Positions 1 through 64,000 of a stretch of 64,000 nt of DNA are shown here, one piece after another. A program made the translations under genes and the position numbers. The notes beneath the pieces are model-generated. The model was not told where the DNA came from and did not search any database. It was given only the letters and a program-made list of their open reading frames with translations. Every line of letters starts with the position of its first letter. Position 1 is the first letter of the stretch. Origin of the DNA: Flavobacterium sp. N2820 (lineage in GTDB: Bacteria > Bacteroidota > Bacteroidia > Flavobacteriales > Flavobacteriaceae); assembly GCF_025947285.1 (NCBI RefSeq), contig NZ_CP110008.1:1178001-1242000 (forward strand), given 5' to 3'.

Positions 1-1
1 G

Positions 2-214
2 ATTAAAGCTGCAAAAGTGCCTTTAAAAGAAGTGTATAAAGATGAATCGGCTCCAAAGAAAACGTATGCGAAGGAAGGTGATAAAAAACCTTTTAAACCG
101 AAAGCAACTGCTGCAAAGAAACCTTTTGGTAAAGGAAAACCTGCCGACAAAAAAGCAAAACCTGAAAACCCAGTGGAACGTTTTAAGTTTAATACGGGAA
201 AAGGCAAAAAATAA
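2..214 (+). CDS. C-terminal tail of a basic protein (partial, enters from the left edge)
   Basis: The reading frame is open from the window edge to the TAA at 212-214, so only the last 70 residues are visible. They are rich in lysine, proline and alanine with no fold visible, ending in NTGKGKK. Such tails are typical of RNA-binding enzymes such as pseudouridine synthases or helicases, but the catalytic part lies outside the window and I do not identify the protein. A strong hairpin terminator follows at 231. Confidence 0.6.
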   Translation: MKAAKVPLKEVYKDESAPKKTYAKEGDKKPFKPKATAAKKPFGKGKPADKKAKPENPVERFKFNTGKGKK

Positions 215-230
215 GTCTCAAAACACATCA

Positions 231-266
231 AAAACCAGCGAGAATTAAACCTATCGCTGGTTTTTT
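231..266. terminator. Bidirectional intrinsic terminator
   Basis: An 11-bp perfect stem (AAAACCAGCGA, 231-241, with its complement 254-264) has T-rich tracts on both sides. It lies between the convergent partial CDS ending at 214 and the HU-like gene ending at 268, and can serve both. Confidence 0.85.
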
Positions 267-267
267 G

Positions 268-651
268 TTATCGCAATCTTTTGAACTTTAGATTTTCCAA
301 TACTTTTTTAAAATTACGAGCCGGTTTAAACAGCATTTTTGCCCCTAAAATTGAGCTTTTGTTTAATAGCTCAGGTTCATCTGTTCCTTTACCTTTTAGC
401 GTTAGGGCAAAAGTGCCTAAGCGATCGATTTTTACGATGTTACCTTTAGACAACTCCTCGCCTATTACCTGACTCATTCCTATTAGAACTCCGTAGCAAT
501 CAGCTACTGAAACCGTGCTTCGACTTGATATAACCTCTGCAATATATTCTAAATCAACCGCTCCACTGCTAACCGCACAAGGATAATATTTGGTTTGTGG
601 TGGTGATACAATATTGTTTTGTTTGGGTACCATTTTAAAAGCTATTGCCAT
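268..651 (-). CDS. HU-family (HU-HIG type) DNA-binding protein
   Basis: This 127-residue protein matches the Bacteroidota HU-related family. It opens MAIAFKMVPKQN, has the KYYP motif, and then an HU-like body with the signature GNIVKIDRLGTFALTLKGKG near residues 69-88, ending in a basic tail. Family members are nucleoid-associated proteins that bind DNA as dimers; the specific role is not known. The ATG at 651 is preceded on the minus strand by a TATTTTTG -7 element (673-680), which supports this start. It is divergent from the recombinase gene, with a palindrome cluster in between. Confidence 0.85.
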   Translation of the reverse strand: MAIAFKMVPKQNNIVSPPQTKYYPCAVSSGAVDLEYIAEVISSRSTVSVADCYGVLIGMSQVIGEELSKGNIVKIDRLGTFALTLKGKGTDEPELLNKSSILGAKMLFKPARNFKKVLENLKFKRLR

Positions 652-672
652 CTTATTTTAATTTTATAAGTA

Positions 673-680
673 CAAAAATA
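673..680 (-). promoter_or_regulatory. -7 promoter element of the HU-like gene
   Basis: On the minus strand this reads TATTTTTG, matching the Bacteroidota TAnnTTTG -7 consensus, 22 bp upstream of the ATG at 651. No clear -33 TTG was chosen. Confidence 0.5.
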
Positions 681-702
681 CAAATTATAAGGACACTAAA
701 TT

Positions 703-788
703 CAATTGCTGTACAGCAATTGGGTAATTCCCCTAGGGCAATCAACTATTTTCCCTAGGGGAATTAGTGCATTGCCCTAGGGGAAATG
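703..788. repeat. Cluster of palindromes, copy 1 (TGTACA and CCTAGG cores)
   Basis: A perfect 20-bp palindrome CAATTGCTGTACAGCAATTG (703-722) is followed by three near-perfect 14-bp palindromes of the form TTCCCCTAGGGGAA, around 728-741, 751-764 and 772-785. The same two palindrome types occur together again at 51736-51818. Function unknown; operator sites or a mobile intergenic repeat are both possible. Confidence 0.8.
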
Positions 789-873
789 GTTTTATTCTAT
801 GGATAAAAACATTTTATACCCTGATTAACAACAAATTAATAAAATGGAAAATACAATTAAATAATTATTTATT

Positions 874-881
874 TATATTTG
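874..881 (+). promoter_or_regulatory. -7 promoter element of the recombinase gene
   Basis: TATATTTG matches the TAnnTTTG consensus and lies 34 bp upstream of the ATG at 915. It overlaps the in-frame TTG at 879, so that earlier start would not be inside the transcript; this decides the start codon. Confidence 0.65.
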
Positions 882-914
882 TATCCTTATAAGCCATTTA
901 AAATAGTATTAGCC

Positions 915-2657
915 ATGACACGTATTCGAATTGAGAAGATTTTTCACCGGGGTGCTTATCGCATTGGGGTGTTTTTTGAAAAAGATTTTGAAACTATTGC
1001 CATTATTAAAGGCTTAGGTGCTGTTTATAGCAGTTCTAGAAGGTGTTGGTATTTGGATTATTCGAAGGCTGCTTATCATTCGCTACGTTCTCATTTTCCT
1101 GATTTGGTTGTTGTTACTGAATCTTCATTATCTACCATGGTGACCGGTGCTACGAACCGTGACCTTTCACCCATAGCTTCTTCAAGCGCACTTCAGTTAG
1201 GCTCTTCTTTGAGTAATCCTGAACATAAACAATTAGAAACAACTTCAGCACAATTGAAGTTACAGTTGTTGCCAAATATTGGTAAATATTGGGTTTTTAA
1301 AATGCATTTTCATCATGAAATTAGCAAACAACTTTTACGGATTAAAGGGGTTTATTGGAATGGGAATTATAAAAGCTATATGGTTTTTAGGAATGAGGCT
1401 GTAAAGCTCAACGTTGAAAGTGTTTTAGGCGTTTCTGACTTTTTTGGGCTTGATTATTTTGTAAAGGATGCTTTTGTTTTAAAGGGTACAATTAAGGTTT
1501 TACCTCATGCCGAATCGGTTTCCTGGATGGAGGTTTATGTTCCTAAAATGGTGCTGGTTCATGAAAAACTAAAGCGATTTTCGATGATGCGATACAGTAA
1601 GAGTAAGCAGTGTTATTTGCTTCCGGCGGCTCCTGTTATTATGGATTCTTTGTATCATCAATTTGAATCTACAGGTATTTCGATAACGTCTTTGTTACCA
1701 AAAAATTATTTGGATAAGCGACATTTACCGAATAAGAAGCAACTGGACTTAAGTATGACGAAAAAGAGTTTGTTAGATTTAGTTCCTCATCAAGCACAGC
1801 ACTATTTGAGTAGTATGATTGATACGTTATTGGCTCTGAATTATAGTAGTTCAACGTTGCGCACGTATTGTGGCGCTTTTATTCAGTTTTTGCGTTATTT
1901 TGAGTTTCGTGATCCAGAACATGTTAGTAGAGAAGCTATTATACGTTTTTTAGGTTCGTTAATGGAGCGTGGGTTATCGGCTACAAGTGGTCATAGCATG
2001 GTGAATGGTGTACAGTTTTATTATCAGCAAGTTTTAGGGAAGCGTGATTTTAATTTTGTGCTTCCACGGCCTAAAAAGGAGAAGAAATTGCCTATTGTAT
2101 TGACGATGGAAGAGTGTTTGCAGATTTTTAAGGTGGTAGACAATCCGAAGCATAAGCTTTTATTATTAATAGGTTATGGTGCCGGTTTGCGTGTGAGTGA
2201 GATTGTGAATTTGCGATGGAGTGATATTTTATTTGAGGAACACAAAATACATGTTAAGAATGCGAAGGGTAAAAAAGATCGGATGGTGATGTTGCCCTAC
2301 TCTATTGTTACCTCGTTACAATTATATAGAGAATTGTATAAGGGGAAGCATTATGTTTTTGAAGGACAATTTGCTGGTGAGCCATACAGCACTGGAAGTG
2401 TGCAACAAGTGATGCGCAATGCGTTAAAATTAAGCGGTTTAGAGAAAAAAGCCACGGTACATACGTTGCGACATAGTTTTGCAACCCATTTGTTAGAAAA
2501 CGGCACAGATATTCGATATATACAGCAGTTTTTAGGCCATTCAAGTATAAAAACCACCACCATTTATACCCATTTAACTAAAACTGCAGTAGATAAAATT
2601 CAGAGTCCATTGGATCGCATGGTCGATATAAATAGTAAAAAAAAACTGGATGATTAA
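915..2657 (+). CDS. Integron-integrase-like tyrosine recombinase with long N-terminal extension
   Basis: This 580-residue protein is the likely integrase of the cassette array that begins 45 bp after its stop codon. Residues about 280-570 form a core-binding plus tyrosine-recombinase catalytic domain with R426 (GAGLRVSE), K454, H516/R519 (HTLRH), H542 (LGHS) and nucleophile Y551 (IYTHL). IntI-like features are the linker RPKKEKKLPIVLT and the C-terminal IQSPLD, which resembles GVRSPLD of IntI1. The I2 insertion that defines IntI is absent: only 62 residues separate K454 from H516, close to the XerD spacing. Residues 1-280 hold three related modules of about 57 residues (6-62, 116-172, 195-252), each with strand-helix-aromatic patterns such as CWYL and CYLL, loosely reminiscent of HARP-like DNA-binding modules. 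It is transcribed in the same direction as the cassettes. Confidence 0.85.
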   Translation: MTRIRIEKIFHRGAYRIGVFFEKDFETIAIIKGLGAVYSSSRRCWYLDYSKAAYHSLRSHFPDLVVVTESSLSTMVTGATNRDLSPIASSSALQLGSSLSNPEHKQLETTSAQLKLQLLPNIGKYWVFKMHFHHEISKQLLRIKGVYWNGNYKSYMVFRNEAVKLNVESVLGVSDFFGLDYFVKDAFVLKGTIKVLPHAESVSWMEVYVPKMVLVHEKLKRFSMMRYSKSKQCYLLPAAPVIMDSLYHQFESTGISITSLLPKNYLDKRHLPNKKQLDLSMTKKSLLDLVPHQAQHYLSSMIDTLLALNYSSSTLRTYCGAFIQFLRYFEFRDPEHVSREAIIRFLGSLMERGLSATSGHSMVNGVQFYYQQVLGKRDFNFVLPRPKKEKKLPIVLTMEECLQIFKVVDNPKHKLLLLIGYGAGLRVSEIVNLRWSDILFEEHKIHVKNAKGKKDRMVMLPYSIVTSLQLYRELYKGKHYVFEGQFAGEPYSTGSVQQVMRNALKLSGLEKKATVHTLRHSFATHLLENGTDIRYIQQFLGHSSIKTTTIYTHLTKTAVDKIQSPLDRMVDINSKKKLDD

Positions 2658-2708
2658 TTTAAAAATTTAAAAAAGTTGTATATATTTGATGATATTTACT
2701 AGTTAGCC
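2658..2708 (+). other. attI-like primary insertion site
   Basis: The 51 bp after the recombinase end in GTTAGCC (2702-2708), which fits the integron core site GTTRRRY. The first cassette begins here: its end just before attC1 reads CGGCTAAC, the complement of the GTTAGCCG at this junction. The 12-mer TACTAGTTAGCC (2697-2708) recurs at 49070. The extent of the functional site is inferred from position only. Confidence 0.6.
2681..2688 (+). promoter_or_regulatory. Putative cassette promoter (Pc) -7 element at attI
   Basis: TATATTTG lies between the recombinase stop codon and the first cassette boundary, 21 bp before GTTAGCC. It would transcribe the first cassette, analogous to the Pc promoter of classical integrons. 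Confidence 0.5.
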
Positions 2709-2744
2709 GTCAGTTTGGCGAAACGCAGAAAAAACGACAAAAAA

Positions 2745-3515
2745 ATGAATTTAAAAGCAGTAATTTTAATATTATTTACACAATTTCTTTTCGCTCAAGA
2801 GAAACCAGTTGTCTATGAAAATGATGCAAAAGCATATTACAACAAAAATTATAGTTGGGATTCAAACGAACTCTCTTTTTGTGATTTAACTATAGCGCCA
2901 GATTCAACTTTTAGCTTTTATTGTCGACCATATTCAAGTTGTTTTACTTGGAACGAAATTAGAGGGAAATGGAAAAAAGAAAAGAACATTTATACTTTTT
3001 TAAGTCAATATGAAGTATCTGAAAATGATACAAGATTTACTTTTAGCAAAGATTCTGTAAAAAGATATATATTAAATTTTAAAACTGATAAAAAGTCAGA
3101 ACTAAAAAATCGAAGCATCAAAGTTGAATATGTTTATGACTATGATGCAAAAAAAGATAACATAGAAAAAATAATGAGTTTTAACAATACTAATTCAATT
3201 GAAATTCCTTTTTCAGAAATCCCAAAACATAAAAAACTCGCATCAATACGAATAGAATATTATCTAGGCGCAAATGAAAAACGATATGCATACATTACTG
3301 ATGGAAAAATAACAAATGAAAAAGAAAAAGACATTCCAAATATTGTTGAAATTGAATTTATTGAAAACCCAATCAAAGAAATAGTTTATAGAACTACAAT
3401 AGGAAAATTAGAAAATGAAAAACTTGAAATAGTTTCATCTACAAAAACTAAAACAAGTTTACCTGAGTATTTAATTGAAATTGGTTTTGAAAAATACTAT
3501 CAATTAAGAAAATAA
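2745..3515 (+). CDS. Cassette 1: exported protein of unknown function
   Basis: A 256-residue protein with a signal peptide (MNLKAVILILFTQFLFAQ, cleavage near residue 18). The mature part is mostly polar with predicted beta structure, and residues about 45-75 contain several cysteines and an RGKWKKE stretch of the kind seen in lipocalin-like folds. I do not recognise the family. An in-frame TTG at 2715 would add ten charged residues before the signal peptide; the ATG at 2745 is preferred because it gives a proper signal sequence. This is the first cassette after attI and should be transcribed from the TATATTTG at 2681. Confidence 0.65.
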   Translation: MNLKAVILILFTQFLFAQEKPVVYENDAKAYYNKNYSWDSNELSFCDLTIAPDSTFSFYCRPYSSCFTWNEIRGKWKKEKNIYTFLSQYEVSENDTRFTFSKDSVKRYILNFKTDKKSELKNRSIKVEYVYDYDAKKDNIEKIMSFNNTNSIEIPFSEIPKHKKLASIRIEYYLGANEKRYAYITDGKITNEKEKDIPNIVEIEFIENPIKEIVYRTTIGKLENEKLEIVSSTKTKTSLPEYLIEIGFEKYYQLRK

Positions 3516-3523
3516 AACCGAAC

Positions 3524-3662
3524 GGCTAACAACGATTTCAAGAAATGGCGAGGCACGGGATTTATCAGAAATCGGAAAGGTTTTTAATTTAAAGTTTTGT
3601 TTATATTTGTGAAGGCTTGGTCTTGGTTTATCGCCACTTCTTGAAGTCGCAAAACGTTGTAC
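3524..3662 (+). repeat. attC1 (type B) with embedded promoter
   Basis: Left core GGCTAAC (3524-3530), right core GTTGTAC (3656-3662). Arms TTTCAAGAAATGGCG and CGCCACTTCTTGAAG are nearly complementary. TATATTTG -7 element at 3602-3609, 54 nt before the right core. Confidence 0.85.
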
Positions 3663-4174
3663 AACATTTTACACCAAACAAAATCGAAAAAAAATTTAAA
3701 ATATTATCAATTATTTCTTTAAGCTTCTTCTTAATAGTTTGCTCGATTAATTATTTCATTCCAAAACTAGAATTTAATAAACCTGAATATAATAGAGCAT
3801 TTGGAATATTTTTTAATTTGTATTGTTTTTACATTCTTTTCATAATATTGAAATATTCACTCTTACTTAAAAACAAAGTTTTAAAATTTATTTCCATATT
3901 ATTAATCATTATAACCTTTTTAATAGCTCTATTGAATTTCCTACTCTATTCTATGAAAATAGATCCACAAACGCAATATCATAACGTTGAAATTAAATAT
4001 TTCAATAAAAAAAATAAGTTTGAATTAATAATCAAACAATATAGGGTAAACTGGAAAACCAACAAAAAAATATATCAAGAAAATATGGTTTATGATATTG
4101 GACCTTTTAGATATTTTAAGGAATTTGATGTTGACACAACAAAACTGAATAATGATTGGGAAAAAATAAAATAA
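3617..4174 (+). CDS. Cassette 2: membrane protein of unknown function, start codon uncertain
   Basis: Up to 185 residues with three hydrophobic segments (roughly residues 30-50, 58-85 and 90-112) and a polar C-terminal domain. I do not recognise it. The cassette itself (from 3656) has no ATG before the first transmembrane segment. The frame is open back into attC1 to a TTG at 3617, so translation either starts inside the upstream attC, or uses GTT/GTA/ATT-type codons near 3656, or the gene has lost its start. The TATATTTG at 3602 would place the transcript start close to 3617, consistent with a leader starting within attC1. It ends 8 bp before attC2. Confidence 0.5.
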   Translation: MVLVYRHFLKSQNVVQHFTPNKIEKKFKILSIISLSFFLIVCSINYFIPKLEFNKPEYNRAFGIFFNLYCFYILFIILKYSLLLKNKVLKFISILLIIITFLIALLNFLLYSMKIDPQTQYHNVEIKYFNKKNKFELIIKQYRVNWKTNKKIYQENMVYDIGPFRYFKEFDVDTTKLNNDWEKIK

Positions 4175-4181
4175 AAACGTT

Positions 4182-4320
4182 GTACAACAGCGGTTTCAAG
4201 AAATGGCGAGGCACGGGATTTATCAGAAATGGGAAAGGTTTTTAATTAAAAGTTTTGTTTATATTTGTGAAGGCTTGGTCTTGGTTCATCGCCACTTCAT
4301 GAAGCCGCGAAACGTTGTGT
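4182..4320 (+). repeat. attC2 (type B) with embedded promoter
   Basis: Left core GTACAAC (4182-4188), right core GTTGTGT (4314-4320). Closely similar to attC1. TATATTTG at 4260-4267, 54 nt before the right core. Confidence 0.85.
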
Positions 4321-4366
4321 GCTATTTTTGAAAAACATTGGAAGTAAGAACATTTATCTTAAAAAA

Positions 4367-4789
4367 ATGAAAATATACTTAATAATTATCTCTTTATTTT
4401 GCATTGAAAATTGTCTATCACAATCTATAGAAAATGATTGGAAAAAATTTAACTGTGAAAATTGGACTGTAAAAATTGAAGAAGAAAAAAGTATCTTCCT
4501 CGGGAAAGAGATGCAGTTTTATGTAAGTTTTATAAATACAAAAGGTAACACAAAAGAAGTTAATTATTTCGTTTACAAAAAATCAGATATTGATTCAAAT
4601 TTTAATAAAGAAGTTCTAAACTATTATATGATTCAATCTTGTATTTATGTCAATGAAAAATTAGGGTTTGAATCATTTTATTTAAATGATTACTACTACT
4701 TCCTTAAACCTTGCCATTGTCACACAAAAGATAACCAAGATTGCGGAAATTTGTCGATGAATATAAAAAAGTACATAATTATAAAATAA
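4367..4789 (+). CDS. Cassette 3: small exported Cys-rich protein
   Basis: A 140-residue protein with a signal peptide (MKIYLIIISLFCIENCLSQS) and a mature domain ending in a cysteine/histidine cluster (CHCHTKDNQDC). No family recognised. A GTG at 4319 lies in frame at the cassette edge, but the ATG at 4367 gives a normal signal peptide after an A-rich leader. The identical gene is repeated in cassette 4, so dosage is doubled. Transcription is expected from the -7 element in attC2. Confidence 0.65.
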   Translation: MKIYLIIISLFCIENCLSQSIENDWKKFNCENWTVKIEEEKSIFLGKEMQFYVSFINTKGNTKEVNYFVYKKSDIDSNFNKEVLNYYMIQSCIYVNEKLGFESFYLNDYYYFLKPCHCHTKDNQDCGNLSMNIKKYIIIK

Positions 4790-4795
4790 AACAGC

Positions 4796-4933
4796 ACACA
4801 ACAGCGGTTTGCTTCAATGGCTACTTCCGGATTTTCCTACGGAAAATCCGCTGCTGAATGGAATGTTTTGTTATATTTGTAATGGCTTGGTGTTGGTGCA
4901 ACGCCACTGAGAGCAAGCCGCATAACGTTGTGT
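4796..4933 (+). repeat. attC3 (type A) with embedded promoter
   Basis: Left core ACACAAC (4796-4802), right core GTTGTGT (4927-4933), inner hairpin CGGATTTTCC-TAC-GGAAAATCCG, TATATTTG at 4872-4879, 55 nt before the right core. The arms GCGGTTTGCTTCAATGGC and GCCACTGAGAGCAAGCCGC pair with an extra base, as in classical attC. Confidence 0.9.
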
Positions 4934-4979
4934 GCTATTTTTGAAAAACATTGGAAGTAAGAACATTTATCTTAAAAAA

Positions 4980-5402
4980 ATGAAAATATACTTAATAATT
5001 ATCTCTTTATTTTGCATTGAAAATTGTCTATCACAATCTATAGAAAATGATTGGAAAAAATTTAACTGTGAAAATTGGACTGTAAAAATTGAAGAAGAAA
5101 AAAGTATCTTCCTCGGGAAAGAGATGCAGTTTTATGTAAGTTTTATAAATACAAAAGGTAACACAAAAGAAGTTAATTATTTCGTTTACAAAAAATCAGA
5201 TATTGATTCAAATTTTAATAAAGAAGTTCTAAACTATTATATGATTCAATCTTGTATTTATGTCAATGAAAAATTAGGGTTTGAATCATTTTATTTAAAT
5301 GATTACTACTACTTCCTTAAACCTTGCCATTGTCACACAAAAGATAACCAAGATTGCGGAAATTTGTCGATGAATATAAAAAAGTACATAATTATAAAAT
5401 AA
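4980..5402 (+). CDS. Cassette 4: exact duplicate of the cassette 3 gene
   Basis: The 140-residue product is identical to that at 4367-4789, and the whole 613-bp cassette 4927-5539, including its attC, appears identical to 4314-4926. Signal peptide and C-terminal CHCH-type cluster as in cassette 3. The perfect repeat implies very recent duplication, either by re-insertion of an excised circle next to its parent or by unequal exchange between the two attC sites. An assembly artefact is possible but unlikely to match the cassette limits exactly. Confidence 0.65.
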   Translation: MKIYLIIISLFCIENCLSQSIENDWKKFNCENWTVKIEEEKSIFLGKEMQFYVSFINTKGNTKEVNYFVYKKSDIDSNFNKEVLNYYMIQSCIYVNEKLGFESFYLNDYYYFLKPCHCHTKDNQDCGNLSMNIKKYIIIK

Positions 5403-5408
5403 AACAGC

Positions 5409-5546
5409 ACACAACAGCGGTTTGCTTCAATGGCTACTTCCGGATTTTCCTACGGAAAATCCGCTGCTGAATGGAATGTTTTGTTATATTTGTAATGGCT
5501 TGGTGTTGGTGCAACGCCACTGAGAGCAAGCCGCATAACGTTAGCA
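5409..5546 (+). repeat. attC4 (type A) with embedded promoter
   Basis: Identical to attC3 except for the right core: ACACAAC 5409-5415, GTTAGCA 5540-5546. TATATTTG at 5485-5492. Confidence 0.9.
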
Positions 5547-5570
5547 GTAATTTTAAAAAAAACCGTAAAG

Positions 5571-6020
5571 ATGAAAAAAATTGTTATTTTATTTTTAGTT
5601 TTTACTTGTAATTCATTTTCACAATTTAAAGTCAATTATAAAGAAATTCAATCAAAATATTCTCCTTTAGATTCTGAAGAATCATTTATAGAAACAAAAA
5701 GTGTTAATGATTTAGAACAAGTGCTTTTCCATTTCTCAAAAAAAGACAGCACGCTATTATCTGTAAATTTTAAACATTTAGAAAGTTATACCGAAAATGA
5801 TTTTTTAAATATTGTAAACGAATATATAATCGATTATAAACAATCTAAAATAAAAGAATGGGAAAATTGGACTTTATATTATGATGAAAAAAATAAAATA
5901 ATAGTTGTAAAAGTATTTGAAAATCATTTAAAATCCAAAATAAAAGATATTACAATGATTAATGACAAGAGAACTGTTGAATCAATGTTAAAATTATTTG
6001 AAGTAAAATTTTCACACTAA
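5571..6020 (+). CDS. Cassette 5: exported protein of unknown function
   Basis: A 149-residue protein with signal peptide MKKIVILFLVFTCNSFSQ (cleavage after Q18). The mature part of about 130 residues is polar and lacks cysteines or recognisable catalytic motifs; the C-terminal half alternates strands and a helix. No family recognised. The ATG lies 31 bp after the cassette boundary in an A-rich leader. Transcription is expected from the -7 element in attC4. Confidence 0.6.
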   Translation: MKKIVILFLVFTCNSFSQFKVNYKEIQSKYSPLDSEESFIETKSVNDLEQVLFHFSKKDSTLLSVNFKHLESYTENDFLNIVNEYIIDYKQSKIKEWENWTLYYDEKNKIIVVKVFENHLKSKIKDITMINDKRTVESMLKLFEVKFSH

Positions 6021-6027
6021 AAACTAC

Positions 6028-6165
6028 TGCTAACAGAGGTTTGCTTCAATGGCTACTTCCGGATTTTCCTACGGAAAATCCGCTGCTGAATGGAATGTTT
6101 TGTTATATTTGTAATGGCTTGGTGTTGGTGTAAAGGCATTGAAGACAAGCCTCATAACGTTAGTG
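6028..6165 (+). repeat. attC5 (type A) with embedded promoter
   Basis: TGCTAAC (6028-6034) and GTTAGTG (6159-6165); the last base deviates from GTTRRRY. Inner hairpin intact, TATATTTG at 6104-6111. Confidence 0.88.
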
Positions 6166-6193
6166 GCAAGCTTAAACAACATTCGCTTTAAAA

Positions 6194-6523
6194 ATGAAAA
6201 AAACTATTTTAATCTTAATGTTTTCTTCTTTCTCTTTTTCACAATCTGTAAATGGCGAAGATGAACTCTACAAAGAATATCAGAAAGTAGACAAAGAATT
6301 AAATTCTGTGTACAATAAACTCATAAAAAAACTCTCAGAAACTGACAAAAAAAATCTAATTGAGGCTCAAAAAGCATGGATAAAATTCAGAGATTTAGAT
6401 TGTAAATTTCAAAGTCAAGATCCAGACAATGGTGGTGGTCCATATGAAAACAAAATGAAAATAGATTGCACAATCAAAAAAACGACAGACAGGATAAAAG
6501 AACTGGAAAATTTGGATTGGTAA
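6194..6523 (+). CDS. Cassette 6: exported LprI/DUF1311-family protein
   Basis: A 109-residue protein with signal peptide MKKTILILMFSSFSFSQ. The mature part matches the LprI-like DUF1311 pattern: an amphipathic helical repeat followed by LIEAQKAWIKFRDLDC and a second cysteine in IDCTIKKTTDRIKEL. In this family two conserved cysteines probably form a disulfide, and characterised members include the mycobacterial lysozyme inhibitor LprI. The function of this copy is inferred only. It is one of the few cassette genes with a recognisable family. Confidence 0.75.
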   Translation: MKKTILILMFSSFSFSQSVNGEDELYKEYQKVDKELNSVYNKLIKKLSETDKKNLIEAQKAWIKFRDLDCKFQSQDPDNGGGPYENKMKIDCTIKKTTDRIKELENLDW

Positions 6524-6536
6524 ATTAAAAGCCAGC

Positions 6537-6675
6537 CTCTAACAGCGGTTTGCTTCAATGGCTACTTCCGGATTTTCCTAGGGAAAATCCGCTGCTGAAT
6601 GGAATGTTTTTGTTATATTTGTAATGGTTTGGAGTTGGTGCAACGCCACTGAAAGCAAGCCTCATAACGTTAGCA
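6537..6675 (+). repeat. attC6 (type A) with embedded promoter
   Basis: CTCTAAC (6537-6543) and GTTAGCA (6669-6675). Inner hairpin loop is TAG instead of TAC. TATATTTG at 6614-6621. Confidence 0.88.
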
Positions 6676-6683
6676 CCAATTTT

Positions 6684-7466
6684 ATGACGACAACACTTCG
6701 ACATATAACTATAATCGTTTTGACAGTTTTACTGTCCAGTAAGACCTATGCACAAGACACGACAACAACTGACTTTTTTGACAAAATCAAAAGTTACGAC
6801 CTTTCAACAGTAATAGCTGCAGACAGTATTTTAACTGAAGACCGAGAAGATGGAAAGGAAAAATTTAAACGAGCAGAAATATTAGGTTTCATAGGAGACG
6901 ACTATCAAAGATTTTTTATTCATTTCGTTTCAGTCATCCAAAATCCGACAAATCCATACGAATATTTGGCTTACGGCAAGACAAAAGTTAAAGAAACAAT
7001 CTGTTCATTTCAAGGAACAATTACTGTTAGACAAGCAAGGGTTTATAAAGACGGTGACATAGCAACTTACAAACAAGGTTATGCAATATGTGACGTAATT
7101 CTCTATGAGGACAAAAAGCAACCCTCGACTGGCTTTATAAAAGGTAAATTGAAAAGCGAATTTCTAATCGACAGCAAAGGACAATTTAGATATGACGCTT
7201 TAATGTTTGTTGCGGACGGTTTTTCAAAAAATCAATTTGTTGGCAGTTGGACAAGTTATAAAACGAATGCTTCAAAAAAATGTAATTGGGGCGATTACAG
7301 AATTCCAGAATGCGGTGACCTTGACATTGGGGCTGGAGAGTTTAGCGTGGACGACAAATATTTAAAAAATGGTTGGGAAAATTATAGGCTTGCGTATTCT
7401 TACGACCCTGACAAACCTGAATCGCAAAAAGCAAGACAAAAAGAAAATGTACAATGGTGGAAATAA
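6684..7466 (+). CDS. Cassette 7: exported protein of unknown function
   Basis: A 260-residue protein with an N-terminal signal peptide (hydrophobic stretch 9-20, cleavage near YAQD at 24). The mature sequence is mixed alpha/beta with aromatic and glycine residues; no catalytic motif or family recognised. Base composition looks less AT-rich than the neighbouring cassettes, with many GAC codons, suggesting a different source. An upstream in-frame ATG at 6624 lies inside attC6 and is rejected; the ATG at 6684 is 15 bp after the cassette boundary. Confidence 0.6.
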   Translation: MTTTLRHITIIVLTVLLSSKTYAQDTTTTDFFDKIKSYDLSTVIAADSILTEDREDGKEKFKRAEILGFIGDDYQRFFIHFVSVIQNPTNPYEYLAYGKTKVKETICSFQGTITVRQARVYKDGDIATYKQGYAICDVILYEDKKQPSTGFIKGKLKSEFLIDSKGQFRYDALMFVADGFSKNQFVGSWTSYKTNASKKCNWGDYRIPECGDLDIGAGEFSVDDKYLKNGWENYRLAYSYDPDKPESQKARQKENVQWWK

Positions 7467-7473
7467 AAACTGT

Positions 7474-7605
7474 GGCTAACACGGGTTTTGCGTCAGGCGG
7501 GGTGACGTGCAAACTTGGAGCTTTGTGCTTCTATTCAAGTTCAGTGCAGGTTGACAGTTTTGTGCTCCGAAACCCGTCCGAACGCAAAGCCCGAAAACGT
7601 TAGCA
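7474..7605 (+). repeat. attC7 (divergent type, no exact -7 element)
   Basis: GGCTAAC (7474-7480) and GTTAGCA (7599-7605). Arms GGGTTTTGCGT and ACGCAAAGCCC pair. Middle contains a one-mismatch element CAGTTTTG at 7555. Middle resembles attC16. Confidence 0.8.
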
Positions 7606-7621
7606 GTAATTTTTCCTCAAA

Positions 7622-8164
7622 ATGACGAATTCAAAAATGAAAAGTATAAAAACCTATCCTAATATATTTTGGCTAATAATAAACCTAACAATCCTTTCAT
7701 TTTTTGGAATGATGATATTAGTTTGTCTAGAATGGATATTTGAATTTAATCATTTCTTTATAAATAGTAGAGATGGTAAATTTGTTATGTTTTTACTTCT
7801 CCTATTTGCATCTTCATTTTTTGCAGCTCTTTATTATAAACTTTCGAATGAATTTACTTTTGCTATTTTAAATTCAGAAAAAATAAAAATATTTCAATTA
7901 TTAAAATTTAAAATTCTAACTCTTAAGTATAATGAAATCAAAGGATATTCAAATTCTGAAATTTATTATGGAAGAGTACCTTTACATTTTGTCTCTAAAT
8001 CAATAATAATTTATTCAGAAAAAAATCAATTTGAACTTATCAAACTTTTTAATTTTAATTTTGAAATATTCAAAAATGAAATGAAAAAATTAAAAATTAC
8101 TTATTTCGGAAAAGAACCATATCAAACAGGGATTTTTAAAAGAAAATATAAATATAAAAATTAA
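7622..8164 (+). CDS. Cassette 8: two-helix membrane protein of unknown function
   Basis: A 180-residue protein with two transmembrane segments (about residues 15-38 and 53-70) followed by a soluble domain whose order of strands and a final helix (FEIFKNEMKKL) resembles small bacterial PH-like domains. No family assignment is made. ATG at 7622 is used; a second ATG at 7637 would also work. Its upstream attC7 lacks an exact -7 element, so expression may depend on read-through. Confidence 0.55.
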   Translation: MTNSKMKSIKTYPNIFWLIINLTILSFFGMMILVCLEWIFEFNHFFINSRDGKFVMFLLLLFASSFFAALYYKLSNEFTFAILNSEKIKIFQLLKFKILTLKYNEIKGYSNSEIYYGRVPLHFVSKSIIIYSEKNQFELIKLFNFNFEIFKNEMKKLKITYFGKEPYQTGIFKRKYKYKN

Positions 8165-8170
8165 AACTAC

Positions 8171-8305
8171 CGCTAACAGCCGTTTCACGAAATTGCGGGG
8201 CTTGGGAATTATCAGAATTGGTAATTTTTGAAACTAAATTTTGTCTATATTTGTAATCAAAAGTATTGAAAATCAGCAACTTCATGAAGCGGCGACACGT
8301 TAGCA
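8171..8305 (+). repeat. attC8 (type B-like) with embedded promoter
   Basis: CGCTAAC (8171-8177) and GTTAGCA (8299-8305). Arms GTTTCACGAAATTGC and CAACTTCATGAAGC pair imperfectly. TATATTTG at 8246-8253, 53 nt before the right core, with a TTG 15 bp upstream of the -7. Confidence 0.83.
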
Positions 8306-8323
8306 GTAATACACCAAAACTAA

Positions 8324-8572
8324 ATGGAGAAAAACACAGTAATTAAATTAAAAACTTTTAAAGGAACTTTAAAACCTACAACTAAAGTTAAAGATAGAGA
8401 AAATTACTGGAAACTGATTGGGGAAAAAGGCATCGTAATAGATGAAGCAGACTTCAATCCTGAAAAAGTTTTAGTAGTATTTGAAAAAAATATCGATGAT
8501 TTTGATTTAGAAAACCATAATCCAATTAAGAATTCTTTATATATTGATAAAAAGGATTTAGAATTATATTAA
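8324..8572 (+). CDS. Cassette 9, gene 1: small cytosolic protein
   Basis: An 82-residue acidic protein without signal peptide or membrane segment, mostly beta by pattern (VIKLKTFKGTLKP, GIVIDE, VLVVFE) ending with a short helix KKDLELY. No family recognised. It is followed after 35 bp by a second small gene in the same cassette, so the two are probably cotranscribed. A toxin-antitoxin or immunity pair is conceivable from size and layout alone, but nothing in the sequence proves it. Confidence 0.55.
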   Translation: MEKNTVIKLKTFKGTLKPTTKVKDRENYWKLIGEKGIVIDEADFNPEKVLVVFEKNIDDFDLENHNPIKNSLYIDKKDLELY

Positions 8573-8607
8573 TTGTTAGTATTAAAACAAAACAAACGGA
8601 ATAAATT

Positions 8608-8799
8608 ATGGACAAAGTAGCTTCAAATATGCAAACGTATATTATAGAAACCTCTGAAAAGAGACTTGGAAAAAAACTTTCTTCAGAAATTATTGAAAAA
8701 ATAAAAAAACATGGTAGTTATATTGGGTTGGAGATGATAATTGACACGGTAAACTCAATCGAGATAGAAAAGCTTGAACATTACTTAAACGATTTGTAA
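8608..8799 (+). CDS. Cassette 9, gene 2: small helical protein
   Basis: A 63-residue protein predicted almost entirely helical (SEKRLGKKLSSEIIEKIKKH and IEIEKLEHYLNDL). No signal peptide and no recognised family. It is the second gene of a two-gene cassette, with its start 35 bp after the previous stop. Small size makes the call less certain, but its position, A-rich upstream sequence and termination just before attC9 support a real gene. Confidence 0.5.
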   Translation: MDKVASNMQTYIIETSEKRLGKKLSSEIIEKIKKHGSYIGLEMIIDTVNSIEIEKLEHYLNDL

Positions 8800-8824
8800 A
8801 TTCAATAAGATTTAAATGTACTAC

Positions 8825-8962
8825 CGCTAACAGCGGTTTGCTTCAATGGCTACTTCCGGATTTTCCTGCGGAAAATCCGCTGCTGAATGGAATGTTTTGT
8901 TATATTTGTAATGGCTTGGTGTTGGTGTAATATTACTGAAACTAAACTTCAGAACGTTAGCT
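8825..8962 (+). repeat. attC9 (type A) with embedded promoter
   Basis: CGCTAAC (8825-8831) and GTTAGCT (8956-8962). Hairpin loop TGC. TATATTTG at 8901-8908. Confidence 0.88.
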
Positions 8963-8996
8963 GTAATACTCTAGAGACAGACAAAAAGAGAACTTA

Positions 8997-9503
8997 ATGA
9001 ATAAATGTACAACAGAATTAATAATAATTTGTATACTATGGTTGAGTGTAATTCTAACATTATACTTTAATTATTATTTTGATATTTTTTTAATAATTGG
9101 TATAATTGGTTTGACAATTGTTACAATAACTAATAAAAAATACGTCGAAATTAGTTTGACAACTTTAATCATTATATTAATTTTAGGAACATTCAAATTA
9201 GTAAAATTTAGTCTCGCTTTCCGCTTAAATTTTGGTATAATAAGTATCCCAGATTTCATACTTTTATTAGTTTTAATTTACAAAAGGCGTAATGAAATTT
9301 TAGACTTAAAAGAAAAATGGTTTTCTGAAAACGATGAAGAAATTGAAAAGCAAAAAAATAGAAAAATAGATTTTTTTAAAAAACAATTTAAAAATTTATC
9401 TGAAGCTGAACTTAACAGAAAATTATCTGAAGAAAAACTTACCGAAGAAGCCAAAAATGCTGCAATCGAATTGCTAAATTTAAAAAGTATAACGGAAAAA
9501 TAA
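8997..9503 (+). CDS. Cassette 10: four-helix membrane protein
   Basis: A 168-residue protein with four closely spaced hydrophobic segments (about residues 7-27, 29-45, 51-72 and 77-94) and a highly charged C-terminal tail from residue 96, probably a cytosolic coiled helix, ending with a helical pair around LSEAELNRKLSEEKLTEEA. No family recognised. Lacks a cleavable signal peptide. Confidence 0.6.
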   Translation: MNKCTTELIIICILWLSVILTLYFNYYFDIFLIIGIIGLTIVTITNKKYVEISLTTLIIILILGTFKLVKFSLAFRLNFGIISIPDFILLLVLIYKRRNEILDLKEKWFSENDEEIEKQKNRKIDFFKKQFKNLSEAELNRKLSEEKLTEEAKNAAIELLNLKSITEK

Positions 9504-9511
9504 AGTACTAT

Positions 9512-9649
9512 TGCTAACACCGTTTTAATCCAACCCCTACCTCCAAATTTCCCCACAGTAAATCCACTGCTCAATGCAATGTTTTGTTATATTTGTGATG
9601 ACTTGATGTTGGTATAACGCTACTAAAAACAAACCTCATAACGTTAGCA
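9512..9649 (+). repeat. attC10 (diverged type A) with embedded promoter
   Basis: TGCTAAC (9512-9518) and GTTAGCA (9643-9649). Sequence has drifted from type A in both arms and lost the perfect inner hairpin, but keeps TATATTTG at 9588-9595, 55 nt before the right core. Confidence 0.82.
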
Positions 9650-9659
9650 ATACTGTGAA

Positions 9660-10073
9660 ATGAAAAAAAATATAAATAAAAATATCGCCCTTTTTTTAAT
9701 TGCTATACTTTGCTTAAGTTGTGATCCACCCCATTCAATAGAATTTATAAACAATTCAGATTCAGAATTGAAAATAAAATTTAAAATAGACACAACAATA
9801 ACTAATAACGATTTAAATTATGTTGAAAATAAAAAAGGAGATTCAATAGTATTTACTATAAAGGAAAAAGATACCGCATTTTTAGATTTTGGAATTGGAA
9901 CTTGGTCTGAATCTGAAATAAGAAAACAAGTTAACTCATTTAACACAATTGAAATTGAAAATTCTGATTTCAAAAAAACATTAAAAAGTAAAAGGGAAAT
10001 GGAAAAATTCCTAATTGAAAACACTGAAGGTGGAATTGGTTGGAAAACTAAAATTATAATTGAAATTAAATAA
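9660..10073 (+). CDS. Cassette 11: lipoprotein of unknown function
   Basis: A 137-residue protein with a lipoprotein signal: hydrophobic residues 9-17 and lipobox LCLSC with the lipidated cysteine at position 21. The mature domain starts with a beta-rich segment (HSIEFINNSDSELKIKF) and ends with a short basic strand. No family recognised. The ATG is only 17 bp after the cassette boundary. Confidence 0.62.
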   Translation: MKKNINKNIALFLIAILCLSCDPPHSIEFINNSDSELKIKFKIDTTITNNDLNYVENKKGDSIVFTIKEKDTAFLDFGIGTWSESEIRKQVNSFNTIEIENSDFKKTLKSKREMEKFLIENTEGGIGWKTKIIIEIK

Positions 10074-10081
10074 AACACTAC

Positions 10082-10218
10082 TGCTAACAGCGGTTTGCTT
10101 CAATGGCTACTTCCGGATTTTCCGTAGGAAAATCCGCTGCTGAATGGAATGTTTTGTTATATTTGTAATGGCTTGGTGTTGGTTCAACGCCACTGAAAGC
10201 AAGCCGCAAACGTTACAA
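10082..10218 (+). repeat. attC11 (type A) with embedded promoter
   Basis: TGCTAAC (10082-10088) and GTTACAA (10212-10218). The inner hairpin loop reads GTA, the reverse complement of TAC. TATATTTG at 10158-10165. Confidence 0.86.
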
Positions 10219-10238
10219 ACAATTTTAAACCAAACTTT

Positions 10239-10751
10239 ATGAAAAAAATCGGAATTTTATTATTTTCAATTTTAATTTTATCTTGTAGTTCAGACGATAG
10301 TTCTGGAAATTCAAATCAAAATGGTTTTACTTTTAATGGAACGTTCTACGAAGTAAAAACTGTTTACATAAATGATGAAAATACTACAGACAGTAACCCA
10401 AGTGATATTGGATTTAGTTTAGTAAACAAAACATCTGCGGAAATAAATAGCGGAAATGATTTAACTAACGTTGCTACACTTAATTTCGATTTTAATGCTG
10501 TTAATGTTGAACAAACAACTTATACAAACATATTAGATTATAACGGAAAAATAAATGCTAACAGAACAAGTGGAAGTATTTCTGGCGGAACAGAAATTTT
10601 ATCTGATAACGAAACTACTTTACAAGCAAATAATATTAGTGTTACAATTAATAATATAACTTCTACAACCGTAAACTTTACTTTTTCATTTACAAGAACA
10701 GACGGACAAACTATTTCTGGACAATATAACGGTAACTATTTAACATTATAA
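10239..10751 (+). CDS. Cassette 12, gene 1: beta-rich lipoprotein
   Basis: A 170-residue lipoprotein: MKKIGILLFSILILSC with the lipidated cysteine at 16, then a Ser/Asp/Asn-rich linker typical of surface-exposed Bacteroidota lipoproteins. The remainder is threonine- and asparagine-rich beta structure ending in TISGQYNGNYLTL, similar in style to the DUF6252-like lipoprotein at 61690-62232. It lies 10 bp upstream of an outer-membrane barrel gene in the same cassette, suggesting an envelope-located pair. Confidence 0.62.
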   Translation: MKKIGILLFSILILSCSSDDSSGNSNQNGFTFNGTFYEVKTVYINDENTTDSNPSDIGFSLVNKTSAEINSGNDLTNVATLNFDFNAVNVEQTTYTNILDYNGKINANRTSGSISGGTEILSDNETTLQANNISVTINNITSTTVNFTFSFTRTDGQTISGQYNGNYLTL

Positions 10752-10761
10752 TTTCAAAACA

Positions 10762-11328
10762 ATGAAAAAAGTTTTTTTATTACTTTCTATCTTTTTTATT
10801 TCACATTCAGTAGTATCTCAAAACAAAATTACTTATGGTGTAAAAGCAGGTGTAAATTTAACAGGTTTTAGAACTGACAATGGAACGAACTCTGACCTAA
10901 TCGGAATAAATATTGGTGGTGTTGCAAAAATGGACTTGAACAAAACCTTCAGTTTACAAGGTGAAGTAAATCTAAACTCAAAAGGTGGAATTTACCGTTT
11001 TCCATTGACGTCAAATAATCCCGAAATTAAACTTACATATATAAATTTACCGATTTTATTAAAAACTCATATAACCAGAAAATTTAACTTTGAAATTGGA
11101 CCTGAATTTGGTTTTTTAATTGGTCAAAAAGCTAAATTAAACGGAGAGACATTTGAAATCGACGACGTTCCATCTTTTGATATGAATGTAAATGCTGGCT
11201 TATCCTATGAATTTGAAAAAGGAATTTTCATTCAAGGTAGATATGGTTATGGTTTAACAGAACTATTTGAAGGTAGAGATTACAAAAATTCTTGTATAAG
11301 TTTATCTTTAGGGTATTTCTTTAATTAA
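10762..11328 (+). CDS. Cassette 12, gene 2: PorT-like outer-membrane beta-barrel protein
   Basis: A 188-residue protein with signal peptide MKKVFLLLSIFFISHSVVSQ followed by an eight-strand type small barrel: GVKAGVNLTGF, IGINIGGVAKMDL, FSLQGEVNLNSKGG, YINLPILLKTHI, FEIGPEFGFLIGQKA, MNVNAGLSYEF, IQGRYGYGLTELF, and a C-terminal strand ending in F-F-N. This is the Bacteroidota outer membrane beta-barrel (porin/PorT-like) family. Second gene of a two-gene cassette, 10 bp after the lipoprotein stop codon, so translation is probably coupled. Confidence 0.78.
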   Translation: MKKVFLLLSIFFISHSVVSQNKITYGVKAGVNLTGFRTDNGTNSDLIGINIGGVAKMDLNKTFSLQGEVNLNSKGGIYRFPLTSNNPEIKLTYINLPILLKTHITRKFNFEIGPEFGFLIGQKAKLNGETFEIDDVPSFDMNVNAGLSYEFEKGIFIQGRYGYGLTELFEGRDYKNSCISLSLGYFFN

Positions 11329-11336
11329 AAAACTAT

Positions 11337-11474
11337 TTGTAACAGCGGTTTGCTTCAATGGCTACTTCCGGATTTTCCTACGGAAAATCCGCTGCTCAAT
11401 GGAATGTTTTGTTATATTTGTAATGGCTTGGTGTTGGTTCAACGCCACTAAGAGCAAGCCTCAGAACGTTGTGC
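11337..11474 (+). repeat. attC12 (type A) with embedded promoter
   Basis: TTGTAAC (11337-11343) and GTTGTGC (11468-11474). Hairpin intact. TATATTTG at 11413-11420. Confidence 0.88.
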
Positions 11475-11501
11475 GTCATTATAGAAAACCCGTAATAGAA
11501 A

Positions 11502-12068
11502 ATGAAATTTATCAAATTAGCTTTAATCATATTGAATTTTACTTCTTGTTCAGAAAAATTTACAACTGTAGATGAGTATATAAATTTACCTGTCAATTTC
11601 GCAAAAACAAAAATTTCTTATCCAACAAATGATTTTTCAATCTTAATTCCAAAAAATTGGTATTGGAAAGTTGAAGAATATGACAATAAAAAAATAATTC
11701 TTGGAATTGATGCTGGACAAACAGATTCGATAACAAGATTTACTAAAATAATCTCTATCCAAAAGTATAAAAGCGAAGAAAATAATAACGATTTGAAAAC
11801 AGAATTTGAATCAATGAAAAAGTTAGTTGAGAAAAATTCTAATGAAAAAATTGTAGAAAGTGGTAAAACAAAAAATACGAGTTATGAATCTTACTTTTTT
11901 CACTTTAAATCGGATAATAAAAAATCTACAGAAACAATTTCTTTACTTTTAAAAAGCAAACAGAAAGGAGTATATTACTCATTAACTGCTTCTTGTCAAT
12001 TAGAAGATAATCTTGAAACTAATATGAGTATTATGTTGAAATGCTTGAATAGTTTTGAAGAAAAATAA
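11502..12068 (+). CDS. Cassette 13: lipoprotein of unknown function
   Basis: A 188-residue lipoprotein (MKFIKLALIILNFTSC, lipidated cysteine 16). The mature region contains NDFSILIPKNWYWKVEEYDNK followed by strands and a helix, a layout like PsbP/DcrB-type alpha-beta domains, and ends in a cysteine pair (SCQ, LKC). That fold suggestion is an inference from pattern, not a confirmed match. Confidence 0.6.
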   Translation: MKFIKLALIILNFTSCSEKFTTVDEYINLPVNFAKTKISYPTNDFSILIPKNWYWKVEEYDNKKIILGIDAGQTDSITRFTKIISIQKYKSEENNNDLKTEFESMKKLVEKNSNEKIVESGKTKNTSYESYFFHFKSDNKKSTETISLLLKSKQKGVYYSLTASCQLEDNLETNMSIMLKCLNSFEEK

Positions 12069-12076
12069 TAACGAAC

Positions 12077-12206
12077 GCACAACAGGCGTTTGGCAAGATT
12101 GCGAATTTTGTAGTAAATTCACGTTTATTTTTCGCAAGATATTTTATCTTTGATAGAAAATAATCAGTTCCGAAGTGCAACCTCGCCAAGCGCCGGAACG
12201 TTATAC
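12077..12206 (+). repeat. attC13 (divergent type) with embedded promoter
   Basis: GCACAAC (12077-12083) and GTTATAC (12200-12206). Arms GGCGTTTGGCAAGATTGC and GCAACCTCGCCAAGCGCC pair well. Sequence is unrelated to type A, yet TATCTTTG occurs at 12145-12152, 55 nt before the right core. Confidence 0.85.
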
Positions 12207-12230
12207 ACAAGCTTAACACAACTATCAAAA

Positions 12231-12674
12231 ATGGAACTTAAACCAAAAATCGGAATCGACAATCTTACTTTTGGACTTAATAAATTAGAAGTTATCAAAA
12301 TCCTCGGAGAACCAAACCGAGTATTTGAAATGGAAGATGATGATAATGAATTAACTTTAGAATGGAACGAAAAAAAGCTCCGTTTAACTTTTTACAAAAA
12401 CGAAAATGAAAAGTTTGGATATTTGAGAACTTCAAATACAAAACTAACATATAACGGTCATTCAATAATTAACTCAAATTCTCAATTTGCCAAAGAAGAA
12501 ATCTTTTGTGAATTACAAGAATGGGAAAAAGAAGAATATGAATTTCTAACCGTGTATTTCAATGAAAATTACTGGCTTAGTTTAAATTGTGAATATGGAA
12601 AGGTTATTGACATTGAAATGGGTGTAACATTCAAAGATGACGAAAATTATGATTGGCCAAAAATAACACAATAA
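12231..12674 (+). CDS. Cassette 14: cytosolic protein of unknown function
   Basis: A 147-residue acidic protein without signal peptide. The N-terminal part, GIDNLTFGLNKLEVIKILGEP, follows the 'G-x-x-x-x-E-V-x-x-x-L-G-x-P' pattern common to BamE/SmpA-like and related small alpha-beta folds, followed by strands. The in-frame TTG at 12150 lies in the -7 element of attC13 and is rejected; the ATG at 12231 is 31 bp into the cassette. Confidence 0.58.
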   Translation: MELKPKIGIDNLTFGLNKLEVIKILGEPNRVFEMEDDDNELTLEWNEKKLRLTFYKNENEKFGYLRTSNTKLTYNGHSIINSNSQFAKEEIFCELQEWEKEEYEFLTVYFNENYWLSLNCEYGKVIDIEMGVTFKDDENYDWPKITQ

Positions 12675-12683
12675 AAAGCCTGT

Positions 12684-12821
12684 GTATAACAGCGGTTTGC
12701 TTCAATGGCTATTTCCGGATTTTCCTACGAAAAATCCGCTGCTGAATGGAATGTTTTGTTATATTTGTAATGGCTTGGTACTGTTGTAATACTACTGAAG
12801 GCAAGCCTCATAACGTTAGCG
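12684..12821 (+). repeat. attC14 (type A) with embedded promoter
   Basis: GTATAAC (12684-12690) and GTTAGCG (12815-12821). One mismatch in the inner hairpin stem. TATATTTG at 12760-12767. Confidence 0.88.
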
Positions 12822-12863
12822 GTCAGCTTAGTATGACCAACGAAAGACAATTGAATATACAAA

Positions 12864-13286
12864 ATGAAAACCGACATAGAAAATAAATTAATTAGTAAAA
12901 GCACAAAGCCGACAAGTATGCGGATTTTGGTTTATGACTTCCTTTCCTCACAAAAAACGGCATTATCCTTATCAGAAATTGAGAACAATTTTCAGTATGC
13001 CGACAGAATAACAATTTACCGAACACTTAAAACATTTGAAAAAAAGGGAATTATTCATAGTATTCAAGAAAACAACACAACTAAATACAAACTATGTAAT
13101 GACGAATGTAATGAAAATACTCATAAAGATTGGCACTTGCATTTCTACTGCAAAATATGCAAACAAACCACTTGCAAAGAAGAAATTATTTTACCAAAAA
13201 ATATAAAAGGAAATTTTAGAATTGATGAGGTTCGTTTTTTTGCCAAAGGAATATGTGAAAACTGCCTTAGTGAAAGTTTGCAATAG
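12864..13286 (+). CDS. Cassette 15, gene 1: Fur-family metalloregulator
   Basis: A 140-residue Fur-superfamily repressor. Residues about 18-70 form the winged helix (RILVYDFLSSQKTALSLSEI ... TIYRTLKTFEKKGIIH), and the C-terminal half has the His-rich sensor start HKDWHLHFYCKICKQTTC and a second CxxC in GICENCL, together the four-cysteine structural zinc site. Which metal or signal it senses cannot be decided; Zur-like and Fur-like roles are both open. It shares its cassette with a membrane methyltransferase-like gene that starts 49 bp downstream behind its own -7 element, suggesting a self-contained regulated module. Confidence 0.82.
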   Translation: MKTDIENKLISKSTKPTSMRILVYDFLSSQKTALSLSEIENNFQYADRITIYRTLKTFEKKGIIHSIQENNTTKYKLCNDECNENTHKDWHLHFYCKICKQTTCKEEIILPKNIKGNFRIDEVRFFAKGICENCLSESLQ

Positions 13287-13306
13287 GATTGCATTCCACC
13301 TCATTA

Positions 13307-13314
13307 TATTTTTG
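13307..13314 (+). promoter_or_regulatory. Internal promoter -7 element in cassette 15
   Basis: TATTTTTG matches TAnnTTTG and has a TTG (13289-13291) 15 bp upstream. It lies between the Fur-like gene and the methyltransferase-like gene, a natural place for Fur-type control. Confidence 0.5.
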
Positions 13315-13335
13315 TGTCATAAAAATTAAAAACAT

Positions 13336-13938
13336 ATGATAGAAATATTGAGAATGGCATTACCGATATACTTCATTATTTATTTTGGAGTTGCCTTTGT
13401 TTTAAAATCAGTTGTAGTTGCAAAGCGAATAGGGAAAAATCCACTTGTCTTACCCAAAGACGACAGTGCTTATGGACTTATTGGACGTTATTTCAAGCTG
13501 ACATTAATAACAATGTTCATTTATGTTATTTCTTATGCTTTTTTTCCGAATTGGCATGACAACTTTTTACCAATTTCAGAACTTAACCTTGAGGTGACAA
13601 AATACATTGGACTTGCAGTTCTTCTAGGTTCGTTGGTGTGGACAGTAATTGCTCAAGGACATATGAAAAATTCTTGGCGTATCGGCATTGACAAGGACAC
13701 AAAAACAGATTTGGTAACAAGCGGACTTTTTACGATTTCACGAAACCCAATTTTTTTTGGTATCATTTTGAGTTTGTGCGGACTTTTCTTAACAACGCCA
13801 AACGCATTGACAGCATTGTTTTTGATTTTAGGTTACGTTCTTATTCAAGTGCAAATCCGACTTGAAGAAGAATTTTTGACCAAAGAACACGGACAGAAAT
13901 ATTTTGACTATAAACAAAAAGTAAGACGACTGATATAA
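13336..13938 (+). CDS. Cassette 15, gene 2: isoprenylcysteine carboxyl methyltransferase-like membrane protein
   Basis: A 200-residue polytopic protein of the ICMT/PEMT-like membrane methyltransferase superfamily. Hydrophobic segments lie around residues 8-28, 52-70, 88-107 and 135-168. The C-terminal half has the family signature: DLVTSGLFTISRNPIFFGI, then LEEEFLTKEHGQKYFDYKQK, the cofactor-facing region of these enzymes. Substrate unknown. It follows a Fur-like regulator in the same cassette; ICMT-like genes near metal regulators are seen in other bacteria, but the link is inferred here. Confidence 0.75.
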   Translation: MIEILRMALPIYFIIYFGVAFVLKSVVVAKRIGKNPLVLPKDDSAYGLIGRYFKLTLITMFIYVISYAFFPNWHDNFLPISELNLEVTKYIGLAVLLGSLVWTVIAQGHMKNSWRIGIDKDTKTDLVTSGLFTISRNPIFFGIILSLCGLFLTTPNALTALFLILGYVLIQVQIRLEEEFLTKEHGQKYFDYKQKVRRLI

Positions 13939-13948
13939 AAAGCCGAAC

Positions 13949-14113
13949 CGCTAACCGCCGTTTTGCGCTATTGCTGGGCTTGCGCTTGCTATTTTCGTCT
14001 TCGTGGAAAATAATCTGGTTGCTACAATTCTATCTTTCAAAGAAATTCAGTAGATTTGTTTTGGTCAGTGTTCGCAGCAGCAGCAGCAGAGCAAAAGCCG
14101 CCGAACGTTAGCT
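13949..14113 (+). repeat. attC15 (divergent, long) with embedded promoter
   Basis: CGCTAAC (13949-13955) and GTTAGCT (14107-14113), 165 bp. Arms GGCGGCTTTTGC and GCCGTTTTGCGC-type pair. Contains a CAG triplet run (14077-14088). TAGATTTG at 14051-14058, 56 nt before the right core. Confidence 0.8.
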
Positions 14114-14180
14114 GTAAGTTTAAGTAGACCACAAGTGACAATTAAACATTTTATTAGTCTAACATTTTAAAAATATAAAA

Positions 14181-15026
14181 ATGAGAATATTATTTTCACT
14201 ACTTCTTTTGACAAGTTTATCTTGTTCAAAAGACAATACCCTAACAACAGAACCTTCTCCACAAGCTTTTGTAGGAACAAAATCCATAACATACAATGGA
14301 GTTAATGTTAACTTGGTAATTGACAAACCTGCTTTAAAGGAAGTGGATGTTATTATAGTTTATCACGGAACTGTTATGTATGACAGTTTAATTTTAGAAG
14401 CTTCTACCTCACTCATAGACAAAGTAAAAACAATATTAGACAGGGAAGATATGATGATAGTGAGTGTTGCCTATCCTGAACAAAATTTGCTAATGGGTGA
14501 CAACATTCTAGAAGCAGAAGCAGGATTACTTTGGGTGAAAAATAAAGCAAGCGAAGAATTAGGCGTAACCGTCAAAAAAATATTTTTACTTGGGCATTCG
14601 CAAGGCGGTTATTTGGTAACACGATTAAACACAATGCACCAAACCAACGGAGTAATTGCTAATGGACCTGGACCGTTAAACCTTGTGTATCGTTGTCAAT
14701 TAGAAGAAAACGGAACAATTCCAAACGGAATAACTTGTACCTTGCTAAAAAACACTTACGGAACAACAACTGCAAATCCAAATGCTTATATGCAACGTTC
14801 TTTATTGAACTTCACGACCGGTTTTAAGTCAGACATTTTATTTGTTCAAGGGCTGAACGACACACCTATTCAAATGTACTCTTGGCCAACTTTTAAACAA
14901 GATGTGATGAACTGTACCACTTGCCAAAACAGTCAATTTTTAGAGTTAGCAGGTGAAGGGCATAGTGCATTGTTTACAAGTTCGACTGCAAAAACAGAGT
15001 TTAATAATTTTATAAATACACGATGA
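14181..15026 (+). CDS. Cassette 16: alpha/beta-hydrolase lipoprotein
   Basis: A 281-residue lipoprotein (MRILFSLLLLTSLSC, lipidated cysteine 15) with an alpha/beta-hydrolase domain. The oxyanion region is IIVYHGTV, the nucleophile elbow is GHSQGG (Ser near residue 141), the acid is the Asp in FVQGLNDTP and the catalytic His is in AGEGHSALF, so the triad is complete. Probably a periplasmic or surface esterase or peptidase; substrate unknown. Its leader between the cassette boundary (14107) and the ATG is unusually long at 74 bp. Confidence 0.78.
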   Translation: MRILFSLLLLTSLSCSKDNTLTTEPSPQAFVGTKSITYNGVNVNLVIDKPALKEVDVIIVYHGTVMYDSLILEASTSLIDKVKTILDREDMMIVSVAYPEQNLLMGDNILEAEAGLLWVKNKASEELGVTVKKIFLLGHSQGGYLVTRLNTMHQTNGVIANGPGPLNLVYRCQLEENGTIPNGITCTLLKNTYGTTTANPNAYMQRSLLNFTTGFKSDILFVQGLNDTPIQMYSWPTFKQDVMNCTTCQNSQFLELAGEGHSALFTSSTAKTEFNNFINTR

Positions 15027-15042
15027 CAAAAAGAAAACCTAT

Positions 15043-15171
15043 AGCCAACAGGCGTTTGGCAAAAAAGCGGGTTCAGTGCTTATGAAGTTTTTACTTCGTA
15101 TCAAGTTCAGCGCTGGCAGAAAGTTTAGTGCTTCGAAACCCGCTTCTTCGCCAAGAGCCAAAACGTTATGC
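15043..15171 (+). repeat. attC16 (divergent, no -7 element)
   Basis: AGCCAAC (15043-15049) and GTTATGC (15165-15171). Arms GGCGTTTGGCAAAAAAGCGGG and CCCGCTTCTTCGCCAAGAGCC pair along most of their length. Resembles attC7 in its middle. Confidence 0.82.
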
Positions 15172-15178
15172 ACCATTT

Positions 15179-15505
15179 ATGAAAGACAAAACTATGAATT
15201 TCCGATTTCTTTTTATTTCCTTTTTATTTTTTGTAATGTTAAATGCATGTAAAAATTATTATGATGATACTATAGTTTGGGCGGAAAATATTAAAATTGG
15301 AACTGATTTAGAAACTGTAAAAAAAACTCAGCCTAGCTTTGTGGAAATTGCATGGGATAAGCCAATTGAAATTGAAAACCAAGCTGGACCAAATCAAAAA
15401 CTCTATCAGATAACTGAAATAAGCGGAGATAATGATGTCTTAAATATGTCAAAATTTTTAGTTTTTGTAAATGGAAAATATCAACATTTGGAACTCAAAA
15501 AGTAA
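15179..15505 (+). CDS. Cassette 17: small lipoprotein
   Basis: A 108-residue lipoprotein with lipobox VMLNAC (lipidated cysteine 24). A second ATG five codons later (15194) gives a shorter n-region and is equally possible. The mature domain carries IKIGTDLETVKKTQPSF, reminiscent of BamE/SmpA-like small lipoproteins, then strands ending in ELKK. A GTG at 15128 inside attC16 is rejected. Because attC16 lacks a -7 element, its promoter is unclear. Confidence 0.58.
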   Translation: MKDKTMNFRFLFISFLFFVMLNACKNYYDDTIVWAENIKIGTDLETVKKTQPSFVEIAWDKPIEIENQAGPNQKLYQITEISGDNDVLNMSKFLVFVNGKYQHLELKK

Positions 15506-15521
15506 TGGATATTTAAACGTT

Positions 15522-15660
15522 GCATAACAGCAGATTGCTTCAATGGCTACTTCCGGATTTTCCTACGGAAAATCCGCTACTGAATGGAATGTTTTGTTAT
15601 ATTTGTAATGGCTTGGTGTTGGTTCAACGCCACTGAGAGCAAGCCATAGAAACGTTAGCA
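15522..15660 (+). repeat. attC17 (type A) with embedded promoter
   Basis: GCATAAC (15522-15528) and GTTAGCA (15654-15660). Hairpin intact. TATATTTG at 15598-15605, 56 nt before the right core. Confidence 0.88.
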
Positions 15661-15678
15661 GATATTATAAAAAACACT

Positions 15679-16230
15679 ATGAAATCACTATTTACTTTTT
15701 TATTAATTATACTTATAAATCATACAATCCTATCACAAAGTGATTTAACTGATTTATCAAAAATTAAATTGTGTGAAACTAAAATTTCAGATTTTGGAGA
15801 ACCTTTAACTACAGTTTTAGTCAAAGAATTAGATGAATGCCCAAATGGAATTACACCCTTAAAAATTCCTGGCTATCAACATAAAAGCGGTTTTACTTTT
15901 TCATCATACAAAAACGTTATATTTCAAATTCATTTAGCAGATAGTACAATTTATAAAATCATTCTGAACAAAGAATTTAAAGGTTATTTAACAGATGGAA
16001 AATACATAGATTTGTCAACTCTAAAAGCAAAAGATATTAAACATAAAGATTCTTTGTATTGGTTTAAAGAAGGCTGTTCAGAATATTTAGGATTAGGATA
16101 TAAAAATTTTAAGTTTCATATTAAGCAAGATAAATCTATTCCATCTGAAAATACAATTAATCAAGAATTATATAGCGAAAAAAATATCGAAATTGTAACA
16201 ATACAAAGCAATTGTTATAAACGAAAATAA
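15679..16230 (+). CDS. Cassette 18: exported protein of unknown function
   Basis: A 183-residue protein with signal peptide MKSLFTFLLIILINHTILSQ. The mature part contains four cysteines (ETKI region, DECPN, EGCSE, SNCYK) that could form disulfides in the periplasm. No family recognised. The first 15 bases of this cassette and the 15 before its attC differ at a single position when one is reverse-complemented, the best such match in the array. Confidence 0.6.
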   Translation: MKSLFTFLLIILINHTILSQSDLTDLSKIKLCETKISDFGEPLTTVLVKELDECPNGITPLKIPGYQHKSGFTFSSYKNVIFQIHLADSTIYKIILNKEFKGYLTDGKYIDLSTLKAKDIKHKDSLYWFKEGCSEYLGLGYKNFKFHIKQDKSIPSENTINQELYSEKNIEIVTIQSNCYKRK

Positions 16231-16237
16231 TAACATC

Positions 16238-16375
16238 TGCTAACAGCGGTTTGCTTCAATGGCTACTTCCGGATTTTCCTACAGAAAACCCGCTGCTCAA
16301 TGGAATGTTTTGTTATATTTGTAATGGCATGGTGGTGTTGTAAAGGCATTGAAGACAAGCCTTAAAACGTTAGTG
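16238..16375 (+). repeat. attC18 (type A) with embedded promoter
   Basis: TGCTAAC (16238-16244) and GTTAGTG (16369-16375). Two changes in the inner hairpin stem. TATATTTG at 16314-16321. Confidence 0.86.
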
Positions 16376-16398
16376 ACTTTATTCCCAGAACTATAAAA

Positions 16399-16854
16399 AT
16401 GAGTAGAAAGAATATATTTATCGTTGTAATCATTACTGTAAATTTACTATTTGCTTGGTCGACTTTTAATATGTTTTATTATAAAAAATTATCTTTTGAC
16501 ACTTCTGAAAAAGCAAAACTGAATCAAACTAATGTTGACAAAGTTATTAATGGTGATGGAAGTTGGAAATGGAACGAAAAAGAATATGATTTTTATAAAG
16601 AATATTCCTTTTCGTTAACTAAAAATGAGATCAAAGAGTTTAGCAAAATAATAAATTCAGCAAACGCTATATATGTTGATAATATAAGACCTAAAAAATG
16701 GTTTGACATATATATTGTGAAAAAAAACGGAAATAAAAGTTTAATTACTTTAAAGCAGAGTAATGAAAATGAGATATATTTTGATATTAACCATAAAACC
16801 TTTGACGGAAAAAAATTAGAAAAATATATACAGAAACATATCAAACGAAACTAA
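16399..16854 (+). CDS. Cassette 19: single-span membrane protein
   Basis: A 151-residue protein anchored by one N-terminal hydrophobic segment (residues 6-26, no clear cleavage site) with a basic-and-aromatic periplasmic domain containing several KNG/KNE turns. No family recognised. The cassette start GTTAGTGACTTT matches its end (ACAACTGCTAAC) only over the core bases, weaker than for other cassettes. Confidence 0.58.
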   Translation: MSRKNIFIVVIITVNLLFAWSTFNMFYYKKLSFDTSEKAKLNQTNVDKVINGDGSWKWNEKEYDFYKEYSFSLTKNEIKEFSKIINSANAIYVDNIRPKKWFDIYIVKKNGNKSLITLKQSNENEIYFDINHKTFDGKKLEKYIQKHIKRN

Positions 16855-16865
16855 AAAAATACAAC

Positions 16866-17002
16866 TGCTAACACCGTTTTACTCCAACCGCTGACTCTAG
16901 CTTTTTCCGTAGGAAAATCCGCTGCTGAATGGAATGTTTTGTTATATTTGTTATGACTTGGTTGGTGTAAAAGCACTGAAAACAAGTCTAAGAACGTTAT
17001 AG
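16866..17002 (+). repeat. attC19 (diverged type A) with embedded promoter
   Basis: TGCTAAC (16866-16872) and GTTATAG (16996-17002). Left arm drifted; hairpin loop GTA as in attC11. TATATTTG at 16943-16950, 53 nt before the right core. Confidence 0.83.
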
Positions 17003-17009
17003 GATATTT

Positions 17010-17606
17010 ATGAACACGAAACACATCATTCTTTTTTTGTTTTTCGCTTTGAACTTAAGTTGTCAAAGTAAATGTGACTGTAATATTGATTTAAAAGTTG
17101 TAGAAAAAAATGACAGTATACTTAATACTATAAATTCAGTTAATAAGACAATTTGGCGAAAGCATTTGGAAGACTTAAAAGAACCTGATTTAAGATTTGA
17201 GAGTAATGAAGTTTACAGATTATCAATAAAAGACGTAATGACAGGTTCAACATTCATTTATAGAATACAAACCGATTATGAAAATTATAAAATGATTCTT
17301 AAAAAGAATTACAAAACTTTAAATGGAGAAGATAGCATTGAAAAAAAATCAGAAAGAAAGTTGTTAAAAAGTGAGTGGAACAAATTTCAAACCCAAATAA
17401 ATAAAAGCTGTTTTTGGACATTTCCAGTTAGAAATCCTAAAGAACACGGTTTTGATGGTTCAACTTGGGTTTTAGAAGCAAATTCTCCAAATAGTTATAA
17501 TTGTACCGATAGAAAATTTCACGCAGTTCAGAGATGGTCACCAAAAAAAGAAACTGAATTTTATAAGTTATGCAATTTACTTATTGAATTTGATAGTGAA
17601 AAATAA
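17010..17606 (+). CDS. Cassette 20: lipoprotein of unknown function
   Basis: A 198-residue lipoprotein (MNTKHIILFLFFALNLSC, lipidated cysteine 18) followed at once by a CDCN cysteine pair. Mature domain about 175 residues, with conserved-looking aromatic stretches FWTFPVRNP and FDGSTWVLEANSP and a final helix. I do not recognise the family. The ATG is only 14 bp after the cassette boundary. Confidence 0.6.
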   Translation: MNTKHIILFLFFALNLSCQSKCDCNIDLKVVEKNDSILNTINSVNKTIWRKHLEDLKEPDLRFESNEVYRLSIKDVMTGSTFIYRIQTDYENYKMILKKNYKTLNGEDSIEKKSERKLLKSEWNKFQTQINKSCFWTFPVRNPKEHGFDGSTWVLEANSPNSYNCTDRKFHAVQRWSPKKETEFYKLCNLLIEFDSEK

Positions 17607-17613
17607 AAACGTG

Positions 17614-17751
17614 CTATAACAGCGGTTTGCTTCAATGGCTACTTCCGGATTTTCCTGCGGAAAATCCGCTGCTGAATGGAATGTTTTGTTATATTTGTAA
17701 TGGCTTGGTGTTGGTGCGACGCCACTGAGAGCAAGCCGCAGAACGTTAGTT
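17614..17751 (+). repeat. attC20 (type A) with embedded promoter
   Basis: CTATAAC (17614-17620) and GTTAGTT (17745-17751). Hairpin loop TGC. TATATTTG at 17690-17697. Confidence 0.88.
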
Positions 17752-17773
17752 GCAATAAAAAAAATCGTTGTAA

Positions 17774-18343
17774 ATGAAAATCCATTTAATTAGTCTTTTT
17801 ATTATTATACTTATATTTTCTTGTGGTCACGAAAATCCAAAATTACAAAGTATTTCTACTAAAACTCCAGTTGATAGTATTGTAGTTTTGAAAAATGAGA
17901 ATAATAAAATGATTTGCATTTATAGATTTTCAAACGGTAATCCCAAAAAACTTAATGAAAAAATCACTTTTTTACCAAATGGAGAAATTGACTATTCAAA
18001 GAGTATGTTTCTACAAGTAATAGAAAATGATTTAGTTCTTTGGTCACCTAATGAAAAGCAATATCCAATACCAATAAAAAGATATGCACAATTTATCGGT
18101 TGGAAAATTACAAATGATTCAATCGGTAATCAAACTATAAAATTAGACACAACTTTTTTTAGAGAAAACTCGAAAATAGAAAACTATCTTAAATTACTTC
18201 CTCCTAAAGGAAAAATTCTAGAAACCTTGTTTTTAGATACAATTATAAAATCAAAAGGGGAAGAAAATAAAACTATAATAAGAACTATAGAATATGATGT
18301 TGACCTTCGAGACCTTTTAATAGATAAAATTAAAGAACTTTAA
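17774..18343 (+). CDS. Cassette 21: lipoprotein of unknown function
   Basis: A 189-residue lipoprotein (MKIHLISLFIIILIFSC, lipidated cysteine 17). The mature domain is polar and beta-rich, with a repeated 'KNENNKMICIYRF' and 'ITFLPNGEIDY' style of strands, and a C-terminal helix. No family recognised. Cassette-end complementarity is long here (GTTAGTTGCA at the start, TGCAACTAAC at the end). Confidence 0.6.
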   Translation: MKIHLISLFIIILIFSCGHENPKLQSISTKTPVDSIVVLKNENNKMICIYRFSNGNPKKLNEKITFLPNGEIDYSKSMFLQVIENDLVLWSPNEKQYPIPIKRYAQFIGWKITNDSIGNQTIKLDTTFFRENSKIENYLKLLPPKGKILETLFLDTIIKSKGEENKTIIRTIEYDVDLRDLLIDKIKEL

Positions 18344-18354
18344 TAGTTTACTGC

Positions 18355-18490
18355 AACTAACAGTGGTTTTGCACAATGGCTTGGGCTTTGTTTTTCCTTC
18401 GGAAAAACCTCTATGATTAGTAATTTTGTTTTATATTTGCTTTCGTCAGTGATTAATTCAAACCACTCTATAAAGCCTTAAACGTTAGCA
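18355..18490 (+). repeat. attC21 (divergent type) with embedded promoter
   Basis: AACTAAC (18355-18361) and GTTAGCA (18484-18490). Has its own inner hairpin GTTTTTCC-TTC-GGAAAAAC and TATATTTG at 18432-18439, 52 nt before the right core. Confidence 0.84.
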
Positions 18491-18504
18491 GTAATTCTTA
18501 ACCT

Positions 18505-19560
18505 ATGAGACTAAAAATCATTTTAATACTATTGATGTTTTTTAACATAAATTCTTTTGCACAGTTAAATCCTGACCTAATAGTTGGCCGATGGATAAAA
18601 TTTGATGCAGAAATGCGTGATGGAAGCAAGCTGTTGCCTCGACCATATGCAGATTCCACTTATTTTGAATTTACTATTAGTCGGGATAAACTTTCTATGA
18701 ATTCTAATCCTCTTACTAAAGGTAAACCTTACATCAGCTACAAATTAAAAGATAACTATCTAAAAACTTCTGAAACTTCAGGATATACTGTAGAAAGGAT
18801 ATCTAAAGATACTTTAATTCTCTGTGAACGAATTGATGGCCAACAAAATGATAGATTGAAATGTTATCATCTTATACGGGAAGAAACTCTCAATTTAAAT
18901 TTCTTGCAAAAATATCAAGGCAAAAAAGAAATTGTAGCGACAAAACTTTTTACACCACTGTTAAAAGGTGACATTCAAGGTGCCATTTTTAAAGAGTTAG
19001 GCGACAAAAACATTTCCAATTATCACGTGATTGGTAACCTGAAAATTTATAAAGAAAAAAAGATTACAGCACAAATTATTGAATCATCAACAAACGATTC
19101 AACGAAAATTAATATTATAACAAGAATTTTAGAAAATTCCTATGACAAATGGGATTTTAAAAATTTTAGTCAATTTGACAAAATTATAATTCCTTTTGTA
19201 TTAAGAGTACAACGAACAACAGATAAAGGAATAGGATTTAAAGGTATAAATATTCTTTATCATACGCATGATTTAGAAGACGTAAATAGACTCTATGGTC
19301 CAAAAATTAGTGATTTATCTAAAGCGCTTGAATTATACGACGAAGGAACTAAGGCTTATTCAAAAGGAAAATATCTTAAAGCGGCAGAGCTGTTTTCACA
19401 ATCCTATGAATTAAATCCTCAAGAGCTTGATGGCTTATATAACAAAGCCATCGCATTATTTCAAGGAGGAGATAAAACGGGAGCATGCAAAGTTTGGGAG
19501 GAATTGGTGAAGCTAGGTCAAACTAATGGAAAAGAAATGTATAAAACATATTGTAATTAG
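18505..19560 (+). CDS. Cassette 22: exported TPR-containing protein
   Basis: A 351-residue protein with signal peptide MRLKIILILLMFFNINSFAQ. Residues 25-120 look like a lipocalin-type beta domain (LIVGRWIKFDAEM ... SYKLKDNYLKTSE). Residues about 265-345 form two tetratricopeptide repeats (ALELYDEGTKAYSKGKYLKA and LFSQSYELNPQELDGLYNKA), which mediate protein contacts. The largest single-domain-plus-TPR product of the array. Role unknown. Confidence 0.65.
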   Translation: MRLKIILILLMFFNINSFAQLNPDLIVGRWIKFDAEMRDGSKLLPRPYADSTYFEFTISRDKLSMNSNPLTKGKPYISYKLKDNYLKTSETSGYTVERISKDTLILCERIDGQQNDRLKCYHLIREETLNLNFLQKYQGKKEIVATKLFTPLLKGDIQGAIFKELGDKNISNYHVIGNLKIYKEKKITAQIIESSTNDSTKINIITRILENSYDKWDFKNFSQFDKIIIPFVLRVQRTTDKGIGFKGINILYHTHDLEDVNRLYGPKISDLSKALELYDEGTKAYSKGKYLKAAELFSQSYELNPQELDGLYNKAIALFQGGDKTGACKVWEELVKLGQTNGKEMYKTYCN

Positions 19561-19566
19561 AACTAC

Positions 19567-19697
19567 TTCTAATACTCGCTACGCTCCATTGCTGCATTAT
19601 GCAAGCCTAAAACTTTATTCTTCCATATATCTTTTTAACTTGCAGAAAATACTTAGCTAACTAAGTCTCAACGAACGCCAATTGGAGAATGTTGTGC
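19567..19697 (+). repeat. attC22 (degenerate)
   Basis: The left core is mutated (TTCTAAT at 19567-19573 in place of AAC); right core GTTGTGC (19691-19697). Arms pair poorly. Only weak promoter-like elements (TATCTTTT at 19628). Probably a decayed or hybrid site. Confidence 0.55.
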
Positions 19698-19731
19698 ACA
19701 ATACCCGAAAAACGAATAAAAAATATCATCA

Positions 19732-21030
19732 ATGAAATTCTACATAATATATTTTTTTTGTCTCTTCAGCTTTTTGGGAATTGCACAAAGTAATTTTCAA
19801 AAGGATAGCGTTTCAATAACTCAAATAAAATTATTGAATTCCGAATATAAAGATTTTGTATCAGTAAAAAATAAGTTATATGCTATATCTCAAAATAATG
19901 ATTTAATTGAAATTGATTTAAAAAAAGATAATTTCAAATTAATTAAAAATAACATTACTGCAATAGCGAAAAAATCAAATGACGAATTAGTCTTTGGAAG
20001 TAAAGATGGAAAAATATTTATACTAAATAACAAACATAAAGTTAAACAGATTGAGAAAATCGATGCAGAAATATTTTCTGTATTAATAAATACAAAAGAT
20101 GAATATATAATATATTCCAACAAATCTATTTACTACAACAAAAAAAATTATATACCTAAAAGGGAAACCAATTTTTATGGAAAAGTTAGAGCAAAATACA
20201 CAGGAACAATATTAATTGAACCTGATTACATTTATTTAGATAAAATGAATTTTATTTGGTTTGCCTATGATGAAGGAGAATGGGGAGGAAATGTTTGCTT
20301 TTTTGATTTAAATAAAAAAGAATTCATTTACGATGATTGGTTAAGACTTGATGATGAGGTTAAATATAAAGACAGAAATGACTATTTCACAAAATTAAAG
20401 GAAAAATATCCAGAAATAATTAAAGTTACAGAAAAGGATACAGTTTATAAATATCCTTATAGTTTAGGTATTTCAAGTGTAACCAAAGGTGCTACTTACA
20501 ATAACAAAGATGAACTTTTCACAACTTCAAGTGGTGTACTTAACTCAATATACGCAACAAGAAATGGTTTCCATTATTTTGTTGATGGTACTATTATAAA
20601 AATCACAAATAAGGATAGTGATTATTATACATCTTGTTTTGACCAAGATATTCTTGAAGACGAAAGATATAAGATTGCTTTTGAGAGAAATTTTATGGGT
20701 TTTAAAAATAAAGATAGAGAATTAAGAGAAAACATATTAACCGAAAATGAAGTTAATATTTTAGGTCATATTTCATATAACAAATATGATAGTAATTTAT
20801 ACTTCTTTAGTTCTAAAGGTTTTTATACTTTAAATAATTTAGATTGTTCATTTTCAAAAAAACTATTTTTTAATCCAAAACTAACTTGTAATTCACAATA
20901 TGAGAAAGACTATTGTTTACATTTAAATGTGATTAAGTTTGAATTTATAAGTGAAAAAGAAATTCTATTTCTAACCAAAAATGATGGAATTGGATACTAT
21001 AATGGTGAAAGTATAAAATATTATAGATAA
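19732..21030 (+). CDS. Cassette 23: large exported beta-propeller-like protein
   Basis: A 432-residue protein with signal peptide MKFYIIYFFCLFSFLGIAQ. The N-terminal half has short repeating strands (FVSVKNKLYAISQNNDLIEID, ELVFGSKDGKIFILNN, EYIIYSNKSIYYN) with the spacing of WD40/propeller blades, and the C-terminal half repeats this (NLYFFSSKGFYTLNN, EILFLTKNDGIGYYNG). No enzymatic motif. This is the longest cassette gene. The cassette start (GTTGTGC) and end (TGCTAAC) do not match each other, so the present unit may be a fusion of two cassettes. Confidence 0.62.
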   Translation: MKFYIIYFFCLFSFLGIAQSNFQKDSVSITQIKLLNSEYKDFVSVKNKLYAISQNNDLIEIDLKKDNFKLIKNNITAIAKKSNDELVFGSKDGKIFILNNKHKVKQIEKIDAEIFSVLINTKDEYIIYSNKSIYYNKKNYIPKRETNFYGKVRAKYTGTILIEPDYIYLDKMNFIWFAYDEGEWGGNVCFFDLNKKEFIYDDWLRLDDEVKYKDRNDYFTKLKEKYPEIIKVTEKDTVYKYPYSLGISSVTKGATYNNKDELFTTSSGVLNSIYATRNGFHYFVDGTIIKITNKDSDYYTSCFDQDILEDERYKIAFERNFMGFKNKDRELRENILTENEVNILGHISYNKYDSNLYFFSSKGFYTLNNLDCSFSKKLFFNPKLTCNSQYEKDYCLHLNVIKFEFISEKEILFLTKNDGIGYYNGESIKYYR

Positions 21031-21049
21031 CTTAAATAATAAAACCATC

Positions 21050-21183
21050 TGCTAACACAGGTTTCGCAAGATTGCGGGTTTTGGGCTTAATTTAAAGTTG
21101 GTTTTGTAACTTTGAGTTCAGTGTTTAATCGAAAGTTTCGGCTTCTTTAGTCCGCAACCTCGCGAAGCCTGAGAACGTTAGCA
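21050..21183 (+). repeat. attC23 (divergent type) with embedded promoter
   Basis: TGCTAAC (21050-21056) and GTTAGCA (21177-21183). Arms AGGTTTCGCAAGATTGCGG and CCGCAACCTCGCGAAGCCT pair well. TAACTTTG at 21107-21114, 70 nt before the right core, the only exception to the 52-56 nt rule. Confidence 0.84.
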
Positions 21184-21206
21184 GTCATACTGAATTACGA
21201 AAAGAG

Positions 21207-21608
21207 ATGAAAATTTATACTGAATTTAAAACAGATATTATTAGGGTAAAAATAAATGGTACTGAAAAGCATTTTCAATTACCAAATGATTTTTATTCAA
21301 ACAATAAAAAAGAGGAAACGATAAAAATGTTTATTGATGAAGAAATAAATTCAAGAATTAAACATTTTGTAAAAGTTGAAACTGACAAACTAAACTTTAT
21401 AAATCGTGTTAAAAACAAACTTTGGGGAAATGAAGTATTATCCTTAATCGATAATAGTATTGAAAATATAATTTCCGTTGAACAAATGTATGCCTATTCT
21501 ACAATATCTTTTATCGGAAGAAACGTATATATAATTATGAAACCTAATGGATTTGACAGTAAAAATTTAAATGATGTGGAACTAATTAAGGAGCTAAGTG
21601 TAAATTAA
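21207..21608 (+). CDS. Cassette 24: cytosolic protein of unknown function
   Basis: A 133-residue protein without signal peptide. N-terminal strands (YTEFKTDIIRVKINGTEKHF) lead into a helical region and a basic stretch FINRVKNKLWGNEVL, then hydrophobic strands. I do not recognise the family. Last complete cassette of the array; its own attC is truncated on the right. Confidence 0.55.
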   Translation: MKIYTEFKTDIIRVKINGTEKHFQLPNDFYSNNKKEETIKMFIDEEINSRIKHFVKVETDKLNFINRVKNKLWGNEVLSLIDNSIENIISVEQMYAYSTISFIGRNVYIIMKPNGFDSKNLNDVELIKELSVN

Positions 21609-21618
21609 AAGCAAGAAC

Positions 21619-21720
21619 TGCTAACAGCGGTTTGCTTCAATCGTTACCTACTGAATAGAATGTTTTTTTTTATATTTGTAATGGCTTAGTACTGATTTAA
21701 CTCTAAAGCTTAATTTAAGC
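21619..21720 (+). repeat. attC24 (truncated type A) at the array end
   Basis: The left core TGCTAAC (21619-21625) and left arm are intact, but the inner hairpin is deleted and no GTT core follows TATATTTG (21671-21678). The array therefore ends here, and the promoter now faces the leucine-rich-repeat gene at 21759. Confidence 0.78.
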
Positions 21721-21758
21721 TTTAAAAACTAAAAATTATTTTTTCTAAAATTTTATCA

Positions 21759-22916
21759 ATGAATATTAAATCCTGTTTTTTTCTTCTTTTTTCATTATGT
21801 ATTCTTACAACAAGCTGTAGTTCTGAGGATGAATACAATAGTGATTCTGCAATCGTTAATTCAGATCCAAATTGTAATCAAATTGTTACTATTCCAGACG
21901 CCAATTTTAAAGCAAAACTTTTAGCCGGTGGTCATCAAACTTGCGTAACATTGAATGGACAAACAACAATTGATGTCAATGGAGATGGACAAATACAAGT
22001 TTGTGAAGCGGAAAATGTGGGCAGTTTGACTATAGACCAATCAAACATTAATTCGATTGAAGGTATTCATAAATTTAGAAACCTTCAAACTTTATCTGTA
22101 AGTTACAATAACATTAGTCAGGCACTTAACTTAACTAGTTTAAAACGTCTTGTAAATTTGAGAATTTCAGGCAATAACATCCCTTCAATAAATGTTAACG
22201 AACTAAATAATTTAGAAAACTTAATTTGCAACGGAAATGACTTACAATCACTTAATGTCAGCTCACTTCGCTCTTTAAAAACTCTTGAATGTCAGTTTAA
22301 TCAAATCTCAGATCTAAATATTGATGGAGCAGATAATCTTACAAACTTGAGAATTTCTCAAAACAATATTTCTCAAATAGATGTCAGTCATCTATCAAAA
22401 CTTACACAACTTTATGCTGGAGATAACCTCTTAACCAATTTAGATTTGAGTGGTTTGAGGAATCTAAGAAATGTAAATTGTATGTCAAACAACTTGCAAT
22501 CGATAGATGCAAATGGATGCGTAAATTTATTGGATATGGAATGTGGACAAAATAATTTAAATGAACTCAAGCTTACGGGTTGTACACTTCTCACAAATTT
22601 GAATTGTAATCACAATAATTTGACCTCTTTAAATTTAACGGGACTCAGCAATTTAAGCTATGTAGATTGTAATGGAAACCACTTCGTCTCATTAGACATA
22701 AGAGATAGTGTAAATTTGAGTTTTTTTAATGTTAGTTTTAATCCCAATCTGCAATCACTGATTTTAAAAAACGGAAGTTTAGCAACTCAAGGTATAAATA
22801 TTTACCAATGTCCGTCTCTCTTATCAATATGCTGTGATACTATTGAACAAGCAGATATACTTGCTGATGTACAAATATATGGTTACAATTGTACTGTATT
22901 GACTAATTGTTTTTAA
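21759..22916 (+). CDS. Leucine-rich-repeat lipoprotein
   Basis: A 385-residue lipoprotein (lipobox LTTSC, cysteine 20). After IPDANFKAKLLAGG, a motif frequent at the start of Bacteroidota LRR proteins, about ten repeats of 21-23 residues with the pattern L-x-x-L-x-C-x-x-N-x-L fill residues 90-350. Such proteins are surface-exposed binders of proteins or other cells. It sits directly behind the truncated attC24, whose -7 element is 81 bp upstream, so it may be a former cassette or a neighbour now driven by the array. No attC follows it. Confidence 0.8.
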   Translation: MNIKSCFFLLFSLCILTTSCSSEDEYNSDSAIVNSDPNCNQIVTIPDANFKAKLLAGGHQTCVTLNGQTTIDVNGDGQIQVCEAENVGSLTIDQSNINSIEGIHKFRNLQTLSVSYNNISQALNLTSLKRLVNLRISGNNIPSINVNELNNLENLICNGNDLQSLNVSSLRSLKTLECQFNQISDLNIDGADNLTNLRISQNNISQIDVSHLSKLTQLYAGDNLLTNLDLSGLRNLRNVNCMSNNLQSIDANGCVNLLDMECGQNNLNELKLTGCTLLTNLNCNHNNLTSLNLTGLSNLSYVDCNGNHFVSLDIRDSVNLSFFNVSFNPNLQSLILKNGSLATQGINIYQCPSLLSICCDTIEQADILADVQIYGYNCTVLTNCF

Positions 22917-23157
22917 ATGATAAAAAAAAAGATATTCATCAGCAACTATAACTAATCATGATATATATATAAACAATATTAAGTAGAAGGAAATTCATAC
23001 TCTTTTATTTGTATAATTAATGAACATATTAATTGTGGAATAGGTAAATTCATTAGAAAAGAATAATTAAACACATAGATTTAACAATTTATGTCTTTAA
23101 CAAAAAAAGACTCAGATGAACATCCAAGTCTTTTTCTTTTTCAATAATTCTCTTGCA
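22917..23157. other. Intergenic region at the right border of the array
   Basis: AT-rich spacer between the LRR gene and csaA. Apart from the terminator at 23104, I see no gene, attC or recognised site. Confidence 0.6.
23104..23135. terminator. Bidirectional terminator between LRR gene and csaA
   Basis: Stem AAAAAGACT (23104-23112) with AGTCTTTTT (23127-23135) and a 14-base loop, T-rich on both strands, between convergent genes. Confidence 0.7.
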
Positions 23158-23490
23158 CTATCCTACTCGCAAACCATTTGCAACAGGTTTATCCGAGGAT
23201 AGCAAAACAATATCATTAGCTGTTCCTATCGAACCTAACACTAAACATTCACTCATAAAATCAGCGATTTGCTTCTTTGGAAAATTGACAACGGCCACAA
23301 TTTGTTTCCCAATTAAATCGTCTCGGCTATATTGCTTGGTGATTTGCGCGGATGATTTTTTGAGCCCTATTTCCGCTCCAAAATCAATTGTTAATTGAAA
23401 AGCAGGTTTATTTGCCTTTGGAAAATCATGCACCTCAACAATAGTTCCAACACGCATTTCTACTTTTTCAAAATCATGCCAACTAATCAT
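23158..23490 (-). CDS. csaA: CsaA-like tRNA-binding-domain protein
   Basis: A 110-residue protein consisting of one EMAP/tRNA-binding OB fold: FEKVEMRVGTIVEVHDFP at the start, KKSSAQITKQYS in the middle and the conserved GKQIVAVVNFPKKQIADFMSE region. CsaA proteins are described as dimeric tRNA-binding or export-related chaperones. It is the last gene of a minus-strand cluster with the rhodanese (7 bp apart) and thioredoxin genes. Confidence 0.88.
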   Translation of the reverse strand: MISWHDFEKVEMRVGTIVEVHDFPKANKPAFQLTIDFGAEIGLKKSSAQITKQYSRDDLIGKQIVAVVNFPKKQIADFMSECLVLGSIGTANDIVLLSSDKPVANGLRVG

Positions 23491-23497
23491 TTCTAAA

Positions 23498-23887
23498 TTA
23501 TTTTACGGTCGGTTTGTTTTCACTGTTCCAGTTGGTAATACCACCTTCTAAATCTGTAATGGTTGTAAAACCTAATTCTTTCAAACGAGCCGATGCTTTA
23601 GCACTTCTTCCACCCGATTTGCAATACACCATCACTGGTTTTGTTTTATCCAAAGCAGCTACTTGCGCATCAAAATCATCCCCCATAATGTTAATATTCT
23701 TAGCGTTTTCGATATGTCCTTCACTAAATTCTTCCGGAGTTCTTACGTCAATTAATTGTATTTCAGGTTGTTTGAGTTGTTGCTCATAAGCAGCAATATC
23801 TACTACTTGCACACCTTCAACTTGCTTTTTAATACATGAGGTCAAACTCATCAATACTACTAATACGCTTAAAATTCTTATTTTCAT
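23498..23887 (-). CDS. Rhodanese-domain lipoprotein
   Basis: A 129-residue protein with a lipoprotein signal (LTSC, lipidated cysteine 18) and one rhodanese domain: LIDVRTPEEFSEGHIENAKN and the active loop VYCKSGGRS with catalytic Cys89. Rhodanese domains carry persulfide sulfur; here it would act in the periplasm or outer membrane. Between csaA and thioredoxin, which suggests a thiol or sulfur-related operon. Confidence 0.87.
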   Translation of the reverse strand: MKIRILSVLVVLMSLTSCIKKQVEGVQVVDIAAYEQQLKQPEIQLIDVRTPEEFSEGHIENAKNINIMGDDFDAQVAALDKTKPVMVYCKSGGRSAKASARLKELGFTTITDLEGGITNWNSENKPTVK

Positions 23888-23926
23888 TTCTTTCCTTTTT
23901 AATTTGCTTAAATATACAAAAAAATA

Positions 23927-24277
23927 TTAATTCAACTGATTTTGGATGATGGCAACCAAATCTTTGGTACTCAATACACCTGATTGACGCCAAAGCATTT
24001 TACCTGATTTGAACAACATTAGCGTTGGCACACCACGCACCATAAAATGACTGGCCAAATCTTGATGCTGGTCTACATTGATTTTAATTATCTTTATATC
24101 GTCTTTAATGATGCCTTTTACTTCTTGTAAAATTGGAGACATCATTTTACATGGACCACACCAATCTGCATAAAAATCTACCAAAACTAATTGATTAGAT
24201 TGTATTACTTCTTTAAACTTTGCATTCATGTGATTGATTTTATTGATTTCAAAGGTATTGATTTCAGAGGCTTTCAT
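23927..24277 (-). CDS. Thioredoxin
   Basis: A 116-residue thioredoxin with active site WCGPC (Cys40, Cys43), FYAD before it and the cis-proline loop RGVPTL. It reduces disulfides in cytosolic proteins. The chosen start (ATG 24277) gives a 16-residue extension over the usual length; the internal ATG at 24229 would give the standard 100-residue form and may be the true start. Divergent from hemN, with a 14-bp palindrome in the shared upstream region. Confidence 0.9.
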   Translation of the reverse strand: MKASEINTFEINKINHMNAKFKEVIQSNQLVLVDFYADWCGPCKMMSPILQEVKGIIKDDIKIIKINVDQHQDLASHFMVRGVPTLMLFKSGKMLWRQSGVLSTKDLVAIIQNQLN

Positions 24278-24304
24278 CTGTAATATTTGTTACATAAGCG
24301 CGAT

Positions 24305-24318
24305 ATGATAATTATCAT
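24305..24318. promoter_or_regulatory. Palindrome between trx and hemN (possible operator)
   Basis: ATGATAATTATCAT is a perfect 14-bp palindrome in the 95-bp divergent region. Its form resembles Fur- or FNR-type sites, but no assignment can be made. Confidence 0.35.
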
Positions 24319-24372
24319 TTTTTATTTTATGGGACTATAATACCTTCGTATTATGAAAAAATTGTTTCCGTT

Positions 24373-25737
24373 ATGCAAGTTTCTTTAGTACAAAAATACA
24401 ACGTTCCAGGCCCTCGATATACGAGCTATCCTACTGTGCCTTATTGGGAAGAGGATTTATTCCATGTTGAAGATTGGAAAAAATCATTGTTACAATCCTT
24501 TAAAGAATCAAACGCTGCTGAAGGAATTAGTTTATATATTCATTTGCCATTTTGCGAAAGTCTATGCACTTTTTGTGGATGCAATAAACGAATTACAAAA
24601 CGCCACGAAGTTGAAAATCCCTATATTTTAGCTGTTTTAAAAGAATGGCGCATGTATTGTGATCTTTTTCCAAGAAAACCAATCATCAAAGAAATTCATT
24701 TAGGTGGCGGAACACCAACATTTTTTTCTCCTGAAAATTTAGAATTATTGATTAACGGAATATTTAAATTTGCCGATAAAGCTCCAAATTATGAATTTAG
24801 TTTTGAAGGGCATCCCAATAATACCACTCGTCAACACTTGCAAAAATTATACGATTTAGGGTTTAGACGAGTTAGTTTTGGCGTACAAGATTATGCTGAA
24901 AAAGTACAACAAGCCATTCATAGAATACAACCGTTTCACAATGTAGCCAAAGTAACTTTTTGGGCAAAAGAAATTGGCTATACTTCCATTGGACATGATT
25001 TAATTTTTGGATTACCATTTCAAACCTTAGAAAACGTAATCGATACGATAGATAAAACTAAATCGCTGCAACCCGATCGATTGGCATTTTACAGTTATGC
25101 ACATGTGCCTTGGATTAAAGGAAATGGGCAACGTGGTTTTAATGATGAAGATTTACCTCAAGATGACGAAAAACGAAAATTGTATGAAGAAGGTAAAAAA
25201 TTATTAGCGAAAAATGACTATCAAGAAATCGGAATGGATCATTTTGCTTTGAAAAACGATAGCATGTTCACTTCGTTTAATGAAGGAAAATTACATCGAA
25301 ATTTCATGGGATATACGGCTTCAAAAACACAATTAATGATCGGACTTGGCGTTTCATCAATTAGTGATAGTTGGTACAGTTTTGCGCAAAACGAAAAAAC
25401 AATCGAAGATTATTATGCGCGATTAGAAGCCAATCAATTACCCGTTTTTAGAGGACATTTACTTACTCCAGAAGATTTAGTTATTAGAAAACACATTTTA
25501 AATTTAATGTGCCAATTTACAACTTCATGGGACGATGCATCAATGCAATTTCCAGAATTAGATGAAATTCACTCCAATTTAGAAGAAATGGAAGCCGATG
25601 GCTTATTGAAATTCTTAGATCATGGAATTATCGTTACCGAAAAAGGAAAACCTTTTGTACGTAATATTTGTATGGCTTTTGATTTACGTTTAATCCGAAA
25701 AGCACCAGAAACAAAGTTGTTTTCAATGACAATATGA
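24373..25737 (+). CDS. hemN: Oxygen-independent coproporphyrinogen III oxidase
   Basis: A 454-residue radical-SAM enzyme that decarboxylates coproporphyrinogen III to protoporphyrinogen IX in anaerobic heme synthesis. The start PGPRYTSYPT is the HemN family N-terminus; the cluster motif is CESLCTFCGC (Cys61, Cys65, Cys68, with HemN-typical extra Cys70), followed by GGGTP for SAM binding and the C-terminal HemN domain. Length matches the family. Monocistronic, divergent from thioredoxin. Confidence 0.95.
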   Translation: MQVSLVQKYNVPGPRYTSYPTVPYWEEDLFHVEDWKKSLLQSFKESNAAEGISLYIHLPFCESLCTFCGCNKRITKRHEVENPYILAVLKEWRMYCDLFPRKPIIKEIHLGGGTPTFFSPENLELLINGIFKFADKAPNYEFSFEGHPNNTTRQHLQKLYDLGFRRVSFGVQDYAEKVQQAIHRIQPFHNVAKVTFWAKEIGYTSIGHDLIFGLPFQTLENVIDTIDKTKSLQPDRLAFYSYAHVPWIKGNGQRGFNDEDLPQDDEKRKLYEEGKKLLAKNDYQEIGMDHFALKNDSMFTSFNEGKLHRNFMGYTASKTQLMIGLGVSSISDSWYSFAQNEKTIEDYYARLEANQLPVFRGHLLTPEDLVIRKHILNLMCQFTTSWDDASMQFPELDEIHSNLEEMEADGLLKFLDHGIIVTEKGKPFVRNICMAFDLRLIRKAPETKLFSMTI

Positions 25738-25789
25738 TTTTAAATACCGAAAAACAAAATCTAAATTTCAAAATTTCATATAAATCCCA

Positions 25790-25845
25790 ATTCTTAAATT
25801 CTAAAATCTTAATACTTAATACTTTATTCTTAATACTCATTCCTA
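25790..25845. repeat. Imperfect 7-bp tandem repeat (AATTCTA/AATACTT type)
   Basis: Eight successive heptamers such as AATTCTA, AAATCTT, AATACTT, AATACTT, TATTCTT, AATACTC fill the spacer between the convergent hemN and Omp85-like genes. Confidence 0.65.
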
Positions 25846-27672
25846 CTCATATCGAATGTAAGCGGGTTTGCCTAATTGAAAGTCATTTAAGGTTAAATCG
25901 GTATTTTCAAACGAATTGGTTTTTAAAATATTATCGCCTTCAAACGGAATGGATGGATAGTATGAAAACGAAATTTGAAAACTATTAAACACCAAAAAAT
26001 CATTATTAATCTGTACACCAACACTAAATTTTGAATATACTTTACTACTAAACAATGCTTTTTTTTCGGCTAGCGAACCCATAGAAACATTCAAGTAAGG
26101 ACTAAAACGAAATCCATACCAACTTCCCGGTACATAGGACTGTGTTTGCAAAGAAAGTACCCATTTTTGTGAACCTAAAATACGATTGTTAAAACCCTCA
26201 ATACCATAGTAATCGTTTAATGTAAGTTGGTCTTTAAAAGAAACATCTCTATTATTTCCCCAAATGTATGTTGGCTTTACAAATTGACGAAAACGCCACT
26301 TTCCCCAACTCATCAAAGGGCTAAAATAGTTGAATCCTACTTTGAATGCCGTTTGCTCAGTAATGCCTTTGTTGTAAAAACTTCCCCAGTCTATAAAGCT
26401 GCTCAAATAACCAAAACTGTATTTTTTTCCGTGAGAAATTGAAATTCCAGAATACAATCTTGATTGATTGTTTTTATCTTGATGTCCAAAAATTAATGCA
26501 ATATTTTGTCCATATGGAATATCCTCAATAATATCGTAATTAAAGACATATTTATCTTGATAAAAACGTTGTTTAGAAAGTCCTACATAACCAATAATGT
26601 TTTTTTCTGAAGCAAAAAATGAACTTGGATCCAATGTTTCATCTGGTTTTCTTAAAATCGCTTTTCGGTTAAAATTTATGGCCGCAATCAAGTTGGTATA
26701 AATATTGTCTTTTACAATTTTCTTGTTTAAACGAAATGCTCGACCATACCAATATTCTTGAAATTCAAACTTTGTAGGAACATAAACCAACGAATCTGAA
26801 ACTGGAAATTGTTCGGTAAACATGGTGTTTTCAAAACTTAATCCTCCAGCATTTTTTGTGAAAACAGAATAAAAAGGCCTATTTAAACTTACTTTTCTTT
26901 TACTATCGTTATCAAAATCATTACTGTATTCAAGATCAAAACGAATAAACGTATTTAAAACATTATTAATCGTATAATTTCCAAAAATAGCTTTTTCGCT
27001 CGGTGAAAACTGATTGCCAATTTCACCTGAAATTTGATGCCCTAATCCAAAAATATTGCGCTCAGTTAATTTAATACTGCTTTTACTACTGGATAAACTT
27101 CCTGTTGGAATCAATGTCCATGAATCTAAAACACGTACTTTAATATCAATAGAATCTGATGTTGAACCTAAAAAAATTGGCGTTACAACAACTTCTCTGA
27201 TGTAACGTTGACTTCTAATCAAACGCTCTGATTCTTTCAAAAGTAACGAATCACAGAGGCTATTTTTTCTAAAAAGTAATAAATTTCGAATAGTAAACTC
27301 TTTCGTTTTCAAGTGAATCGAATTTCCAAAACGCTCAAAACTATTTCTAGGCTTTTTAGCTTCATTGGTCACCGATTGTCCAAATGGATCTAATGTTTCA
27401 ATTGTAATATTTCTAATTATTTTTCCATTTAATTTATTCGTAATCAATGGCTTGATAACTGATTTTTTCTTTGGGACTAAATTTTCAGCTTTCACCGCCG
27501 AAGATCTAAAAAGTAGCTTGTATACAAATTTATTAAACTTACTTTTTTTTGATAGATCATGAATATCTTGATATAATGTATTGGTACTGTCTTGCTCTTT
27601 TACTTGAGCCCAAACGCCCTCGCAAAAAAAGCAAAAAACAAACACAAAAAATACACTAACTTTTTTATTCAT
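25843..27672 (-). CDS. Omp85-like outer-membrane protein with POTRA domain
   Basis: A 609-residue protein with signal peptide (MNKKVSVFFVFVFCFFCEGVWAQ is its first 23 residues in outline: basic start, hydrophobic core, AQ cleavage). Residues about 80-190 have a POTRA-like domain (GKIIRNITIETLDPF ... SQRYIREVVVTPIFL), then a long beta barrel of aromatic-ended strands to the C-terminus. The Omp85 superfamily inserts or translocates proteins at the outer membrane; this single-POTRA protein is shorter than BamA, and its substrate is unknown. ATG at 27672. Confidence 0.72.
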   Translation of the reverse strand: MNKKVSVFFVFVFCFFCEGVWAQVKEQDSTNTLYQDIHDLSKKSKFNKFVYKLLFRSSAVKAENLVPKKKSVIKPLITNKLNGKIIRNITIETLDPFGQSVTNEAKKPRNSFERFGNSIHLKTKEFTIRNLLLFRKNSLCDSLLLKESERLIRSQRYIREVVVTPIFLGSTSDSIDIKVRVLDSWTLIPTGSLSSSKSSIKLTERNIFGLGHQISGEIGNQFSPSEKAIFGNYTINNVLNTFIRFDLEYSNDFDNDSKRKVSLNRPFYSVFTKNAGGLSFENTMFTEQFPVSDSLVYVPTKFEFQEYWYGRAFRLNKKIVKDNIYTNLIAAINFNRKAILRKPDETLDPSSFFASEKNIIGYVGLSKQRFYQDKYVFNYDIIEDIPYGQNIALIFGHQDKNNQSRLYSGISISHGKKYSFGYLSSFIDWGSFYNKGITEQTAFKVGFNYFSPLMSWGKWRFRQFVKPTYIWGNNRDVSFKDQLTLNDYYGIEGFNNRILGSQKWVLSLQTQSYVPGSWYGFRFSPYLNVSMGSLAEKKALFSSKVYSKFSVGVQINNDFLVFNSFQISFSYYPSIPFEGDNILKTNSFENTDLTLNDFQLGKPAYIRYE

Positions 27673-27784
27673 AATTACATTAAACTCTTTTCAATCCAAT
27701 TTAGTATGTTCAATTTTGTAAAGTAAATGAAAATGCAACAAACTTTGTTACATCGTAAAAAAAAATCATTACAAAAAGATTATG

Positions 27785-27792
27785 TACCTTTG
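27785..27792 (+). promoter_or_regulatory. -7 element of the DEAD-box helicase gene
   Basis: TACCTTTG matches TAnnTTTG, 27 bp upstream of the ATG at 27812, and excludes the earlier in-frame start at 27782. Confidence 0.55.
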
Positions 27793-27811
27793 CACAAATT
27801 TAATACCCTTT

Positions 27812-29158
27812 ATGAAAACGTTCCAAGAATTCGATTTACCAAAATCACTACAAAAAGCATTAGACGAATTAGGTTTTGTTCACGCTACACCTATTCAAGA
27901 AAAATCGCATGCTGTAATTCTTTCTGGAAGAGATATGATGGGCATTGCACAAACGGGAACAGGAAAAACTTTTGCCTATTTATTGCCCATTTTAAAACAA
28001 TGGAAATTTCAAAATAACGAATCAGCAAGAATTGTAATTTTAGTTCCAACGCGTGAATTAGTAGTTCAAGTTGCTGAAGAAGTAGAAAAACTAACCAAAT
28101 ACATGAGTGTGAGAACACTTGGTATTTATGGTGGTGTCAACATCAACACGCAACGAAAAGCATTAGCGCAAGGTGTCGATATTTTAGTAGGAACGCCAGG
28201 TCGTGTAATGGATTTAGGCTTAGATGGTGTGTTACGTTTTGACGAATTACAAAAATTAGTCATCGATGAATTTGACGAAATCTTAAATCTTGGCTTTAGA
28301 ACCCAATTGACTTCGATTTTATCCATGATGCGAGGCAAAAAACAAAACATCTTATTTTCGGCAACCATGACCGAAGAAGTAGATGCGATGTTAGATGAAT
28401 ATTTTGAATTTCCAGAAGAGGTTTCATTAGCCCAAAGCGGAACACCTTTAGAACAAATTGAGCAAATCGTATATCAAGTTCCAAACTTTTTGACTAAATT
28501 AAACATGTTGAAACATTTGGTTCGTGCAACCGAAACCATGGAACGTGTGTTGATTTTCGTCAACAACAAACGTATTGTGGATTTGGTTTTTGAAACCTTA
28601 GACGAAGAGTTTCCAGAACAATTTGGTGTCATTCACTCCAATAAATCGCAAAACTATCGTTTAAATACCATGGCTTCTTTTCAAGCTGGTGAATTACGTG
28701 GTTTGGTTACAACCGATATTATGGCACGTGGTTTAGATATTTCTGATATTACACACGTTATCAACTTACAATTTACCGAAGAACCAGAAAAATACATGCA
28801 CCGTATTGGTAGAACAGGTCGTGCTGATAAAACAGGTATTGCAATCAGTTTGGTTTCTCCAAGTGAAGTAGAGTCAAAAATTGAGGTAGAATTACTAATG
28901 AATACCGAAATTAAAGAATTTCCACTTCCCGAGGATTTAAAAATCGAAGAACGCTATTTGGATTTCGAAAAAGAGAAGAAAAAAATGAAATTCTTGTTGA
29001 AAACGCCTAAAAAAGAAGGTGGCGAAGCCTTTCACAAGAAAAAAGATAAAAATGCTAAAGTAAACCTTGGCGGACCAGGAAAACGTAAACCCCGTAAAAC
29101 CGAATCGAGAAATAGAAATATCGAACGTAAAAGAGACGAGAAAAGAAAGAAGAAATAG
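27812..29158 (+). CDS. DEAD-box ATP-dependent RNA helicase (DEFD variant)
   Basis: A 448-residue RNA helicase. Q motif in residues 7-29 (FDLPKSLQKAL ... ATPIQ), Walker A AQTGTGKT (46-53), PTREL, GTPGR, motif II DEFD (152-155) in place of DEAD, SAT (183-185), and HRIGRTGR in the second RecA domain. The basic C-terminal tail rich in lysine and arginine probably binds RNA. Members remodel RNA in ribosome assembly or decay, often cold-induced. Confidence 0.93.
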   Translation: MKTFQEFDLPKSLQKALDELGFVHATPIQEKSHAVILSGRDMMGIAQTGTGKTFAYLLPILKQWKFQNNESARIVILVPTRELVVQVAEEVEKLTKYMSVRTLGIYGGVNINTQRKALAQGVDILVGTPGRVMDLGLDGVLRFDELQKLVIDEFDEILNLGFRTQLTSILSMMRGKKQNILFSATMTEEVDAMLDEYFEFPEEVSLAQSGTPLEQIEQIVYQVPNFLTKLNMLKHLVRATETMERVLIFVNNKRIVDLVFETLDEEFPEQFGVIHSNKSQNYRLNTMASFQAGELRGLVTTDIMARGLDISDITHVINLQFTEEPEKYMHRIGRTGRADKTGIAISLVSPSEVESKIEVELLMNTEIKEFPLPEDLKIEERYLDFEKEKKKMKFLLKTPKKEGGEAFHKKKDKNAKVNLGGPGKRKPRKTESRNRNIERKRDEKRKKK

Positions 29159-29257
29159 TATTCAGTGTTCAGTATTGAGTTGGCAGTAAAAAATCTGTGA
29201 AAATTTCTCAAATTTGCGTCATCTGTGTTCCAAAAAAACAACACACAACATTTTCTG

Positions 29258-29285
29258 AAATCTAAATTCTAAATTCTAAATTCTA
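29258..29285. repeat. 7-bp tandem repeat (AATTCTA)
   Basis: Four heptamers, AAATCTA then three AATTCTA, in the 157-bp spacer before the BatA-like gene. The same spacer has two reverse copies of the ACTGAAC-type heptamer at about 29161-29175. Confidence 0.65.
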
Positions 29286-29315
29286 TTTCGTACTTTTGAC
29301 AAATTCTAATTATAA

Positions 29316-31241
29316 ATGCAGTTCAAACATCCAGAAATTCTCTACTTCCTTTTTCTGTTGGTTATACCAATTTTGGTGCATTTATTTCAATTACGTCGTT
29401 TTAAAAAAGAGTATTTTACTAACGTAAAACTCCTCAAAGAACTTCAAATTCAAACCCGAAAAAGTTCTAAAATCAAGAAATGGTTGTTGTTAGCCACACG
29501 ATTATTACTATTAGCTTGTTTGATTTTAGCCTTTGCACAGCCTTTTTTTGAAGCCAAAGACACTACCAATAAAGGCAATGAATTAATCATTATATTAGAC
29601 AATTCGTTTTCCATGCAAGCTAAAGGTGCAAAAGGCGAATTACTCAAACGTAGCGTCCAAGAATTATTAGAAGAATTACCTGAAACCCAACAATTTTCGT
29701 TAGTAACCAATTCAGAAGTTTTTTGGGATACAGATATTAAATCGATTCAAAAAGAATTGCAAAATTTAGAGTATTCAGCGATGCCTTTTCAGTTGGATTA
29801 TCTAATCAATCAGGTTGAAACCAAAAAGAAAAACACGAAAAAAGACTACGTTATCATTACCGATGCCATTCAATCGGAAAGTAAAAAAGCATTGGATTTA
29901 GCTGAAAACAATATCGTATATTTCATTCAGCCTGAAGCCGAAAATAAAAACAATATCAGCATTGAAAAAGTACTAATTTCTCAAGTTTTGGACCAATTTT
30001 ATGAATTGAAAATTTCGTTGAATGCTTTTGGTGATACTGATTTAGAAGTACCTCTTTCCGTTTTTAGTAACAATAAAGCAGTTGCAAAAACCATTGCGAA
30101 ATTTGAAAATCAGAAAACCGAAATTCAAATTACGATTCCAAAAAGTGACTTTCACGGAAATATTAGTATTGAAGATAATAGTTTAAGCTATGACAACGAT
30201 TTTTATCTAAGCATTTCAAAACCTGAAAAAGCGAATGTAATTGCCATTGGAACTTCAGACAAAAACAATTTCTTGAGTCGCATTTTTACGGCTGATGAGT
30301 TCAATTTTCAAAGTACAGCATTAGCTACTTTAGATTACAATCAAATTGAAAATCAAGATGCGATTGTGCTGAATGAATTGGAAGATTTGCCAGTTGCTTT
30401 AGGAACAACGCTAAAATCGTTTTACGAAAAAGGAGGAAATATCATCTTGATTCCGAATGCGAAAAACACAACAAGTCTATTGAATACTTTCGCAAAAAAC
30501 TTCGGTGGATTAAATTATTCGCAACTAACAAACGCTGAAAAACAAATCACGAAAATCAATTTTAGTCATCCGTTATACCAAACGGTTTTTGAGAAAAAAG
30601 TGACTAATTTTCAATATCCAAATACAAAAGAAAGCTTTGGTTTATCTGGAATTACAAACATTTTACAATTCGAAGACAATTCGGTTTTTGTAGGTTCAAC
30701 TACCAATCGATTGGGCACTTTTTATGCATTTTCGGCTCCGATAAACAAACAAAATAGTAATTTTCAGAATGCACCTTTAATTGTTCCAACACTTTATAAC
30801 ATGGGACAAAATCAAGGTAAAACAGGCATTAACGCTTATACCATTGGTGAAAACGAAAATCTTATTTTAGAAACTATTTTAGCAAAAGACGAAGTGATTT
30901 CCGTAAAAAATAAAGCGTATAGTTTCATTCCAATGCAACAAATTTTAAATGCAAAATGCAAGTTATCCTTTGGCGATTATCCTGAAAAAGCAGGGAATTT
31001 TGAAGTAATAAAAGGCGATGAATCGTTAAAGAAAATCAGTTTCAACTATCCAAGAACGGAAAGTGATTTAACGCAAATTTCAACTGCAAATTTTGAAAAT
31101 TTCACCAAAGTAAACAATATAAATACCGTTCTAAACGACATTGCTTCCGAACGCACGAGCAACGAAATTTGGAAATGGTTTATCATCGCAACACTACTAC
31201 TTTTACTAACAGAACTACTAATCCAAAAATTTGTAAAATGA
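29316..31241 (+). CDS. BatA/vWA-domain membrane protein
   Basis: A 641-residue protein with the BatA-type N-terminus: two hydrophobic segments (residues 8-24 and 56-76) flanking a basic loop, then a von Willebrand A domain with MIDAS-like DNSFS at 95-99, a long beta-rich extracytoplasmic part and a C-terminal transmembrane helix (about 617-637). BatA-like proteins are linked to stress tolerance in Bacteroidota but their molecular role is unclear. First gene of a four-gene cluster; its stop overlaps the start of the next gene (ATGA). Confidence 0.82.
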   Translation: MQFKHPEILYFLFLLVIPILVHLFQLRRFKKEYFTNVKLLKELQIQTRKSSKIKKWLLLATRLLLLACLILAFAQPFFEAKDTTNKGNELIIILDNSFSMQAKGAKGELLKRSVQELLEELPETQQFSLVTNSEVFWDTDIKSIQKELQNLEYSAMPFQLDYLINQVETKKKNTKKDYVIITDAIQSESKKALDLAENNIVYFIQPEAENKNNISIEKVLISQVLDQFYELKISLNAFGDTDLEVPLSVFSNNKAVAKTIAKFENQKTEIQITIPKSDFHGNISIEDNSLSYDNDFYLSISKPEKANVIAIGTSDKNNFLSRIFTADEFNFQSTALATLDYNQIENQDAIVLNELEDLPVALGTTLKSFYEKGGNIILIPNAKNTTSLLNTFAKNFGGLNYSQLTNAEKQITKINFSHPLYQTVFEKKVTNFQYPNTKESFGLSGITNILQFEDNSVFVGSTTNRLGTFYAFSAPINKQNSNFQNAPLIVPTLYNMGQNQGKTGINAYTIGENENLILETILAKDEVISVKNKAYSFIPMQQILNAKCKLSFGDYPEKAGNFEVIKGDESLKKISFNYPRTESDLTQISTANFENFTKVNNINTVLNDIASERTSNEIWKWFIIATLLLLLTELLIQKFVK

Positions 31242-32497
31242 CGCAAGTTATTCTAAAACAAGTAAAAATTATCGACGCTTCAAGTCCGTTTCACAACCAA
31301 ACAATGGACATCAAAATTGAAAACGGAACGATAACTCAAATAGAAAAAGAAATTTCGACAACTCCTGATTTCAAAGTAGTTGAAATGCCAAATTTACATA
31401 TCTCACAAGGTTGGATGGACAGCTCGGTTTCGTTTGGAGAACCAGGCTATGAAGACCGAGAAACCATAGAAAACGGACTAAAGGTTGCTGCAAAAAGCGG
31501 ATTTACAGCAGTAGCATTACAGCCTAATTCAAATCCAGTAATAGACAACCAAGCACAAGTTCGATTTGTAATTGACAAAGCAAAAAATCAAGCAACTTCC
31601 TTATATCCAATTGGTGCATTAACCAAAGGAAGCGAAGGAACCGATTTAGCGGAATTATTCGATATGAAAAACGCTGGAGCAATTGCTTTTGGTGATTATA
31701 AAAAAGCCTTACAAAACGCAAATCTTCAGAAAATTGCTTTACAATATGTACAAGATTTTGACGGAATGGTAATTGCTTTTTGCCAAGATAGTTCTTTAAA
31801 AGGAATCGGTATTGCAAATGAAGGAGTGGTAAGTACCAAATTAGGTATGAAAGGAATTCCAGCTTTAGCCGAAGAATTACAAGTGGCACGTAATTTATTT
31901 TTATTGGAATATACAGGAGGAAAATTACATATTCCTACGATTTCAACACAAGGAAGTATAAAATTAATCAAAGAAGCTAAAGCAAAAGGATTGCAAGTTA
32001 CTTGTAGTGTTGCGGTTCATAATTTGGTATTAAACGACGAAATGTTACTTGGATTTGATTCGAGATACAAAGTATTGCCTCCATTGCGTGAAGAAGCTAC
32101 GAGAAAAGCTTTACTAGAAGCCGTTTTAGATGGAACAATTGATTGCATTACTTCTGACCATAATCCGTTAGACATCGAACATAAAAAATTAGAATTTGAT
32201 TTGGCCAAAGATGGAACTATCGGTTTAGAAAGTGCTTTTGGTGCTTTACTTACAATTTTACCACTTGAAGTAATAGTTAATAAATTGACCGCTAATAAAC
32301 TGGTTTTCAATATTAAAAACCCTACAATTGCAGTTGGAAATAAGGCTGATATTTCATTTTTTACAACTGATAACGAATGGGTATTTGGTAAAGAAAATAT
32401 CGAATCAAAATCAAAAAACTCGGCTTTCTTAGGACAAAAAATGAAAGGAAAAGCTGTAGGAATTTATAATAATGGTCAATTGATAATGAATGATTGA
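31238..32497 (+). CDS. Dihydroorotase-like protein, metal ligands missing (probable pseudoenzyme)
   Basis: A 419-residue amidohydrolase with dihydroorotase architecture (LQPNSNPVIDN, GALTKG, TSDHNPLD, GLESAFG). The metal-binding motif normally written DxHxHxxEPG reads DSSVSFGEPG here (residues 61-70), so both histidines are serines. The usual VTPHHL is VAVHNL and the HIxHxST-type motif is HIPTIST. Loss of these ligands predicts no catalysis, as in the non-catalytic PyrC' proteins that support aspartate transcarbamoylase in some bacteria. Overlaps the BatA-like gene by 4 bp. Confidence 0.85.
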   Translation: MTQVILKQVKIIDASSPFHNQTMDIKIENGTITQIEKEISTTPDFKVVEMPNLHISQGWMDSSVSFGEPGYEDRETIENGLKVAAKSGFTAVALQPNSNPVIDNQAQVRFVIDKAKNQATSLYPIGALTKGSEGTDLAELFDMKNAGAIAFGDYKKALQNANLQKIALQYVQDFDGMVIAFCQDSSLKGIGIANEGVVSTKLGMKGIPALAEELQVARNLFLLEYTGGKLHIPTISTQGSIKLIKEAKAKGLQVTCSVAVHNLVLNDEMLLGFDSRYKVLPPLREEATRKALLEAVLDGTIDCITSDHNPLDIEHKKLEFDLAKDGTIGLESAFGALLTILPLEVIVNKLTANKLVFNIKNPTIAVGNKADISFFTTDNEWVFGKENIESKSKNSAFLGQKMKGKAVGIYNNGQLIMND

Positions 32498-32517
32498 TAA
32501 TTACTAATTTTAGTGCT

Positions 32518-32859
32518 ATGAACGAAATTGAACAAGGAAAAAGTGAAATCGAAAAAGGAAAAATTACAGCAATTACTAGTTATATTTTGATAGTAGGAAT
32601 ATTAATTGCGCTTTCAATGAATGCTGAATCAAAAAATAAGTTTGCTTCATTTCATATCAAACAAGCGTTAGGATTAAATCTTACTTTTATTTCAATTGGA
32701 TTAGTAATTTCTAACTTTAGTAATACACAAATCTATGTTTCGTTTTGGGTGTTTTTTACTATATTATGGGTTTTTGGAATTTTATCCGCTATTAAAGGTG
32801 AAACGAAACCAATTCCATTAGTTGGAAATTTATATCAAAAATTATTCAAATCTTTTTAA
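32518..32859 (+). CDS. DUF4870-like membrane protein
   Basis: A 113-residue membrane protein with three hydrophobic segments (about 18-35, 52-70, 76-94) and the DUF4870-type core KFASFHIKQALGLNL. Function unknown. The ATG at 32518 is preferred to an upstream in-frame ATA/ATG context at 32494. It is followed directly by the esterase gene, whose ATG starts at the next base after its stop. Confidence 0.75.
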   Translation: MNEIEQGKSEIEKGKITAITSYILIVGILIALSMNAESKNKFASFHIKQALGLNLTFISIGLVISNFSNTQIYVSFWVFFTILWVFGILSAIKGETKPIPLVGNLYQKLFKSF

Positions 32860-33498
32860 ATGAATTTACACTATTTAATACAAGAACCAAAAGTTAAACA
32901 CGATAAAAACCCGTTATTACTACTATTACATGGTTATGGCAGCAATGAAGAAGATTTATTTTCTTTCGCTCCCGAATTGCCCGATGATAGTTATGTGATT
33001 TCTGTTCGCGCACCTTATGATTTACAACCTTATGGTCATGCTTGGTATGCGATTCATTTTGATGCTGATGAAAATAAATTTTCAGATAACGAACAAGCAA
33101 AAGAATCGGTTGAACTTATTGCTCATTTTATTGATGAAATCGTAAAAAAATATCCAATAGATGAATCAAATATTGCATTAATTGGTTTTAGTCAAGGCGC
33201 CATTTTAAGTTATGCCACTGCCCTAACCTATCCTGAAAAAGTAACAAAAGTTGTTGCTTTAAGTGGTTATTTAAATCAAGAAATCATACCTGAAGTTCTC
33301 GATACAAAAGCTATTTCGCATTTAAAATTCTTTATTTCTCACGGAAGTGTTGACCAAGTTATCCCTGTAGATTGGGCCCGCAAAGCTAAACCTGCTTTAG
33401 AAAAATTAGGCTTAGAAACCGAATACCAAGAATACCCAATTGGTCATGGTGTTTCACCAAAAAATTTCTTTGATTTTAAAGTATGGTTAACCAAATAA
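32860..33498 (+). CDS. Phospholipase/carboxylesterase-family alpha/beta hydrolase
   Basis: A 212-residue serine hydrolase. LLLLHGYGSNEEDL provides the oxyanion region, GFSQGA the nucleophile Ser111, HGSVDQVIP the acid Asp165 and GHGVSP the base His196, so the triad is complete. Related enzymes cleave carboxylic or thioesters in the cytosol. No signal peptide. Last gene of the cluster, followed by a terminator. Confidence 0.9.
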   Translation: MNLHYLIQEPKVKHDKNPLLLLLHGYGSNEEDLFSFAPELPDDSYVISVRAPYDLQPYGHAWYAIHFDADENKFSDNEQAKESVELIAHFIDEIVKKYPIDESNIALIGFSQGAILSYATALTYPEKVTKVVALSGYLNQEIIPEVLDTKAISHLKFFISHGSVDQVIPVDWARKAKPALEKLGLETEYQEYPIGHGVSPKNFFDFKVWLTK

Positions 33499-33501
33499 AA
33501 C

Positions 33502-33535
33502 AAAAAAGCTCCGATCGCAATTTCGGAGCCTTTTT
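33502..33535 (+). terminator. Intrinsic terminator after the esterase gene
   Basis: AGGCTCCGA-type stem: GCTCCGA (33508-33514) pairs with TCGGAGC (33523-33529), followed by TTTTT. Confidence 0.8.
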
Positions 33536-33570
33536 CTAACCAACTTTAAACTAAACAACTTATTATGAGC

Positions 33571-34140
33571 TTATGATTTAGGTGTTATTACAGCATCTAT
33601 AACGTGTATAACACCATTTTTTTGATTCACATCTGCAATTGTTACTTTAGCACTATTCCCATTTTCATCTGTAATGTAAACATCTTTACCTTTCATCCAA
33701 GCGGTTAGTGTGCCGCCACTTACCGTTTTAAAAGAATATTTCCCATTACCTTTTTTGATGGCATCAACAATATCTTTTGAACTCCATTTTCCTGCCGCAA
33801 CATGGTACTTTAAAATAGTTTGCAACATTTCTTTATTTTCTGGCTTTAGTAATGTTTCAACAGTTCCTTTTGGTAATTTATCAAACGCTGCATTTGTTGG
33901 GGCAAAAACGGTGAATGGTCCATCTGACATTAATACGTCTACTAATCCTGCTGCTTTTACTGCGGCTACTAAAGTAGTATGGTCTTTAGAATTTACTGCA
34001 TTTTCAACAATATTTTTACTTGGGTACATTGGAGCGCCACCCACTTCAACCGTTTTCTCTTTAGATTGTGCAAATGTTGTTGAACTAAATAATAATCCGA
34101 AGGCTACTATACTGGTAGCTAAAATTTTGTAGGTTTTCAT
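33571..34140 (-). CDS. Secreted fasciclin-domain protein
   Basis: A 189-residue protein with a signal peptide ending TTFAQ (about residue 25) and one fasciclin domain: DHTTLVAAVKAAGLVDVL, GPFTVFAPTNAAFDKLPKGT (H1 box), LKYHVAAGKW and the H2-like box NGVIHVIDAVITP. Fasciclin domains mediate adhesion; function in flavobacteria is not established. Monocistronic. Confidence 0.9.
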   Translation of the reverse strand: MKTYKILATSIVAFGLLFSSTTFAQSKEKTVEVGGAPMYPSKNIVENAVNSKDHTTLVAAVKAAGLVDVLMSDGPFTVFAPTNAAFDKLPKGTVETLLKPENKEMLQTILKYHVAAGKWSSKDIVDAIKKGNGKYSFKTVSGGTLTAWMKGKDVYITDENGNSAKVTIADVNQKNGVIHVIDAVITPKS

Positions 34141-34255
34141 TTTTTTTGATTTTTAAGTTATAATTGCATTTACGCTGAAAACATTTTTTTGGATTTAAAA
34201 AATGAAAAATAATTTAATCTTAAGACTTTATTTCTTCAAATTCGATTATATTCTT

Positions 34256-34263
34256 TAAATTTG
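34256..34263 (+). promoter_or_regulatory. -7 element of tpx
   Basis: TAAATTTG, 22 bp upstream of the ATG at 34285; it overlaps and excludes the in-frame TTG at 34261. Confidence 0.55.
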
Positions 34264-34284
34264 TTATCTAAAAAAAATAAAGGT

Positions 34285-34782
34285 ATGGCAACAGTAACAT
34301 TAGGAGGAAATCCAATTCACACATCAGGTGAATTACCAAAAGTAGGTACAAAAGCTACAGATTTTAATTTAGTTAAAACCGATTTAGAAACTGCATCTTT
34401 AGCTGATTTTGCAGGATCTCGAGTAGTATTAAATATTTTTCCAAGTGTAGATACGGGAACGTGTGCTGCATCTGTGCGCAAATTCAACGAAAAAGCAAGT
34501 ACTTTAGAAAACACAAAAGTACTTTGTATTTCAAGAGATTTACCATTTGCTCAAAAACGTTTTTGCGGTGCTGAAGGATTAGAAAACGTCATCAACCTTT
34601 CTGATTTTAAAGAAGGTAGTTTTGGAAAAAATTATGGTTTAGAAATTACAGACGGACCTTTAGCAGGTTTACATTCTCGTGTGGTTGTAGTTTTAGACGA
34701 AAACGGAACGATACTTCACACTGAACAAGTAAACGAGATTGCAGACGAACCTAATTATGAAGCTGCTTTAGCTGTATTATAG
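34285..34782 (+). CDS. tpx: Thiol peroxidase (Tpx, atypical 2-Cys peroxiredoxin)
   Basis: A 165-residue cytosolic peroxiredoxin that reduces hydroperoxides. Peroxidatic Cys60 lies in [16 protein letters not shown] and resolving Cys94 in [10 protein letters not shown], the arrangement of Tpx. Starts at [10 protein letters not shown] as usual in the family. The stop codon abuts the dgkA start, so the two are probably cotranscribed. Confidence 0.95.
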
Positions 34783-35157
34783 ATGAAATTTGAAAAAGAC
34801 GAAACACTTTTTACCGGTAGACTAAAAAGTATGGTATTTGCACTCAAAGGTGCTTTTAAATTAATTACAACTGAACACAGTGTAATGGTTCAATCGTCAT
34901 TAGCAGTGCTAATGACGATTGCTGGTTTTTATTTTGGCATTAACCGAATGGAATGGATGATGCAAATCTTAGCGTTCGGTTTGGTTTTAAGCATTGAAGG
35001 TTTAAATACAGCTGTTGAAAAAATTGCCGATTTTATTCATCCTAATTACCACGAACGCATTGGTTTTATTAAAGATATTGCAGCTGGCGCTGTGTTTTTT
35101 GCAGCCTTAACCGCAATAGCAATAGGATGTATTATTTATTTTCCATATTTGTTTTAA
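34783..35157 (+). CDS. dgkA: Diacylglycerol kinase, prokaryotic type
   Basis: A 124-residue integral membrane kinase that returns diacylglycerol to phospholipid synthesis. Three transmembrane helices and the signature IEGLNTAVEKIADFI (about residues 70-84). Its ATG immediately follows the tpx stop. It heads toward the ftsK cluster 33 bp downstream. Confidence 0.92.
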   Translation: MKFEKDETLFTGRLKSMVFALKGAFKLITTEHSVMVQSSLAVLMTIAGFYFGINRMEWMMQILAFGLVLSIEGLNTAVEKIADFIHPNYHERIGFIKDIAAGAVFFAALTAIAIGCIIYFPYLF

Positions 35158-35190
35158 ATTAGCTACTTTTGTAAAAATTGTTCCGTTTAA

Positions 35191-37716
35191 ATGGCCAAAC
35201 AAAACTCAAAAGATTCCGTTAAAACAGCTCCTGATAATTCTAAAGAAAAATTCTCTTGGAAACTTAGCCGTCAACAAAAATTTGTTGTGGGAGTGCTACT
35301 TATTTTCTTTTCTTTAGCTTTATTATTATCGTTTATTTCCTATTTCATTACAGGAAATGTTGACCAAAGCGAAGTTAGTCAATTCGCCAATAGAAGTGCG
35401 AAAACCGATAATTGGTTGGGCAAAATTGGTGCGTTTTTAGCCGATTTTTTCTTATACAAAGGATTTGGAGTAACTTCATTTATATTCATTCGAATTGTAT
35501 TTTTAGTTGGAGCCTATCTAGTATTAGATATGGCGTTGACTAAATTGAAAAAAAGTTTCTTTTGGGACTTATTTCTAATTGTTATCGGTTCTGTTTTGTT
35601 AGGGTTCTTTTGGAATGTGATTCCGCAATTAGGTGGAACTGTTGGCTATGAAATGAACTTATTTATTCAAGATTACATCGGAAAAACAGGAACTTTATTG
35701 GTTTTACTTTTCGGAATTGTAATTTTCTTAGTCTTTAAAATCAAAATATCACCCGATAGCTTTACTTCTATTTTTGAAAAATCTAACGATTCCTATAAAG
35801 AAGATTTAGTAGCCGAAAAAACGACAGAAAGTTCATTAGCAGATACCCTTCCAACTGAAGAACATTTAGAAACCGAAAATGATTTGCCAATCGTGCCAAT
35901 TTCTTCAAAAGAAGAAGATTTTATATTGACTGAAGATGAAGAAGAAATGGGTAATTTTGAATTAAAAACCTATCCAAACTCTTTTGAAATCAACAAAGAA
36001 GCTCTAAAGCCAACCATTTCAAACGCTTCTGAATTAAGTTTAGAGCCAAAAATAAAAACTGAAACTCCACAAGTAACTAATTTTTCAATAGAAGATAAAA
36101 GTATTCCGCAAGAAACCTTTGTTAATGAAGATGCCTTTGTTATTGAAAAAATAGAAGAAGAAGTTTTAGTTGAAGAAAATTTAGCTGCACGATTAGTACA
36201 AGATTTTGGTGAATTTGACCCAACATTAGAATTATCGCACTACCAATTTCCGCCAATTGATTTATTAAAAGAATATTCTTCGGGCGGAATTACCATCAAT
36301 CAAGCCGAACTAGAAGAAAATAAAAATAAAATTGTAGATACCTTAAAGAATTATAGCATTGGTATTTCGCAAATTAAAGCAACTGTTGGTCCAACAGTTA
36401 CTTTATACGAAATTGTTCCCGAAGCTGGTATTCGTATCTCAAAAATTAAAAACTTAGAAGATGATATTGCACTTTCATTAGCGGCTTTAGGTATCCGTAT
36501 CATTGCTCCTATCCCAGGAAAAGGAACAATTGGTATCGAAGTACCTAATAATAATCCGACGATGGTTTCAATGAAAAGCGTAATCTCTTCACCCAAATTT
36601 CAAACCGCCGAAATGGAATTACCTATTGCTTTAGGAAAAACCATTTCTAACGAAACATTTGTAGTCGATTTAGCAAAAATGCCTCACCTATTGATGGCAG
36701 GTGCAACCGGACAAGGAAAATCGGTAGGATTAAATGCGGTGTTGACTTCATTATTGTACAAGAAACATCCTGCAGAAGTTAAGTTTGTTTTGGTGGATCC
36801 AAAGAAAGTAGAATTGACTCTTTTTAATAAAATTGAACGTCATTATTTAGCCAAACTACCTGATGGTGGTGATGCGATTATTACCGATAATACAAAAGTA
36901 ATCAACACTTTAAATTCATTGTGTATTGAAATGGACAACCGTTACTCTTTATTAAAAGATGCAATGGTTAGAAACATTAAAGAATACAATGAAAAATTTA
37001 GACACCGTAAATTAAATCCAGAAAACGGACATCGTTTTTTACCCTATATCGTTTTGGTGGTTGATGAGTTTGCTGATTTAATTATGACTGCAGGAAAAGA
37101 AGTAGAAACACCAATTGCACGTTTAGCGCAGTTAGCTCGTGCTATCGGAATCCACTTGATTATTGCTACGCAACGTCCTTCGGTAAATGTTATTACAGGT
37201 ATGATTAAAGCCAATTTCCCAGCTCGTATCGCTTTTAGAGTAACTTCAAAAATAGATTCAAGAACCATTTTGGATTCAGGCGGAGCAGATCAGTTAATTG
37301 GACGAGGTGATTTATTGTATACACAAGGCAACGAAATTGTACGTGTGCAATGTGCTTTTGTAGATACACCAGAAGTAGATAAGATTTGTGATTTCATTGG
37401 TTCACAAAAAGCATATCCTGAAGCTTACTTACTTCCAGAGTATGTTGGCGAGGAAAGTGGCATAAAACTTGATATAGACATATCCGAAAGAGATTCTTTA
37501 TTTAGAGATGCTGCCGAAGTAATAGTCACTGCACAACAAGGAAGCGCATCTTTAATCCAAAGAAAACTTAAATTAGGTTACAACAGAGCAGGAAGATTGA
37601 TTGATCAATTAGAAGCTGCTGGAATTGTAGGCCCTTTTGAAGGAAGTAAAGCCCGTTCAGTTTTAATTCCTGATTTAGTTGCCCTAGAACATTTTTTAAA
37701 TAATGAACAAAATTAA
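35191..37716 (+). CDS. ftsK: DNA translocase FtsK/SpoIIIE
   Basis: An 841-residue translocase that pumps chromosome termini through the division septum. Four N-terminal transmembrane segments (residues about 28-190), an acidic linker to about 345, the motor with Walker A GATGQGKS (near 505) and Walker B VLVVDEFADL, and a C-terminal gamma winged helix (SLIQRKLKLGYNRAGRLI). The linker is short for FtsK. Its end overlaps upstream in-frame codons of the lolA-like gene. Confidence 0.95.
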   Translation: MAKQNSKDSVKTAPDNSKEKFSWKLSRQQKFVVGVLLIFFSLALLLSFISYFITGNVDQSEVSQFANRSAKTDNWLGKIGAFLADFFLYKGFGVTSFIFIRIVFLVGAYLVLDMALTKLKKSFFWDLFLIVIGSVLLGFFWNVIPQLGGTVGYEMNLFIQDYIGKTGTLLVLLFGIVIFLVFKIKISPDSFTSIFEKSNDSYKEDLVAEKTTESSLADTLPTEEHLETENDLPIVPISSKEEDFILTEDEEEMGNFELKTYPNSFEINKEALKPTISNASELSLEPKIKTETPQVTNFSIEDKSIPQETFVNEDAFVIEKIEEEVLVEENLAARLVQDFGEFDPTLELSHYQFPPIDLLKEYSSGGITINQAELEENKNKIVDTLKNYSIGISQIKATVGPTVTLYEIVPEAGIRISKIKNLEDDIALSLAALGIRIIAPIPGKGTIGIEVPNNNPTMVSMKSVISSPKFQTAEMELPIALGKTISNETFVVDLAKMPHLLMAGATGQGKSVGLNAVLTSLLYKKHPAEVKFVLVDPKKVELTLFNKIERHYLAKLPDGGDAIITDNTKVINTLNSLCIEMDNRYSLLKDAMVRNIKEYNEKFRHRKLNPENGHRFLPYIVLVVDEFADLIMTAGKEVETPIARLAQLARAIGIHLIIATQRPSVNVITGMIKANFPARIAFRVTSKIDSRTILDSGGADQLIGRGDLLYTQGNEIVRVQCAFVDTPEVDKICDFIGSQKAYPEAYLLPEYVGEESGIKLDIDISERDSLFRDAAEVIVTAQQGSASLIQRKLKLGYNRAGRLIDQLEAAGIVGPFEGSKARSVLIPDLVALEHFLNNEQN

Positions 37717-37723
37717 CAACAAA

Positions 37724-38368
37724 ATGAAACGTATTTTAAGTGTCGTATTCGTACTTTTTATAGGATTATCAATGCAAGCACAAGATGCAAAAAAAGCAAA
37801 AGAGCTTTTGGATCAAGTGTCGGCAAAGGTAAAATCGTATAACAATATTGTAATCGACTTTAAATATTCTTTAAGCAATCCGAAAGAAAAAATCAACCAA
37901 GAAAGTAATGGCAATGTTGCTCTTCAAGGCAATTTATACCATCTAAATTTCATGGGTGTTACCAAAATATTTGACGGCAAAAAAGTCTACACAATTGTGC
38001 CAGAAGATGAAGAAATCACTGTTGAAAATTTTGACCCTAAAGATGACAAAGCAATCACCCCTAATAAAATGTTAACCTTTTTTAATACGGGGTATAAATA
38101 TGCTTGGGATGAACTTCAAAACGTTAAAGGAAGAAAAATTCAATATGTAAAATTAATCCCGAATAGCACAAAAGATACACGCAAAGAAATCCTTGTGGGA
38201 ATTGATACGCAAACCAAACACATTTACAATGTAATAGAAGTTGGAAAAAACGGATCTAAAACAACTTTAACTGTTAATTCTTTTAAAACAAATCAGCCAT
38301 TATCGAAAAATCATTTTACCTTTACCAAATCAAAATATCCTAATTATTACATCAATAAATTAGACTAA
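37724..38368 (+). CDS. LolA-like outer-membrane lipoprotein carrier
   Basis: A 214-residue periplasmic protein with signal peptide MKRILSVVFVLFIGLSMQAQ. The remaining sequence has the LolA-like half-barrel pattern (IDFKYSLSNPKEKINQESNG, NLYHLNFMGVTKIFDGKKVY). LolA ferries lipoproteins across the periplasm. An in-frame ATG at 37703 overlapping ftsK is less likely because the signal peptide begins at 37724. Part of the ftsK-lolA-lptFG-ribBA cluster. Confidence 0.85.
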   Translation: MKRILSVVFVLFIGLSMQAQDAKKAKELLDQVSAKVKSYNNIVIDFKYSLSNPKEKINQESNGNVALQGNLYHLNFMGVTKIFDGKKVYTIVPEDEEITVENFDPKDDKAITPNKMLTFFNTGYKYAWDELQNVKGRKIQYVKLIPNSTKDTRKEILVGIDTQTKHIYNVIEVGKNGSKTTLTVNSFKTNQPLSKNHFTFTKSKYPNYYINKLD

Positions 38369-38378
38369 AAAAGTTCGG

Positions 38379-40376
38379 GTGAAAATTTTAGATAAATACA
38401 TTATTAAATCCTACATGATTACATTTACTACGGTATTTGTAATCTTGTTTTTTATATTCGTTTTACAAGGAATTTGGTTATTCATTGCCGAATTAGCCGG
38501 AAAAGATTTAGACTTATTTACCATTGTAAAATTCTTATCCTTCTATGCTCCTACTATTGTTCCGATGGTTTTACCGCTATCCGTACTTTTAGCCGCCATC
38601 ATGACATTTGGTAGTTTTGCCGAAAACTATGAATTTGCTGCTATGAAATCATCAGGTATTTCATTGCAAAGAGCCATGAAAATGCTGTCTATTACCATAG
38701 GAATTCTAGCCTTTGTTTCGTTCTTTTTTGCGAATAATGTTATTCCCGAAGCACAATATAAATTTATTAATCTTAGAAAAACAATTGTGCAGCAAAAGCC
38801 AGCCATGGCAATTGCTGAAGGACAGTTTAACACGATTGGTACTTCGAATATAAAAGTTGATAAAAAATCGGGCGAAAATGGTGAAATCTTAGAAGGTGTG
38901 ACGATGCATGTTAAAAACAATAACATGGGACTTGGCGCAAACACTATTATTAAAGCAAAAAGAGGTTTATTAACTAGTGAAGATGATTCAAATTATTTAC
39001 AATTAGAATTGTATGATGGCTTTTATTATGAAGACATTCATCCCAAAAAATACGAAGATCGTAAAAAAGTGCCCTTTGCAAAAAGTAGCTTTAAAAAATA
39101 TGTTATAAATATTGATTTAACGAAACTTAATCAAACTGAGATAGAAGATGGAACTATAACATCTGAAAAAATGCTTACCGTTTCTGAATTGATTTATACA
39201 ATTGATTCATTAGACCAAGGCTACAAAAAAGATGTATTGTCGTTTGCAGATAATATAGTTTCCAGAAGTGACAATGTTTTTATAAAAAAGAATCTTTATA
39301 AAAATACTATGTCAAATAAAAAAGAGAATGAAGTTAAAGATTTACTAACCATTTTTACGCCTGCCGAAAAAATTAAAATAATAGAAACAGCTAAAAATAA
39401 TGTTTCCAGTACCGAATTTAGTATTCACAATAGTAAAACTGATCTAGACTACAAGTCTAAAAACATCAATCAACATTGGTTAGCGGTTTATGAAAAATTC
39501 ATTATTGCCTATTCATGTTTACTAATGTTTTTTATTGGTGCACCACTTGGAGCTATTATTAGAAAAGGTGGATTAGGATTACCCATTGTCTTTGCAATGC
39601 TGGTTTTTATAACGTTTCACTTCATCAATACCTTTGGTAGAAAATTAGCACAAGAAGATAGTATTCCTGCCATCTTAGGTTCTTCATTATCTTCGATAAT
39701 TTTAACTCCTTTAGCTATTTTCTTAACCTATAGAGCAACAAATGATATCGGAATAATGATTAATTGGGATTGGATTACAGATCCGATTATAAAATTATTC
39801 AATAAAAACAATACTAAAGAAATTAAATTTAAAAAAGAAATTGTTTCATTAGATACCGTACAGTTAAATGAAAATGATGCTGTTACAAATGCGTTAATTA
39901 ATAATGAAACGAGTGTTTTGATAAACATTGTAAAAAATTCTGAACAATTTAAATACAATTCTGAACAAAGATTAATTGCTTTGAAAGTACTTGAAAATAG
40001 AGGCATTTCTCAACAAGAATTACTTGAGAAAAAATCACTTTATAATGAAGAATTCTTGAAACTTACATTTTTGAAAAAACAATATAATAGTTTATCAAAT
40101 TCAACAATTGCTATATATGTAATTTCATTCATATTATCTATTCTTGCTACAACAAACAATTTGATAATAATTATATTAAGTCTTTTAAGTATAATTTTGT
40201 TATACGTCTTAATATTTAAGTCTCAACAAACCTTAGAAGAAATAAGCAAAATTACAAATAGACATAATTTCTCAAACATTTACATTTCGCTTTTTTTAGG
40301 ATTTCCATTCTATATTTTTATTTATTTATACAACAGAAATCAATTAAAAGAGGCAATTACAGAATTTAATAATTAA
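38379..40376 (+). CDS. LptF/LptG (YjgP/YjgQ) family permease
   Basis: A 665-residue membrane protein of the LPS transport permease family. Transmembrane segments around residues 13-33, 56-77, 100-120 (with the EFAAMKSSGISLQRAM coupling helix for LptB between them), a periplasmic domain to about 360, then three more helices. A C-terminal extension of about 170 residues includes two or three additional hydrophobic segments not found in E. coli LptF/G. Start is GTG at 38379 giving MKILDKYIIKSYMITF, the family N-terminus. Confidence 0.88.
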   Translation: MKILDKYIIKSYMITFTTVFVILFFIFVLQGIWLFIAELAGKDLDLFTIVKFLSFYAPTIVPMVLPLSVLLAAIMTFGSFAENYEFAAMKSSGISLQRAMKMLSITIGILAFVSFFFANNVIPEAQYKFINLRKTIVQQKPAMAIAEGQFNTIGTSNIKVDKKSGENGEILEGVTMHVKNNNMGLGANTIIKAKRGLLTSEDDSNYLQLELYDGFYYEDIHPKKYEDRKKVPFAKSSFKKYVINIDLTKLNQTEIEDGTITSEKMLTVSELIYTIDSLDQGYKKDVLSFADNIVSRSDNVFIKKNLYKNTMSNKKENEVKDLLTIFTPAEKIKIIETAKNNVSSTEFSIHNSKTDLDYKSKNINQHWLAVYEKFIIAYSCLLMFFIGAPLGAIIRKGGLGLPIVFAMLVFITFHFINTFGRKLAQEDSIPAILGSSLSSIILTPLAIFLTYRATNDIGIMINWDWITDPIIKLFNKNNTKEIKFKKEIVSLDTVQLNENDAVTNALINNETSVLINIVKNSEQFKYNSEQRLIALKVLENRGISQQELLEKKSLYNEEFLKLTFLKKQYNSLSNSTIAIYVISFILSILATTNNLIIIILSLLSIILLYVLIFKSQQTLEEISKITNRHNFSNIYISLFLGFPFYIFIYLYNRNQLKEAITEFNN

Positions 40377-40394
40377 CGACAACAATTAAACCCC

Positions 40395-41528
40395 ATGTCA
40401 AACAACATACAACTAAACACCATTGAAGAAGCTATAGAAGACATCCGTCAAGGAAAAGTAATCATAGTAGTCGATGATGAAGACAGAGAAAACGAAGGTG
40501 ATTTTTTAGCTGCAGCCGAAAAGGTAACACCTGAAATGATTAATTTCATGGCAACTCACGGTAGAGGACTCATTTGTGCACCTTTAACTGAATCTCGTTG
40601 TAAAGAATTAGACCTTCATGCCATGGTGCGCAATAATACAGATCACATGGAAACTGCTTTCACCGTTTCAGTTGACTTAAAAGGAAAAGGGGTTAGCACT
40701 GGAATTTCTGCATCCGATAGAGCAAAAACTATTGAAGCTTTAATTGATCCAGAAACAAAACCTTTTGATTTGGCACGACCTGGGCACATTTTCCCATTGA
40801 TTGCAAAACAAGGTGGTGTTTTAAGAAGAACCGGACACACCGAAGCAGCTATAGACTTTGCTCGTTTGGCAGGTTTTAAACCCGCTGGAGTAATTGTAGA
40901 AATCATGAACGAAGACGGTTCTATGGCACGTTTACCACAATTAGTAGCTGTAGCAAAAAAATTCGATCTAAAATTGGTTTCAATTGAAGACTTAGTAGCC
41001 TACAGAATGCAACACGATAGCTTGATTCAAAAGAAAGAAGATTTTGATATTGAAACTCGTTTCGGTAAATTTAGAATGAGAGCTTATTTACAAACGACCA
41101 ACAAACAAGTACATATTGCGTTAACCAAAGGAACTTGGAATGCAGGAGAATCTGTTTTAACCCGAATCAATACCACACAAGTTAACAATGATATTTTAGG
41201 CACTTTAACTAGTGACAACGATAAGAAATTGGACAGTGTTTTTCGTTCAATAAATGACGCCGAAAAAGGGGCTATTGTATTCATCAATCAAGAAGTAAAA
41301 TCGTTGGAATTATTAGAACGAATTACAACACTAAAAACATTACAAAGTCAAGGGGAAATGAGAGCTCCTCAAATTAAAATGGACACCAAAGATTTTGGTA
41401 TCGGTGCCCAAATTTTACATGACTTAGACATTACTAAAATTAAATTATTATCAAACAGCTCTGCTCCAACTAAGCGAGTAGGAATGATTGGTTATGGATT
41501 AGAAATTACAGAATATGTCAATTATTAA
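40395..41528 (+). CDS. ribB: RibBA-type protein: DHBP synthase with degenerate GTP cyclohydrolase II half
   Basis: A 377-residue protein of riboflavin synthesis. Residues 1-205 are a complete 3,4-dihydroxy-2-butanone-4-phosphate synthase with DDEDRENEGD (27-36) and HTEA. Residues 206-377 align with GTP cyclohydrolase II in length, but the three zinc-binding cysteines and the downstream GRGIG-type region are absent; the equivalent segment reads LTRINTTQVNNDILG. The second half is therefore probably structural or regulatory. Annotation pipelines would call it ribBA. Followed by a strong terminator. Confidence 0.9.
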   Translation: MSNNIQLNTIEEAIEDIRQGKVIIVVDDEDRENEGDFLAAAEKVTPEMINFMATHGRGLICAPLTESRCKELDLHAMVRNNTDHMETAFTVSVDLKGKGVSTGISASDRAKTIEALIDPETKPFDLARPGHIFPLIAKQGGVLRRTGHTEAAIDFARLAGFKPAGVIVEIMNEDGSMARLPQLVAVAKKFDLKLVSIEDLVAYRMQHDSLIQKKEDFDIETRFGKFRMRAYLQTTNKQVHIALTKGTWNAGESVLTRINTTQVNNDILGTLTSDNDKKLDSVFRSINDAEKGAIVFINQEVKSLELLERITTLKTLQSQGEMRAPQIKMDTKDFGIGAQILHDLDITKIKLLSNSSAPTKRVGMIGYGLEITEYVNY

Positions 41529-41537
41529 AACAAAAAA

Positions 41538-41567
41538 AAACTCCGATTTTCATCGGAGTTTTTTTTT
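41538..41567. terminator. Bidirectional terminator between ribB and rho
   Basis: Ten-base stem AAACTCCGAT (41538-41547) / ATCGGAGTTT (41552-41561) with T and A tracts on both flanks, between convergent genes. Confidence 0.88.
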
Positions 41568-41569
41568 GT

Positions 41570-43351
41570 TTATTGATTCATCGAAATTAGAAATTCTTCA
41601 TTATTTCGCGTTTTCTTAAATCTATCGTGAATAAAGTCCATTGCTTCTACTGGATTCATATCGGCAAGGTATTTACGCATAATCCACATTCTGTGAATTG
41701 TATTTTCATCTAATAATAAATCATCACGACGCGTACTTGAAGAAACCAAGTCAATCGCAGGGAAAATACGTTTGTTTGAAATTCTTCTATCCAATTGTAA
41801 TTCCATGTTACCCGTTCCTTTAAATTCCTCAAAGATAACTTCGTCCATTTTAGAACCTGTTTCGGTTAATGCTGTTGCAATGATACTCAACGAACCACCG
41901 TTTTCAACATTACGAGCCGCTCCAAAGAAACGTTTTGGTTTTTGTAACGCATTCGCATCAACACCACCACTTAATATTTTTCCAGAGGCTGGTTGCACGG
42001 TATTATAAGCTCTTGCTAAACGGGTAATAGAATCTAATAAAATGACCACATCATGACCACATTCTACCAAACGTTTTGCTTTTTCCAAAACAATGTTTGC
42101 AATTTTCACGTGTTCTTGTGGCTCTCTATCAAAAGTTGAAGCAATTACTTCACCACGCACACTGCGTTGCATATCGGTTACCTCTTCAGGACGTTCGTCA
42201 ATTAATAAAACAATCAAGTAAACCTCTGGATGATTGGCTGCAATTGCGTTTGCAACATCCTTTAACAACATTGTTTTACCCGTTTTTGGTTGGGCAACTA
42301 TCATTCCACGTTGTCCTTTTCCTATTGGCGAAAACAAATCAATAATACGGGTTGAAATTGTACTATTTCTATCCGCTAAATTGAATTTTTCTGTTGGAAA
42401 AACGGGTGTTAAATGCTCAAACGAAATTCTATCACGAACCACTTGCGGATCATGTCCATTGATTTTTAATACTTTTACCAAAGGAAAATATTTTTCACCT
42501 TCTTTTGGAGGACGTACAACTCCTTTTACTGTATCACCAGTTTTTAATCCAAACAAACGAATTTGTGAAGTAGATAAGTAAATATCATCGGGTGAAGCTA
42601 AATAGTTGTAATCTGACGAACGTAAAAATCCATAACCATCAGGCATCATTTCTAATACCCCTTCACTTTCAATAATTCCGTCGAACTCATAATCGGGCTC
42701 TCTAAAATTTTGTTTTTTATTTTGATGTGGATTTTTGTTAGGAGTTCCAGTTCCGTTGTTGCCATTCGTTCCTTCTGTTGGATTACTTTTTTTGTAATCA
42801 GGATGATTGGGGTTATTTTGATTTGCCTTATAATTAGGGTTTTTAGACAAATTTTTCTCATTTTGAGCCATTTCAGCTGCTTCTGAGCTTTCAGTTACAG
42901 TTGGAACTACTTTTGGTGCTTCCTCTTTAGTAACTTTATGGGGCAAAGGTTTTTTTTCTTTAAAATCTTTACGGGGTAACTTGTTGTTTGGTTTGGGAGC
43001 AAATTCTTTTGGTGCTTCCGCTTTAACTTCTTCAATAACTTCCTCTTTAACGGGAATTACTTCTTCAGGTAACTCTTTTAAAGGTTGCGAAAACAAGTCT
43101 TTTTTAATTTTTGGTGCTTGATTCACTTCTTTTTTCGGAAGAATTCTAGTCCTTTTTTCTTTTGGTAATTCAGCCTTTTTTTCTGTTGGAATTTCCGATT
43201 TTATAACTTCGGGCTTGGCTGCTTGTAAATCTAAGATTTGATACACTAAATCGTCTTTTTTTAGCGAACGGTATTTATTAATCTTAGCTACTTTTGCAAT
43301 TTCTTGCAAATCAGAGAGTTTCATCTCTTTTAATACTTCAATATCAAACAT
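41570..43351 (-). CDS. rho: Transcription termination factor Rho with long disordered insert
   Basis: A 593-residue Rho. The N-terminal Rho_N segment ([20 protein letters not shown]) is followed by a low-complexity insert (about 45-215) first rich in K/E/P, then in N, Q, G and P. Next come the cold-shock RNA-binding domain (DGYGFLRS, about 218-300) and the hexameric ATPase with Walker A AQPKTGKT (about 352-360) and [13 protein letters not shown]. Disordered inserts are known in Bacteroidota Rho and shown in Bacteroides to drive phase separation. An upstream in-frame extension to 43552 is non-homologous and rejected. Confidence 0.95.
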
Positions 43352-43510
43352 GGATATATTTTGAATAAAATTGTTGGTTGAATAAAAACAAAAAATGATA
43401 AGATTTTTTTTGCAGTGTAAGGTGTCGCAGAATGAAGTACTTACGACTAATACTATGCAATAGTACGAATAAATTTGGAAATAACAATAGTTTAAATTAA
43501 AAAGAAATAC

Positions 43511-43518
43511 TATTTTTG
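43511..43518 (+). promoter_or_regulatory. -7 element of the DUF4293 gene
   Basis: TATTTTTG matches TAnnTTTG, 21 bp upstream of the ATG at 43539. Confidence 0.5.
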
Positions 43519-43538
43519 CTTTATCAAAAAAGAAAATA

Positions 43539-43949
43539 ATGTTACAACGCATTCAATCACTTTATATGTTAGCCAGTGCAATTGTTACTGGTGCGCTACC
43601 TTTTGTTTTTGAATTATGGACAGATAAAAATAAAGTTGACGTTTTTTTTACCTCTTCTATTGTTTTTATTAGTCTGTTTGTTTTGTCAACCGTATTATCT
43701 ATTTATAGTATTTTAAATTTTAAAAAGAGACAACATCAATTTGTGTTAAACAGATTGAACATGATATTTAACTTTATTTTACTAGGATTTTTTGTGTATC
43801 GCTCGCTAAACTTATCCGGAGAAACGTTTGTTTCAGAGAAGGGTATTGGGATGTTTCTTCCTGCAATTTCTATCGTTTTATTAGTCTTGGCAAACAAGGC
43901 AATAAAAAAGGACGAAGATCTCGTAAAATCTGTAGATCGATTACGATAA
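43539..43949 (+). CDS. DUF4293-family membrane protein
   Basis: A 136-residue protein with the DUF4293 opening [15 protein letters not shown] and four transmembrane segments (about 5-25, 38-60, 72-88, 102-120). Found almost only in Bacteroidota, commonly next to rho; function unknown. Divergent from rho, followed by a terminator and the heptamer repeat at 44021. Confidence 0.88.
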
Positions 43950-43982
43950 ACCTATCATCTTAGTTTATTAGTGCGAAGAAAA

Positions 43983-44011
43983 AATCCGAAGCGAAAGTTT
44001 CGGATTTTTTT
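43983..44011 (+). terminator. Intrinsic terminator after the DUF4293 gene
   Basis: Stem AATCCGAA (43983-43990) / TTCGGATT (43999-44006) with a T tract. Confidence 0.82.
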
Positions 44012-44020
44012 GTTTATTTA

Positions 44021-44096
44021 AACTGAACACTGAACACTGAACACTGAACACTGAATACTGAATACTGAATACTGAACACTGAATACTGAACACTGA
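44021..44096. repeat. 7-bp tandem repeat (ACTGAAC/ACTGAAT), about 11 copies
   Basis: Eleven consecutive heptamers, only the last base varying between C and T, in the spacer between convergent genes. Longest of five period-7 repeat tracts seen in the window. Confidence 0.9.
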
Positions 44097-44099
44097 CCA

Positions 44100-44594
44100 C
44101 TATTTCTTACCAAGTTCAATCACTTCTAAACACTGTATTTTATCACCATCAATTTCAAAACGCAACATCGTTCGTACTTGATGAAAACCATATTTCCCAC
44201 AAGCGCCTGGGTTCATGTGTAGTAAATTCAACTGCTTATCAAATTGTACTTTTAAAATGTGCGAATGTCCGCAAATGAATAACTTTGGTGGATTTGTAGT
44301 AATTTCGGCTCGAATAGTTGGATTGTATTTATCTGGATAACCACCAATATGTGTAATCCAAACGTCCACTCCTTCACAAAAAAACCGATTATTTAATGGA
44401 AATTCCATTCGCGCTTTATCATCATCGATGTTTCCATAAACACCCCGAAGTGGTTTTAACTTTTTAATCGCATCGGTAACTGCTAAATCACCAATATCAC
44501 CTGCATGCCAAACCTCATCCGCTTGGTTTACGTATTTCAAAATAACATCATCTATGTGGCTATGGGTATCTGATAAAAGCAAAATTTTCTTCAT
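44100..44594 (-). CDS. YfcE/MJ0936-type metallophosphoesterase
   Basis: A 164-residue phosphodiesterase with the five metal-binding motifs: SDTHSH (Asp9, His11), HAGDIGD (Asp33), GNIDD (Asn55), THIGG and CGHSH. Family members cleave small phosphodiesters; the physiological substrate is unknown. Its stop lies at the edge of the heptamer repeat. Confidence 0.92.
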   Translation of the reverse strand: MKKILLLSDTHSHIDDVILKYVNQADEVWHAGDIGDLAVTDAIKKLKPLRGVYGNIDDDKARMEFPLNNRFFCEGVDVWITHIGGYPDKYNPTIRAEITTNPPKLFICGHSHILKVQFDKQLNLLHMNPGACGKYGFHQVRTMLRFEIDGDKIQCLEVIELGKK

Positions 44595-44652
44595 AAAGCA
44601 AAATTAAGTTTTTATTATCAGAATTTGGAAGGAACTTTACTTTTGAATTTTG

Positions 44653-44660
44653 TAAATTTG
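44653..44660 (+). promoter_or_regulatory. -7 element of truA
   Basis: TAAATTTG, 31 bp upstream of the TTG start at 44691; it lies downstream of the earlier in-frame TTG at 44625, excluding that start. Confidence 0.55.
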
Positions 44661-44690
44661 CATGCTATTGAGAAAACTGAACACTATATT

Positions 44691-45449
44691 TTGAGATATT
44701 TCATAGAATTTGCCTACAACGGAAAAAACTTCCACGGATTTCAGAGCCAACCTGACGCTTCGTCGGTACAAGAAACTCTGGAAAAAGCGCTTTCTACCCT
44801 ATTTAGATCAACTATAGCCATTGTAGGTGCTGGAAGAACCGATGCCGGTGTGCATGCCAAACAAATGTATGCGCATTTTGAAACCGAATTGGAGTTAGAT
44901 TCTGAGTATTGGTCTCACAAATTGAACTCGTTTTTGCCTCCATCGATTGTGATTTACAGAATTATTCCGGTTCACGAAGCCGCTCACGCTCGTTTTGATG
45001 CCACTTCAAGAACCTACGAATATTACATGCACACGTTCAAAGATGCGTTTATTACCGATGGAAGTTGGTATCATTCCCATCAATTGGATTTGGAAAAAAT
45101 GAATGAATCATGTAAAATTTTGTTCGAATACATCGATTTTGAATGCTTCTCAAAAGTACATACCGATGTGAATACCTTTAATTGTAAAATTTCAGAAGCA
45201 CATTGGAAACAAGCTGGAAATCAACTTATCTTTACCATCACTGCCGATAGATTTTTGCGCAATATGGTGAGAGCTATTGTGGGAACTATGGTGAATATTG
45301 GTTTAGGCAAAATTGAAGTGGCTGATTTACGCACAATCATTGAAAGTAAAAACAGAGGAAAAGCCGGCTTTTCAGTTCCAGCACAAGGTTTGTACTTAGT
45401 AAATGTTGCCTATCCATACATAAAAGAAAGAGAAAAAATTAATGAGTAA
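44691..45449 (+). CDS. truA: tRNA pseudouridine(38-40) synthase TruA
   Basis: A 252-residue enzyme that isomerises uridines 38-40 in tRNA anticodon arms. RYFIEFAYNGKNFHGFQ is the conserved start and GAGRTDAGVHA carries catalytic Asp51. The start is a TTG at 44691: homology begins exactly there, no ATG is in frame nearby, and the promoter element lies at 44653. Overlaps the ABC transporter gene by 8 bp, so translation is probably coupled. Confidence 0.93.
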   Translation: MRYFIEFAYNGKNFHGFQSQPDASSVQETLEKALSTLFRSTIAIVGAGRTDAGVHAKQMYAHFETELELDSEYWSHKLNSFLPPSIVIYRIIPVHEAAHARFDATSRTYEYYMHTFKDAFITDGSWYHSHQLDLEKMNESCKILFEYIDFECFSKVHTDVNTFNCKISEAHWKQAGNQLIFTITADRFLRNMVRAIVGTMVNIGLGKIEVADLRTIIESKNRGKAGFSVPAQGLYLVNVAYPYIKEREKINE

Positions 45450-47262
45450 AATAAAAACATCTTCGTTTACCAAATTGTTAGCTTACGCAAAACCTTACAA
45501 AGGAAAATTGTACTTTGTGAGCTTTTGGGCAATATTCCTAGCAATTATGACGGCTTTAAGACCGTTTTTATTGAACTTTACTATCGATAATTACTTAGTA
45601 GATGCCAAAAAAGAAACCAACATAATTCAACAATATTTTGAAGAATTTATGCAGTATTTCTTTGCGGGCAATGACAACCCTACGAATTTGAAAGTATTGG
45701 TAATCATTATGTTTATTGCGCTTGCTCTCGAAGCGATTGCTCAGTTTTTATTTACTTATTTAGCCAATTGGTTAGGACAAGATATCATCAAAGATTTACG
45801 CGATAAATTATACCTTCATATTACTTCGTTTAAAATGAAGTATTTTGATAATGAACCTGTTGGGAAATTAGTCACCCGTTCGGTTTCAGATATCGAATCC
45901 ATCGCAAGTATCTTCAGTCAAGGATTATTTATGATTGTGAGTGATGTACTTAAAATGATTATTGTAATTGCTTTTATGCTTGTTATAAATTGGAAAACTA
46001 CAGGAATTGTACTTGTAATTATGCCTGTTATCCTAATTGCTACCAACATTTTCAATAAAAAAATGAAAGTTGCTTTTAAAGAGGTTCGAAATGAAGTCAC
46101 CAATCTAAATACGTTCATCCAAGAACGATTAACCGGTATGAAAATCGTACAACTTTTCAATCGTGAAAAAATCGAATTAGAAAAGTTTGAAGAAATCAAT
46201 CAAAAACACAATAAAGCTTGGTTAAAAAACATTCTGTACAACTCCATCTTCTTCCCTATTGCCGATATTATCTCTAATATTAGTATTGGTTTAGTGGTGT
46301 ACTTTGGTGCCATTTGGATTATCAATGGCGATACCGATACAACTATTGGGCAATTAGTAGCTTTCAATATGTACATTACCATGCTATACAACCCTTTACG
46401 TCAAATTGCAGATAAATTTAACGTAATGCAAATGGGAATTGTTGCTGCCGATAGAGTGTTTGAGATTTTAGATACCGAAGAGAATGTGCAAGATAACGGT
46501 ACCATTGAAGCATCGCATTTTAAAGGAACTATCGAATTAAAAGACGTTCGTTTTAGTTACATCAAAAATGAAGAAGTTTTAAAAGGAATCAATCTTAAAG
46601 TACAACCCGGCGAAACCATTGCTATTGTTGGTAGTACTGGCGCTGGAAAATCGACAATTATTAATTTATTGAATCGTTTTTACGAAATCAATTCGGGTGA
46701 AATTACTATCGATAATCGAAACATTAACGACTATACTTTAGAAAGCCTTCGCAAGCAAATTGCTATTGTTTTACAAGATGTTTTCTTGTTTTCAGATAGT
46801 ATTTATAAAAATATTACACTCCATAACGAAACCATTTCGAGAGAAGATGTAATTGCAGCTGCGAAAAAAATTGGCGTACATGAGTTCATCATGACCTTAC
46901 CAGAAGGCTACGATTATAACGTAAAAGAACGTGGCGTGATGTTATCGTCTGGACAACGCCAATTGATTGCCTTTTTGAGAGCTTATGTGAGCAATCCAAG
47001 TATCTTAATTTTAGACGAAGCCACATCATCTATCGATACGCATTCTGAAGAATTAATTCAAAAAGCAACAGACGCCATTACTAAAGATCGCACATCAATT
47101 GTTATTGCACATCGATTAGCAACCGTTGTAAATGCAAGTAAAATTATTGTAATGGACAAAGGTCAAATTGTGGAACAAGGCACACATCAAGAATTATTGA
47201 TGAAAGCAAATGGATATTACAAGAAGTTGTATGATTCTCAGTTTGCTGTGGAGGTTGAGTAG
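45442..47262 (+). CDS. ABC exporter (MsbA-like, fused permease and ATPase)
   Basis: A 606-residue half-transporter with six transmembrane helices (to about residue 320) and an ATPase: Walker A GSTGAGKST (about 395-403), a signature reading LSSGQ in place of LSGGQ (about 501), and Walker B ILILDEATSS. Works as a dimer; lipid or drug export is typical, substrate unknown. The N-terminal domain has the EVRNEVTNLNTFIQERLTG coupling region. Confidence 0.9.
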   Translation: MSKIKTSSFTKLLAYAKPYKGKLYFVSFWAIFLAIMTALRPFLLNFTIDNYLVDAKKETNIIQQYFEEFMQYFFAGNDNPTNLKVLVIIMFIALALEAIAQFLFTYLANWLGQDIIKDLRDKLYLHITSFKMKYFDNEPVGKLVTRSVSDIESIASIFSQGLFMIVSDVLKMIIVIAFMLVINWKTTGIVLVIMPVILIATNIFNKKMKVAFKEVRNEVTNLNTFIQERLTGMKIVQLFNREKIELEKFEEINQKHNKAWLKNILYNSIFFPIADIISNISIGLVVYFGAIWIINGDTDTTIGQLVAFNMYITMLYNPLRQIADKFNVMQMGIVAADRVFEILDTEENVQDNGTIEASHFKGTIELKDVRFSYIKNEEVLKGINLKVQPGETIAIVGSTGAGKSTIINLLNRFYEINSGEITIDNRNINDYTLESLRKQIAIVLQDVFLFSDSIYKNITLHNETISREDVIAAAKKIGVHEFIMTLPEGYDYNVKERGVMLSSGQRQLIAFLRAYVSNPSILILDEATSSIDTHSEELIQKATDAITKDRTSIVIAHRLATVVNASKIIVMDKGQIVEQGTHQELLMKANGYYKKLYDSQFAVEVE

Positions 47263-47340
47263 TTCTCTTAGTCGCAGTCTTCAGTCGCAGTCACGGTATG
47301 TCATGCTGTTAAGCATCTCTTGAACTAACATTTTTTCTTT

Positions 47341-47396
47341 GGAACACAGATTTAAGAAATTTTAGTAATTTTTAAAATTTCTTAAATCTGTGTTCC
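47341..47396. repeat. 24-bp perfect inverted repeat (REP-like hairpin)
   Basis: Arms 47341-47364 and 47373-47396 are exact reverse complements separated by 8 bases; the arm starts GGAACACAGATTTAAG. A related TCTGTGTTCC occurs at 29222-29231. No clear T tract, so more REP-like than terminator. Confidence 0.85.
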
Positions 47397-47412
47397 TAAA
47401 ATTATAATTTAT

Positions 47413-47440
47413 TTGAATTTTGGAATTTGAATTTTGAAGT
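47413..47440. repeat. Short period-7 repeat (TTGAATT type)
   Basis: Four heptamers TTGAATT, TTGGAAT, TTGAATT, TTGAAGT in the leader region of lpdA. Confidence 0.55.
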
Positions 47441-47500
47441 TTATTTAATTTTAATTCCTTAAATTCGCAACTTATAAATAAAACTGAAATACTTTATAAA

Positions 47501-48889
47501 ATGAAATACGATATCATAGTTTTAGGAAGTGGTCCTGGTGGTTATGTAACTGCTATTAGAGCATCACAATTAGGCTTCAAAGTAGCCGTTATCGAAAAAG
47601 AAAATTTGGGTGGAATTTGCTTAAACTGGGGGTGTATCCCAACAAAAGCATTATTAAAATCGGCTCAAGTTTTTGATTACCTAAAACATGCTTCAGATTA
47701 CGGATTAACCGTTACAGCTTTCGACAAAGATTTTTCTGCGGTTGTAAAACGTTCTCGTGATGTGGCTGACGGAATGAGCAAAGGTGTTCAATTCTTAATG
47801 AAGAAAAATAAAATCGATGTGATTGATGGTTTTGGAAAAGTAAAACCAGGTAAAAAAGTTGACGTAACAGCTGCTGACGGAAAAGTAACTGAATATTCAG
47901 CAGATCATATCATCATTGCAACTGGCGCACGTTCTCGCGAATTGCCAAACTTACCACAAGATGGTAAAAAAGTAATTGGGTACCGCCAAGCCATGACGTT
48001 ACCTGAGCAACCAAAGAAAATGATTGTGGTGGGTTCTGGTGCAATTGGCGTTGAGTTTGCGCATTTCTATAACGCAATGGGAACAGAAGTGACGATTGTA
48101 GAATTCATGCCAAACATTGTTCCTGTTGAAGACGAAGACATTTCAAAACAAATGGAACGTTCTATGAAAAAAGCAGGCGTTTCTATTATGACCAATGCTT
48201 CTGTGGAACGAATTGACACTACAGGAAACGGGGTAAAAGCATTCGTTAAAACCGCAAAAGGAGAAGAAGTTTTAGAAGCAGATATCTTATTATCAGCAGT
48301 GGGAATTAAAACCAACATCGAAAACATTGGATTAGAAGAAACCGGTATTGCTACCGATAGAGATAAAATCTTAGTGAACGCATATTACCAAACAAATGTA
48401 CCAGGTTACTACGCTATTGGTGATGTAACGCCTGGACAAGCTTTAGCGCACGTAGCTTCGGCTGAAGGTATTTTATGTGTGGAAAAAATTGCAGGTTTAC
48501 ACGTAGACGCATTAGATTATGGAAACATCCCAGGTTGTACGTATGCTACACCAGAAATTGCTTCTGTGGGTATGACAGAAAAACAAGCGAAAGAAAAAGG
48601 ATACGAATTAAAAATTGGTAAATTCCCATTCTCAGCTTCAGGAAAAGCAAAAGCGAGTGGAACTCCAGACGGATTTGTAAAAGTAATTTTTGATGCAAAA
48701 TACGGTGAATGGTTAGGTTGCCACATGATTGGTGCCGGCGTTACCGATATGATTGCAGAAGCTGTTGTAGCGCGTAAATTAGAAACTACAGGACACGAAA
48801 TCTTAAAAGCAGTTCACCCACACCCTACCATGAGTGAAGCGGTGATGGAAGCTGTGGCTGATGCTTACGGTGAAGTGATTCACTTGTAG
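47501..48889 (+). CDS. lpdA: Dihydrolipoyl dehydrogenase
   Basis: A 462-residue flavoprotein, the E3 subunit of 2-oxoacid dehydrogenase complexes. FAD site GSGPGGYVTAIRA, redox disulfide GGICLNWGCIPTK (Cys40, Cys45), NAD-binding VGSGAIGVEFA and the catalytic HPHPTMSE near residue 440. Length is standard. Monocistronic here. Confidence 0.95.
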   Translation: MKYDIIVLGSGPGGYVTAIRASQLGFKVAVIEKENLGGICLNWGCIPTKALLKSAQVFDYLKHASDYGLTVTAFDKDFSAVVKRSRDVADGMSKGVQFLMKKNKIDVIDGFGKVKPGKKVDVTAADGKVTEYSADHIIIATGARSRELPNLPQDGKKVIGYRQAMTLPEQPKKMIVVGSGAIGVEFAHFYNAMGTEVTIVEFMPNIVPVEDEDISKQMERSMKKAGVSIMTNASVERIDTTGNGVKAFVKTAKGEEVLEADILLSAVGIKTNIENIGLEETGIATDRDKILVNAYYQTNVPGYYAIGDVTPGQALAHVASAEGILCVEKIAGLHVDALDYGNIPGCTYATPEIASVGMTEKQAKEKGYELKIGKFPFSASGKAKASGTPDGFVKVIFDAKYGEWLGCHMIGAGVTDMIAEAVVARKLETTGHEILKAVHPHPTMSEAVMEAVADAYGEVIHL

Positions 48890-48913
48890 ACTTTAGAAGA
48901 TAGAAAATAGATT

Positions 48914-48948
48914 AAATCCGATTTGTGAAAGCAGGTCGGATTTTTTTT
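48914..48948 (+). terminator. Intrinsic terminator after lpdA
   Basis: AAATCCGA (48914-48921) pairs with TCGGATTT (48936-48943), then T tract. A similar hairpin occurs at 51657-51685. Confidence 0.75.
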
Positions 48949-49069
48949 GTTTTTAGTTGTTGAAAACTTGCAAAAGGTTTGTAGGAAAATTTGATTATAT
49001 TTGATAAACCTAAATGTATTGCGATAATCTTGCAAATAAGGCATGATAATAGTCCGAAAGTCGCAAATA

Positions 49070-49081
49070 TACTAGTTAGCC
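49070..49081 (+). other. Second copy of the attI core 12-mer TACTAGTTAGCC
   Basis: Identical to 2697-2708 at the recombinase. A TATATTTG element lies 79 bp upstream (48996-49003) and the flanking AGTCGCAAA resembles the right arm of attC1. No matching left half was found, so at most it is a secondary or decayed site. Confidence 0.4.
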
Positions 49082-49113
49082 ACAATTATAACACAACAAA
49101 CATATAAATCAAA

Positions 49114-50031
49114 ATGATTAGTAAAATTTATAATTCAAAAGGGTTCCAATCTGCATTACCTTGGATTGTCCTACTAATTGGAATGATATCATTTCTTTAT
49201 GGAAAATTTGGCAATATTGAAAATCAACAAGTATCAGCGGTATTTTCAGATATAGGTAAAGTTTTCTTGACCGGTGGAATCTTTGGAGTACTTTTAAAAA
49301 GCATGCAATTTATGGGTATTTTTAAAGAGGAGATCATTAAAGTCATATATGAGCCAAAGTTTCTCGAAAACAGAAATGACTTACCTGAATTATGGGAAAA
49401 AATGTCCACAGTACTTTTTCAAAATAAATTTCCAAATGTCAGTGAGAAGCTTTTAAAAGATGTTAGAGAAACATATTTTCCAACAAAAGAAATTACATAT
49501 TATGAAAATTCCGAACATCAAATTGAACTTAGAGTAATTGACAAAGCAAACAAAATTATAAAAATAACAGAAACCGCAACATTGGATGTAGTTTGTGAAA
49601 ATTCAAAAATTACAACTTCATACTTATTTGGACATAGTACAGATGATATTTCAAAATTCAAATTATTAAAGTTTACTATCGACGGTTCAAAACCTAAAAA
49701 TTCTGTGACTAAAACTGAAGAAATGTACGGGGAAAAATTTGAAGTTACGACCACAGAACTCAAGGGCAAAGAAAGATACGCAGTTGAAAAAGCTTCTGAA
49801 AGAACAATAGATTTAAAAATTGATAACATAATTGGTTTTGACTCTAAAAAAATTCTCCATAAGTTGAAAATTCAATTCCATCATGACGAAGATGTGGAAG
49901 TAGAATTAATGAAATCAGGAATATTAGGAAACTTTACATTAAAGAAGGAAAATGCGACATTTAAGGAATATCAATTTGATGGCATTGTATATCCAGAACA
50001 AGGATATAATGTCGCTATAAAACTTAAATAA
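49114..50031 (+). CDS. Membrane protein of unknown function
   Basis: A 305-residue protein with two N-terminal transmembrane segments (about 13-28 and 43-62) and a soluble part of 240 residues: a helical stretch (residues 70-110) and then an all-beta domain, typical of membrane-anchored accessory proteins. No family recognised. It stands alone, 33 bp after the attI-like 12-mer, has low GC like the cassettes and may be an insertion in the core chromosome. Confidence 0.65.
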   Translation: MISKIYNSKGFQSALPWIVLLIGMISFLYGKFGNIENQQVSAVFSDIGKVFLTGGIFGVLLKSMQFMGIFKEEIIKVIYEPKFLENRNDLPELWEKMSTVLFQNKFPNVSEKLLKDVRETYFPTKEITYYENSEHQIELRVIDKANKIIKITETATLDVVCENSKITTSYLFGHSTDDISKFKLLKFTIDGSKPKNSVTKTEEMYGEKFEVTTTELKGKERYAVEKASERTIDLKIDNIIGFDSKKILHKLKIQFHHDEDVEVELMKSGILGNFTLKKENATFKEYQFDGIVYPEQGYNVAIKLK

Positions 50032-50042
50032 CCCGATAGCGC

Positions 50043-50100
50043 GGATTTGCAATCCGTGCCTACAAAACAAAATCCAACTCTACCACAAGTTGGATTTTTT
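50043..50100 (+). terminator. Repeat hairpin and intrinsic terminator
   Basis: First a CGGATT-TGC-AATCCG hairpin (50043-50057), of a kind often found in flavobacterial repeats; then AAATCCAACT (50070-50079) pairing with AGTTGGATTT (50088-50097) plus a T tract. Confidence 0.7.
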
Positions 50101-50264
50101 TGTAGAATTAGAATAAACTAAAAAATAATTATCCGCTTTGTAAGAAAATTTAATTAAATTTGAAAAAACGGTTTGAAAACCATTGGTTTATAAACTATTC
50201 ATTTTTAAAAAATTTAAAATCATTCCTAACCACTTTGTGAAATTTTGATTAAAAAAACTAAACT

Positions 50265-51566
50265 ATGAAAGGAGCTCTTCTAAAAAACTATTTTTTCAAA
50301 ATTATAGTTATTATTTGTTTGTTTGTTTTTAATAATACAAATTCGCAAGTAGTCACAACTATAGCTGGAAGTAGTTCAGGCTATCAAGATGGTCTAGGAA
50401 CTACTGCAAAATTTAACGGTTCTGCTGGTATTGTTGTTGATGTAAACGGCAATCTTTTTGTTGCAGATAGACTCAATCATTGTATTAGAAAAATTGCACC
50501 TAATGGTATGGTTTCTACCTATGCGGGAAGTGGCACTTCTGGCTTTTTAGATGACACTGGAATTAATGCTCAGTTTAATTATCCTATGCACCTTGCCATT
50601 GATTTAAATGGAAATATTTTCGTTGCCGATTCAAATAATCATCGCATTCGCAAAATTTCTCCAACTGGAGTTGTTACAACTGTAGCTGGCAGCGATTCGG
50701 GTTTTGCTGATGGAGATGGAAATGTTGCAAAATTTAGTTACCCAGAAGGTATAGCTGTTGATAATTTAGGAAATATTTTCGTTGCAGATTCAAATAATCA
50801 TCGTATTCGCAAAATCACATCCACCGGATTTGTTACCACTTTGGCAGGAAATGGAACTTTTGGTTTTGCTGACGGAAATGGAAATTTAGCAAAATTTTGG
50901 ACTCCATGCGGAATAGCCGTAGATTCAAATGGTGCAGTTATTGTAGCAGAAAAACAAAACAATAGAATACGAAAAGTTCAACAAAACGGAGATGTATCTA
51001 CCATTGCTGGAAATGGAACCTCTGGAAGTGCGGATGGAATTGGGACAACAGCTCAGTTTAGAAATCCATTTGGCGTAGCTATTGACGCGGTAGGAGACAT
51101 ATATGTAGCGGATTCGGGCAATAATCGTATCCGAAAAATAACCCCATCTGGTGTAGTAACTACTTTAGCAGGAAGTACTTCTGGATATTTGGACGGAATT
51201 GGGACTGCTGCAAAATTCAATTATCCAATCGGAATTTCAGTAGCTACAGATGGAAAAGTCTATATAAGTGAATCTGGTGGTTGTAAAATTAGAATGATTA
51301 CTTCTACTTTAAATAACAATTCTTTTAGATTAGAAAATCAAATCATCCTATATCCAAATCCTTCTTCCTCTATTGTTAATTTAGAATCACATGATTTGAT
51401 ACTATCCGAAATTATAATACTAGATATTAATAATAGAACGATAGCTACTAAAGTTGGTTCTAACAATCAAAATAAAATTGATATTCATAACCTGCAAAAT
51501 GGAATATATACATTACAAATAATTACTGATAAAGGAATTTTGTATAAAAAAATCATCAAAAACTAA
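50265..51566 (+). CDS. NHL-repeat protein with T9SS C-terminal sorting domain
   Basis: A 433-residue secreted protein. After a signal peptide (hydrophobic 10-23, NSQ), six NHL blades of about 55 residues fill 28-350, each with G-T-A-x-F-N-x-P/P-x-G-I-A-V-D and N-N-R-I-R-K-I; this is a beta-propeller. Residues about 360-433 are a Por-type sorting domain (IILYPNPSSSIVNLES ... YTLQIITDKGILYKKIIKN) that targets the protein for type IX secretion and surface attachment. Binding partner unknown. Confidence 0.9.
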   Translation: MKGALLKNYFFKIIVIICLFVFNNTNSQVVTTIAGSSSGYQDGLGTTAKFNGSAGIVVDVNGNLFVADRLNHCIRKIAPNGMVSTYAGSGTSGFLDDTGINAQFNYPMHLAIDLNGNIFVADSNNHRIRKISPTGVVTTVAGSDSGFADGDGNVAKFSYPEGIAVDNLGNIFVADSNNHRIRKITSTGFVTTLAGNGTFGFADGNGNLAKFWTPCGIAVDSNGAVIVAEKQNNRIRKVQQNGDVSTIAGNGTSGSADGIGTTAQFRNPFGVAIDAVGDIYVADSGNNRIRKITPSGVVTTLAGSTSGYLDGIGTAAKFNYPIGISVATDGKVYISESGGCKIRMITSTLNNNSFRLENQIILYPNPSSSIVNLESHDLILSEIIILDINNRTIATKVGSNNQNKIDIHNLQNGIYTLQIITDKGILYKKIIKN

Positions 51567-51735
51567 TTGACGAAACAATTAAAAGAAAATCTTATTCCAG
51601 CTCCCGCAAGAATTCGATAGCTCAAATCCAAAATCCTTAACCACATAGTAAACACAAAATCCGATTTGCAAGTGCAGGTCGGATTTGTTGCTTGAAACGG
51701 GAACTTTTTTATGTTGGTCTTGAGTATATTTTCAA
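51567..51735. other. Intergenic region after the NHL gene
   Basis: Contains a hairpin at 51657-51685 (AAATCCGA ... TCGGATTT) like the lpdA terminator; no gene seen. Confidence 0.55.
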
Positions 51736-51818
51736 ATCCCCTAGGGGAATTACAAAATTGCTGTACAGCAACTAATCAATTCCCCTAGGGGAATGAATCA
51801 ATTTCCCTAGGGGAATTG
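51736..51818. repeat. Cluster of palindromes, copy 2 (CCTAGG and TGTACA cores)
   Basis: AATCCCCTAGGGGAATT near 51736, TTGCTGTACAGCAA (51758-51771), AATTCCCCTAGGGGAAT near 51778 and a 20-bp near-palindrome CAATTTCCCTAGGGGAATTG (51799-51818). Same elements in different order from 703-788. Confidence 0.8.
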
Positions 51819-51876
51819 AATTATTTGACAAGTCTAATTTAAAAAATGTCACCAAAAAAAGTAAAATATGTAAATG

Positions 51877-51924
51877 AAAAATAAAATTATGTAACTATTT
51901 AACTTGCAGTAAAATTAGCTTTGC
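51877..51924 (+). promoter_or_regulatory. 48-bp upstream repeat, copy 1
   Basis: 46 of 48 bases identical to 52803-52850. Holds ATGTAACTA, TAACTTGCA and a TAGCTTTG -7-like element (51916-51923). Copy 1 precedes the HMA/MauE gene and copy 2 the AraC regulator, so it is a likely shared operator/promoter. Confidence 0.7.
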
Positions 51925-51929
51925 TTACT

Positions 51930-51993
51930 ACTAGCGTAGTAACACCATAAAATAGTCTAAATCCGTTTTGTTCCCTCAAAACGGATTTTTTTT
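51930..51993 (+). ncRNA. Possible short leader RNA with terminator
   Basis: If transcription starts from the TAGCTTTG at 51916, it meets a hairpin TTACTAC-TAGC-GTAGTAA (51925-51942 region) and then a strong terminator: 12-bp stem AAATCCGTTTTG (51959-51970) / CAAAACGGATTT (51977-51988) and eight T, before the downstream gene. Either a small RNA or an attenuator. Confidence 0.35.
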
Positions 51994-52038
51994 TAAAAAC
52001 TATAGTCTTATCTTTATATTGAAAAAACAAATCAAAAC

Positions 52039-52773
52039 ATGAAACACACCTATAAAATCACGGGAATGACTTGCTCAAGTTGCGAAGAAAAAGTAACGAG
52101 TTCGTTATTACAGGTTGAAAACATAACCTCAGTAACCGTTTCTAAAGATACCGAATTGGCAATAATTACAATGGATAAACACGTTCCTTTGAACGATTTA
52201 AAAATTGCTTTAGGCACAAAATATAACATTGAAACTACGCTAGACGATGCAATGTTAGAAGAAAATAAAAGTTGGTTCAGCACCTACAAACCTATTGTAT
52301 TGATCTTTTTTTATATCACGGTTGTGACCTCAATAATGGCGTTCCAAAGTATAAAAAGCAATGAAATGGAAATCCATCAAATTGCGATGAAATGGATGAA
52401 TCACTTTATGGGAGGGTTCTTTTTGGCTTTTTCTTTTTTTAAATTTCTAGATTTAAAAGGCTTTGCAGACAGTTATAAAATGTATGACATTGTAGCGAAA
52501 AGAATTCCGTTTTGGGCGTATTTATATCCGTTCATTGAATTAGGTTTAGGACTTTCGTTTCTGTCTAATATTTTTCCATTACTCACAAATAGTATCACTT
52601 TTATCGTAATGACAATTAGTATTATTGGCGTTTTACAAGCGGTATTCAATAAGAAAAAAATTCAATGTGCCTGCTTGGGAGCTGTTTTTAATTTGCCTAT
52701 GAGTACAGTGACCATTATCGAAGATGCACTAATGATTGTAATGAGTGGTATTATGATTTTTGCATTGGTCTAA
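52039..52773 (+). CDS. Heavy-metal-associated domain fused to MauE/DoxX-like membrane protein
   Basis: A 244-residue protein with an HMA domain (residues 1-70; metal motif GMTCSSC with Cys12 and Cys15) fused to four transmembrane helices of MauE/DoxX type (about 85-240) containing a CAC motif near 212-214. The combination suggests metal or redox handling in the inner membrane, for example copper or mercury. It and the AraC-family gene downstream share the 48-bp upstream repeat, which points to co-regulation. Confidence 0.83.
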   Translation: MKHTYKITGMTCSSCEEKVTSSLLQVENITSVTVSKDTELAIITMDKHVPLNDLKIALGTKYNIETTLDDAMLEENKSWFSTYKPIVLIFFYITVVTSIMAFQSIKSNEMEIHQIAMKWMNHFMGGFFLAFSFFKFLDLKGFADSYKMYDIVAKRIPFWAYLYPFIELGLGLSFLSNIFPLLTNSITFIVMTISIIGVLQAVFNKKKIQCACLGAVFNLPMSTVTIIEDALMIVMSGIMIFALV

Positions 52774-52802
52774 AAGTCATAAAACCGGAAAATATATAAA
52801 TT

Positions 52803-52850
52803 AAAAATAAAATTATGTAACTATATAACTTGCATTAAAATTAGCTTTGC
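52803..52850 (+). promoter_or_regulatory. 48-bp upstream repeat, copy 2
   Basis: Two mismatches to 51877-51924. TAGCTTTG at 52842-52849, 100 bp upstream of the AraC-type gene. Confidence 0.7.
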
Positions 52851-52948
52851 ACCGCTTATAAAACTATCTTTACAAGACATAAATTAGTAAAGTGCCCCCT
52901 TGTAATGTTGCATTAAAAGCACTCAACAACTAATTACAGTCCAATTTC

Positions 52949-53512
52949 ATGAAGATACACATTAAATACATGGTTTCGCTTCGCTGCAAAATGGCAGTAA
53001 AAGAAGAATTGGACAGAATAAAGTTAAAACATACTTACATTGAGTTAGGTGAAGTAAACCTTAAAAAAAATATTACGGGCGATGAAAGAGAGTCGTTGCG
53101 AAAAGGACTTTTGAAAAAGGGACTTGAATTAATTGATGATAAAAAATCGTTACTGATTGAAAAAACAAAAACAACCATCATTGAATTAATTCATTATTCA
53201 GAAAAATACCCAAAAATTAATTACTCCGATTACATTAGTGAGCAGTTGGATTACAATTACAACCATCTTTCTTCACTTTTTTCAGAAGTTACGGGAACTA
53301 CTATTGCAAATTACATCATTATCAACAAAATAGAACGCGTAAAAGAATTATTATTGTATGATGAATTAACGCTTACCGAAATCAGTTTGTTGATGGAATA
53401 CAGTAGTGTTGCACACCTGTCGCACCAATTCAAAAAAGTTACTGGATTGACCCCAACCTATTTCAAAAATATGAAACAATACAAAAAACGAATCATGCTA
53501 GAAGAATTGTAG
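52949..53512 (+). CDS. AraC-family transcriptional regulator, short form
   Basis: A 187-residue regulator consisting of an N-terminal helical or ferredoxin-like part (about 1-75) and an AraC two-helix-turn-helix domain at 95-175 (YNHLSSLFSEVTG, LTLTEISLLMEYSSVAHLSHQFKKVTGLTPTYF). The absence of a large sugar-binding domain is typical of the metal-linked AraC proteins of flavobacteria. Likely controls the neighbouring HMA/MauE gene via the duplicated 48-bp element. An ATG at 52970 is an alternative start. Confidence 0.85.
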   Translation: MKIHIKYMVSLRCKMAVKEELDRIKLKHTYIELGEVNLKKNITGDERESLRKGLLKKGLELIDDKKSLLIEKTKTTIIELIHYSEKYPKINYSDYISEQLDYNYNHLSSLFSEVTGTTIANYIIINKIERVKELLLYDELTLTEISLLMEYSSVAHLSHQFKKVTGLTPTYFKNMKQYKKRIMLEEL

Positions 53513-53614
53513 TCTTACATTTAAGAGGCAATTTTTTTACAACGATTCTGATTAAAATTCATTTAAAAAGCGTAAATTTATGTAATGGTTTCGTTTTGAA
53601 ACTAATACCACAAA

Positions 53615-54397
53615 ATGAACATGGTTAGGAAGTTTACAGCATCTTTAAAAGCATTCTTTATTGAAGTAGGTGAAATATCTTATTTTGCCAGCCGGTTTTT
53701 TAAAGAATTTTTAATTCCTCCCTATGAATTTAAAGAATTCTTGCGTCAATGCTATTACATTGGCAATCGTTCACTTTTTTTAGTAGGAGTTACAGGATTT
53801 ATCATTGGACTGGTTTTTACCTTACAATCACGTCCCACATTACAAGAATTTGGAGCGGTTTCTTGGATGGCTTCTATGGTTAGTGTTTCTATCATCAGAG
53901 AAATTGGCCCCATCATTACGGCGCTTATTTGTGCCGGAAGAATTGGTTCAGGCATTGGAGCCGAATTGGGTTCTATGAAAGTCACCGAACAAATCGATGC
54001 TATGGAAGTTTCGGGTACCAACCCATTCAAATATTTAGTCATTACGAGAATATTAGCCACCACTTTAATGTTGCCAATTTTGGTAATTTTTGGCGATGTG
54101 TTGGCTATTTATGGTTCCTATTTAGTAGAAAATGTAAAAGACAATGTATCGTTTCAACTCTATTTCAATCAGGTTTTTAATATTTTAGAATTTAGCGACA
54201 TTATGCCTGCAACCATAAAAACATTTTTCTTTGGCTTTGCCATCGGTTTAATAGGTTGTTACAAAGGCTATTATTGTAAAAAAGGAACCGCAGGTGTTGG
54301 AAAAGCAGCCAATGCAGCAGTAGTTTATACGTCTATGCTCCTATTTGTAATCGATTTCATTGCTGTTTTTGTAACCAATATTTTTTATGACATGTAA
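53615..54397 (+). CDS. mlaE: MlaE-type ABC transporter permease
   Basis: A 260-residue permease of the Mla phospholipid transport system: MlaE-fold with five or so helices and the motif GAELGSMKVTEQIDAMEVSGTNPF that contacts the ATPase. Acts with MlaF and MlaD in retrograde lipid transport to keep the outer membrane asymmetric. First gene of mlaEFD; 2 bp before mlaF. Confidence 0.93.
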   Translation: MNMVRKFTASLKAFFIEVGEISYFASRFFKEFLIPPYEFKEFLRQCYYIGNRSLFLVGVTGFIIGLVFTLQSRPTLQEFGAVSWMASMVSVSIIREIGPIITALICAGRIGSGIGAELGSMKVTEQIDAMEVSGTNPFKYLVITRILATTLMLPILVIFGDVLAIYGSYLVENVKDNVSFQLYFNQVFNILEFSDIMPATIKTFFFGFAIGLIGCYKGYYCKKGTAGVGKAANAAVVYTSMLLFVIDFIAVFVTNIFYDM

Positions 54398-54399
54398 TT

Positions 54400-55143
54400 A
54401 TGGAAACAAACAAAGAACCCATCATTGTAATAAAAGAGTTGCATAAAACCTTTGGAACCAATACCGTTTTAAACGACTTTAACTTGGTTTTAAACGAAGG
54501 AGAAAACCTTGTGGTCATGGGAAAATCGGGTTCCGGGAAATCGGTGATGATTAAATGTGTAATCGGATTAGAAACGCCCGATAGTGGTTCTATTTTTGTA
54601 ATGAACAAAGAAATTAATAAGCTCGAACGCGAAGCTATTGATGAACTTCGCACCGAAATTGGCTTTCTATTTCAAGGAAGTGCCTTGTATGATTCGATGT
54701 CGGTGCGAGAAAATTTGGAATTTCCGTTACGAAGACATACCAAAAAATTTGGAAAAATAGAAGACACAACGCCTTTAGTAATGGAAGCATTGGAAAGTGT
54801 GGGTTTAGCCAATGCAATCAACTTAATGCCAAACGAACTTTCGGGTGGAATGAAACGTAGAATTGCCTTAGCAAGGACGTTGATTTTAAAACCGAAAATA
54901 ATTTTATACGACGAACCTACAACGGGTTTAGACCCAATAACTTCAAAAGAAATTATCCTTTTGATGCAATCCATACAAGAAAAATACAACACTTCATCAA
55001 TCATCATCACACACGATGTAGATTGCGCCAAAGCCATTGCCAACAGAATGGTTTTGCTAATTGATGGAATAAATTATATTGAAGGTACTTTTGACGAATT
55101 AAACGCCTCAAACGATCCAAAAGTGCAAGCTTTTTTTAAATAA
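54400..55143 (+). CDS. mlaF: MlaF-type ABC transporter ATPase
   Basis: A 247-residue ATPase with Walker A GKSGSGKS (41-48), Q-loop LFQGSALYDSMSVRENLEFP, signature LSGGM, Walker B IILYDEPTTGLDP and H-loop ITHD. Pairs with MlaE. The sequence TSKEIILLM near the signature matches the Mla branch. 6 bp before mlaD. Confidence 0.94.
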   Translation: METNKEPIIVIKELHKTFGTNTVLNDFNLVLNEGENLVVMGKSGSGKSVMIKCVIGLETPDSGSIFVMNKEINKLEREAIDELRTEIGFLFQGSALYDSMSVRENLEFPLRRHTKKFGKIEDTTPLVMEALESVGLANAINLMPNELSGGMKRRIALARTLILKPKIILYDEPTTGLDPITSKEIILLMQSIQEKYNTSSIIITHDVDCAKAIANRMVLLIDGINYIEGTFDELNASNDPKVQAFFK

Positions 55144-55149
55144 AATACT

Positions 55150-56106
55150 ATGGAAAAAACAGATGCTCAAAAAATACGCTTAGGTTTATTTGTAATTATT
55201 GGCTCATTATTTTTTTTAGCGGCAATATATTTTGTGGGAAATAAGCAAAATATGTTTGGCAATACTTCCAACCTAAAAGCCGTTTTTGTTAACGTTAGTG
55301 GGTTGCAAGTAGGAAATAATGTACGCTATGCCGGTATAGATATAGGAACCGTTAAAAGTATCGAAATGATTAACGATACCACAATAAATGTTGCCATGTC
55401 TATCGAAGATAAAATGCTGACCCATATTAAAAAAGATGCCATTGCAACTATTGGTTCGGATGGTTTGGTAGGCAATATGATTGTAAATATTATACCCGGA
55501 AAAGGAAATGCCCAAGCGGTTGTAGCGGGCGATGTGCTTCAATCGTACAGTAGAGCGAGCACAGACGAAATGCTAAAAACATTAGATGTTACCAATAAAA
55601 ATGCCGCACTTTTAACAGCCGATTTATTGAAAATTACCAACGAAATCAATCAAGGAAAAGGAACAGTTGGTGTTTTATTAAAAGATAGTCTAATGTCGAA
55701 AGATTTAAAAGAAACGATGCACGGAACAGCTGAATCAGTAGCTAATTTGAATAAAATGATTCTTTCCTTGAATCAAGAAGACAATGTTATTGGACTTTTA
55801 AAAGACAATGACGTTGCCCTAAAAATGAAAAACATCATCACCAATTTAGAAAAATCGAGCGGTGAAATTGACAAAGTAGTGACCAATTTAAATGCTACCG
55901 TTGTCAATATAAAAGATGGAAAAGGGGCGTTGAATTATTTATCGAATGATGAAAATTTAGTCAAAAAAATAGATTCTACCATGACCAATTTAAACGATGC
56001 CAGCACCAAACTTAACGAAAATTTGGAAGCGTTAAAACACAATTTCTTGTTTAGAGGCTATTTTAGAAAACAAGCGAAGGAGAAGGCGAAGGAGGAGAAA
56101 AATTAG
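55150..56106 (+). CDS. mlaD: MlaD-type MCE-domain protein
   Basis: A 318-residue inner-membrane-anchored protein: one N-terminal helix (about 12-30), an MCE domain at 39-115 (FVNVSGLQVGNNVRYAGIDI, GSDGLVGNMIVNIIPG), then a long helical C-terminal region with repeated coiled segments. MCE hexamers form the lipid tunnel across the periplasm. Last gene of mlaEFD. Confidence 0.93.
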   Translation: MEKTDAQKIRLGLFVIIGSLFFLAAIYFVGNKQNMFGNTSNLKAVFVNVSGLQVGNNVRYAGIDIGTVKSIEMINDTTINVAMSIEDKMLTHIKKDAIATIGSDGLVGNMIVNIIPGKGNAQAVVAGDVLQSYSRASTDEMLKTLDVTNKNAALLTADLLKITNEINQGKGTVGVLLKDSLMSKDLKETMHGTAESVANLNKMILSLNQEDNVIGLLKDNDVALKMKNIITNLEKSSGEIDKVVTNLNATVVNIKDGKGALNYLSNDENLVKKIDSTMTNLNDASTKLNENLEALKHNFLFRGYFRKQAKEKAKEEKN

Positions 56107-56120
56107 TGCTTAAACTAATT

Positions 56121-56879
56121 TTAATTGTGCAATTTGTTTAAATTAATTGAAACATTTTCATATTTCCAATTTTCATTCACATCTAATTTGTAACGATACT
56201 TTATTTTAAAAACATCATTTTTTATTGAACCATCTTCAAACAATTCTTCTGGATGAAACATAAAACCAGATTTTATTGTAATATCAATTTTATCAAAATT
56301 AAAATCAATAGATCTTGATTCTCTATTATTCAAATTATAAAAATTCAACTTTTTACTTTCATTATCCAAAGACACAAAAATTGGATTAAAATTATCAATA
56401 TCTAAAAAAATCTCTTTTCCGAGTTCTTTTATTAAATTGCCATTCTCTTTATCAATTAAAACAAATTCATTTGGCTGACAACAACCAGAAACAACTTTAT
56501 TTTCTATTAAAATTGACTTTTCATATTCATTCCATTCAACATAACCTAATTTATGGGTATACTCTATCATTTGCTTATCTAAGCTATAAATTATCTTCTT
56601 GTAGTTTTTATTTTGAAAAACCAACCAAGATGAATCACAATTGAATTGTCGATAAATTTTAGCACCATTACTAAATAGAGTTTCATCACAAGAAATATAA
56701 TCTGCTAATTGAAGATTATCTTTACAATTACAATCTTTGTATTTATTTGATTTAGAAGTGACTTTTTCTGAAATTTTATTATTCTCAATTTTATTAGAAA
56801 TAGAATCTTTGGTGTTACAACTAAACAAAACCCAGAAAATCAAAAAAGTTGACAATGTAGAAAATTTAATATTTGGCAT
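56121..56879 (-). CDS. Lipoprotein of unknown function
   Basis: A 252-residue lipoprotein (lipobox VLFSC, lipidated cysteine 21) with cysteine-rich patches CNCKDN and GCCQPNE and a beta-rich domain in which strands ending in 'L-D-K' alternate with turns. No family recognised. It is more AT-rich than its neighbours mlaD and cmk, and cargo of this style (lipoprotein, unknown) is common in the cassette array, but no attC flanks it. Confidence 0.65.
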   Translation of the reverse strand: MPNIKFSTLSTFLIFWVLFSCNTKDSISNKIENNKISEKVTSKSNKYKDCNCKDNLQLADYISCDETLFSNGAKIYRQFNCDSSWLVFQNKNYKKIIYSLDKQMIEYTHKLGYVEWNEYEKSILIENKVVSGCCQPNEFVLIDKENGNLIKELGKEIFLDIDNFNPIFVSLDNESKKLNFYNLNNRESRSIDFNFDKIDITIKSGFMFHPEELFEDGSIKNDVFKIKYRYKLDVNENWKYENVSINLNKLHN

Positions 56880-56918
56880 ATCAAATATTTGAAATAAAAT
56901 AGATGTTTATTATTGAGC

Positions 56919-57602
56919 TTATAATTTCTCTTTCACTAAATTCAACACAATCTCAAATTGTTCTTTTTTACTTAGCGAAGAATTGTCAATTTCAATAGCA
57001 TCATCCGCTTTCACAAGTGGCGAATCGTCTCTATGCGTGTCAATATAATCGCGCTCTTCTACGTTTTGAAGTACGTCTTCAAAGGTAACGTGTTGACCTT
57101 TTTCAACTAATTCATCAAAACGGCGTTGTGCTCTCGTTTTAGAACTTGCCGTCATGAATAATTTCAATTCAGCATCCGGAAAAACAACGGTTCCAATGTC
57201 TCTTCCGTCCATTACAATACCTTTGTCTTTGCCCATAGCTTGTTGTTGTTCCACTAATTTAGCACGAACTTCTGAAATTTCAGCTACTTTACTTACCATA
57301 CGAGAAACTTCAATCGTTCTAATTTGCGTTTCAATGTTTTCGTTATTCAAATACATTTCGGCAAATCCTAAAGTGGCATTGAATTGAAAACGTAAATGGA
57401 TTGTTGGCAATTGTGCAATTAAACCTTCTTTGTCTAAATGCGTTTCAGAAACCAAGTTATGCTGCATCGCAAAATAAGCCACCGCACGATACATCGCACC
57501 CGTGTCTACATACACATAACCCAATTCTTTAGCCAATTGCTTCGCTAATGTACTTTTCCCTGTTGACGAAAAACCGTCTATTGCTATGGTAATTTTTTTC
57601 AT
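56919..57602 (-). CDS. cmk: Cytidylate kinase
   Basis: A 227-residue nucleotide kinase that phosphorylates CMP and dCMP. P-loop GFSSTGKS (10-17), MYRAVAYF, the DGRDIGTVVFPDAELKLF motif that binds the base, and KTRAQRRFDEL in the lid. The ATG at 57602 (MKKITIAIDG) matches the family start; the ATG at 57614 would add four residues. Confidence 0.93.
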   Translation of the reverse strand: MKKITIAIDGFSSTGKSTLAKQLAKELGYVYVDTGAMYRAVAYFAMQHNLVSETHLDKEGLIAQLPTIHLRFQFNATLGFAEMYLNNENIETQIRTIEVSRMVSKVAEISEVRAKLVEQQQAMGKDKGIVMDGRDIGTVVFPDAELKLFMTASSKTRAQRRFDELVEKGQHVTFEDVLQNVEERDYIDTHRDDSPLVKADDAIEIDNSSLSKKEQFEIVLNLVKEKL

Positions 57603-57733
57603 ATGTTTTGCCACAAAGACGCAAAAGCGCTAAGTTTTATTATTTTCAAATCTATTGACTTTTATTTAAACATATAAGTCATGTAAGTTTTTTAAGTAAC
57701 TATTTGCGAAAAATAAAGTCCATTTAAGCTTAT

Positions 57734-57768
57734 CACTTTTTACTTTTCACTTCTCACTTCTAACTACT
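57734..57768. repeat. Period-7 repeat (CACTTCT type)
   Basis: Heptamers CACTTTT, TACTTTT, CACTTCT, CACTTCT, AACTACT at the end of porQ. Confidence 0.6.
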
Positions 57769-58783
57769 CCAAATCAATCATCAAACCAAACAAACTCGTA
57801 TTAGCTGCCACAGTATATCTTGAATAGGAATAATCAAATTTAATTTTACCAAATCGAAGACCAAAACCCGCTGAAATACCAGAAAAATGGCGTTGCTCTA
57901 CAATACGCAACTCTTCACTTCTTCTAAAATTATATCCCAATCGAATATTGAATCCTTTTTCTGGAAATAATTCGGCGCCAACAATTACGTGACGTAAAGC
58001 ATTATTAAAAAATGAAACTTTTTCTTCTTTAGAGCCACCGTCCAAACTGCCTTCTGCACGATTTGGGTTCGAAAAAGCAATATTCCATTCTTGTAAATTT
58101 TCAAAAGTCAAATGCCAACGAATAGGAACATTTTCCATTAATTGCGAAATTCCAGCATCTATGGAAAGTGGTAATTTTTCACGGGTATCAGCATACGGCT
58201 TGAGTTGGAAACCAATATTTCTCACCGTAAAACCATAGTTGATATCATTTGGCTCATCAATATACAAAAAGCCTAAATCTACTGCCGCTCCCCAAGAATT
58301 ATAACTTTCTAAGGTAGAAGAAATCAATTTAGCATTGGCACCAATATACATATCAGTCCAAGGCAAATTGTAGGCATAACCAAGTGATAATGCAGCTTCA
58401 CTTCCCGTAAAATCAGAGGTTAGATTTCCCAATTCATCACGACCTTCAAAAGTGCCATAATTGATATAACTAATTCCTGCATGAAAGGTTTGCAAATGAC
58501 GGTCATACGTATACGCGTAAGCGGCAGTTCCATAAGAAACTTCTCCGTAATAACTTCCGTAGTTTGCAGACAAACGTTTGTGCATTTCAGGGTTAATTGT
58601 AGCAGGATTGTAAAATGCTTGGTTGACATCAAAATCAACCACAGTAACGGTTTTTCCACCCAAAGCTGCTTGTCTTGGTGATTGTGCTAAGTTTAAAAAC
58701 TGATATACATACTTACCTCCTATTTGACTAAAAGCAGTAGTCGATAGCAGTAATATGTAAAATAATATCGTTTTCTTGAGCAT
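57764..58783 (-). CDS. porQ: Type IX secretion system protein PorQ
   Basis: A 339-residue outer-membrane barrel of the PorV/PorQ family. Signal peptide MLKKTILFYILLLSTTAFSQ, then GGKYVYQFLNLAQSPRQAALGG, the PorQ hallmark, and aromatic-rich barrel strands to the end (LFGLMIDLE). PorQ is part of the T9SS surface complex. Next to cmk as in other Bacteroidota. Together with the sorting domain of the gene at 50265 it shows that T9SS operates in this organism. Confidence 0.88.
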   Translation of the reverse strand: MLKKTILFYILLLSTTAFSQIGGKYVYQFLNLAQSPRQAALGGKTVTVVDFDVNQAFYNPATINPEMHKRLSANYGSYYGEVSYGTAAYAYTYDRHLQTFHAGISYINYGTFEGRDELGNLTSDFTGSEAALSLGYAYNLPWTDMYIGANAKLISSTLESYNSWGAAVDLGFLYIDEPNDINYGFTVRNIGFQLKPYADTREKLPLSIDAGISQLMENVPIRWHLTFENLQEWNIAFSNPNRAEGSLDGGSKEEKVSFFNNALRHVIVGAELFPEKGFNIRLGYNFRRSEELRIVEQRHFSGISAGFGLRFGKIKFDYSYSRYTVAANTSLFGLMIDLE

Positions 58784-58849
58784 TTTATGGTGTTAACTTA
58801 ATGATAACGCAACTGCGAAGATAAAATTATATCAGTTAGGAAACAAAAA

Positions 58850-59013
58850 AAGAAGAGACTGTCTCAAAAGTCTATTAATGTCAAGCTGAACTCGTTTCAG
58901 CTTCTCTAAATAATTGAATATCAATAAATTTAGATTCTGACTCGAGCTTGCGAACTGACGTAGTAAATAAATTCAGAATGACAAAATTACGACTTTTTAG
59001 AAAATCTCTTCTT
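58850..59013. repeat. 164-bp MITE-like element with 23-bp terminal inverted repeats
   Basis: The left end 58850-58872 and right end 58991-59013 are reverse complements with 3 mismatches in 23. The interior has two inverted motifs (AGCTGAA...TTCAGCT and GATTCTGA...TTCAGAATGAC). No coding capacity. It sits between lon and porQ. Confidence 0.72.
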
Positions 59014-59030
59014 ACAATATTTTTTTATAA

Positions 59031-61492
59031 TTACTTTTTAACTTCTAAAACTTTAGCGTTTTTAACCTTTTGATCGGTAATAGCAATTGCTAAAACTTCG
59101 CTCATTTTATCAACATAATGAAAAGTTAAGCCCTCAATATAATCAGGCTTGATTTCTTCAATATCGCGCTTGTTTTCTTTACACAGAATAATTTCTTTGA
59201 TGTTGGCTCTTTTAGCGGCCAAGATTTTTTCTTTGATACCGCCAACAGGTAATACTTTTCCACGAAGCGTGATTTCACCAGTCATGGCAATATTTTTCTT
59301 GATTCTTTTTTGTGTGAAGGAAGAAACCATAGAAGTCAACATCGCAATTCCAGCACTTGGTCCGTCTTTTGGAGTAGCACCTTCTGGCACGTGAATATGA
59401 ATGTTGTAATTGTTTAAAACTTCGGGATCAATTCCTAAAAATTCAGCATTAGAGCGAATATACTCCAAAGCAATTGTCACCGATTCTTTCATAACTGTAC
59501 CCAAATTTCCTGTCATGGTCATCGTTCCTTTTCCTTTAGAAATCAACGATTCAATAAACAAAATATCACCACCCACTGATGTCCAAGCTAAACCAGTAAC
59601 TACACCTGCAACATCATTATTTTCATATTTATCGCGTTCCATTCGAGGCGATTTTAATACTTCTAAAATATCGGCATCCGAAACTTTTACGTTGTAGGTT
59701 TCGTCCATTGCAATTGATTTTGCAGCATGACGTACTACTTGTGCAATTTTTTTCTCTAAACCACGCACACCTGATTCACGGGTATAACCTACAACAATTT
59801 TTTCCAATTGTTTTTTACCTATTTGCAAATCTTTAGCCGTTAATCCGTGCTCTTTTAATTGTTTTGGAAGCAAATGTGTTTTTGCAATTTCTATTTTTTC
59901 TTCAATGGTGTAACCTGTCATTTCGATGATTTCCATACGGTCACGAAGGGCTGGTTGAATTGGAGATAAACTATTTGAGGTTGCAATGAACATTACTTTT
60001 GATAAATCATACCCTAATTCCAAGAAATTATCATGGAATTCTTTGTTTTGTTCTGGATCTAAAACTTCTAACAAAGCCGAAGATGGATCACCATTATGAC
60101 TTGAAGATAATTTATCAATCTCATCTAAAACAAACACCGGATTTGATGTTTTTGCTTTTTTGATGTTTTGAAGAATTCGTCCAGGCATCGCACCAATATA
60201 AGTTTTTCGATGACCACGAATTTCTGCTTCATCACGCAAACCACCTAATGACATTCTGATGTATTCTCGACCTAAGGCTTCGGCAACCGACTTTCCAATG
60301 GACGTTTTTCCCACACCTGGTGGGCCATACAAACATAGAATTGGCGATTTCATATCGTTACGCAATTTTAAAACCGCTAAATGTTCGATGATGCGTTTTT
60401 TACTTCTTCTAATCCGTAATGGTCTCTATCTAGAATTCTTTGGGCACGTTTTAAATCAAAATTATCTTTGGTAAACTCGTTCCAAGGTAATTCTAAAAAC
60501 AGCTCAATATAGTTGCGTTGAATTCCAAAATCGGGTGAATTTGGATTGGTGCGTTGCAATTTAGACAGTTCTTTTTCGAAATGTTTTGCTGTTTTTTCGT
60601 CCCATTTTTTCTTTAATCCTTTGGCACGCATTTCTTCAATTTCAGCTTCATACGATACACCACCCAATTCTTCTTGAATGGTTTTCATTTGTTGCTGTAA
60701 GAAATATTCGCGTTGTTGTTGGTCTAAATCAAAACGAACTTTTGATTGTATATCGTTGCGAACTTCTAATTTTTGAAGTTCTAAATTCATAAAACGCAAG
60801 GTTTCTAACGCTCTATCCTTTAAATTTTTAATCGATAACAATTGCTGCTTTTCTTCGACAGAAAGATTCATATTCGAAGAAACAAAATTGATTAAAAACG
60901 GATTACTTTCGATGTTTTTGATAGCAAAAGTAGCTTCCGTAGGGATGTTTGGGCTTTCTTTTATAATTTGAATTGCCAATTCTTTTATCGCATCGACTAT
61001 GGTTTTAAATTCTACATTTTTATCATCCGGACGTTCCTCAGCTACTTCTTTAATGGTTGCTTTAAGATACGGTTCTTCTTGCGTAAAAGTGTCAATTTCA
61101 AAACGTTTTTTTCCTTGAAGAATAACGGTTGTGTTGCCATCTGGCATTTTTAAAACACGCATAATACGCGCTACCGTTCCAATATGATGCACATCACTTG
61201 GTGATGGATCTTCTTCGTTTTCATCAATTTGAGCCACAACACCAATGATTTTTCCTTTGGCATTGGCATCGTTAATTAATTTAATAGATTTATCTCTTCC
61301 AGCGGTAATAGGTATTACTACACCTGGAAATAAAACGGTATTTCGTAAAGGTAGAATTGCAATGTCTTTTGGCAATTCTTCGTTGTTCATTTCTTCTTCA
61401 TCTTCGGGCGTCATTAATGGAATCAATTCTGAATCTGGATCCATTTCCTGAAGTGACAAATTGTCAAGGGCTAATATTTTGTGATGTGGCAT
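59031..61492 (-). pseudogene. lon: ATP-dependent protease Lon, interrupted by one frameshift
   Basis: Two adjacent frames together make a full Lon. The first (61492-60377) carries the N-terminal substrate domain (ILPLRNTVLFPGVVIPI, LDQQQREYFLQQQMKTIQEE) and stops after [12 protein letters not shown]. The second (60365-59031) resumes with [21 protein letters not shown], with the catalytic Ser in [11 protein letters not shown] and Lys in [13 protein letters not shown]. The expected [13 protein letters not shown] linking segment is recovered by one added base in the run of six T at 60396-60401 (A on the coding strand). A sequencing or assembly error in the homopolymer is the simplest explanation; a true mutation or slippage is possible. 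Confidence 0.88.
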
Positions 61493-61637
61493 ACGTATAA
61501 ATATGGTCTTTTTGTCAGTAAATTAATTTATGAAAACTATTCAAAGTTACGAATAACAAGCTTATTTTATTGATAATCAAATCATAAAATAATTTTAAAT
61601 AGTCAATTCAAAGCTATTAGTTCAAGATGTATGCCAT

Positions 61638-61669
61638 AAAAAAATCCCGAAGTGTTCGTTCGGGATTTT
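61638..61669 (-). terminator. Terminator of the lipoprotein gene at 61690
   Basis: AAATCCCGAA (61642-61651) pairs with TTCGGGATTT (61659-61668); T tract on the minus strand. Confidence 0.82.
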
Positions 61670-61689
61670 GATATAAAGGTTATAAAAAA

Positions 61690-62232
61690 TTAATCCACCT
61701 GATTATCAAACTCAACATTTGTAAAAACTCCATTAGTTATAGACTTTGTAGTTGAGTTAGAAATATTATACGCTTCAAAACTAAAAGTACCTGAAACTTT
61801 ATCATTAGTTGTATCAAAATTTGTTATAGTAACTGTTCCAATTGAAGTATCCGTCATTGGATTATATGAAGAAAAAGCTCCACCTAAACCACCTAATGAA
61901 GCATCAAAATATTGCAATAAATTCAAACTTGTACTTTCCATACTTGCAGGAAAAGTCCCTACAGCTGGATTTATAATTTGAAATGAAATAGTTTTACCAC
62001 TACTACTTAACCCACTAATTATTAATTGATTGCCAATTGCGCTTACTGAATAATCTCCCAATGTCTCATCAGCAACAAAATTACTTCCATCAATTTTTGC
62101 TGTAAATGAACTTGTTGATGATCCTCCGGCAGCTATATCAATAGCTGGATCAATAGGCTCATTATCACAAGAAGTTGTCGTAAAAGCTAGAGTTAAAACA
62201 AGAAGTGCTAAAATTGATTTTATAGTTTTCAT
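61690..62232 (-). CDS. DUF6252-like lipoprotein
   Basis: A 180-residue lipoprotein (lipobox TTTSC, lipidated cysteine 22). The mature domain runs FTAKIDGSNFVADE, then strands such as KTISFQIINPAVGTF and VSGTFSFEAYN, the layout of the small all-beta Bacteroidota lipoproteins grouped as DUF6252. Similar in style to the lipoprotein in cassette 12. Function unknown. Confidence 0.75.
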   Translation of the reverse strand: MKTIKSILALLVLTLAFTTTSCDNEPIDPAIDIAAGGSSTSSFTAKIDGSNFVADETLGDYSVSAIGNQLIISGLSSSGKTISFQIINPAVGTFPASMESTSLNLLQYFDASLGGLGGAFSSYNPMTDTSIGTVTITNFDTTNDKVSGTFSFEAYNISNSTTKSITNGVFTNVEFDNQVD

Positions 62233-62271
62233 ACGTTAATTTGTAAAATTTTTCAAATATAATAAGTAAAT

Positions 62272-63567
62272 TTAATTTTTTGGTACTCTTAGTAATAAAA
62301 GTAATCCTATTGCAAAAAATAAAATCAAAAATAAAATAGCATTTTGAATTTTACCCGTAATATCAGCAATGTAACCATAGGTCAGCATACCTATGACGAT
62401 ACCAACTTTTTCTGCAACATCATAAAAACTAAAAAAAGAGGTGGTGTCAACTGTATCCGCTGGAATAAATTTAGAATACGTTGAACGGGAAAGGGACTGA
62501 ATACCTCCCATTACCAAGCCCACAAAAAATGCCGCAATGTAAAAATCATTGGGAGTAATCACAAAATAAGCATACGTACAGATGAGTATCCATAAAAAAT
62601 TTAAGCCTATTAATATTTTAATGTTCCCATATTTTGACACCAATTTAGATGTAGCCCAAGCGCCAAAAACAGCGACCAATTGAATCACTAAAATACTGAT
62701 GATTAAACCCGTAGTTCTTTTACTATCACTACCCCAATTTATTTCCTTTTCACCAAAATAGGCAGCAATAATCATAATAGTTTGCACGGCCATGCTGTAC
62801 ACAAAAAAAGCAGCTAAATAACGCTTTAAAGGGAGTATGCTTTTAATTTGTTGCCAAACTTTTAACAATTCTCTAAAACCATTAAAAAACACATTTTTGT
62901 GCATTTTATTACTGTTTTTATGATTCGGAAGATAGTAATAGGTGTACTGACTAAACCCAATCCACCATATCCCAACTAATAAAAACGAATAGCGCATCAT
63001 TTGCATTTTTTGTGCTCCTTCAACAGACATGACCATTGCCAAACAAACCAGTAATAAGACAACACTTCCAATATAACCTAAACTAAACCCTTTTGCACTG
63101 ATTTTATCTTGTTGTTCTTTGTGCGCAATATCAGGTAAATAGGAATTGTAAAAGACTAAACTGCCCCAAAAGCCAATTAAGGCCAACAAATAGGTTATTA
63201 AACTAAAAATAATAGATTCTTTCGCTATCGAAAAAAAGTATAAGCTCATACACGATAAGGAACCAACATAGCAAAACAATTTTAGGAAAAACTTCTTATT
63301 TCCTAAATAATCTGCAATTCCAGAAAGCAAAGGGGAAACAAAAGCAATAATCAAAAAACCCAAAGCTGTTACATAACTAATTAAAGACTCACTTCGAATT
63401 AAAAATCCAAACAATTCAACTTCTTCTATTCCTTCGGCTCTAAATAATGCACCATAAAATATGGGGAAAATTGTAGATGAAATTACTAATGTATAAACAG
63501 AGTTTGCCCAATCGTAAAACGCCCAAGCGTTAAGTAACTTTGAACTTCCTTTTTCTAAATTTGCCAT
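62272..63567 (-). CDS. MFS transporter of the UMF1/Atg22-like family
   Basis: A 431-residue protein with 12 hydrophobic segments and the family start LNAWAFYDWANSVYTLVISS. The SRSTYSKFIP and GLVMGGIQSL motifs are typical of UMF1-type MFS permeases. Substrate unknown. Located 40 bp beyond the DUF6252-like lipoprotein on the same strand. Confidence 0.88.
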   Translation of the reverse strand: MANLEKGSSKLLNAWAFYDWANSVYTLVISSTIFPIFYGALFRAEGIEEVELFGFLIRSESLISYVTALGFLIIAFVSPLLSGIADYLGNKKFFLKLFCYVGSLSCMSLYFFSIAKESIIFSLITYLLALIGFWGSLVFYNSYLPDIAHKEQQDKISAKGFSLGYIGSVVLLLVCLAMVMSVEGAQKMQMMRYSFLLVGIWWIGFSQYTYYYLPNHKNSNKMHKNVFFNGFRELLKVWQQIKSILPLKRYLAAFFVYSMAVQTIMIIAAYFGEKEINWGSDSKRTTGLIISILVIQLVAVFGAWATSKLVSKYGNIKILIGLNFLWILICTYAYFVITPNDFYIAAFFVGLVMGGIQSLSRSTYSKFIPADTVDTTSFFSFYDVAEKVGIVIGMLTYGYIADITGKIQNAILFLILFFAIGLLLLLRVPKN

Positions 63568-63576
63568 AAATTAAAA

Positions 63577-63601
63577 AATCCCGACGAATTAAGTCGGGAT
63601 T
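63577..63601 (-). terminator. Terminator of the M48 peptidase gene
   Basis: AATCCCGAC (63577-63585) pairs with GTCGGGATT (63593-63601), T tract on the minus strand. Confidence 0.8.
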
Positions 63602-63622
63602 CAAATATAGTATTTTATTTAG

Positions 63623-64000
63623 TTATTTAAAAGTCACTCCAAATTTAGCAGCTTCTGCTTTTGCTTGAGGAATTAAACTTTTTATGTTAGCAATACGTGT
63701 AGCATTACTAGGGTGCGTACTCATAAACTCAGGTGGAGCTTGTCCGCCGGATTGAGCAGCCATTCTTTCCCAAAAAGTTACTGCATTATCTGGATTATAC
63801 CCTGCAATAGCCATTAATGTTAAGCCAATCATATCTGCTTCACTTTCATGCGCTCTACTGAATGGTAACATTCCACCAAATTGAGTGGTAGCGCCATAAG
63901 CGGTCATTGCTAATTGCTGTGTCTCGGCTGATTTGTTTCCTGTAGCTAATCCAACACCAACTGCACCTGCTTGTTGTAAAACGCCTGCACTCATTCGTTG
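63623..64000 (-). CDS. M48-family metallopeptidase, C-terminal part (runs off the right edge)
   Basis: The frame is open to the window edge; 125 residues are visible, starting with NQRMSAG-like sequence that normally follows HExxH by a short distance. Visible signs of M48: [20 protein letters not shown], which supplies the third zinc ligand (Glu), and the C-terminal [15 protein letters not shown] motif. The zinc HExxH lies outside the window. LoiP/BepA-like peptidases act in the periplasm on outer-membrane proteins. The ATG at 63994 is internal and not the start. Confidence 0.85.

What the first reader, a model, noticed from the sequence alone, without database searches (positions are those of the whole stretch)
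2702..21720. Integron-like array of 24 gene cassettes in a flavobacterial chromosome
24 repeats of about 130-165 bp with AAC...GTT core ends, complementary arms with an unpaired base and an inner hairpin alternate with + strand genes. This is the architecture of attC sites and cassettes in sedentary chromosomal integrons, but the attC family and the associated recombinase differ from those of Proteobacteria.
Basis: partly seen in the sequence, partly recalled or inferred. Interest (0 to 1): 0.9.

Follow-up and report, generated by a model that had tools for sequence, protein, structure and literature searches.

The report
Integron-like cassette array in Flavobacterium
This Flavobacterium chromosome carries a recombinase followed by a row of swappable gene cassettes that looks and apparently works like an integron, but with its own kind of recombinase and recombination site; the same kind of site turns up in many related bacteria and flanks the tetracycline-resistance gene tet(X).

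Summary
In detail: 24 site positions (22 intact, one decayed, one half-deleted) alternate with 24 + strand cassettes at 2702-21705, directly behind a tyrosine recombinase (879-2657). Best explanation: an integron-like capture platform. Each cassette's first 15 bases (GTT...) pair with the 15 bases ending ...AAC at its own 3' end, not with its neighbours' (0 of 20,000 permutations), so the full site forms only in an excised circle. Arm position 11 is mispaired: paired in 0 of 20 cassettes here, 0 of 117 in relatives, 0 of 26 in other Bacteroidota plus a second array of this genome. An attI-like site is conserved up to GTT and differs after it in 20 of 20 genomes. Single cassettes recur in other species with breaks at cassette borders. 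It is not a member of the IntI family: the recombinase lacks the ~41-residue IntI insertion and scores below the IntI cut-off, and the sites lack the classical core. The site model matches 135 of 296 Bacteroidota genomes. tet(X) sits in such a cassette. Excision and insertion are inferred, not shown.

The parts
879..2657 (+). Tyrosine recombinase, 592 aa from TTG (580 aa from ATG at 915): three tandem beta-beta-alpha-beta-beta-alpha modules (about aa 17-72, 129-183, 203-262), SAM-like core-binding domain and catalytic domain
2662..2704 (+). attI-like site, crossover at GTT 2702 (inferred); contains TATATTTG (TAnnTTTG, -7-like box)
3528..3658 (+). site 1
4186..4316 (+). site 2
4800..4929 (+). 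site 3
5413..5542 (+). site 4
6032..6161 (+). site 5
6541..6671 (+). site 6
7478..7601 (+). site 7
8175..8301 (+). site 8
8829..8958 (+). site 9
9516..9645 (+). site 10 (weak stem, model E 0.11)
10086..10214 (+). site 11
11341..11470 (+). site 12
12081..12202 (+). site 13
12688..12817 (+). site 14
13953..14109 (+). site 15
15047..15167 (+). site 16
15526..15656 (+). site 17
16242..16371 (+). site 18
16870..16998 (+). site 19 (model E 0.0026)
17618..17747 (+). site 20
18359..18486 (+). site 21
19571..19693 (+). site 22, decayed (AAT left end; partial model match E 0.16)
21054..21179 (+). site 23
21623..21705 (+). site 24, right half missing; end of array (not found by the model)
2702..3530 (+). 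cassette 1 (266-aa ORF)
3656..4188 (+). cassette 2 (weak Yip1 match below the cut-off)
4314..4802 (+). cassette 3
4927..5415 (+). cassette 4; the 613-nt unit (gene plus site) is identical to that of cassette 3
5540..6034 (+). cassette 5
6159..6543 (+). cassette 6 (LprI-like, PF07007)
6669..7480 (+). cassette 7
7599..8177 (+). cassette 8
8299..8831 (+). cassette 9 (two small ORFs)
8956..9518 (+). cassette 10
9643..10088 (+). cassette 11; 90% in G060
10212..11343 (+). cassette 12 (two genes; outer-membrane beta-barrel PF13568)
11468..12083 (+). cassette 13
12200..12690 (+). cassette 14; a homologue (49% aa) is the first cassette in Persicobacter L107
12815..13955 (+). cassette 15 (FUR-like PF01475 and PEMT-like PF04191 genes)
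14107..15049 (+). cassette 16 (alpha/beta hydrolase matches below the cut-offs)
15165..15528 (+). cassette 17; 95% in G260
15654..16244 (+). cassette 18; 98% in G067, 91% in G095
16369..16872 (+). cassette 19
16996..17620 (+). cassette 20
17745..18361 (+). cassette 21
18484..19573 (+). cassette 22 (TPR, PF07719)
19691..21056 (+). cassette 23; 95% in G769, 92% in F. lacus; its 5' arm no longer matches its 3' arm
21177..21625 (+). cassette 24

Best explanation
An integron-like gene-capture platform. Shown: a tyrosine recombinase gene, a conserved attI-like site, and an array of cassettes, each made of GTT-arm, gene, arm-AAC and hairpin body. Inferred: the recombinase exchanges strands at the GTT core. 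Excision between two neighbouring sites releases a circle in which the two 15-base arms of one cassette meet around its hairpin body; folded as single-stranded DNA (or extruded as a cruciform) this is the recombinase's substrate, recognised by shape together with the mismatch at arm position 11 and the wobble in the inner stem. The circle is reinserted, mostly at attI. Nearly half of the bodies scored carry a TAnnTTTG box before the next cassette, so sites may also act as promoters (inferred).
For: Own-arm complementarity in three sets: window 9.4 of 14 vs 6.0 same-site, 0 of 20,000 permutations; 133 cassettes of 20 loci of relatives 9.3 of 11 vs 4.8, permutation maximum 5.05 in 500; 43 cassettes of 10 loci (nine loci of eight other Bacteroidota genomes and a second array of this genome) 8.1 vs 4.8, maximum 5.14 in 2,000. 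Arm position 11 paired in 0 of 20, 0 of 117 and 0 of 26 (the last two are the cassettes whose other arm positions pair well); pairing is 0.85-0.91 at positions 12-15 and 0.19-0.26 from 16 on. Inner stem covaries: 16 of 16 pairs change on both sides, 198 double-change cells vs 53.8 shuffled. attI-like: 25 nt before GTT 80% identical in 20 genomes, 25 nt after it 39%, first 12 nt after GTT distinct in 20 of 20. Cassette is the unit: in 16 homologous pairs (9 of them within one locus) the 3' body identity is above 0.83, the 95th percentile of random bodies, in 12 and 0.82-0.83 in 2 more, the preceding body above it in 5. F. celericrescens and F. piscinae share a 1,406-nt cassette at 99.8%. Cassettes 3 and 4 are identical over 613 of 613 nt.
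Against: No excision, circle or insertion was observed. Loci L032, L041 and L047 carry a recombinase without a convincing array, and 28 of the 54 loci scanned had fewer than three detected sites on a strand (many end at a contig edge near the recombinase; L051 does not, and was not looked into). In some homologous cassettes the body differs while gene and arms stay (cassette 18 in L111, cassette 11 in L115; 2 of 16 pairs), which simple exchange at GTT does not explain. In five matches (L114, L117, L118, L120, L125) the homologous gene has no site around it. Arms of 27 of 133 cassettes score below 8 of 11, of 17 of 43. Two of 21 folded circle-form sites (10 and 19) are no more stable than shuffles.
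Confidence: 0.88

Rival explanations
1. A true integron of the IntI/attC family that is merely diverged.
For: Best curated NCBIfam model is the integron integrase TIGR02249; IntI4 is among the best solved structures by sequence and fold; recombinase, attI-like site and array lie in the integron order.
Against: 208.6 bits against a cut-off of 265. Spacing from the first catalytic Arg to HxxRH is 93 aa in 20 of 20 of this type and 134 in 13 of 13 IntI; patch III to HxxR 58-59 aa in 87 ORFs (overlapping loci counted) vs 100 in the 2 IntI that this pattern caught. IntI rows form one branch (92/91) and this type another (98/100) in a tree of 47 rows. GTTRRRY in 0 of 23 and RYYYAAC in 0 of 24 ends here; 4 and 5 of 158 cassettes scored. 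The site model has no match in a class 1 integron record.
Confidence: 0.07
2. Each gene unit is a transposon-like element bounded by 15-base terminal inverted repeats, and the hairpin bodies are a separate repeated element between them.
For: The arms are inverted repeats around the gene; bodies are sometimes of another type while gene and arms stay (2 of 16 pairs).
Against: The 3' body goes with the gene in 14 of 16 pairs, the preceding body in 5; arms are cassette-specific and not those of one element family; the array begins at an attI-like junction behind a tyrosine recombinase in 20 of 20 loci compared; no transposase domain in the window's cassettes.
Confidence: 0.04
3. The repeats are regulatory or RNA-processing hairpins spread by homologous recombination, with no site-specific mobility.
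For: Hairpins lie between genes; TAnnTTTG in 75 of 158 bodies on the + strand vs 3 on the - strand, shuffled mean 12.9.
Against: Does not explain arm pairing across a whole gene with a fixed mismatch, the attI-like junction, or breaks of similarity at the cassette borders in other species.
Confidence: 0.01

Closest known systems
Sedentary chromosomal and class 1 integrons (IntI, attI, attC, gene cassettes)
   Same: Recombinase next to an attI-like site, head-to-tail cassettes, sites of inverted arms around a variable hairpin body with AAC/GTT ends, structure kept while sequence varies, single-cassette sharing across species
   Different: Recombinase lacks the IntI insertion, carries N-terminal modules and reads in the same direction as the array (classical intI usually reads the other way: recalled); arms are 15 bases with a mismatch at position 11 and cassette-specific sequence instead of RYYYAAC/GTTRRRY cores; IntegronFinder 2.0 names Salinibacter ruber M1 as the complete integron in Bacteroidetes (PMC9024848, passages read)
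Xer recombinases (XerA, XerC, XerD, XerH)
   Same: Same catalytic core; XerA 5hxy is the top solved structure by sequence and by fold
   Different: Xer proteins act at dif sites, not at cassette arrays (recalled); this recombinase has three N-terminal modules and its own attI-like site; the genome holds other, distantly related Xer-like genes
ISCR2-xerD-tet(X3)-res-ISCR2 unit of Acinetobacter plasmids
   Same: The annotated xerD is a truncated relative of this recombinase family (42.7% over query residues 337-584), followed by tet(X3) with cassette arms (8 of 11, best of 98 AAC in the plasmid)
   Different: The recombinase is truncated and the downstream site incomplete there; in the passages read (PMC8635130) xerD appears only as part of the ISCR2 unit

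Membership tests
Integron (IntI/attC) | Integrase with the IntI-specific additional domain near patch III (definition from passages of PMC9668308) | tested here: not met
   Arg-to-HxxRH spacing 93 in 20 of 20 vs 134 in 13 of 13 IntI; patch III spacing 58-59 vs 100; the IntI4 alignment breaks at this place
Integron (IntI/attC) | TIGR02249 curated cut-off | tested here: not met
   208.6 of 265 bits; among 395 genomes of the phylum 105 are over the cut-off, none of them listed for the genus, family or order of this genome and one for its class
Integron (IntI/attC) | attC core sites RYYYAAC and GTTRRRY (consensus recalled) | tested here: not met
   0 of 24 and 0 of 23 in the window; 5 and 4 of 158 cassettes
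Integron (IntI/attC) | attC-like folding conserved in structure, not sequence | tested here: met
Integron (IntI/attC) | Primary insertion site attI beside the integrase gene | tested here: met
   conserved up to GTT, variable after it, 20 genomes
Integron (IntI/attC) | Head-to-tail cassettes gained and lost singly | tested here: met
   between species only:
Integron (IntI/attC) | Promoterless cassettes driven from Pc | tested here: inconclusive
   TAnnTTTG boxes lie in attI-like sites and in 75 of 158 bodies; no transcription data
Integron (IntI/attC) | Integrase-dependent recombination of the folded bottom strand | not testable with these tools
   folding only: circle form mean -24.5 bottom, -22.9 top; array form -19.8 and -20.5
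Tyrosine recombinase | R-K-H-R-H-Y catalytic residues | tested here: met
   R438, K463, H528, R531 and Y563 invariant and H554 in at least 90% of 38 homologues (assignment of residues recalled); PF00589 134.4 bits

The most novel reading that the evidence does not exclude
A second, separate kind of integron: a gene-cassette capture system native to Bacteroidota, run by recombinases outside the IntI family that may read folded DNA with extra N-terminal modules, with its own attI and 15-base-arm sites, present across the phylum and apparently overlooked by IntI/attC-based surveys, able to pass single genes between species and genera (also on a mobilizable Pontibacter plasmid), and the cassette system from which tet(X) came.
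Probability: 0.65. Interest if true: 0.95.

Novelty: new variant of a known kind. Interest (0 to 1): 0.88.

Why it matters
Before, a complete integron had been named in one Bacteroidetes species (PMC9024848, passages); true IntI genes exist in other classes of the phylum in the GTDB sense (105 of 395 genomes, one listed in the class of this genome). If this is a parallel system, much of the phylum has an unrecognised cassette pool, and cassette-specific arms let one read from sequence alone which gene, arm and body belong together. That makes open questions testable: how genes become cassettes (some window genes have homologues of 78-82% outside any site) and how cassettes come to carry host-typical sites (bodies can differ while arms stay). 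It also gives tet(X), a gene of clinical concern, a likely source mechanism: in Empedobacter, Riemerella and Bacteroides plasmids it is followed by a complete site of this kind, and its arms pair 11 of 11 and 10 of 11 in the two of them where both arms are present.

Tried and rejected
Rejected: arms pairing within a repeat (same-site pairing is close to the permutation mean); an ordinary diverged IntI integron (membership test); transposon-like gene units as the main mode. Led nowhere or weak: Pfam and PDB sequence searches of the N-terminal 263 aa, and Pfam of one short-type N-terminus, gave no match. PDB fold search of the whole model showed the catalytic core in the 50 rows printed (model pLDDT 73.7, pTM 0.32). 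The N-terminal model alone (pLDDT 81.0, pTM 0.35) has no PDB match at E<=0.001 (0 of 428 at E<=10); among the weak ones are the N-terminal part of the XPB helicase (2fz4 prob 0.94, 6p66 0.92, 5tnu 0.84; E 0.24-0.37) and the SMARCAL1 HARP domain (4o66 prob 0.51, E 0.44, 27% identity): a lead only. A CCCTAGGG cluster upstream of the recombinase is absent within 600 nt upstream in 13 relatives looked at. IntegronFinder's attC model was not available.

Controls of the site model: no match at E<=1 in 50 kb plus 3 kb of E. coli K-12 and 12 kb around a class 1 integron, none in that whole 127.7-kb record at E<=0.001. E-values of the model are rough, and some of the 135 genomes rest on one or two weak matches.

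Results against the reading: the model finds nothing in the Pontibacter plasmid, whose sites are shorter; there only the arms speak for it (6 cassettes, 8-10 of 11, borders placed by eye). The arms of window cassette 23 do not match.

Literature: ten searches; in the listings no title or abstract start describes integrons or cassette arrays of this kind in Flavobacteriia. Passages only were read of PMC9024848, PMC9668308, PMC8352920 and PMC8635130. The library lacks preprints and most subscription journals, so this is weak evidence of absence.

Full report
WHAT IS THERE. The window is part of a single-contig 3.06-Mb chromosome. A 592-aa tyrosine recombinase (879-2657, +; 580 aa from the ATG at 915) is followed, 44 nt after its stop codon, by GTT at 2702. 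From there to about 21705 cassettes alternate with site bodies: 24 site positions, 22 intact, site 22 decayed, site 24 cut. The cassette ORFs are on the + strand. Of the cassette ORFs scanned, those over a Pfam cut-off are LprI-like, beta-barrel, FUR-like, PEMT-like and TPR; the others have no match or only weak ones. Cassettes 3 and 4 are an exact tandem copy, 613 of 613 nt.

THE KEY FEATURE. The first 15 bases of each cassette, starting GTT, are complementary to the 15 bases ending AAC at the 3' end of the same cassette. Over positions 4-17 the mean is 9.4 matches for a cassette with itself, 6.0 with the arm across the same site, 5.6 for all other combinations; none of 20,000 permutations reached it. 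The two arms of a cassette are hundreds of bases apart in the array and come together only if the cassette is a circle. Positions 1-10 and 12-15 mostly pair, position 11 does not (0 of 20 cassettes kept; 4, 22, 23, 24 left out), and pairing ends after 15. The same was measured in 133 different cassettes from 20 loci of relatives (54 overlapping loci scanned; 26 had three or more sites on a strand): 9.3 of 11 vs 4.8 same-site; among the 117 with at least 5 of 7 pairs at positions 4-10, position 11 paired in none (A.C 100, A.G 14, G.A 3). In ten further loci, nine of eight other Bacteroidota genomes outside the genus and one a second array of this genome, 43 cassettes gave 8.1 vs 4.8; among the 26 that scored 8 or more, position 11 paired in none.

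THE SITE BODY. Between AAC and GTT lies a hairpin. In 48 diverse sites 16 of 16 stem pairs change on both sides, 91.4% of cells pair (62.0% shuffled), 198 double-change cells (53.8 shuffled); with the 3' partners slid by 1-3 columns pairing falls to 31-46%. My scan had chosen sites by the first 12 stem bases (and 11 of the arm positions), so the independent part is the inner helix (columns 20-23 with 111-114), which also covaries, for example GC 19, UA 19, AU 6, CG 2 at one pair, though its last pair fails in 21 of 48. A T.G wobble (columns 9/126) is kept in 41 of 48. In 21 window sites (22, 23 and 24 left out) the circle form folds with mean z -3.8 (bottom strand) and -2.9 (top) against dinucleotide shuffles; sites 10 and 19 do not stand out. 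TAnnTTTG, the flavobacterial -7 promoter box (consensus recalled), is in 75 of 158 bodies on the + strand and 3 on the - strand, 12.9 expected; in 61 non-redundant bodies 21 have it (5.1 expected) and 14 of the 22 boxes lie 52-54 nt before GTT.

attI. In 20 genomes with this recombinase type (this one and 19 of the 27 other copies found) the stretch before the first GTT is conserved (25 nt, 80% mean identity; five closest 94% over 40 nt) and the stretch after it is not (39%); the first 12 nt after GTT are different in all 20. The GTT was located with a pattern for the 4-5 bases before it, so those bases are partly conserved by choice (sequences first seen).

RECOMBINASE. PF13495 and PF00589. 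Best NCBIfam model is integron integrase, 208.6 bits with cut-off 265, in two stretches. The spacing between the catalytic Arg and HxxRH is 93 aa in 20 of 20 of this type, 134 in 13 of 13 IntI (12 from the phylum, one IntI1), 92 in the three plasmid-borne relatives caught (eight short-type proteins and three Xer-like ones were not matched by the pattern). KGxKDR to HxxRHS is 58-59 aa in 87 ORFs of the family, short type included (overlapping loci counted), and 100 in the two IntI caught. In a tree of 47 rows the 592-aa type is one branch (98/100), IntI one branch (92/91); the fork that sets this family with two Xer rows apart from IntI is weak (80/82), the short type falls in two places, and long branches make deeper order uncertain. 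A shorter type (about 350-370 aa) with one N-terminal module also heads arrays (L045, L046, L048, L049, L050). Models show three beta-beta-alpha-beta-beta-alpha modules in the 592-aa type; profile comparison joins the short-type N-terminus with module 1 (97%) and modules 1 and 3 (85.5%), not module 2. Their best fold resemblances are weak, to the XPB N-terminal part and the SMARCAL1 HARP domain, which as I recall bind damaged or branched DNA; this fits a protein that reads folded sites but is a lead, not a result.

DISTRIBUTION AND MOBILITY. Full-length relatives occur in 27 of 299 genomes of the genus, this one included. The site model finds at least one site at E<=0.001 in 135 of 296 genomes of the phylum, among them 15 of 18 listed of the genus and 12 of 12 listed of the rest of the family. 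Own genome: 43 matches, 20 in this array, 11 in a second cluster at 1262484-1272610 (nearest recombinase match 16 kb beyond it, 31% identity), 12 scattered. Of 16 matches of window cassettes in the loci fetched, 11 begin and end at cassette borders (within 38 nt, or at the next GTT); in six of these (cassettes 11, 17, 18 twice, 23 twice) the match is bordered by a site or attI-like stretch of this kind, in five (L114, L117, L118, L120, L125) the homologous gene has no site around it. Cassette 18 is 91% alike in G095, about 0.84 kb behind a short-type recombinase, with the same arms but another body type, so the two recombinase types seem to share cassettes. Across 158 cassettes of 28 loci, 16 homologous pairs were found; 3' bodies are alike in 14, preceding bodies in 5.

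tet(X). Next to a truncated relative of the recombinase, tet(X3) in an Acinetobacter plasmid has a GTT arm and an AAC arm that match at 8 of 11 positions with the mismatch at position 11; of 98 AAC in the plasmid that is the best. In an Empedobacter falsenii plasmid the arms match 11 of 11 (best of 99), in a Bacteroides fragilis plasmid 10 of 11 (best of 127). The site model finds a complete site right after tet(X) in Empedobacter, Riemerella and Bacteroides (E 1.9e-11 to 2.8e-9) and another about 160 nt upstream of the tet(X) unit in Bacteroides. In Riemerella the 5' side is replaced (IS4351 lies upstream). Two searches listed no paper that calls tet(X) a cassette of such a system.

SHOWN AND INFERRED. 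Shown: anatomy, arm logic, covariation, attI-like junction, cassette-wise sharing, recombinase features. Inferred: recombination at GTT, circle as intermediate, single-strand folding, strand choice, promoter role, and the link between recombinase and sites (adjacency in many genomes). Body exchange with arms kept is unexplained; exchange at the AAC side or gene conversion are possibilities.

Noticed in passing
L135 (G000:C1:1262484-1272610): A second array of 11 sites in the same chromosome, some 20 kb beyond the window, without a recombinase of this family beside it; most of its arms and the position-11 mismatch are as in the window.
   Followed up: partly
G000:C1:351067-351315 (-): Fragment of a second recombinase (63% identity over query residues 510-592; stops inside), about 2 kb from an isolated site at 349074-349197(-).
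   Followed up: no
L141, L142, L143, L105: tet(X) lies in a cassette with arms and a site of this kind in Empedobacter and Bacteroides plasmids; site and 3' arm only in Riemerella; truncated form with xerD in Acinetobacter.
   Followed up: partly
L106 (Pontibacter kalidii plasmid pls1): A recombinase of this family (CDS 5365-6819) heads six cassettes with matching arms on a mobilizable plasmid; site bodies are shorter and missed by the model; an IS110-family element sits inside one unit.
   Followed up: partly
window 705-790 and 51736-51818: Intergenic element with TTGCTGTACAGCAA-like palindrome and three CCCTAGGG, present twice in the window; the first copy lies between the gene at 268-651 and the recombinase, and CCCTAGGG is absent upstream of 13 relatives' recombinases.
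   Followed up: partly
L114, L117, L118, L120, L125: Homologues (78-82% DNA identity) of window cassette genes 12, 1, 23 and 6 without any site around them: possible raw material of cassettes, or former cassettes.
   Followed up: no
L111, L115, and pairs L046/L119 and L119/L119: Same gene and arms but a different site body, as if bodies can be exchanged.
   Followed up: partly
L136 (G489): A recombinase of the short type (10642-11409, +) lies beside sites on the opposite strand (8782-9550, -), i.e. divergent from its array.
   Followed up: no
L109 (G067:C13, about 20.4-21.0 kb): Cassette 18 (98%) stands directly behind an attI-like stretch (GTATATAAACGA, then GTT), far from that genome's main run of sites at 188-206 kb of the same contig; a recombinase next to it was not looked for.
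   Followed up: no
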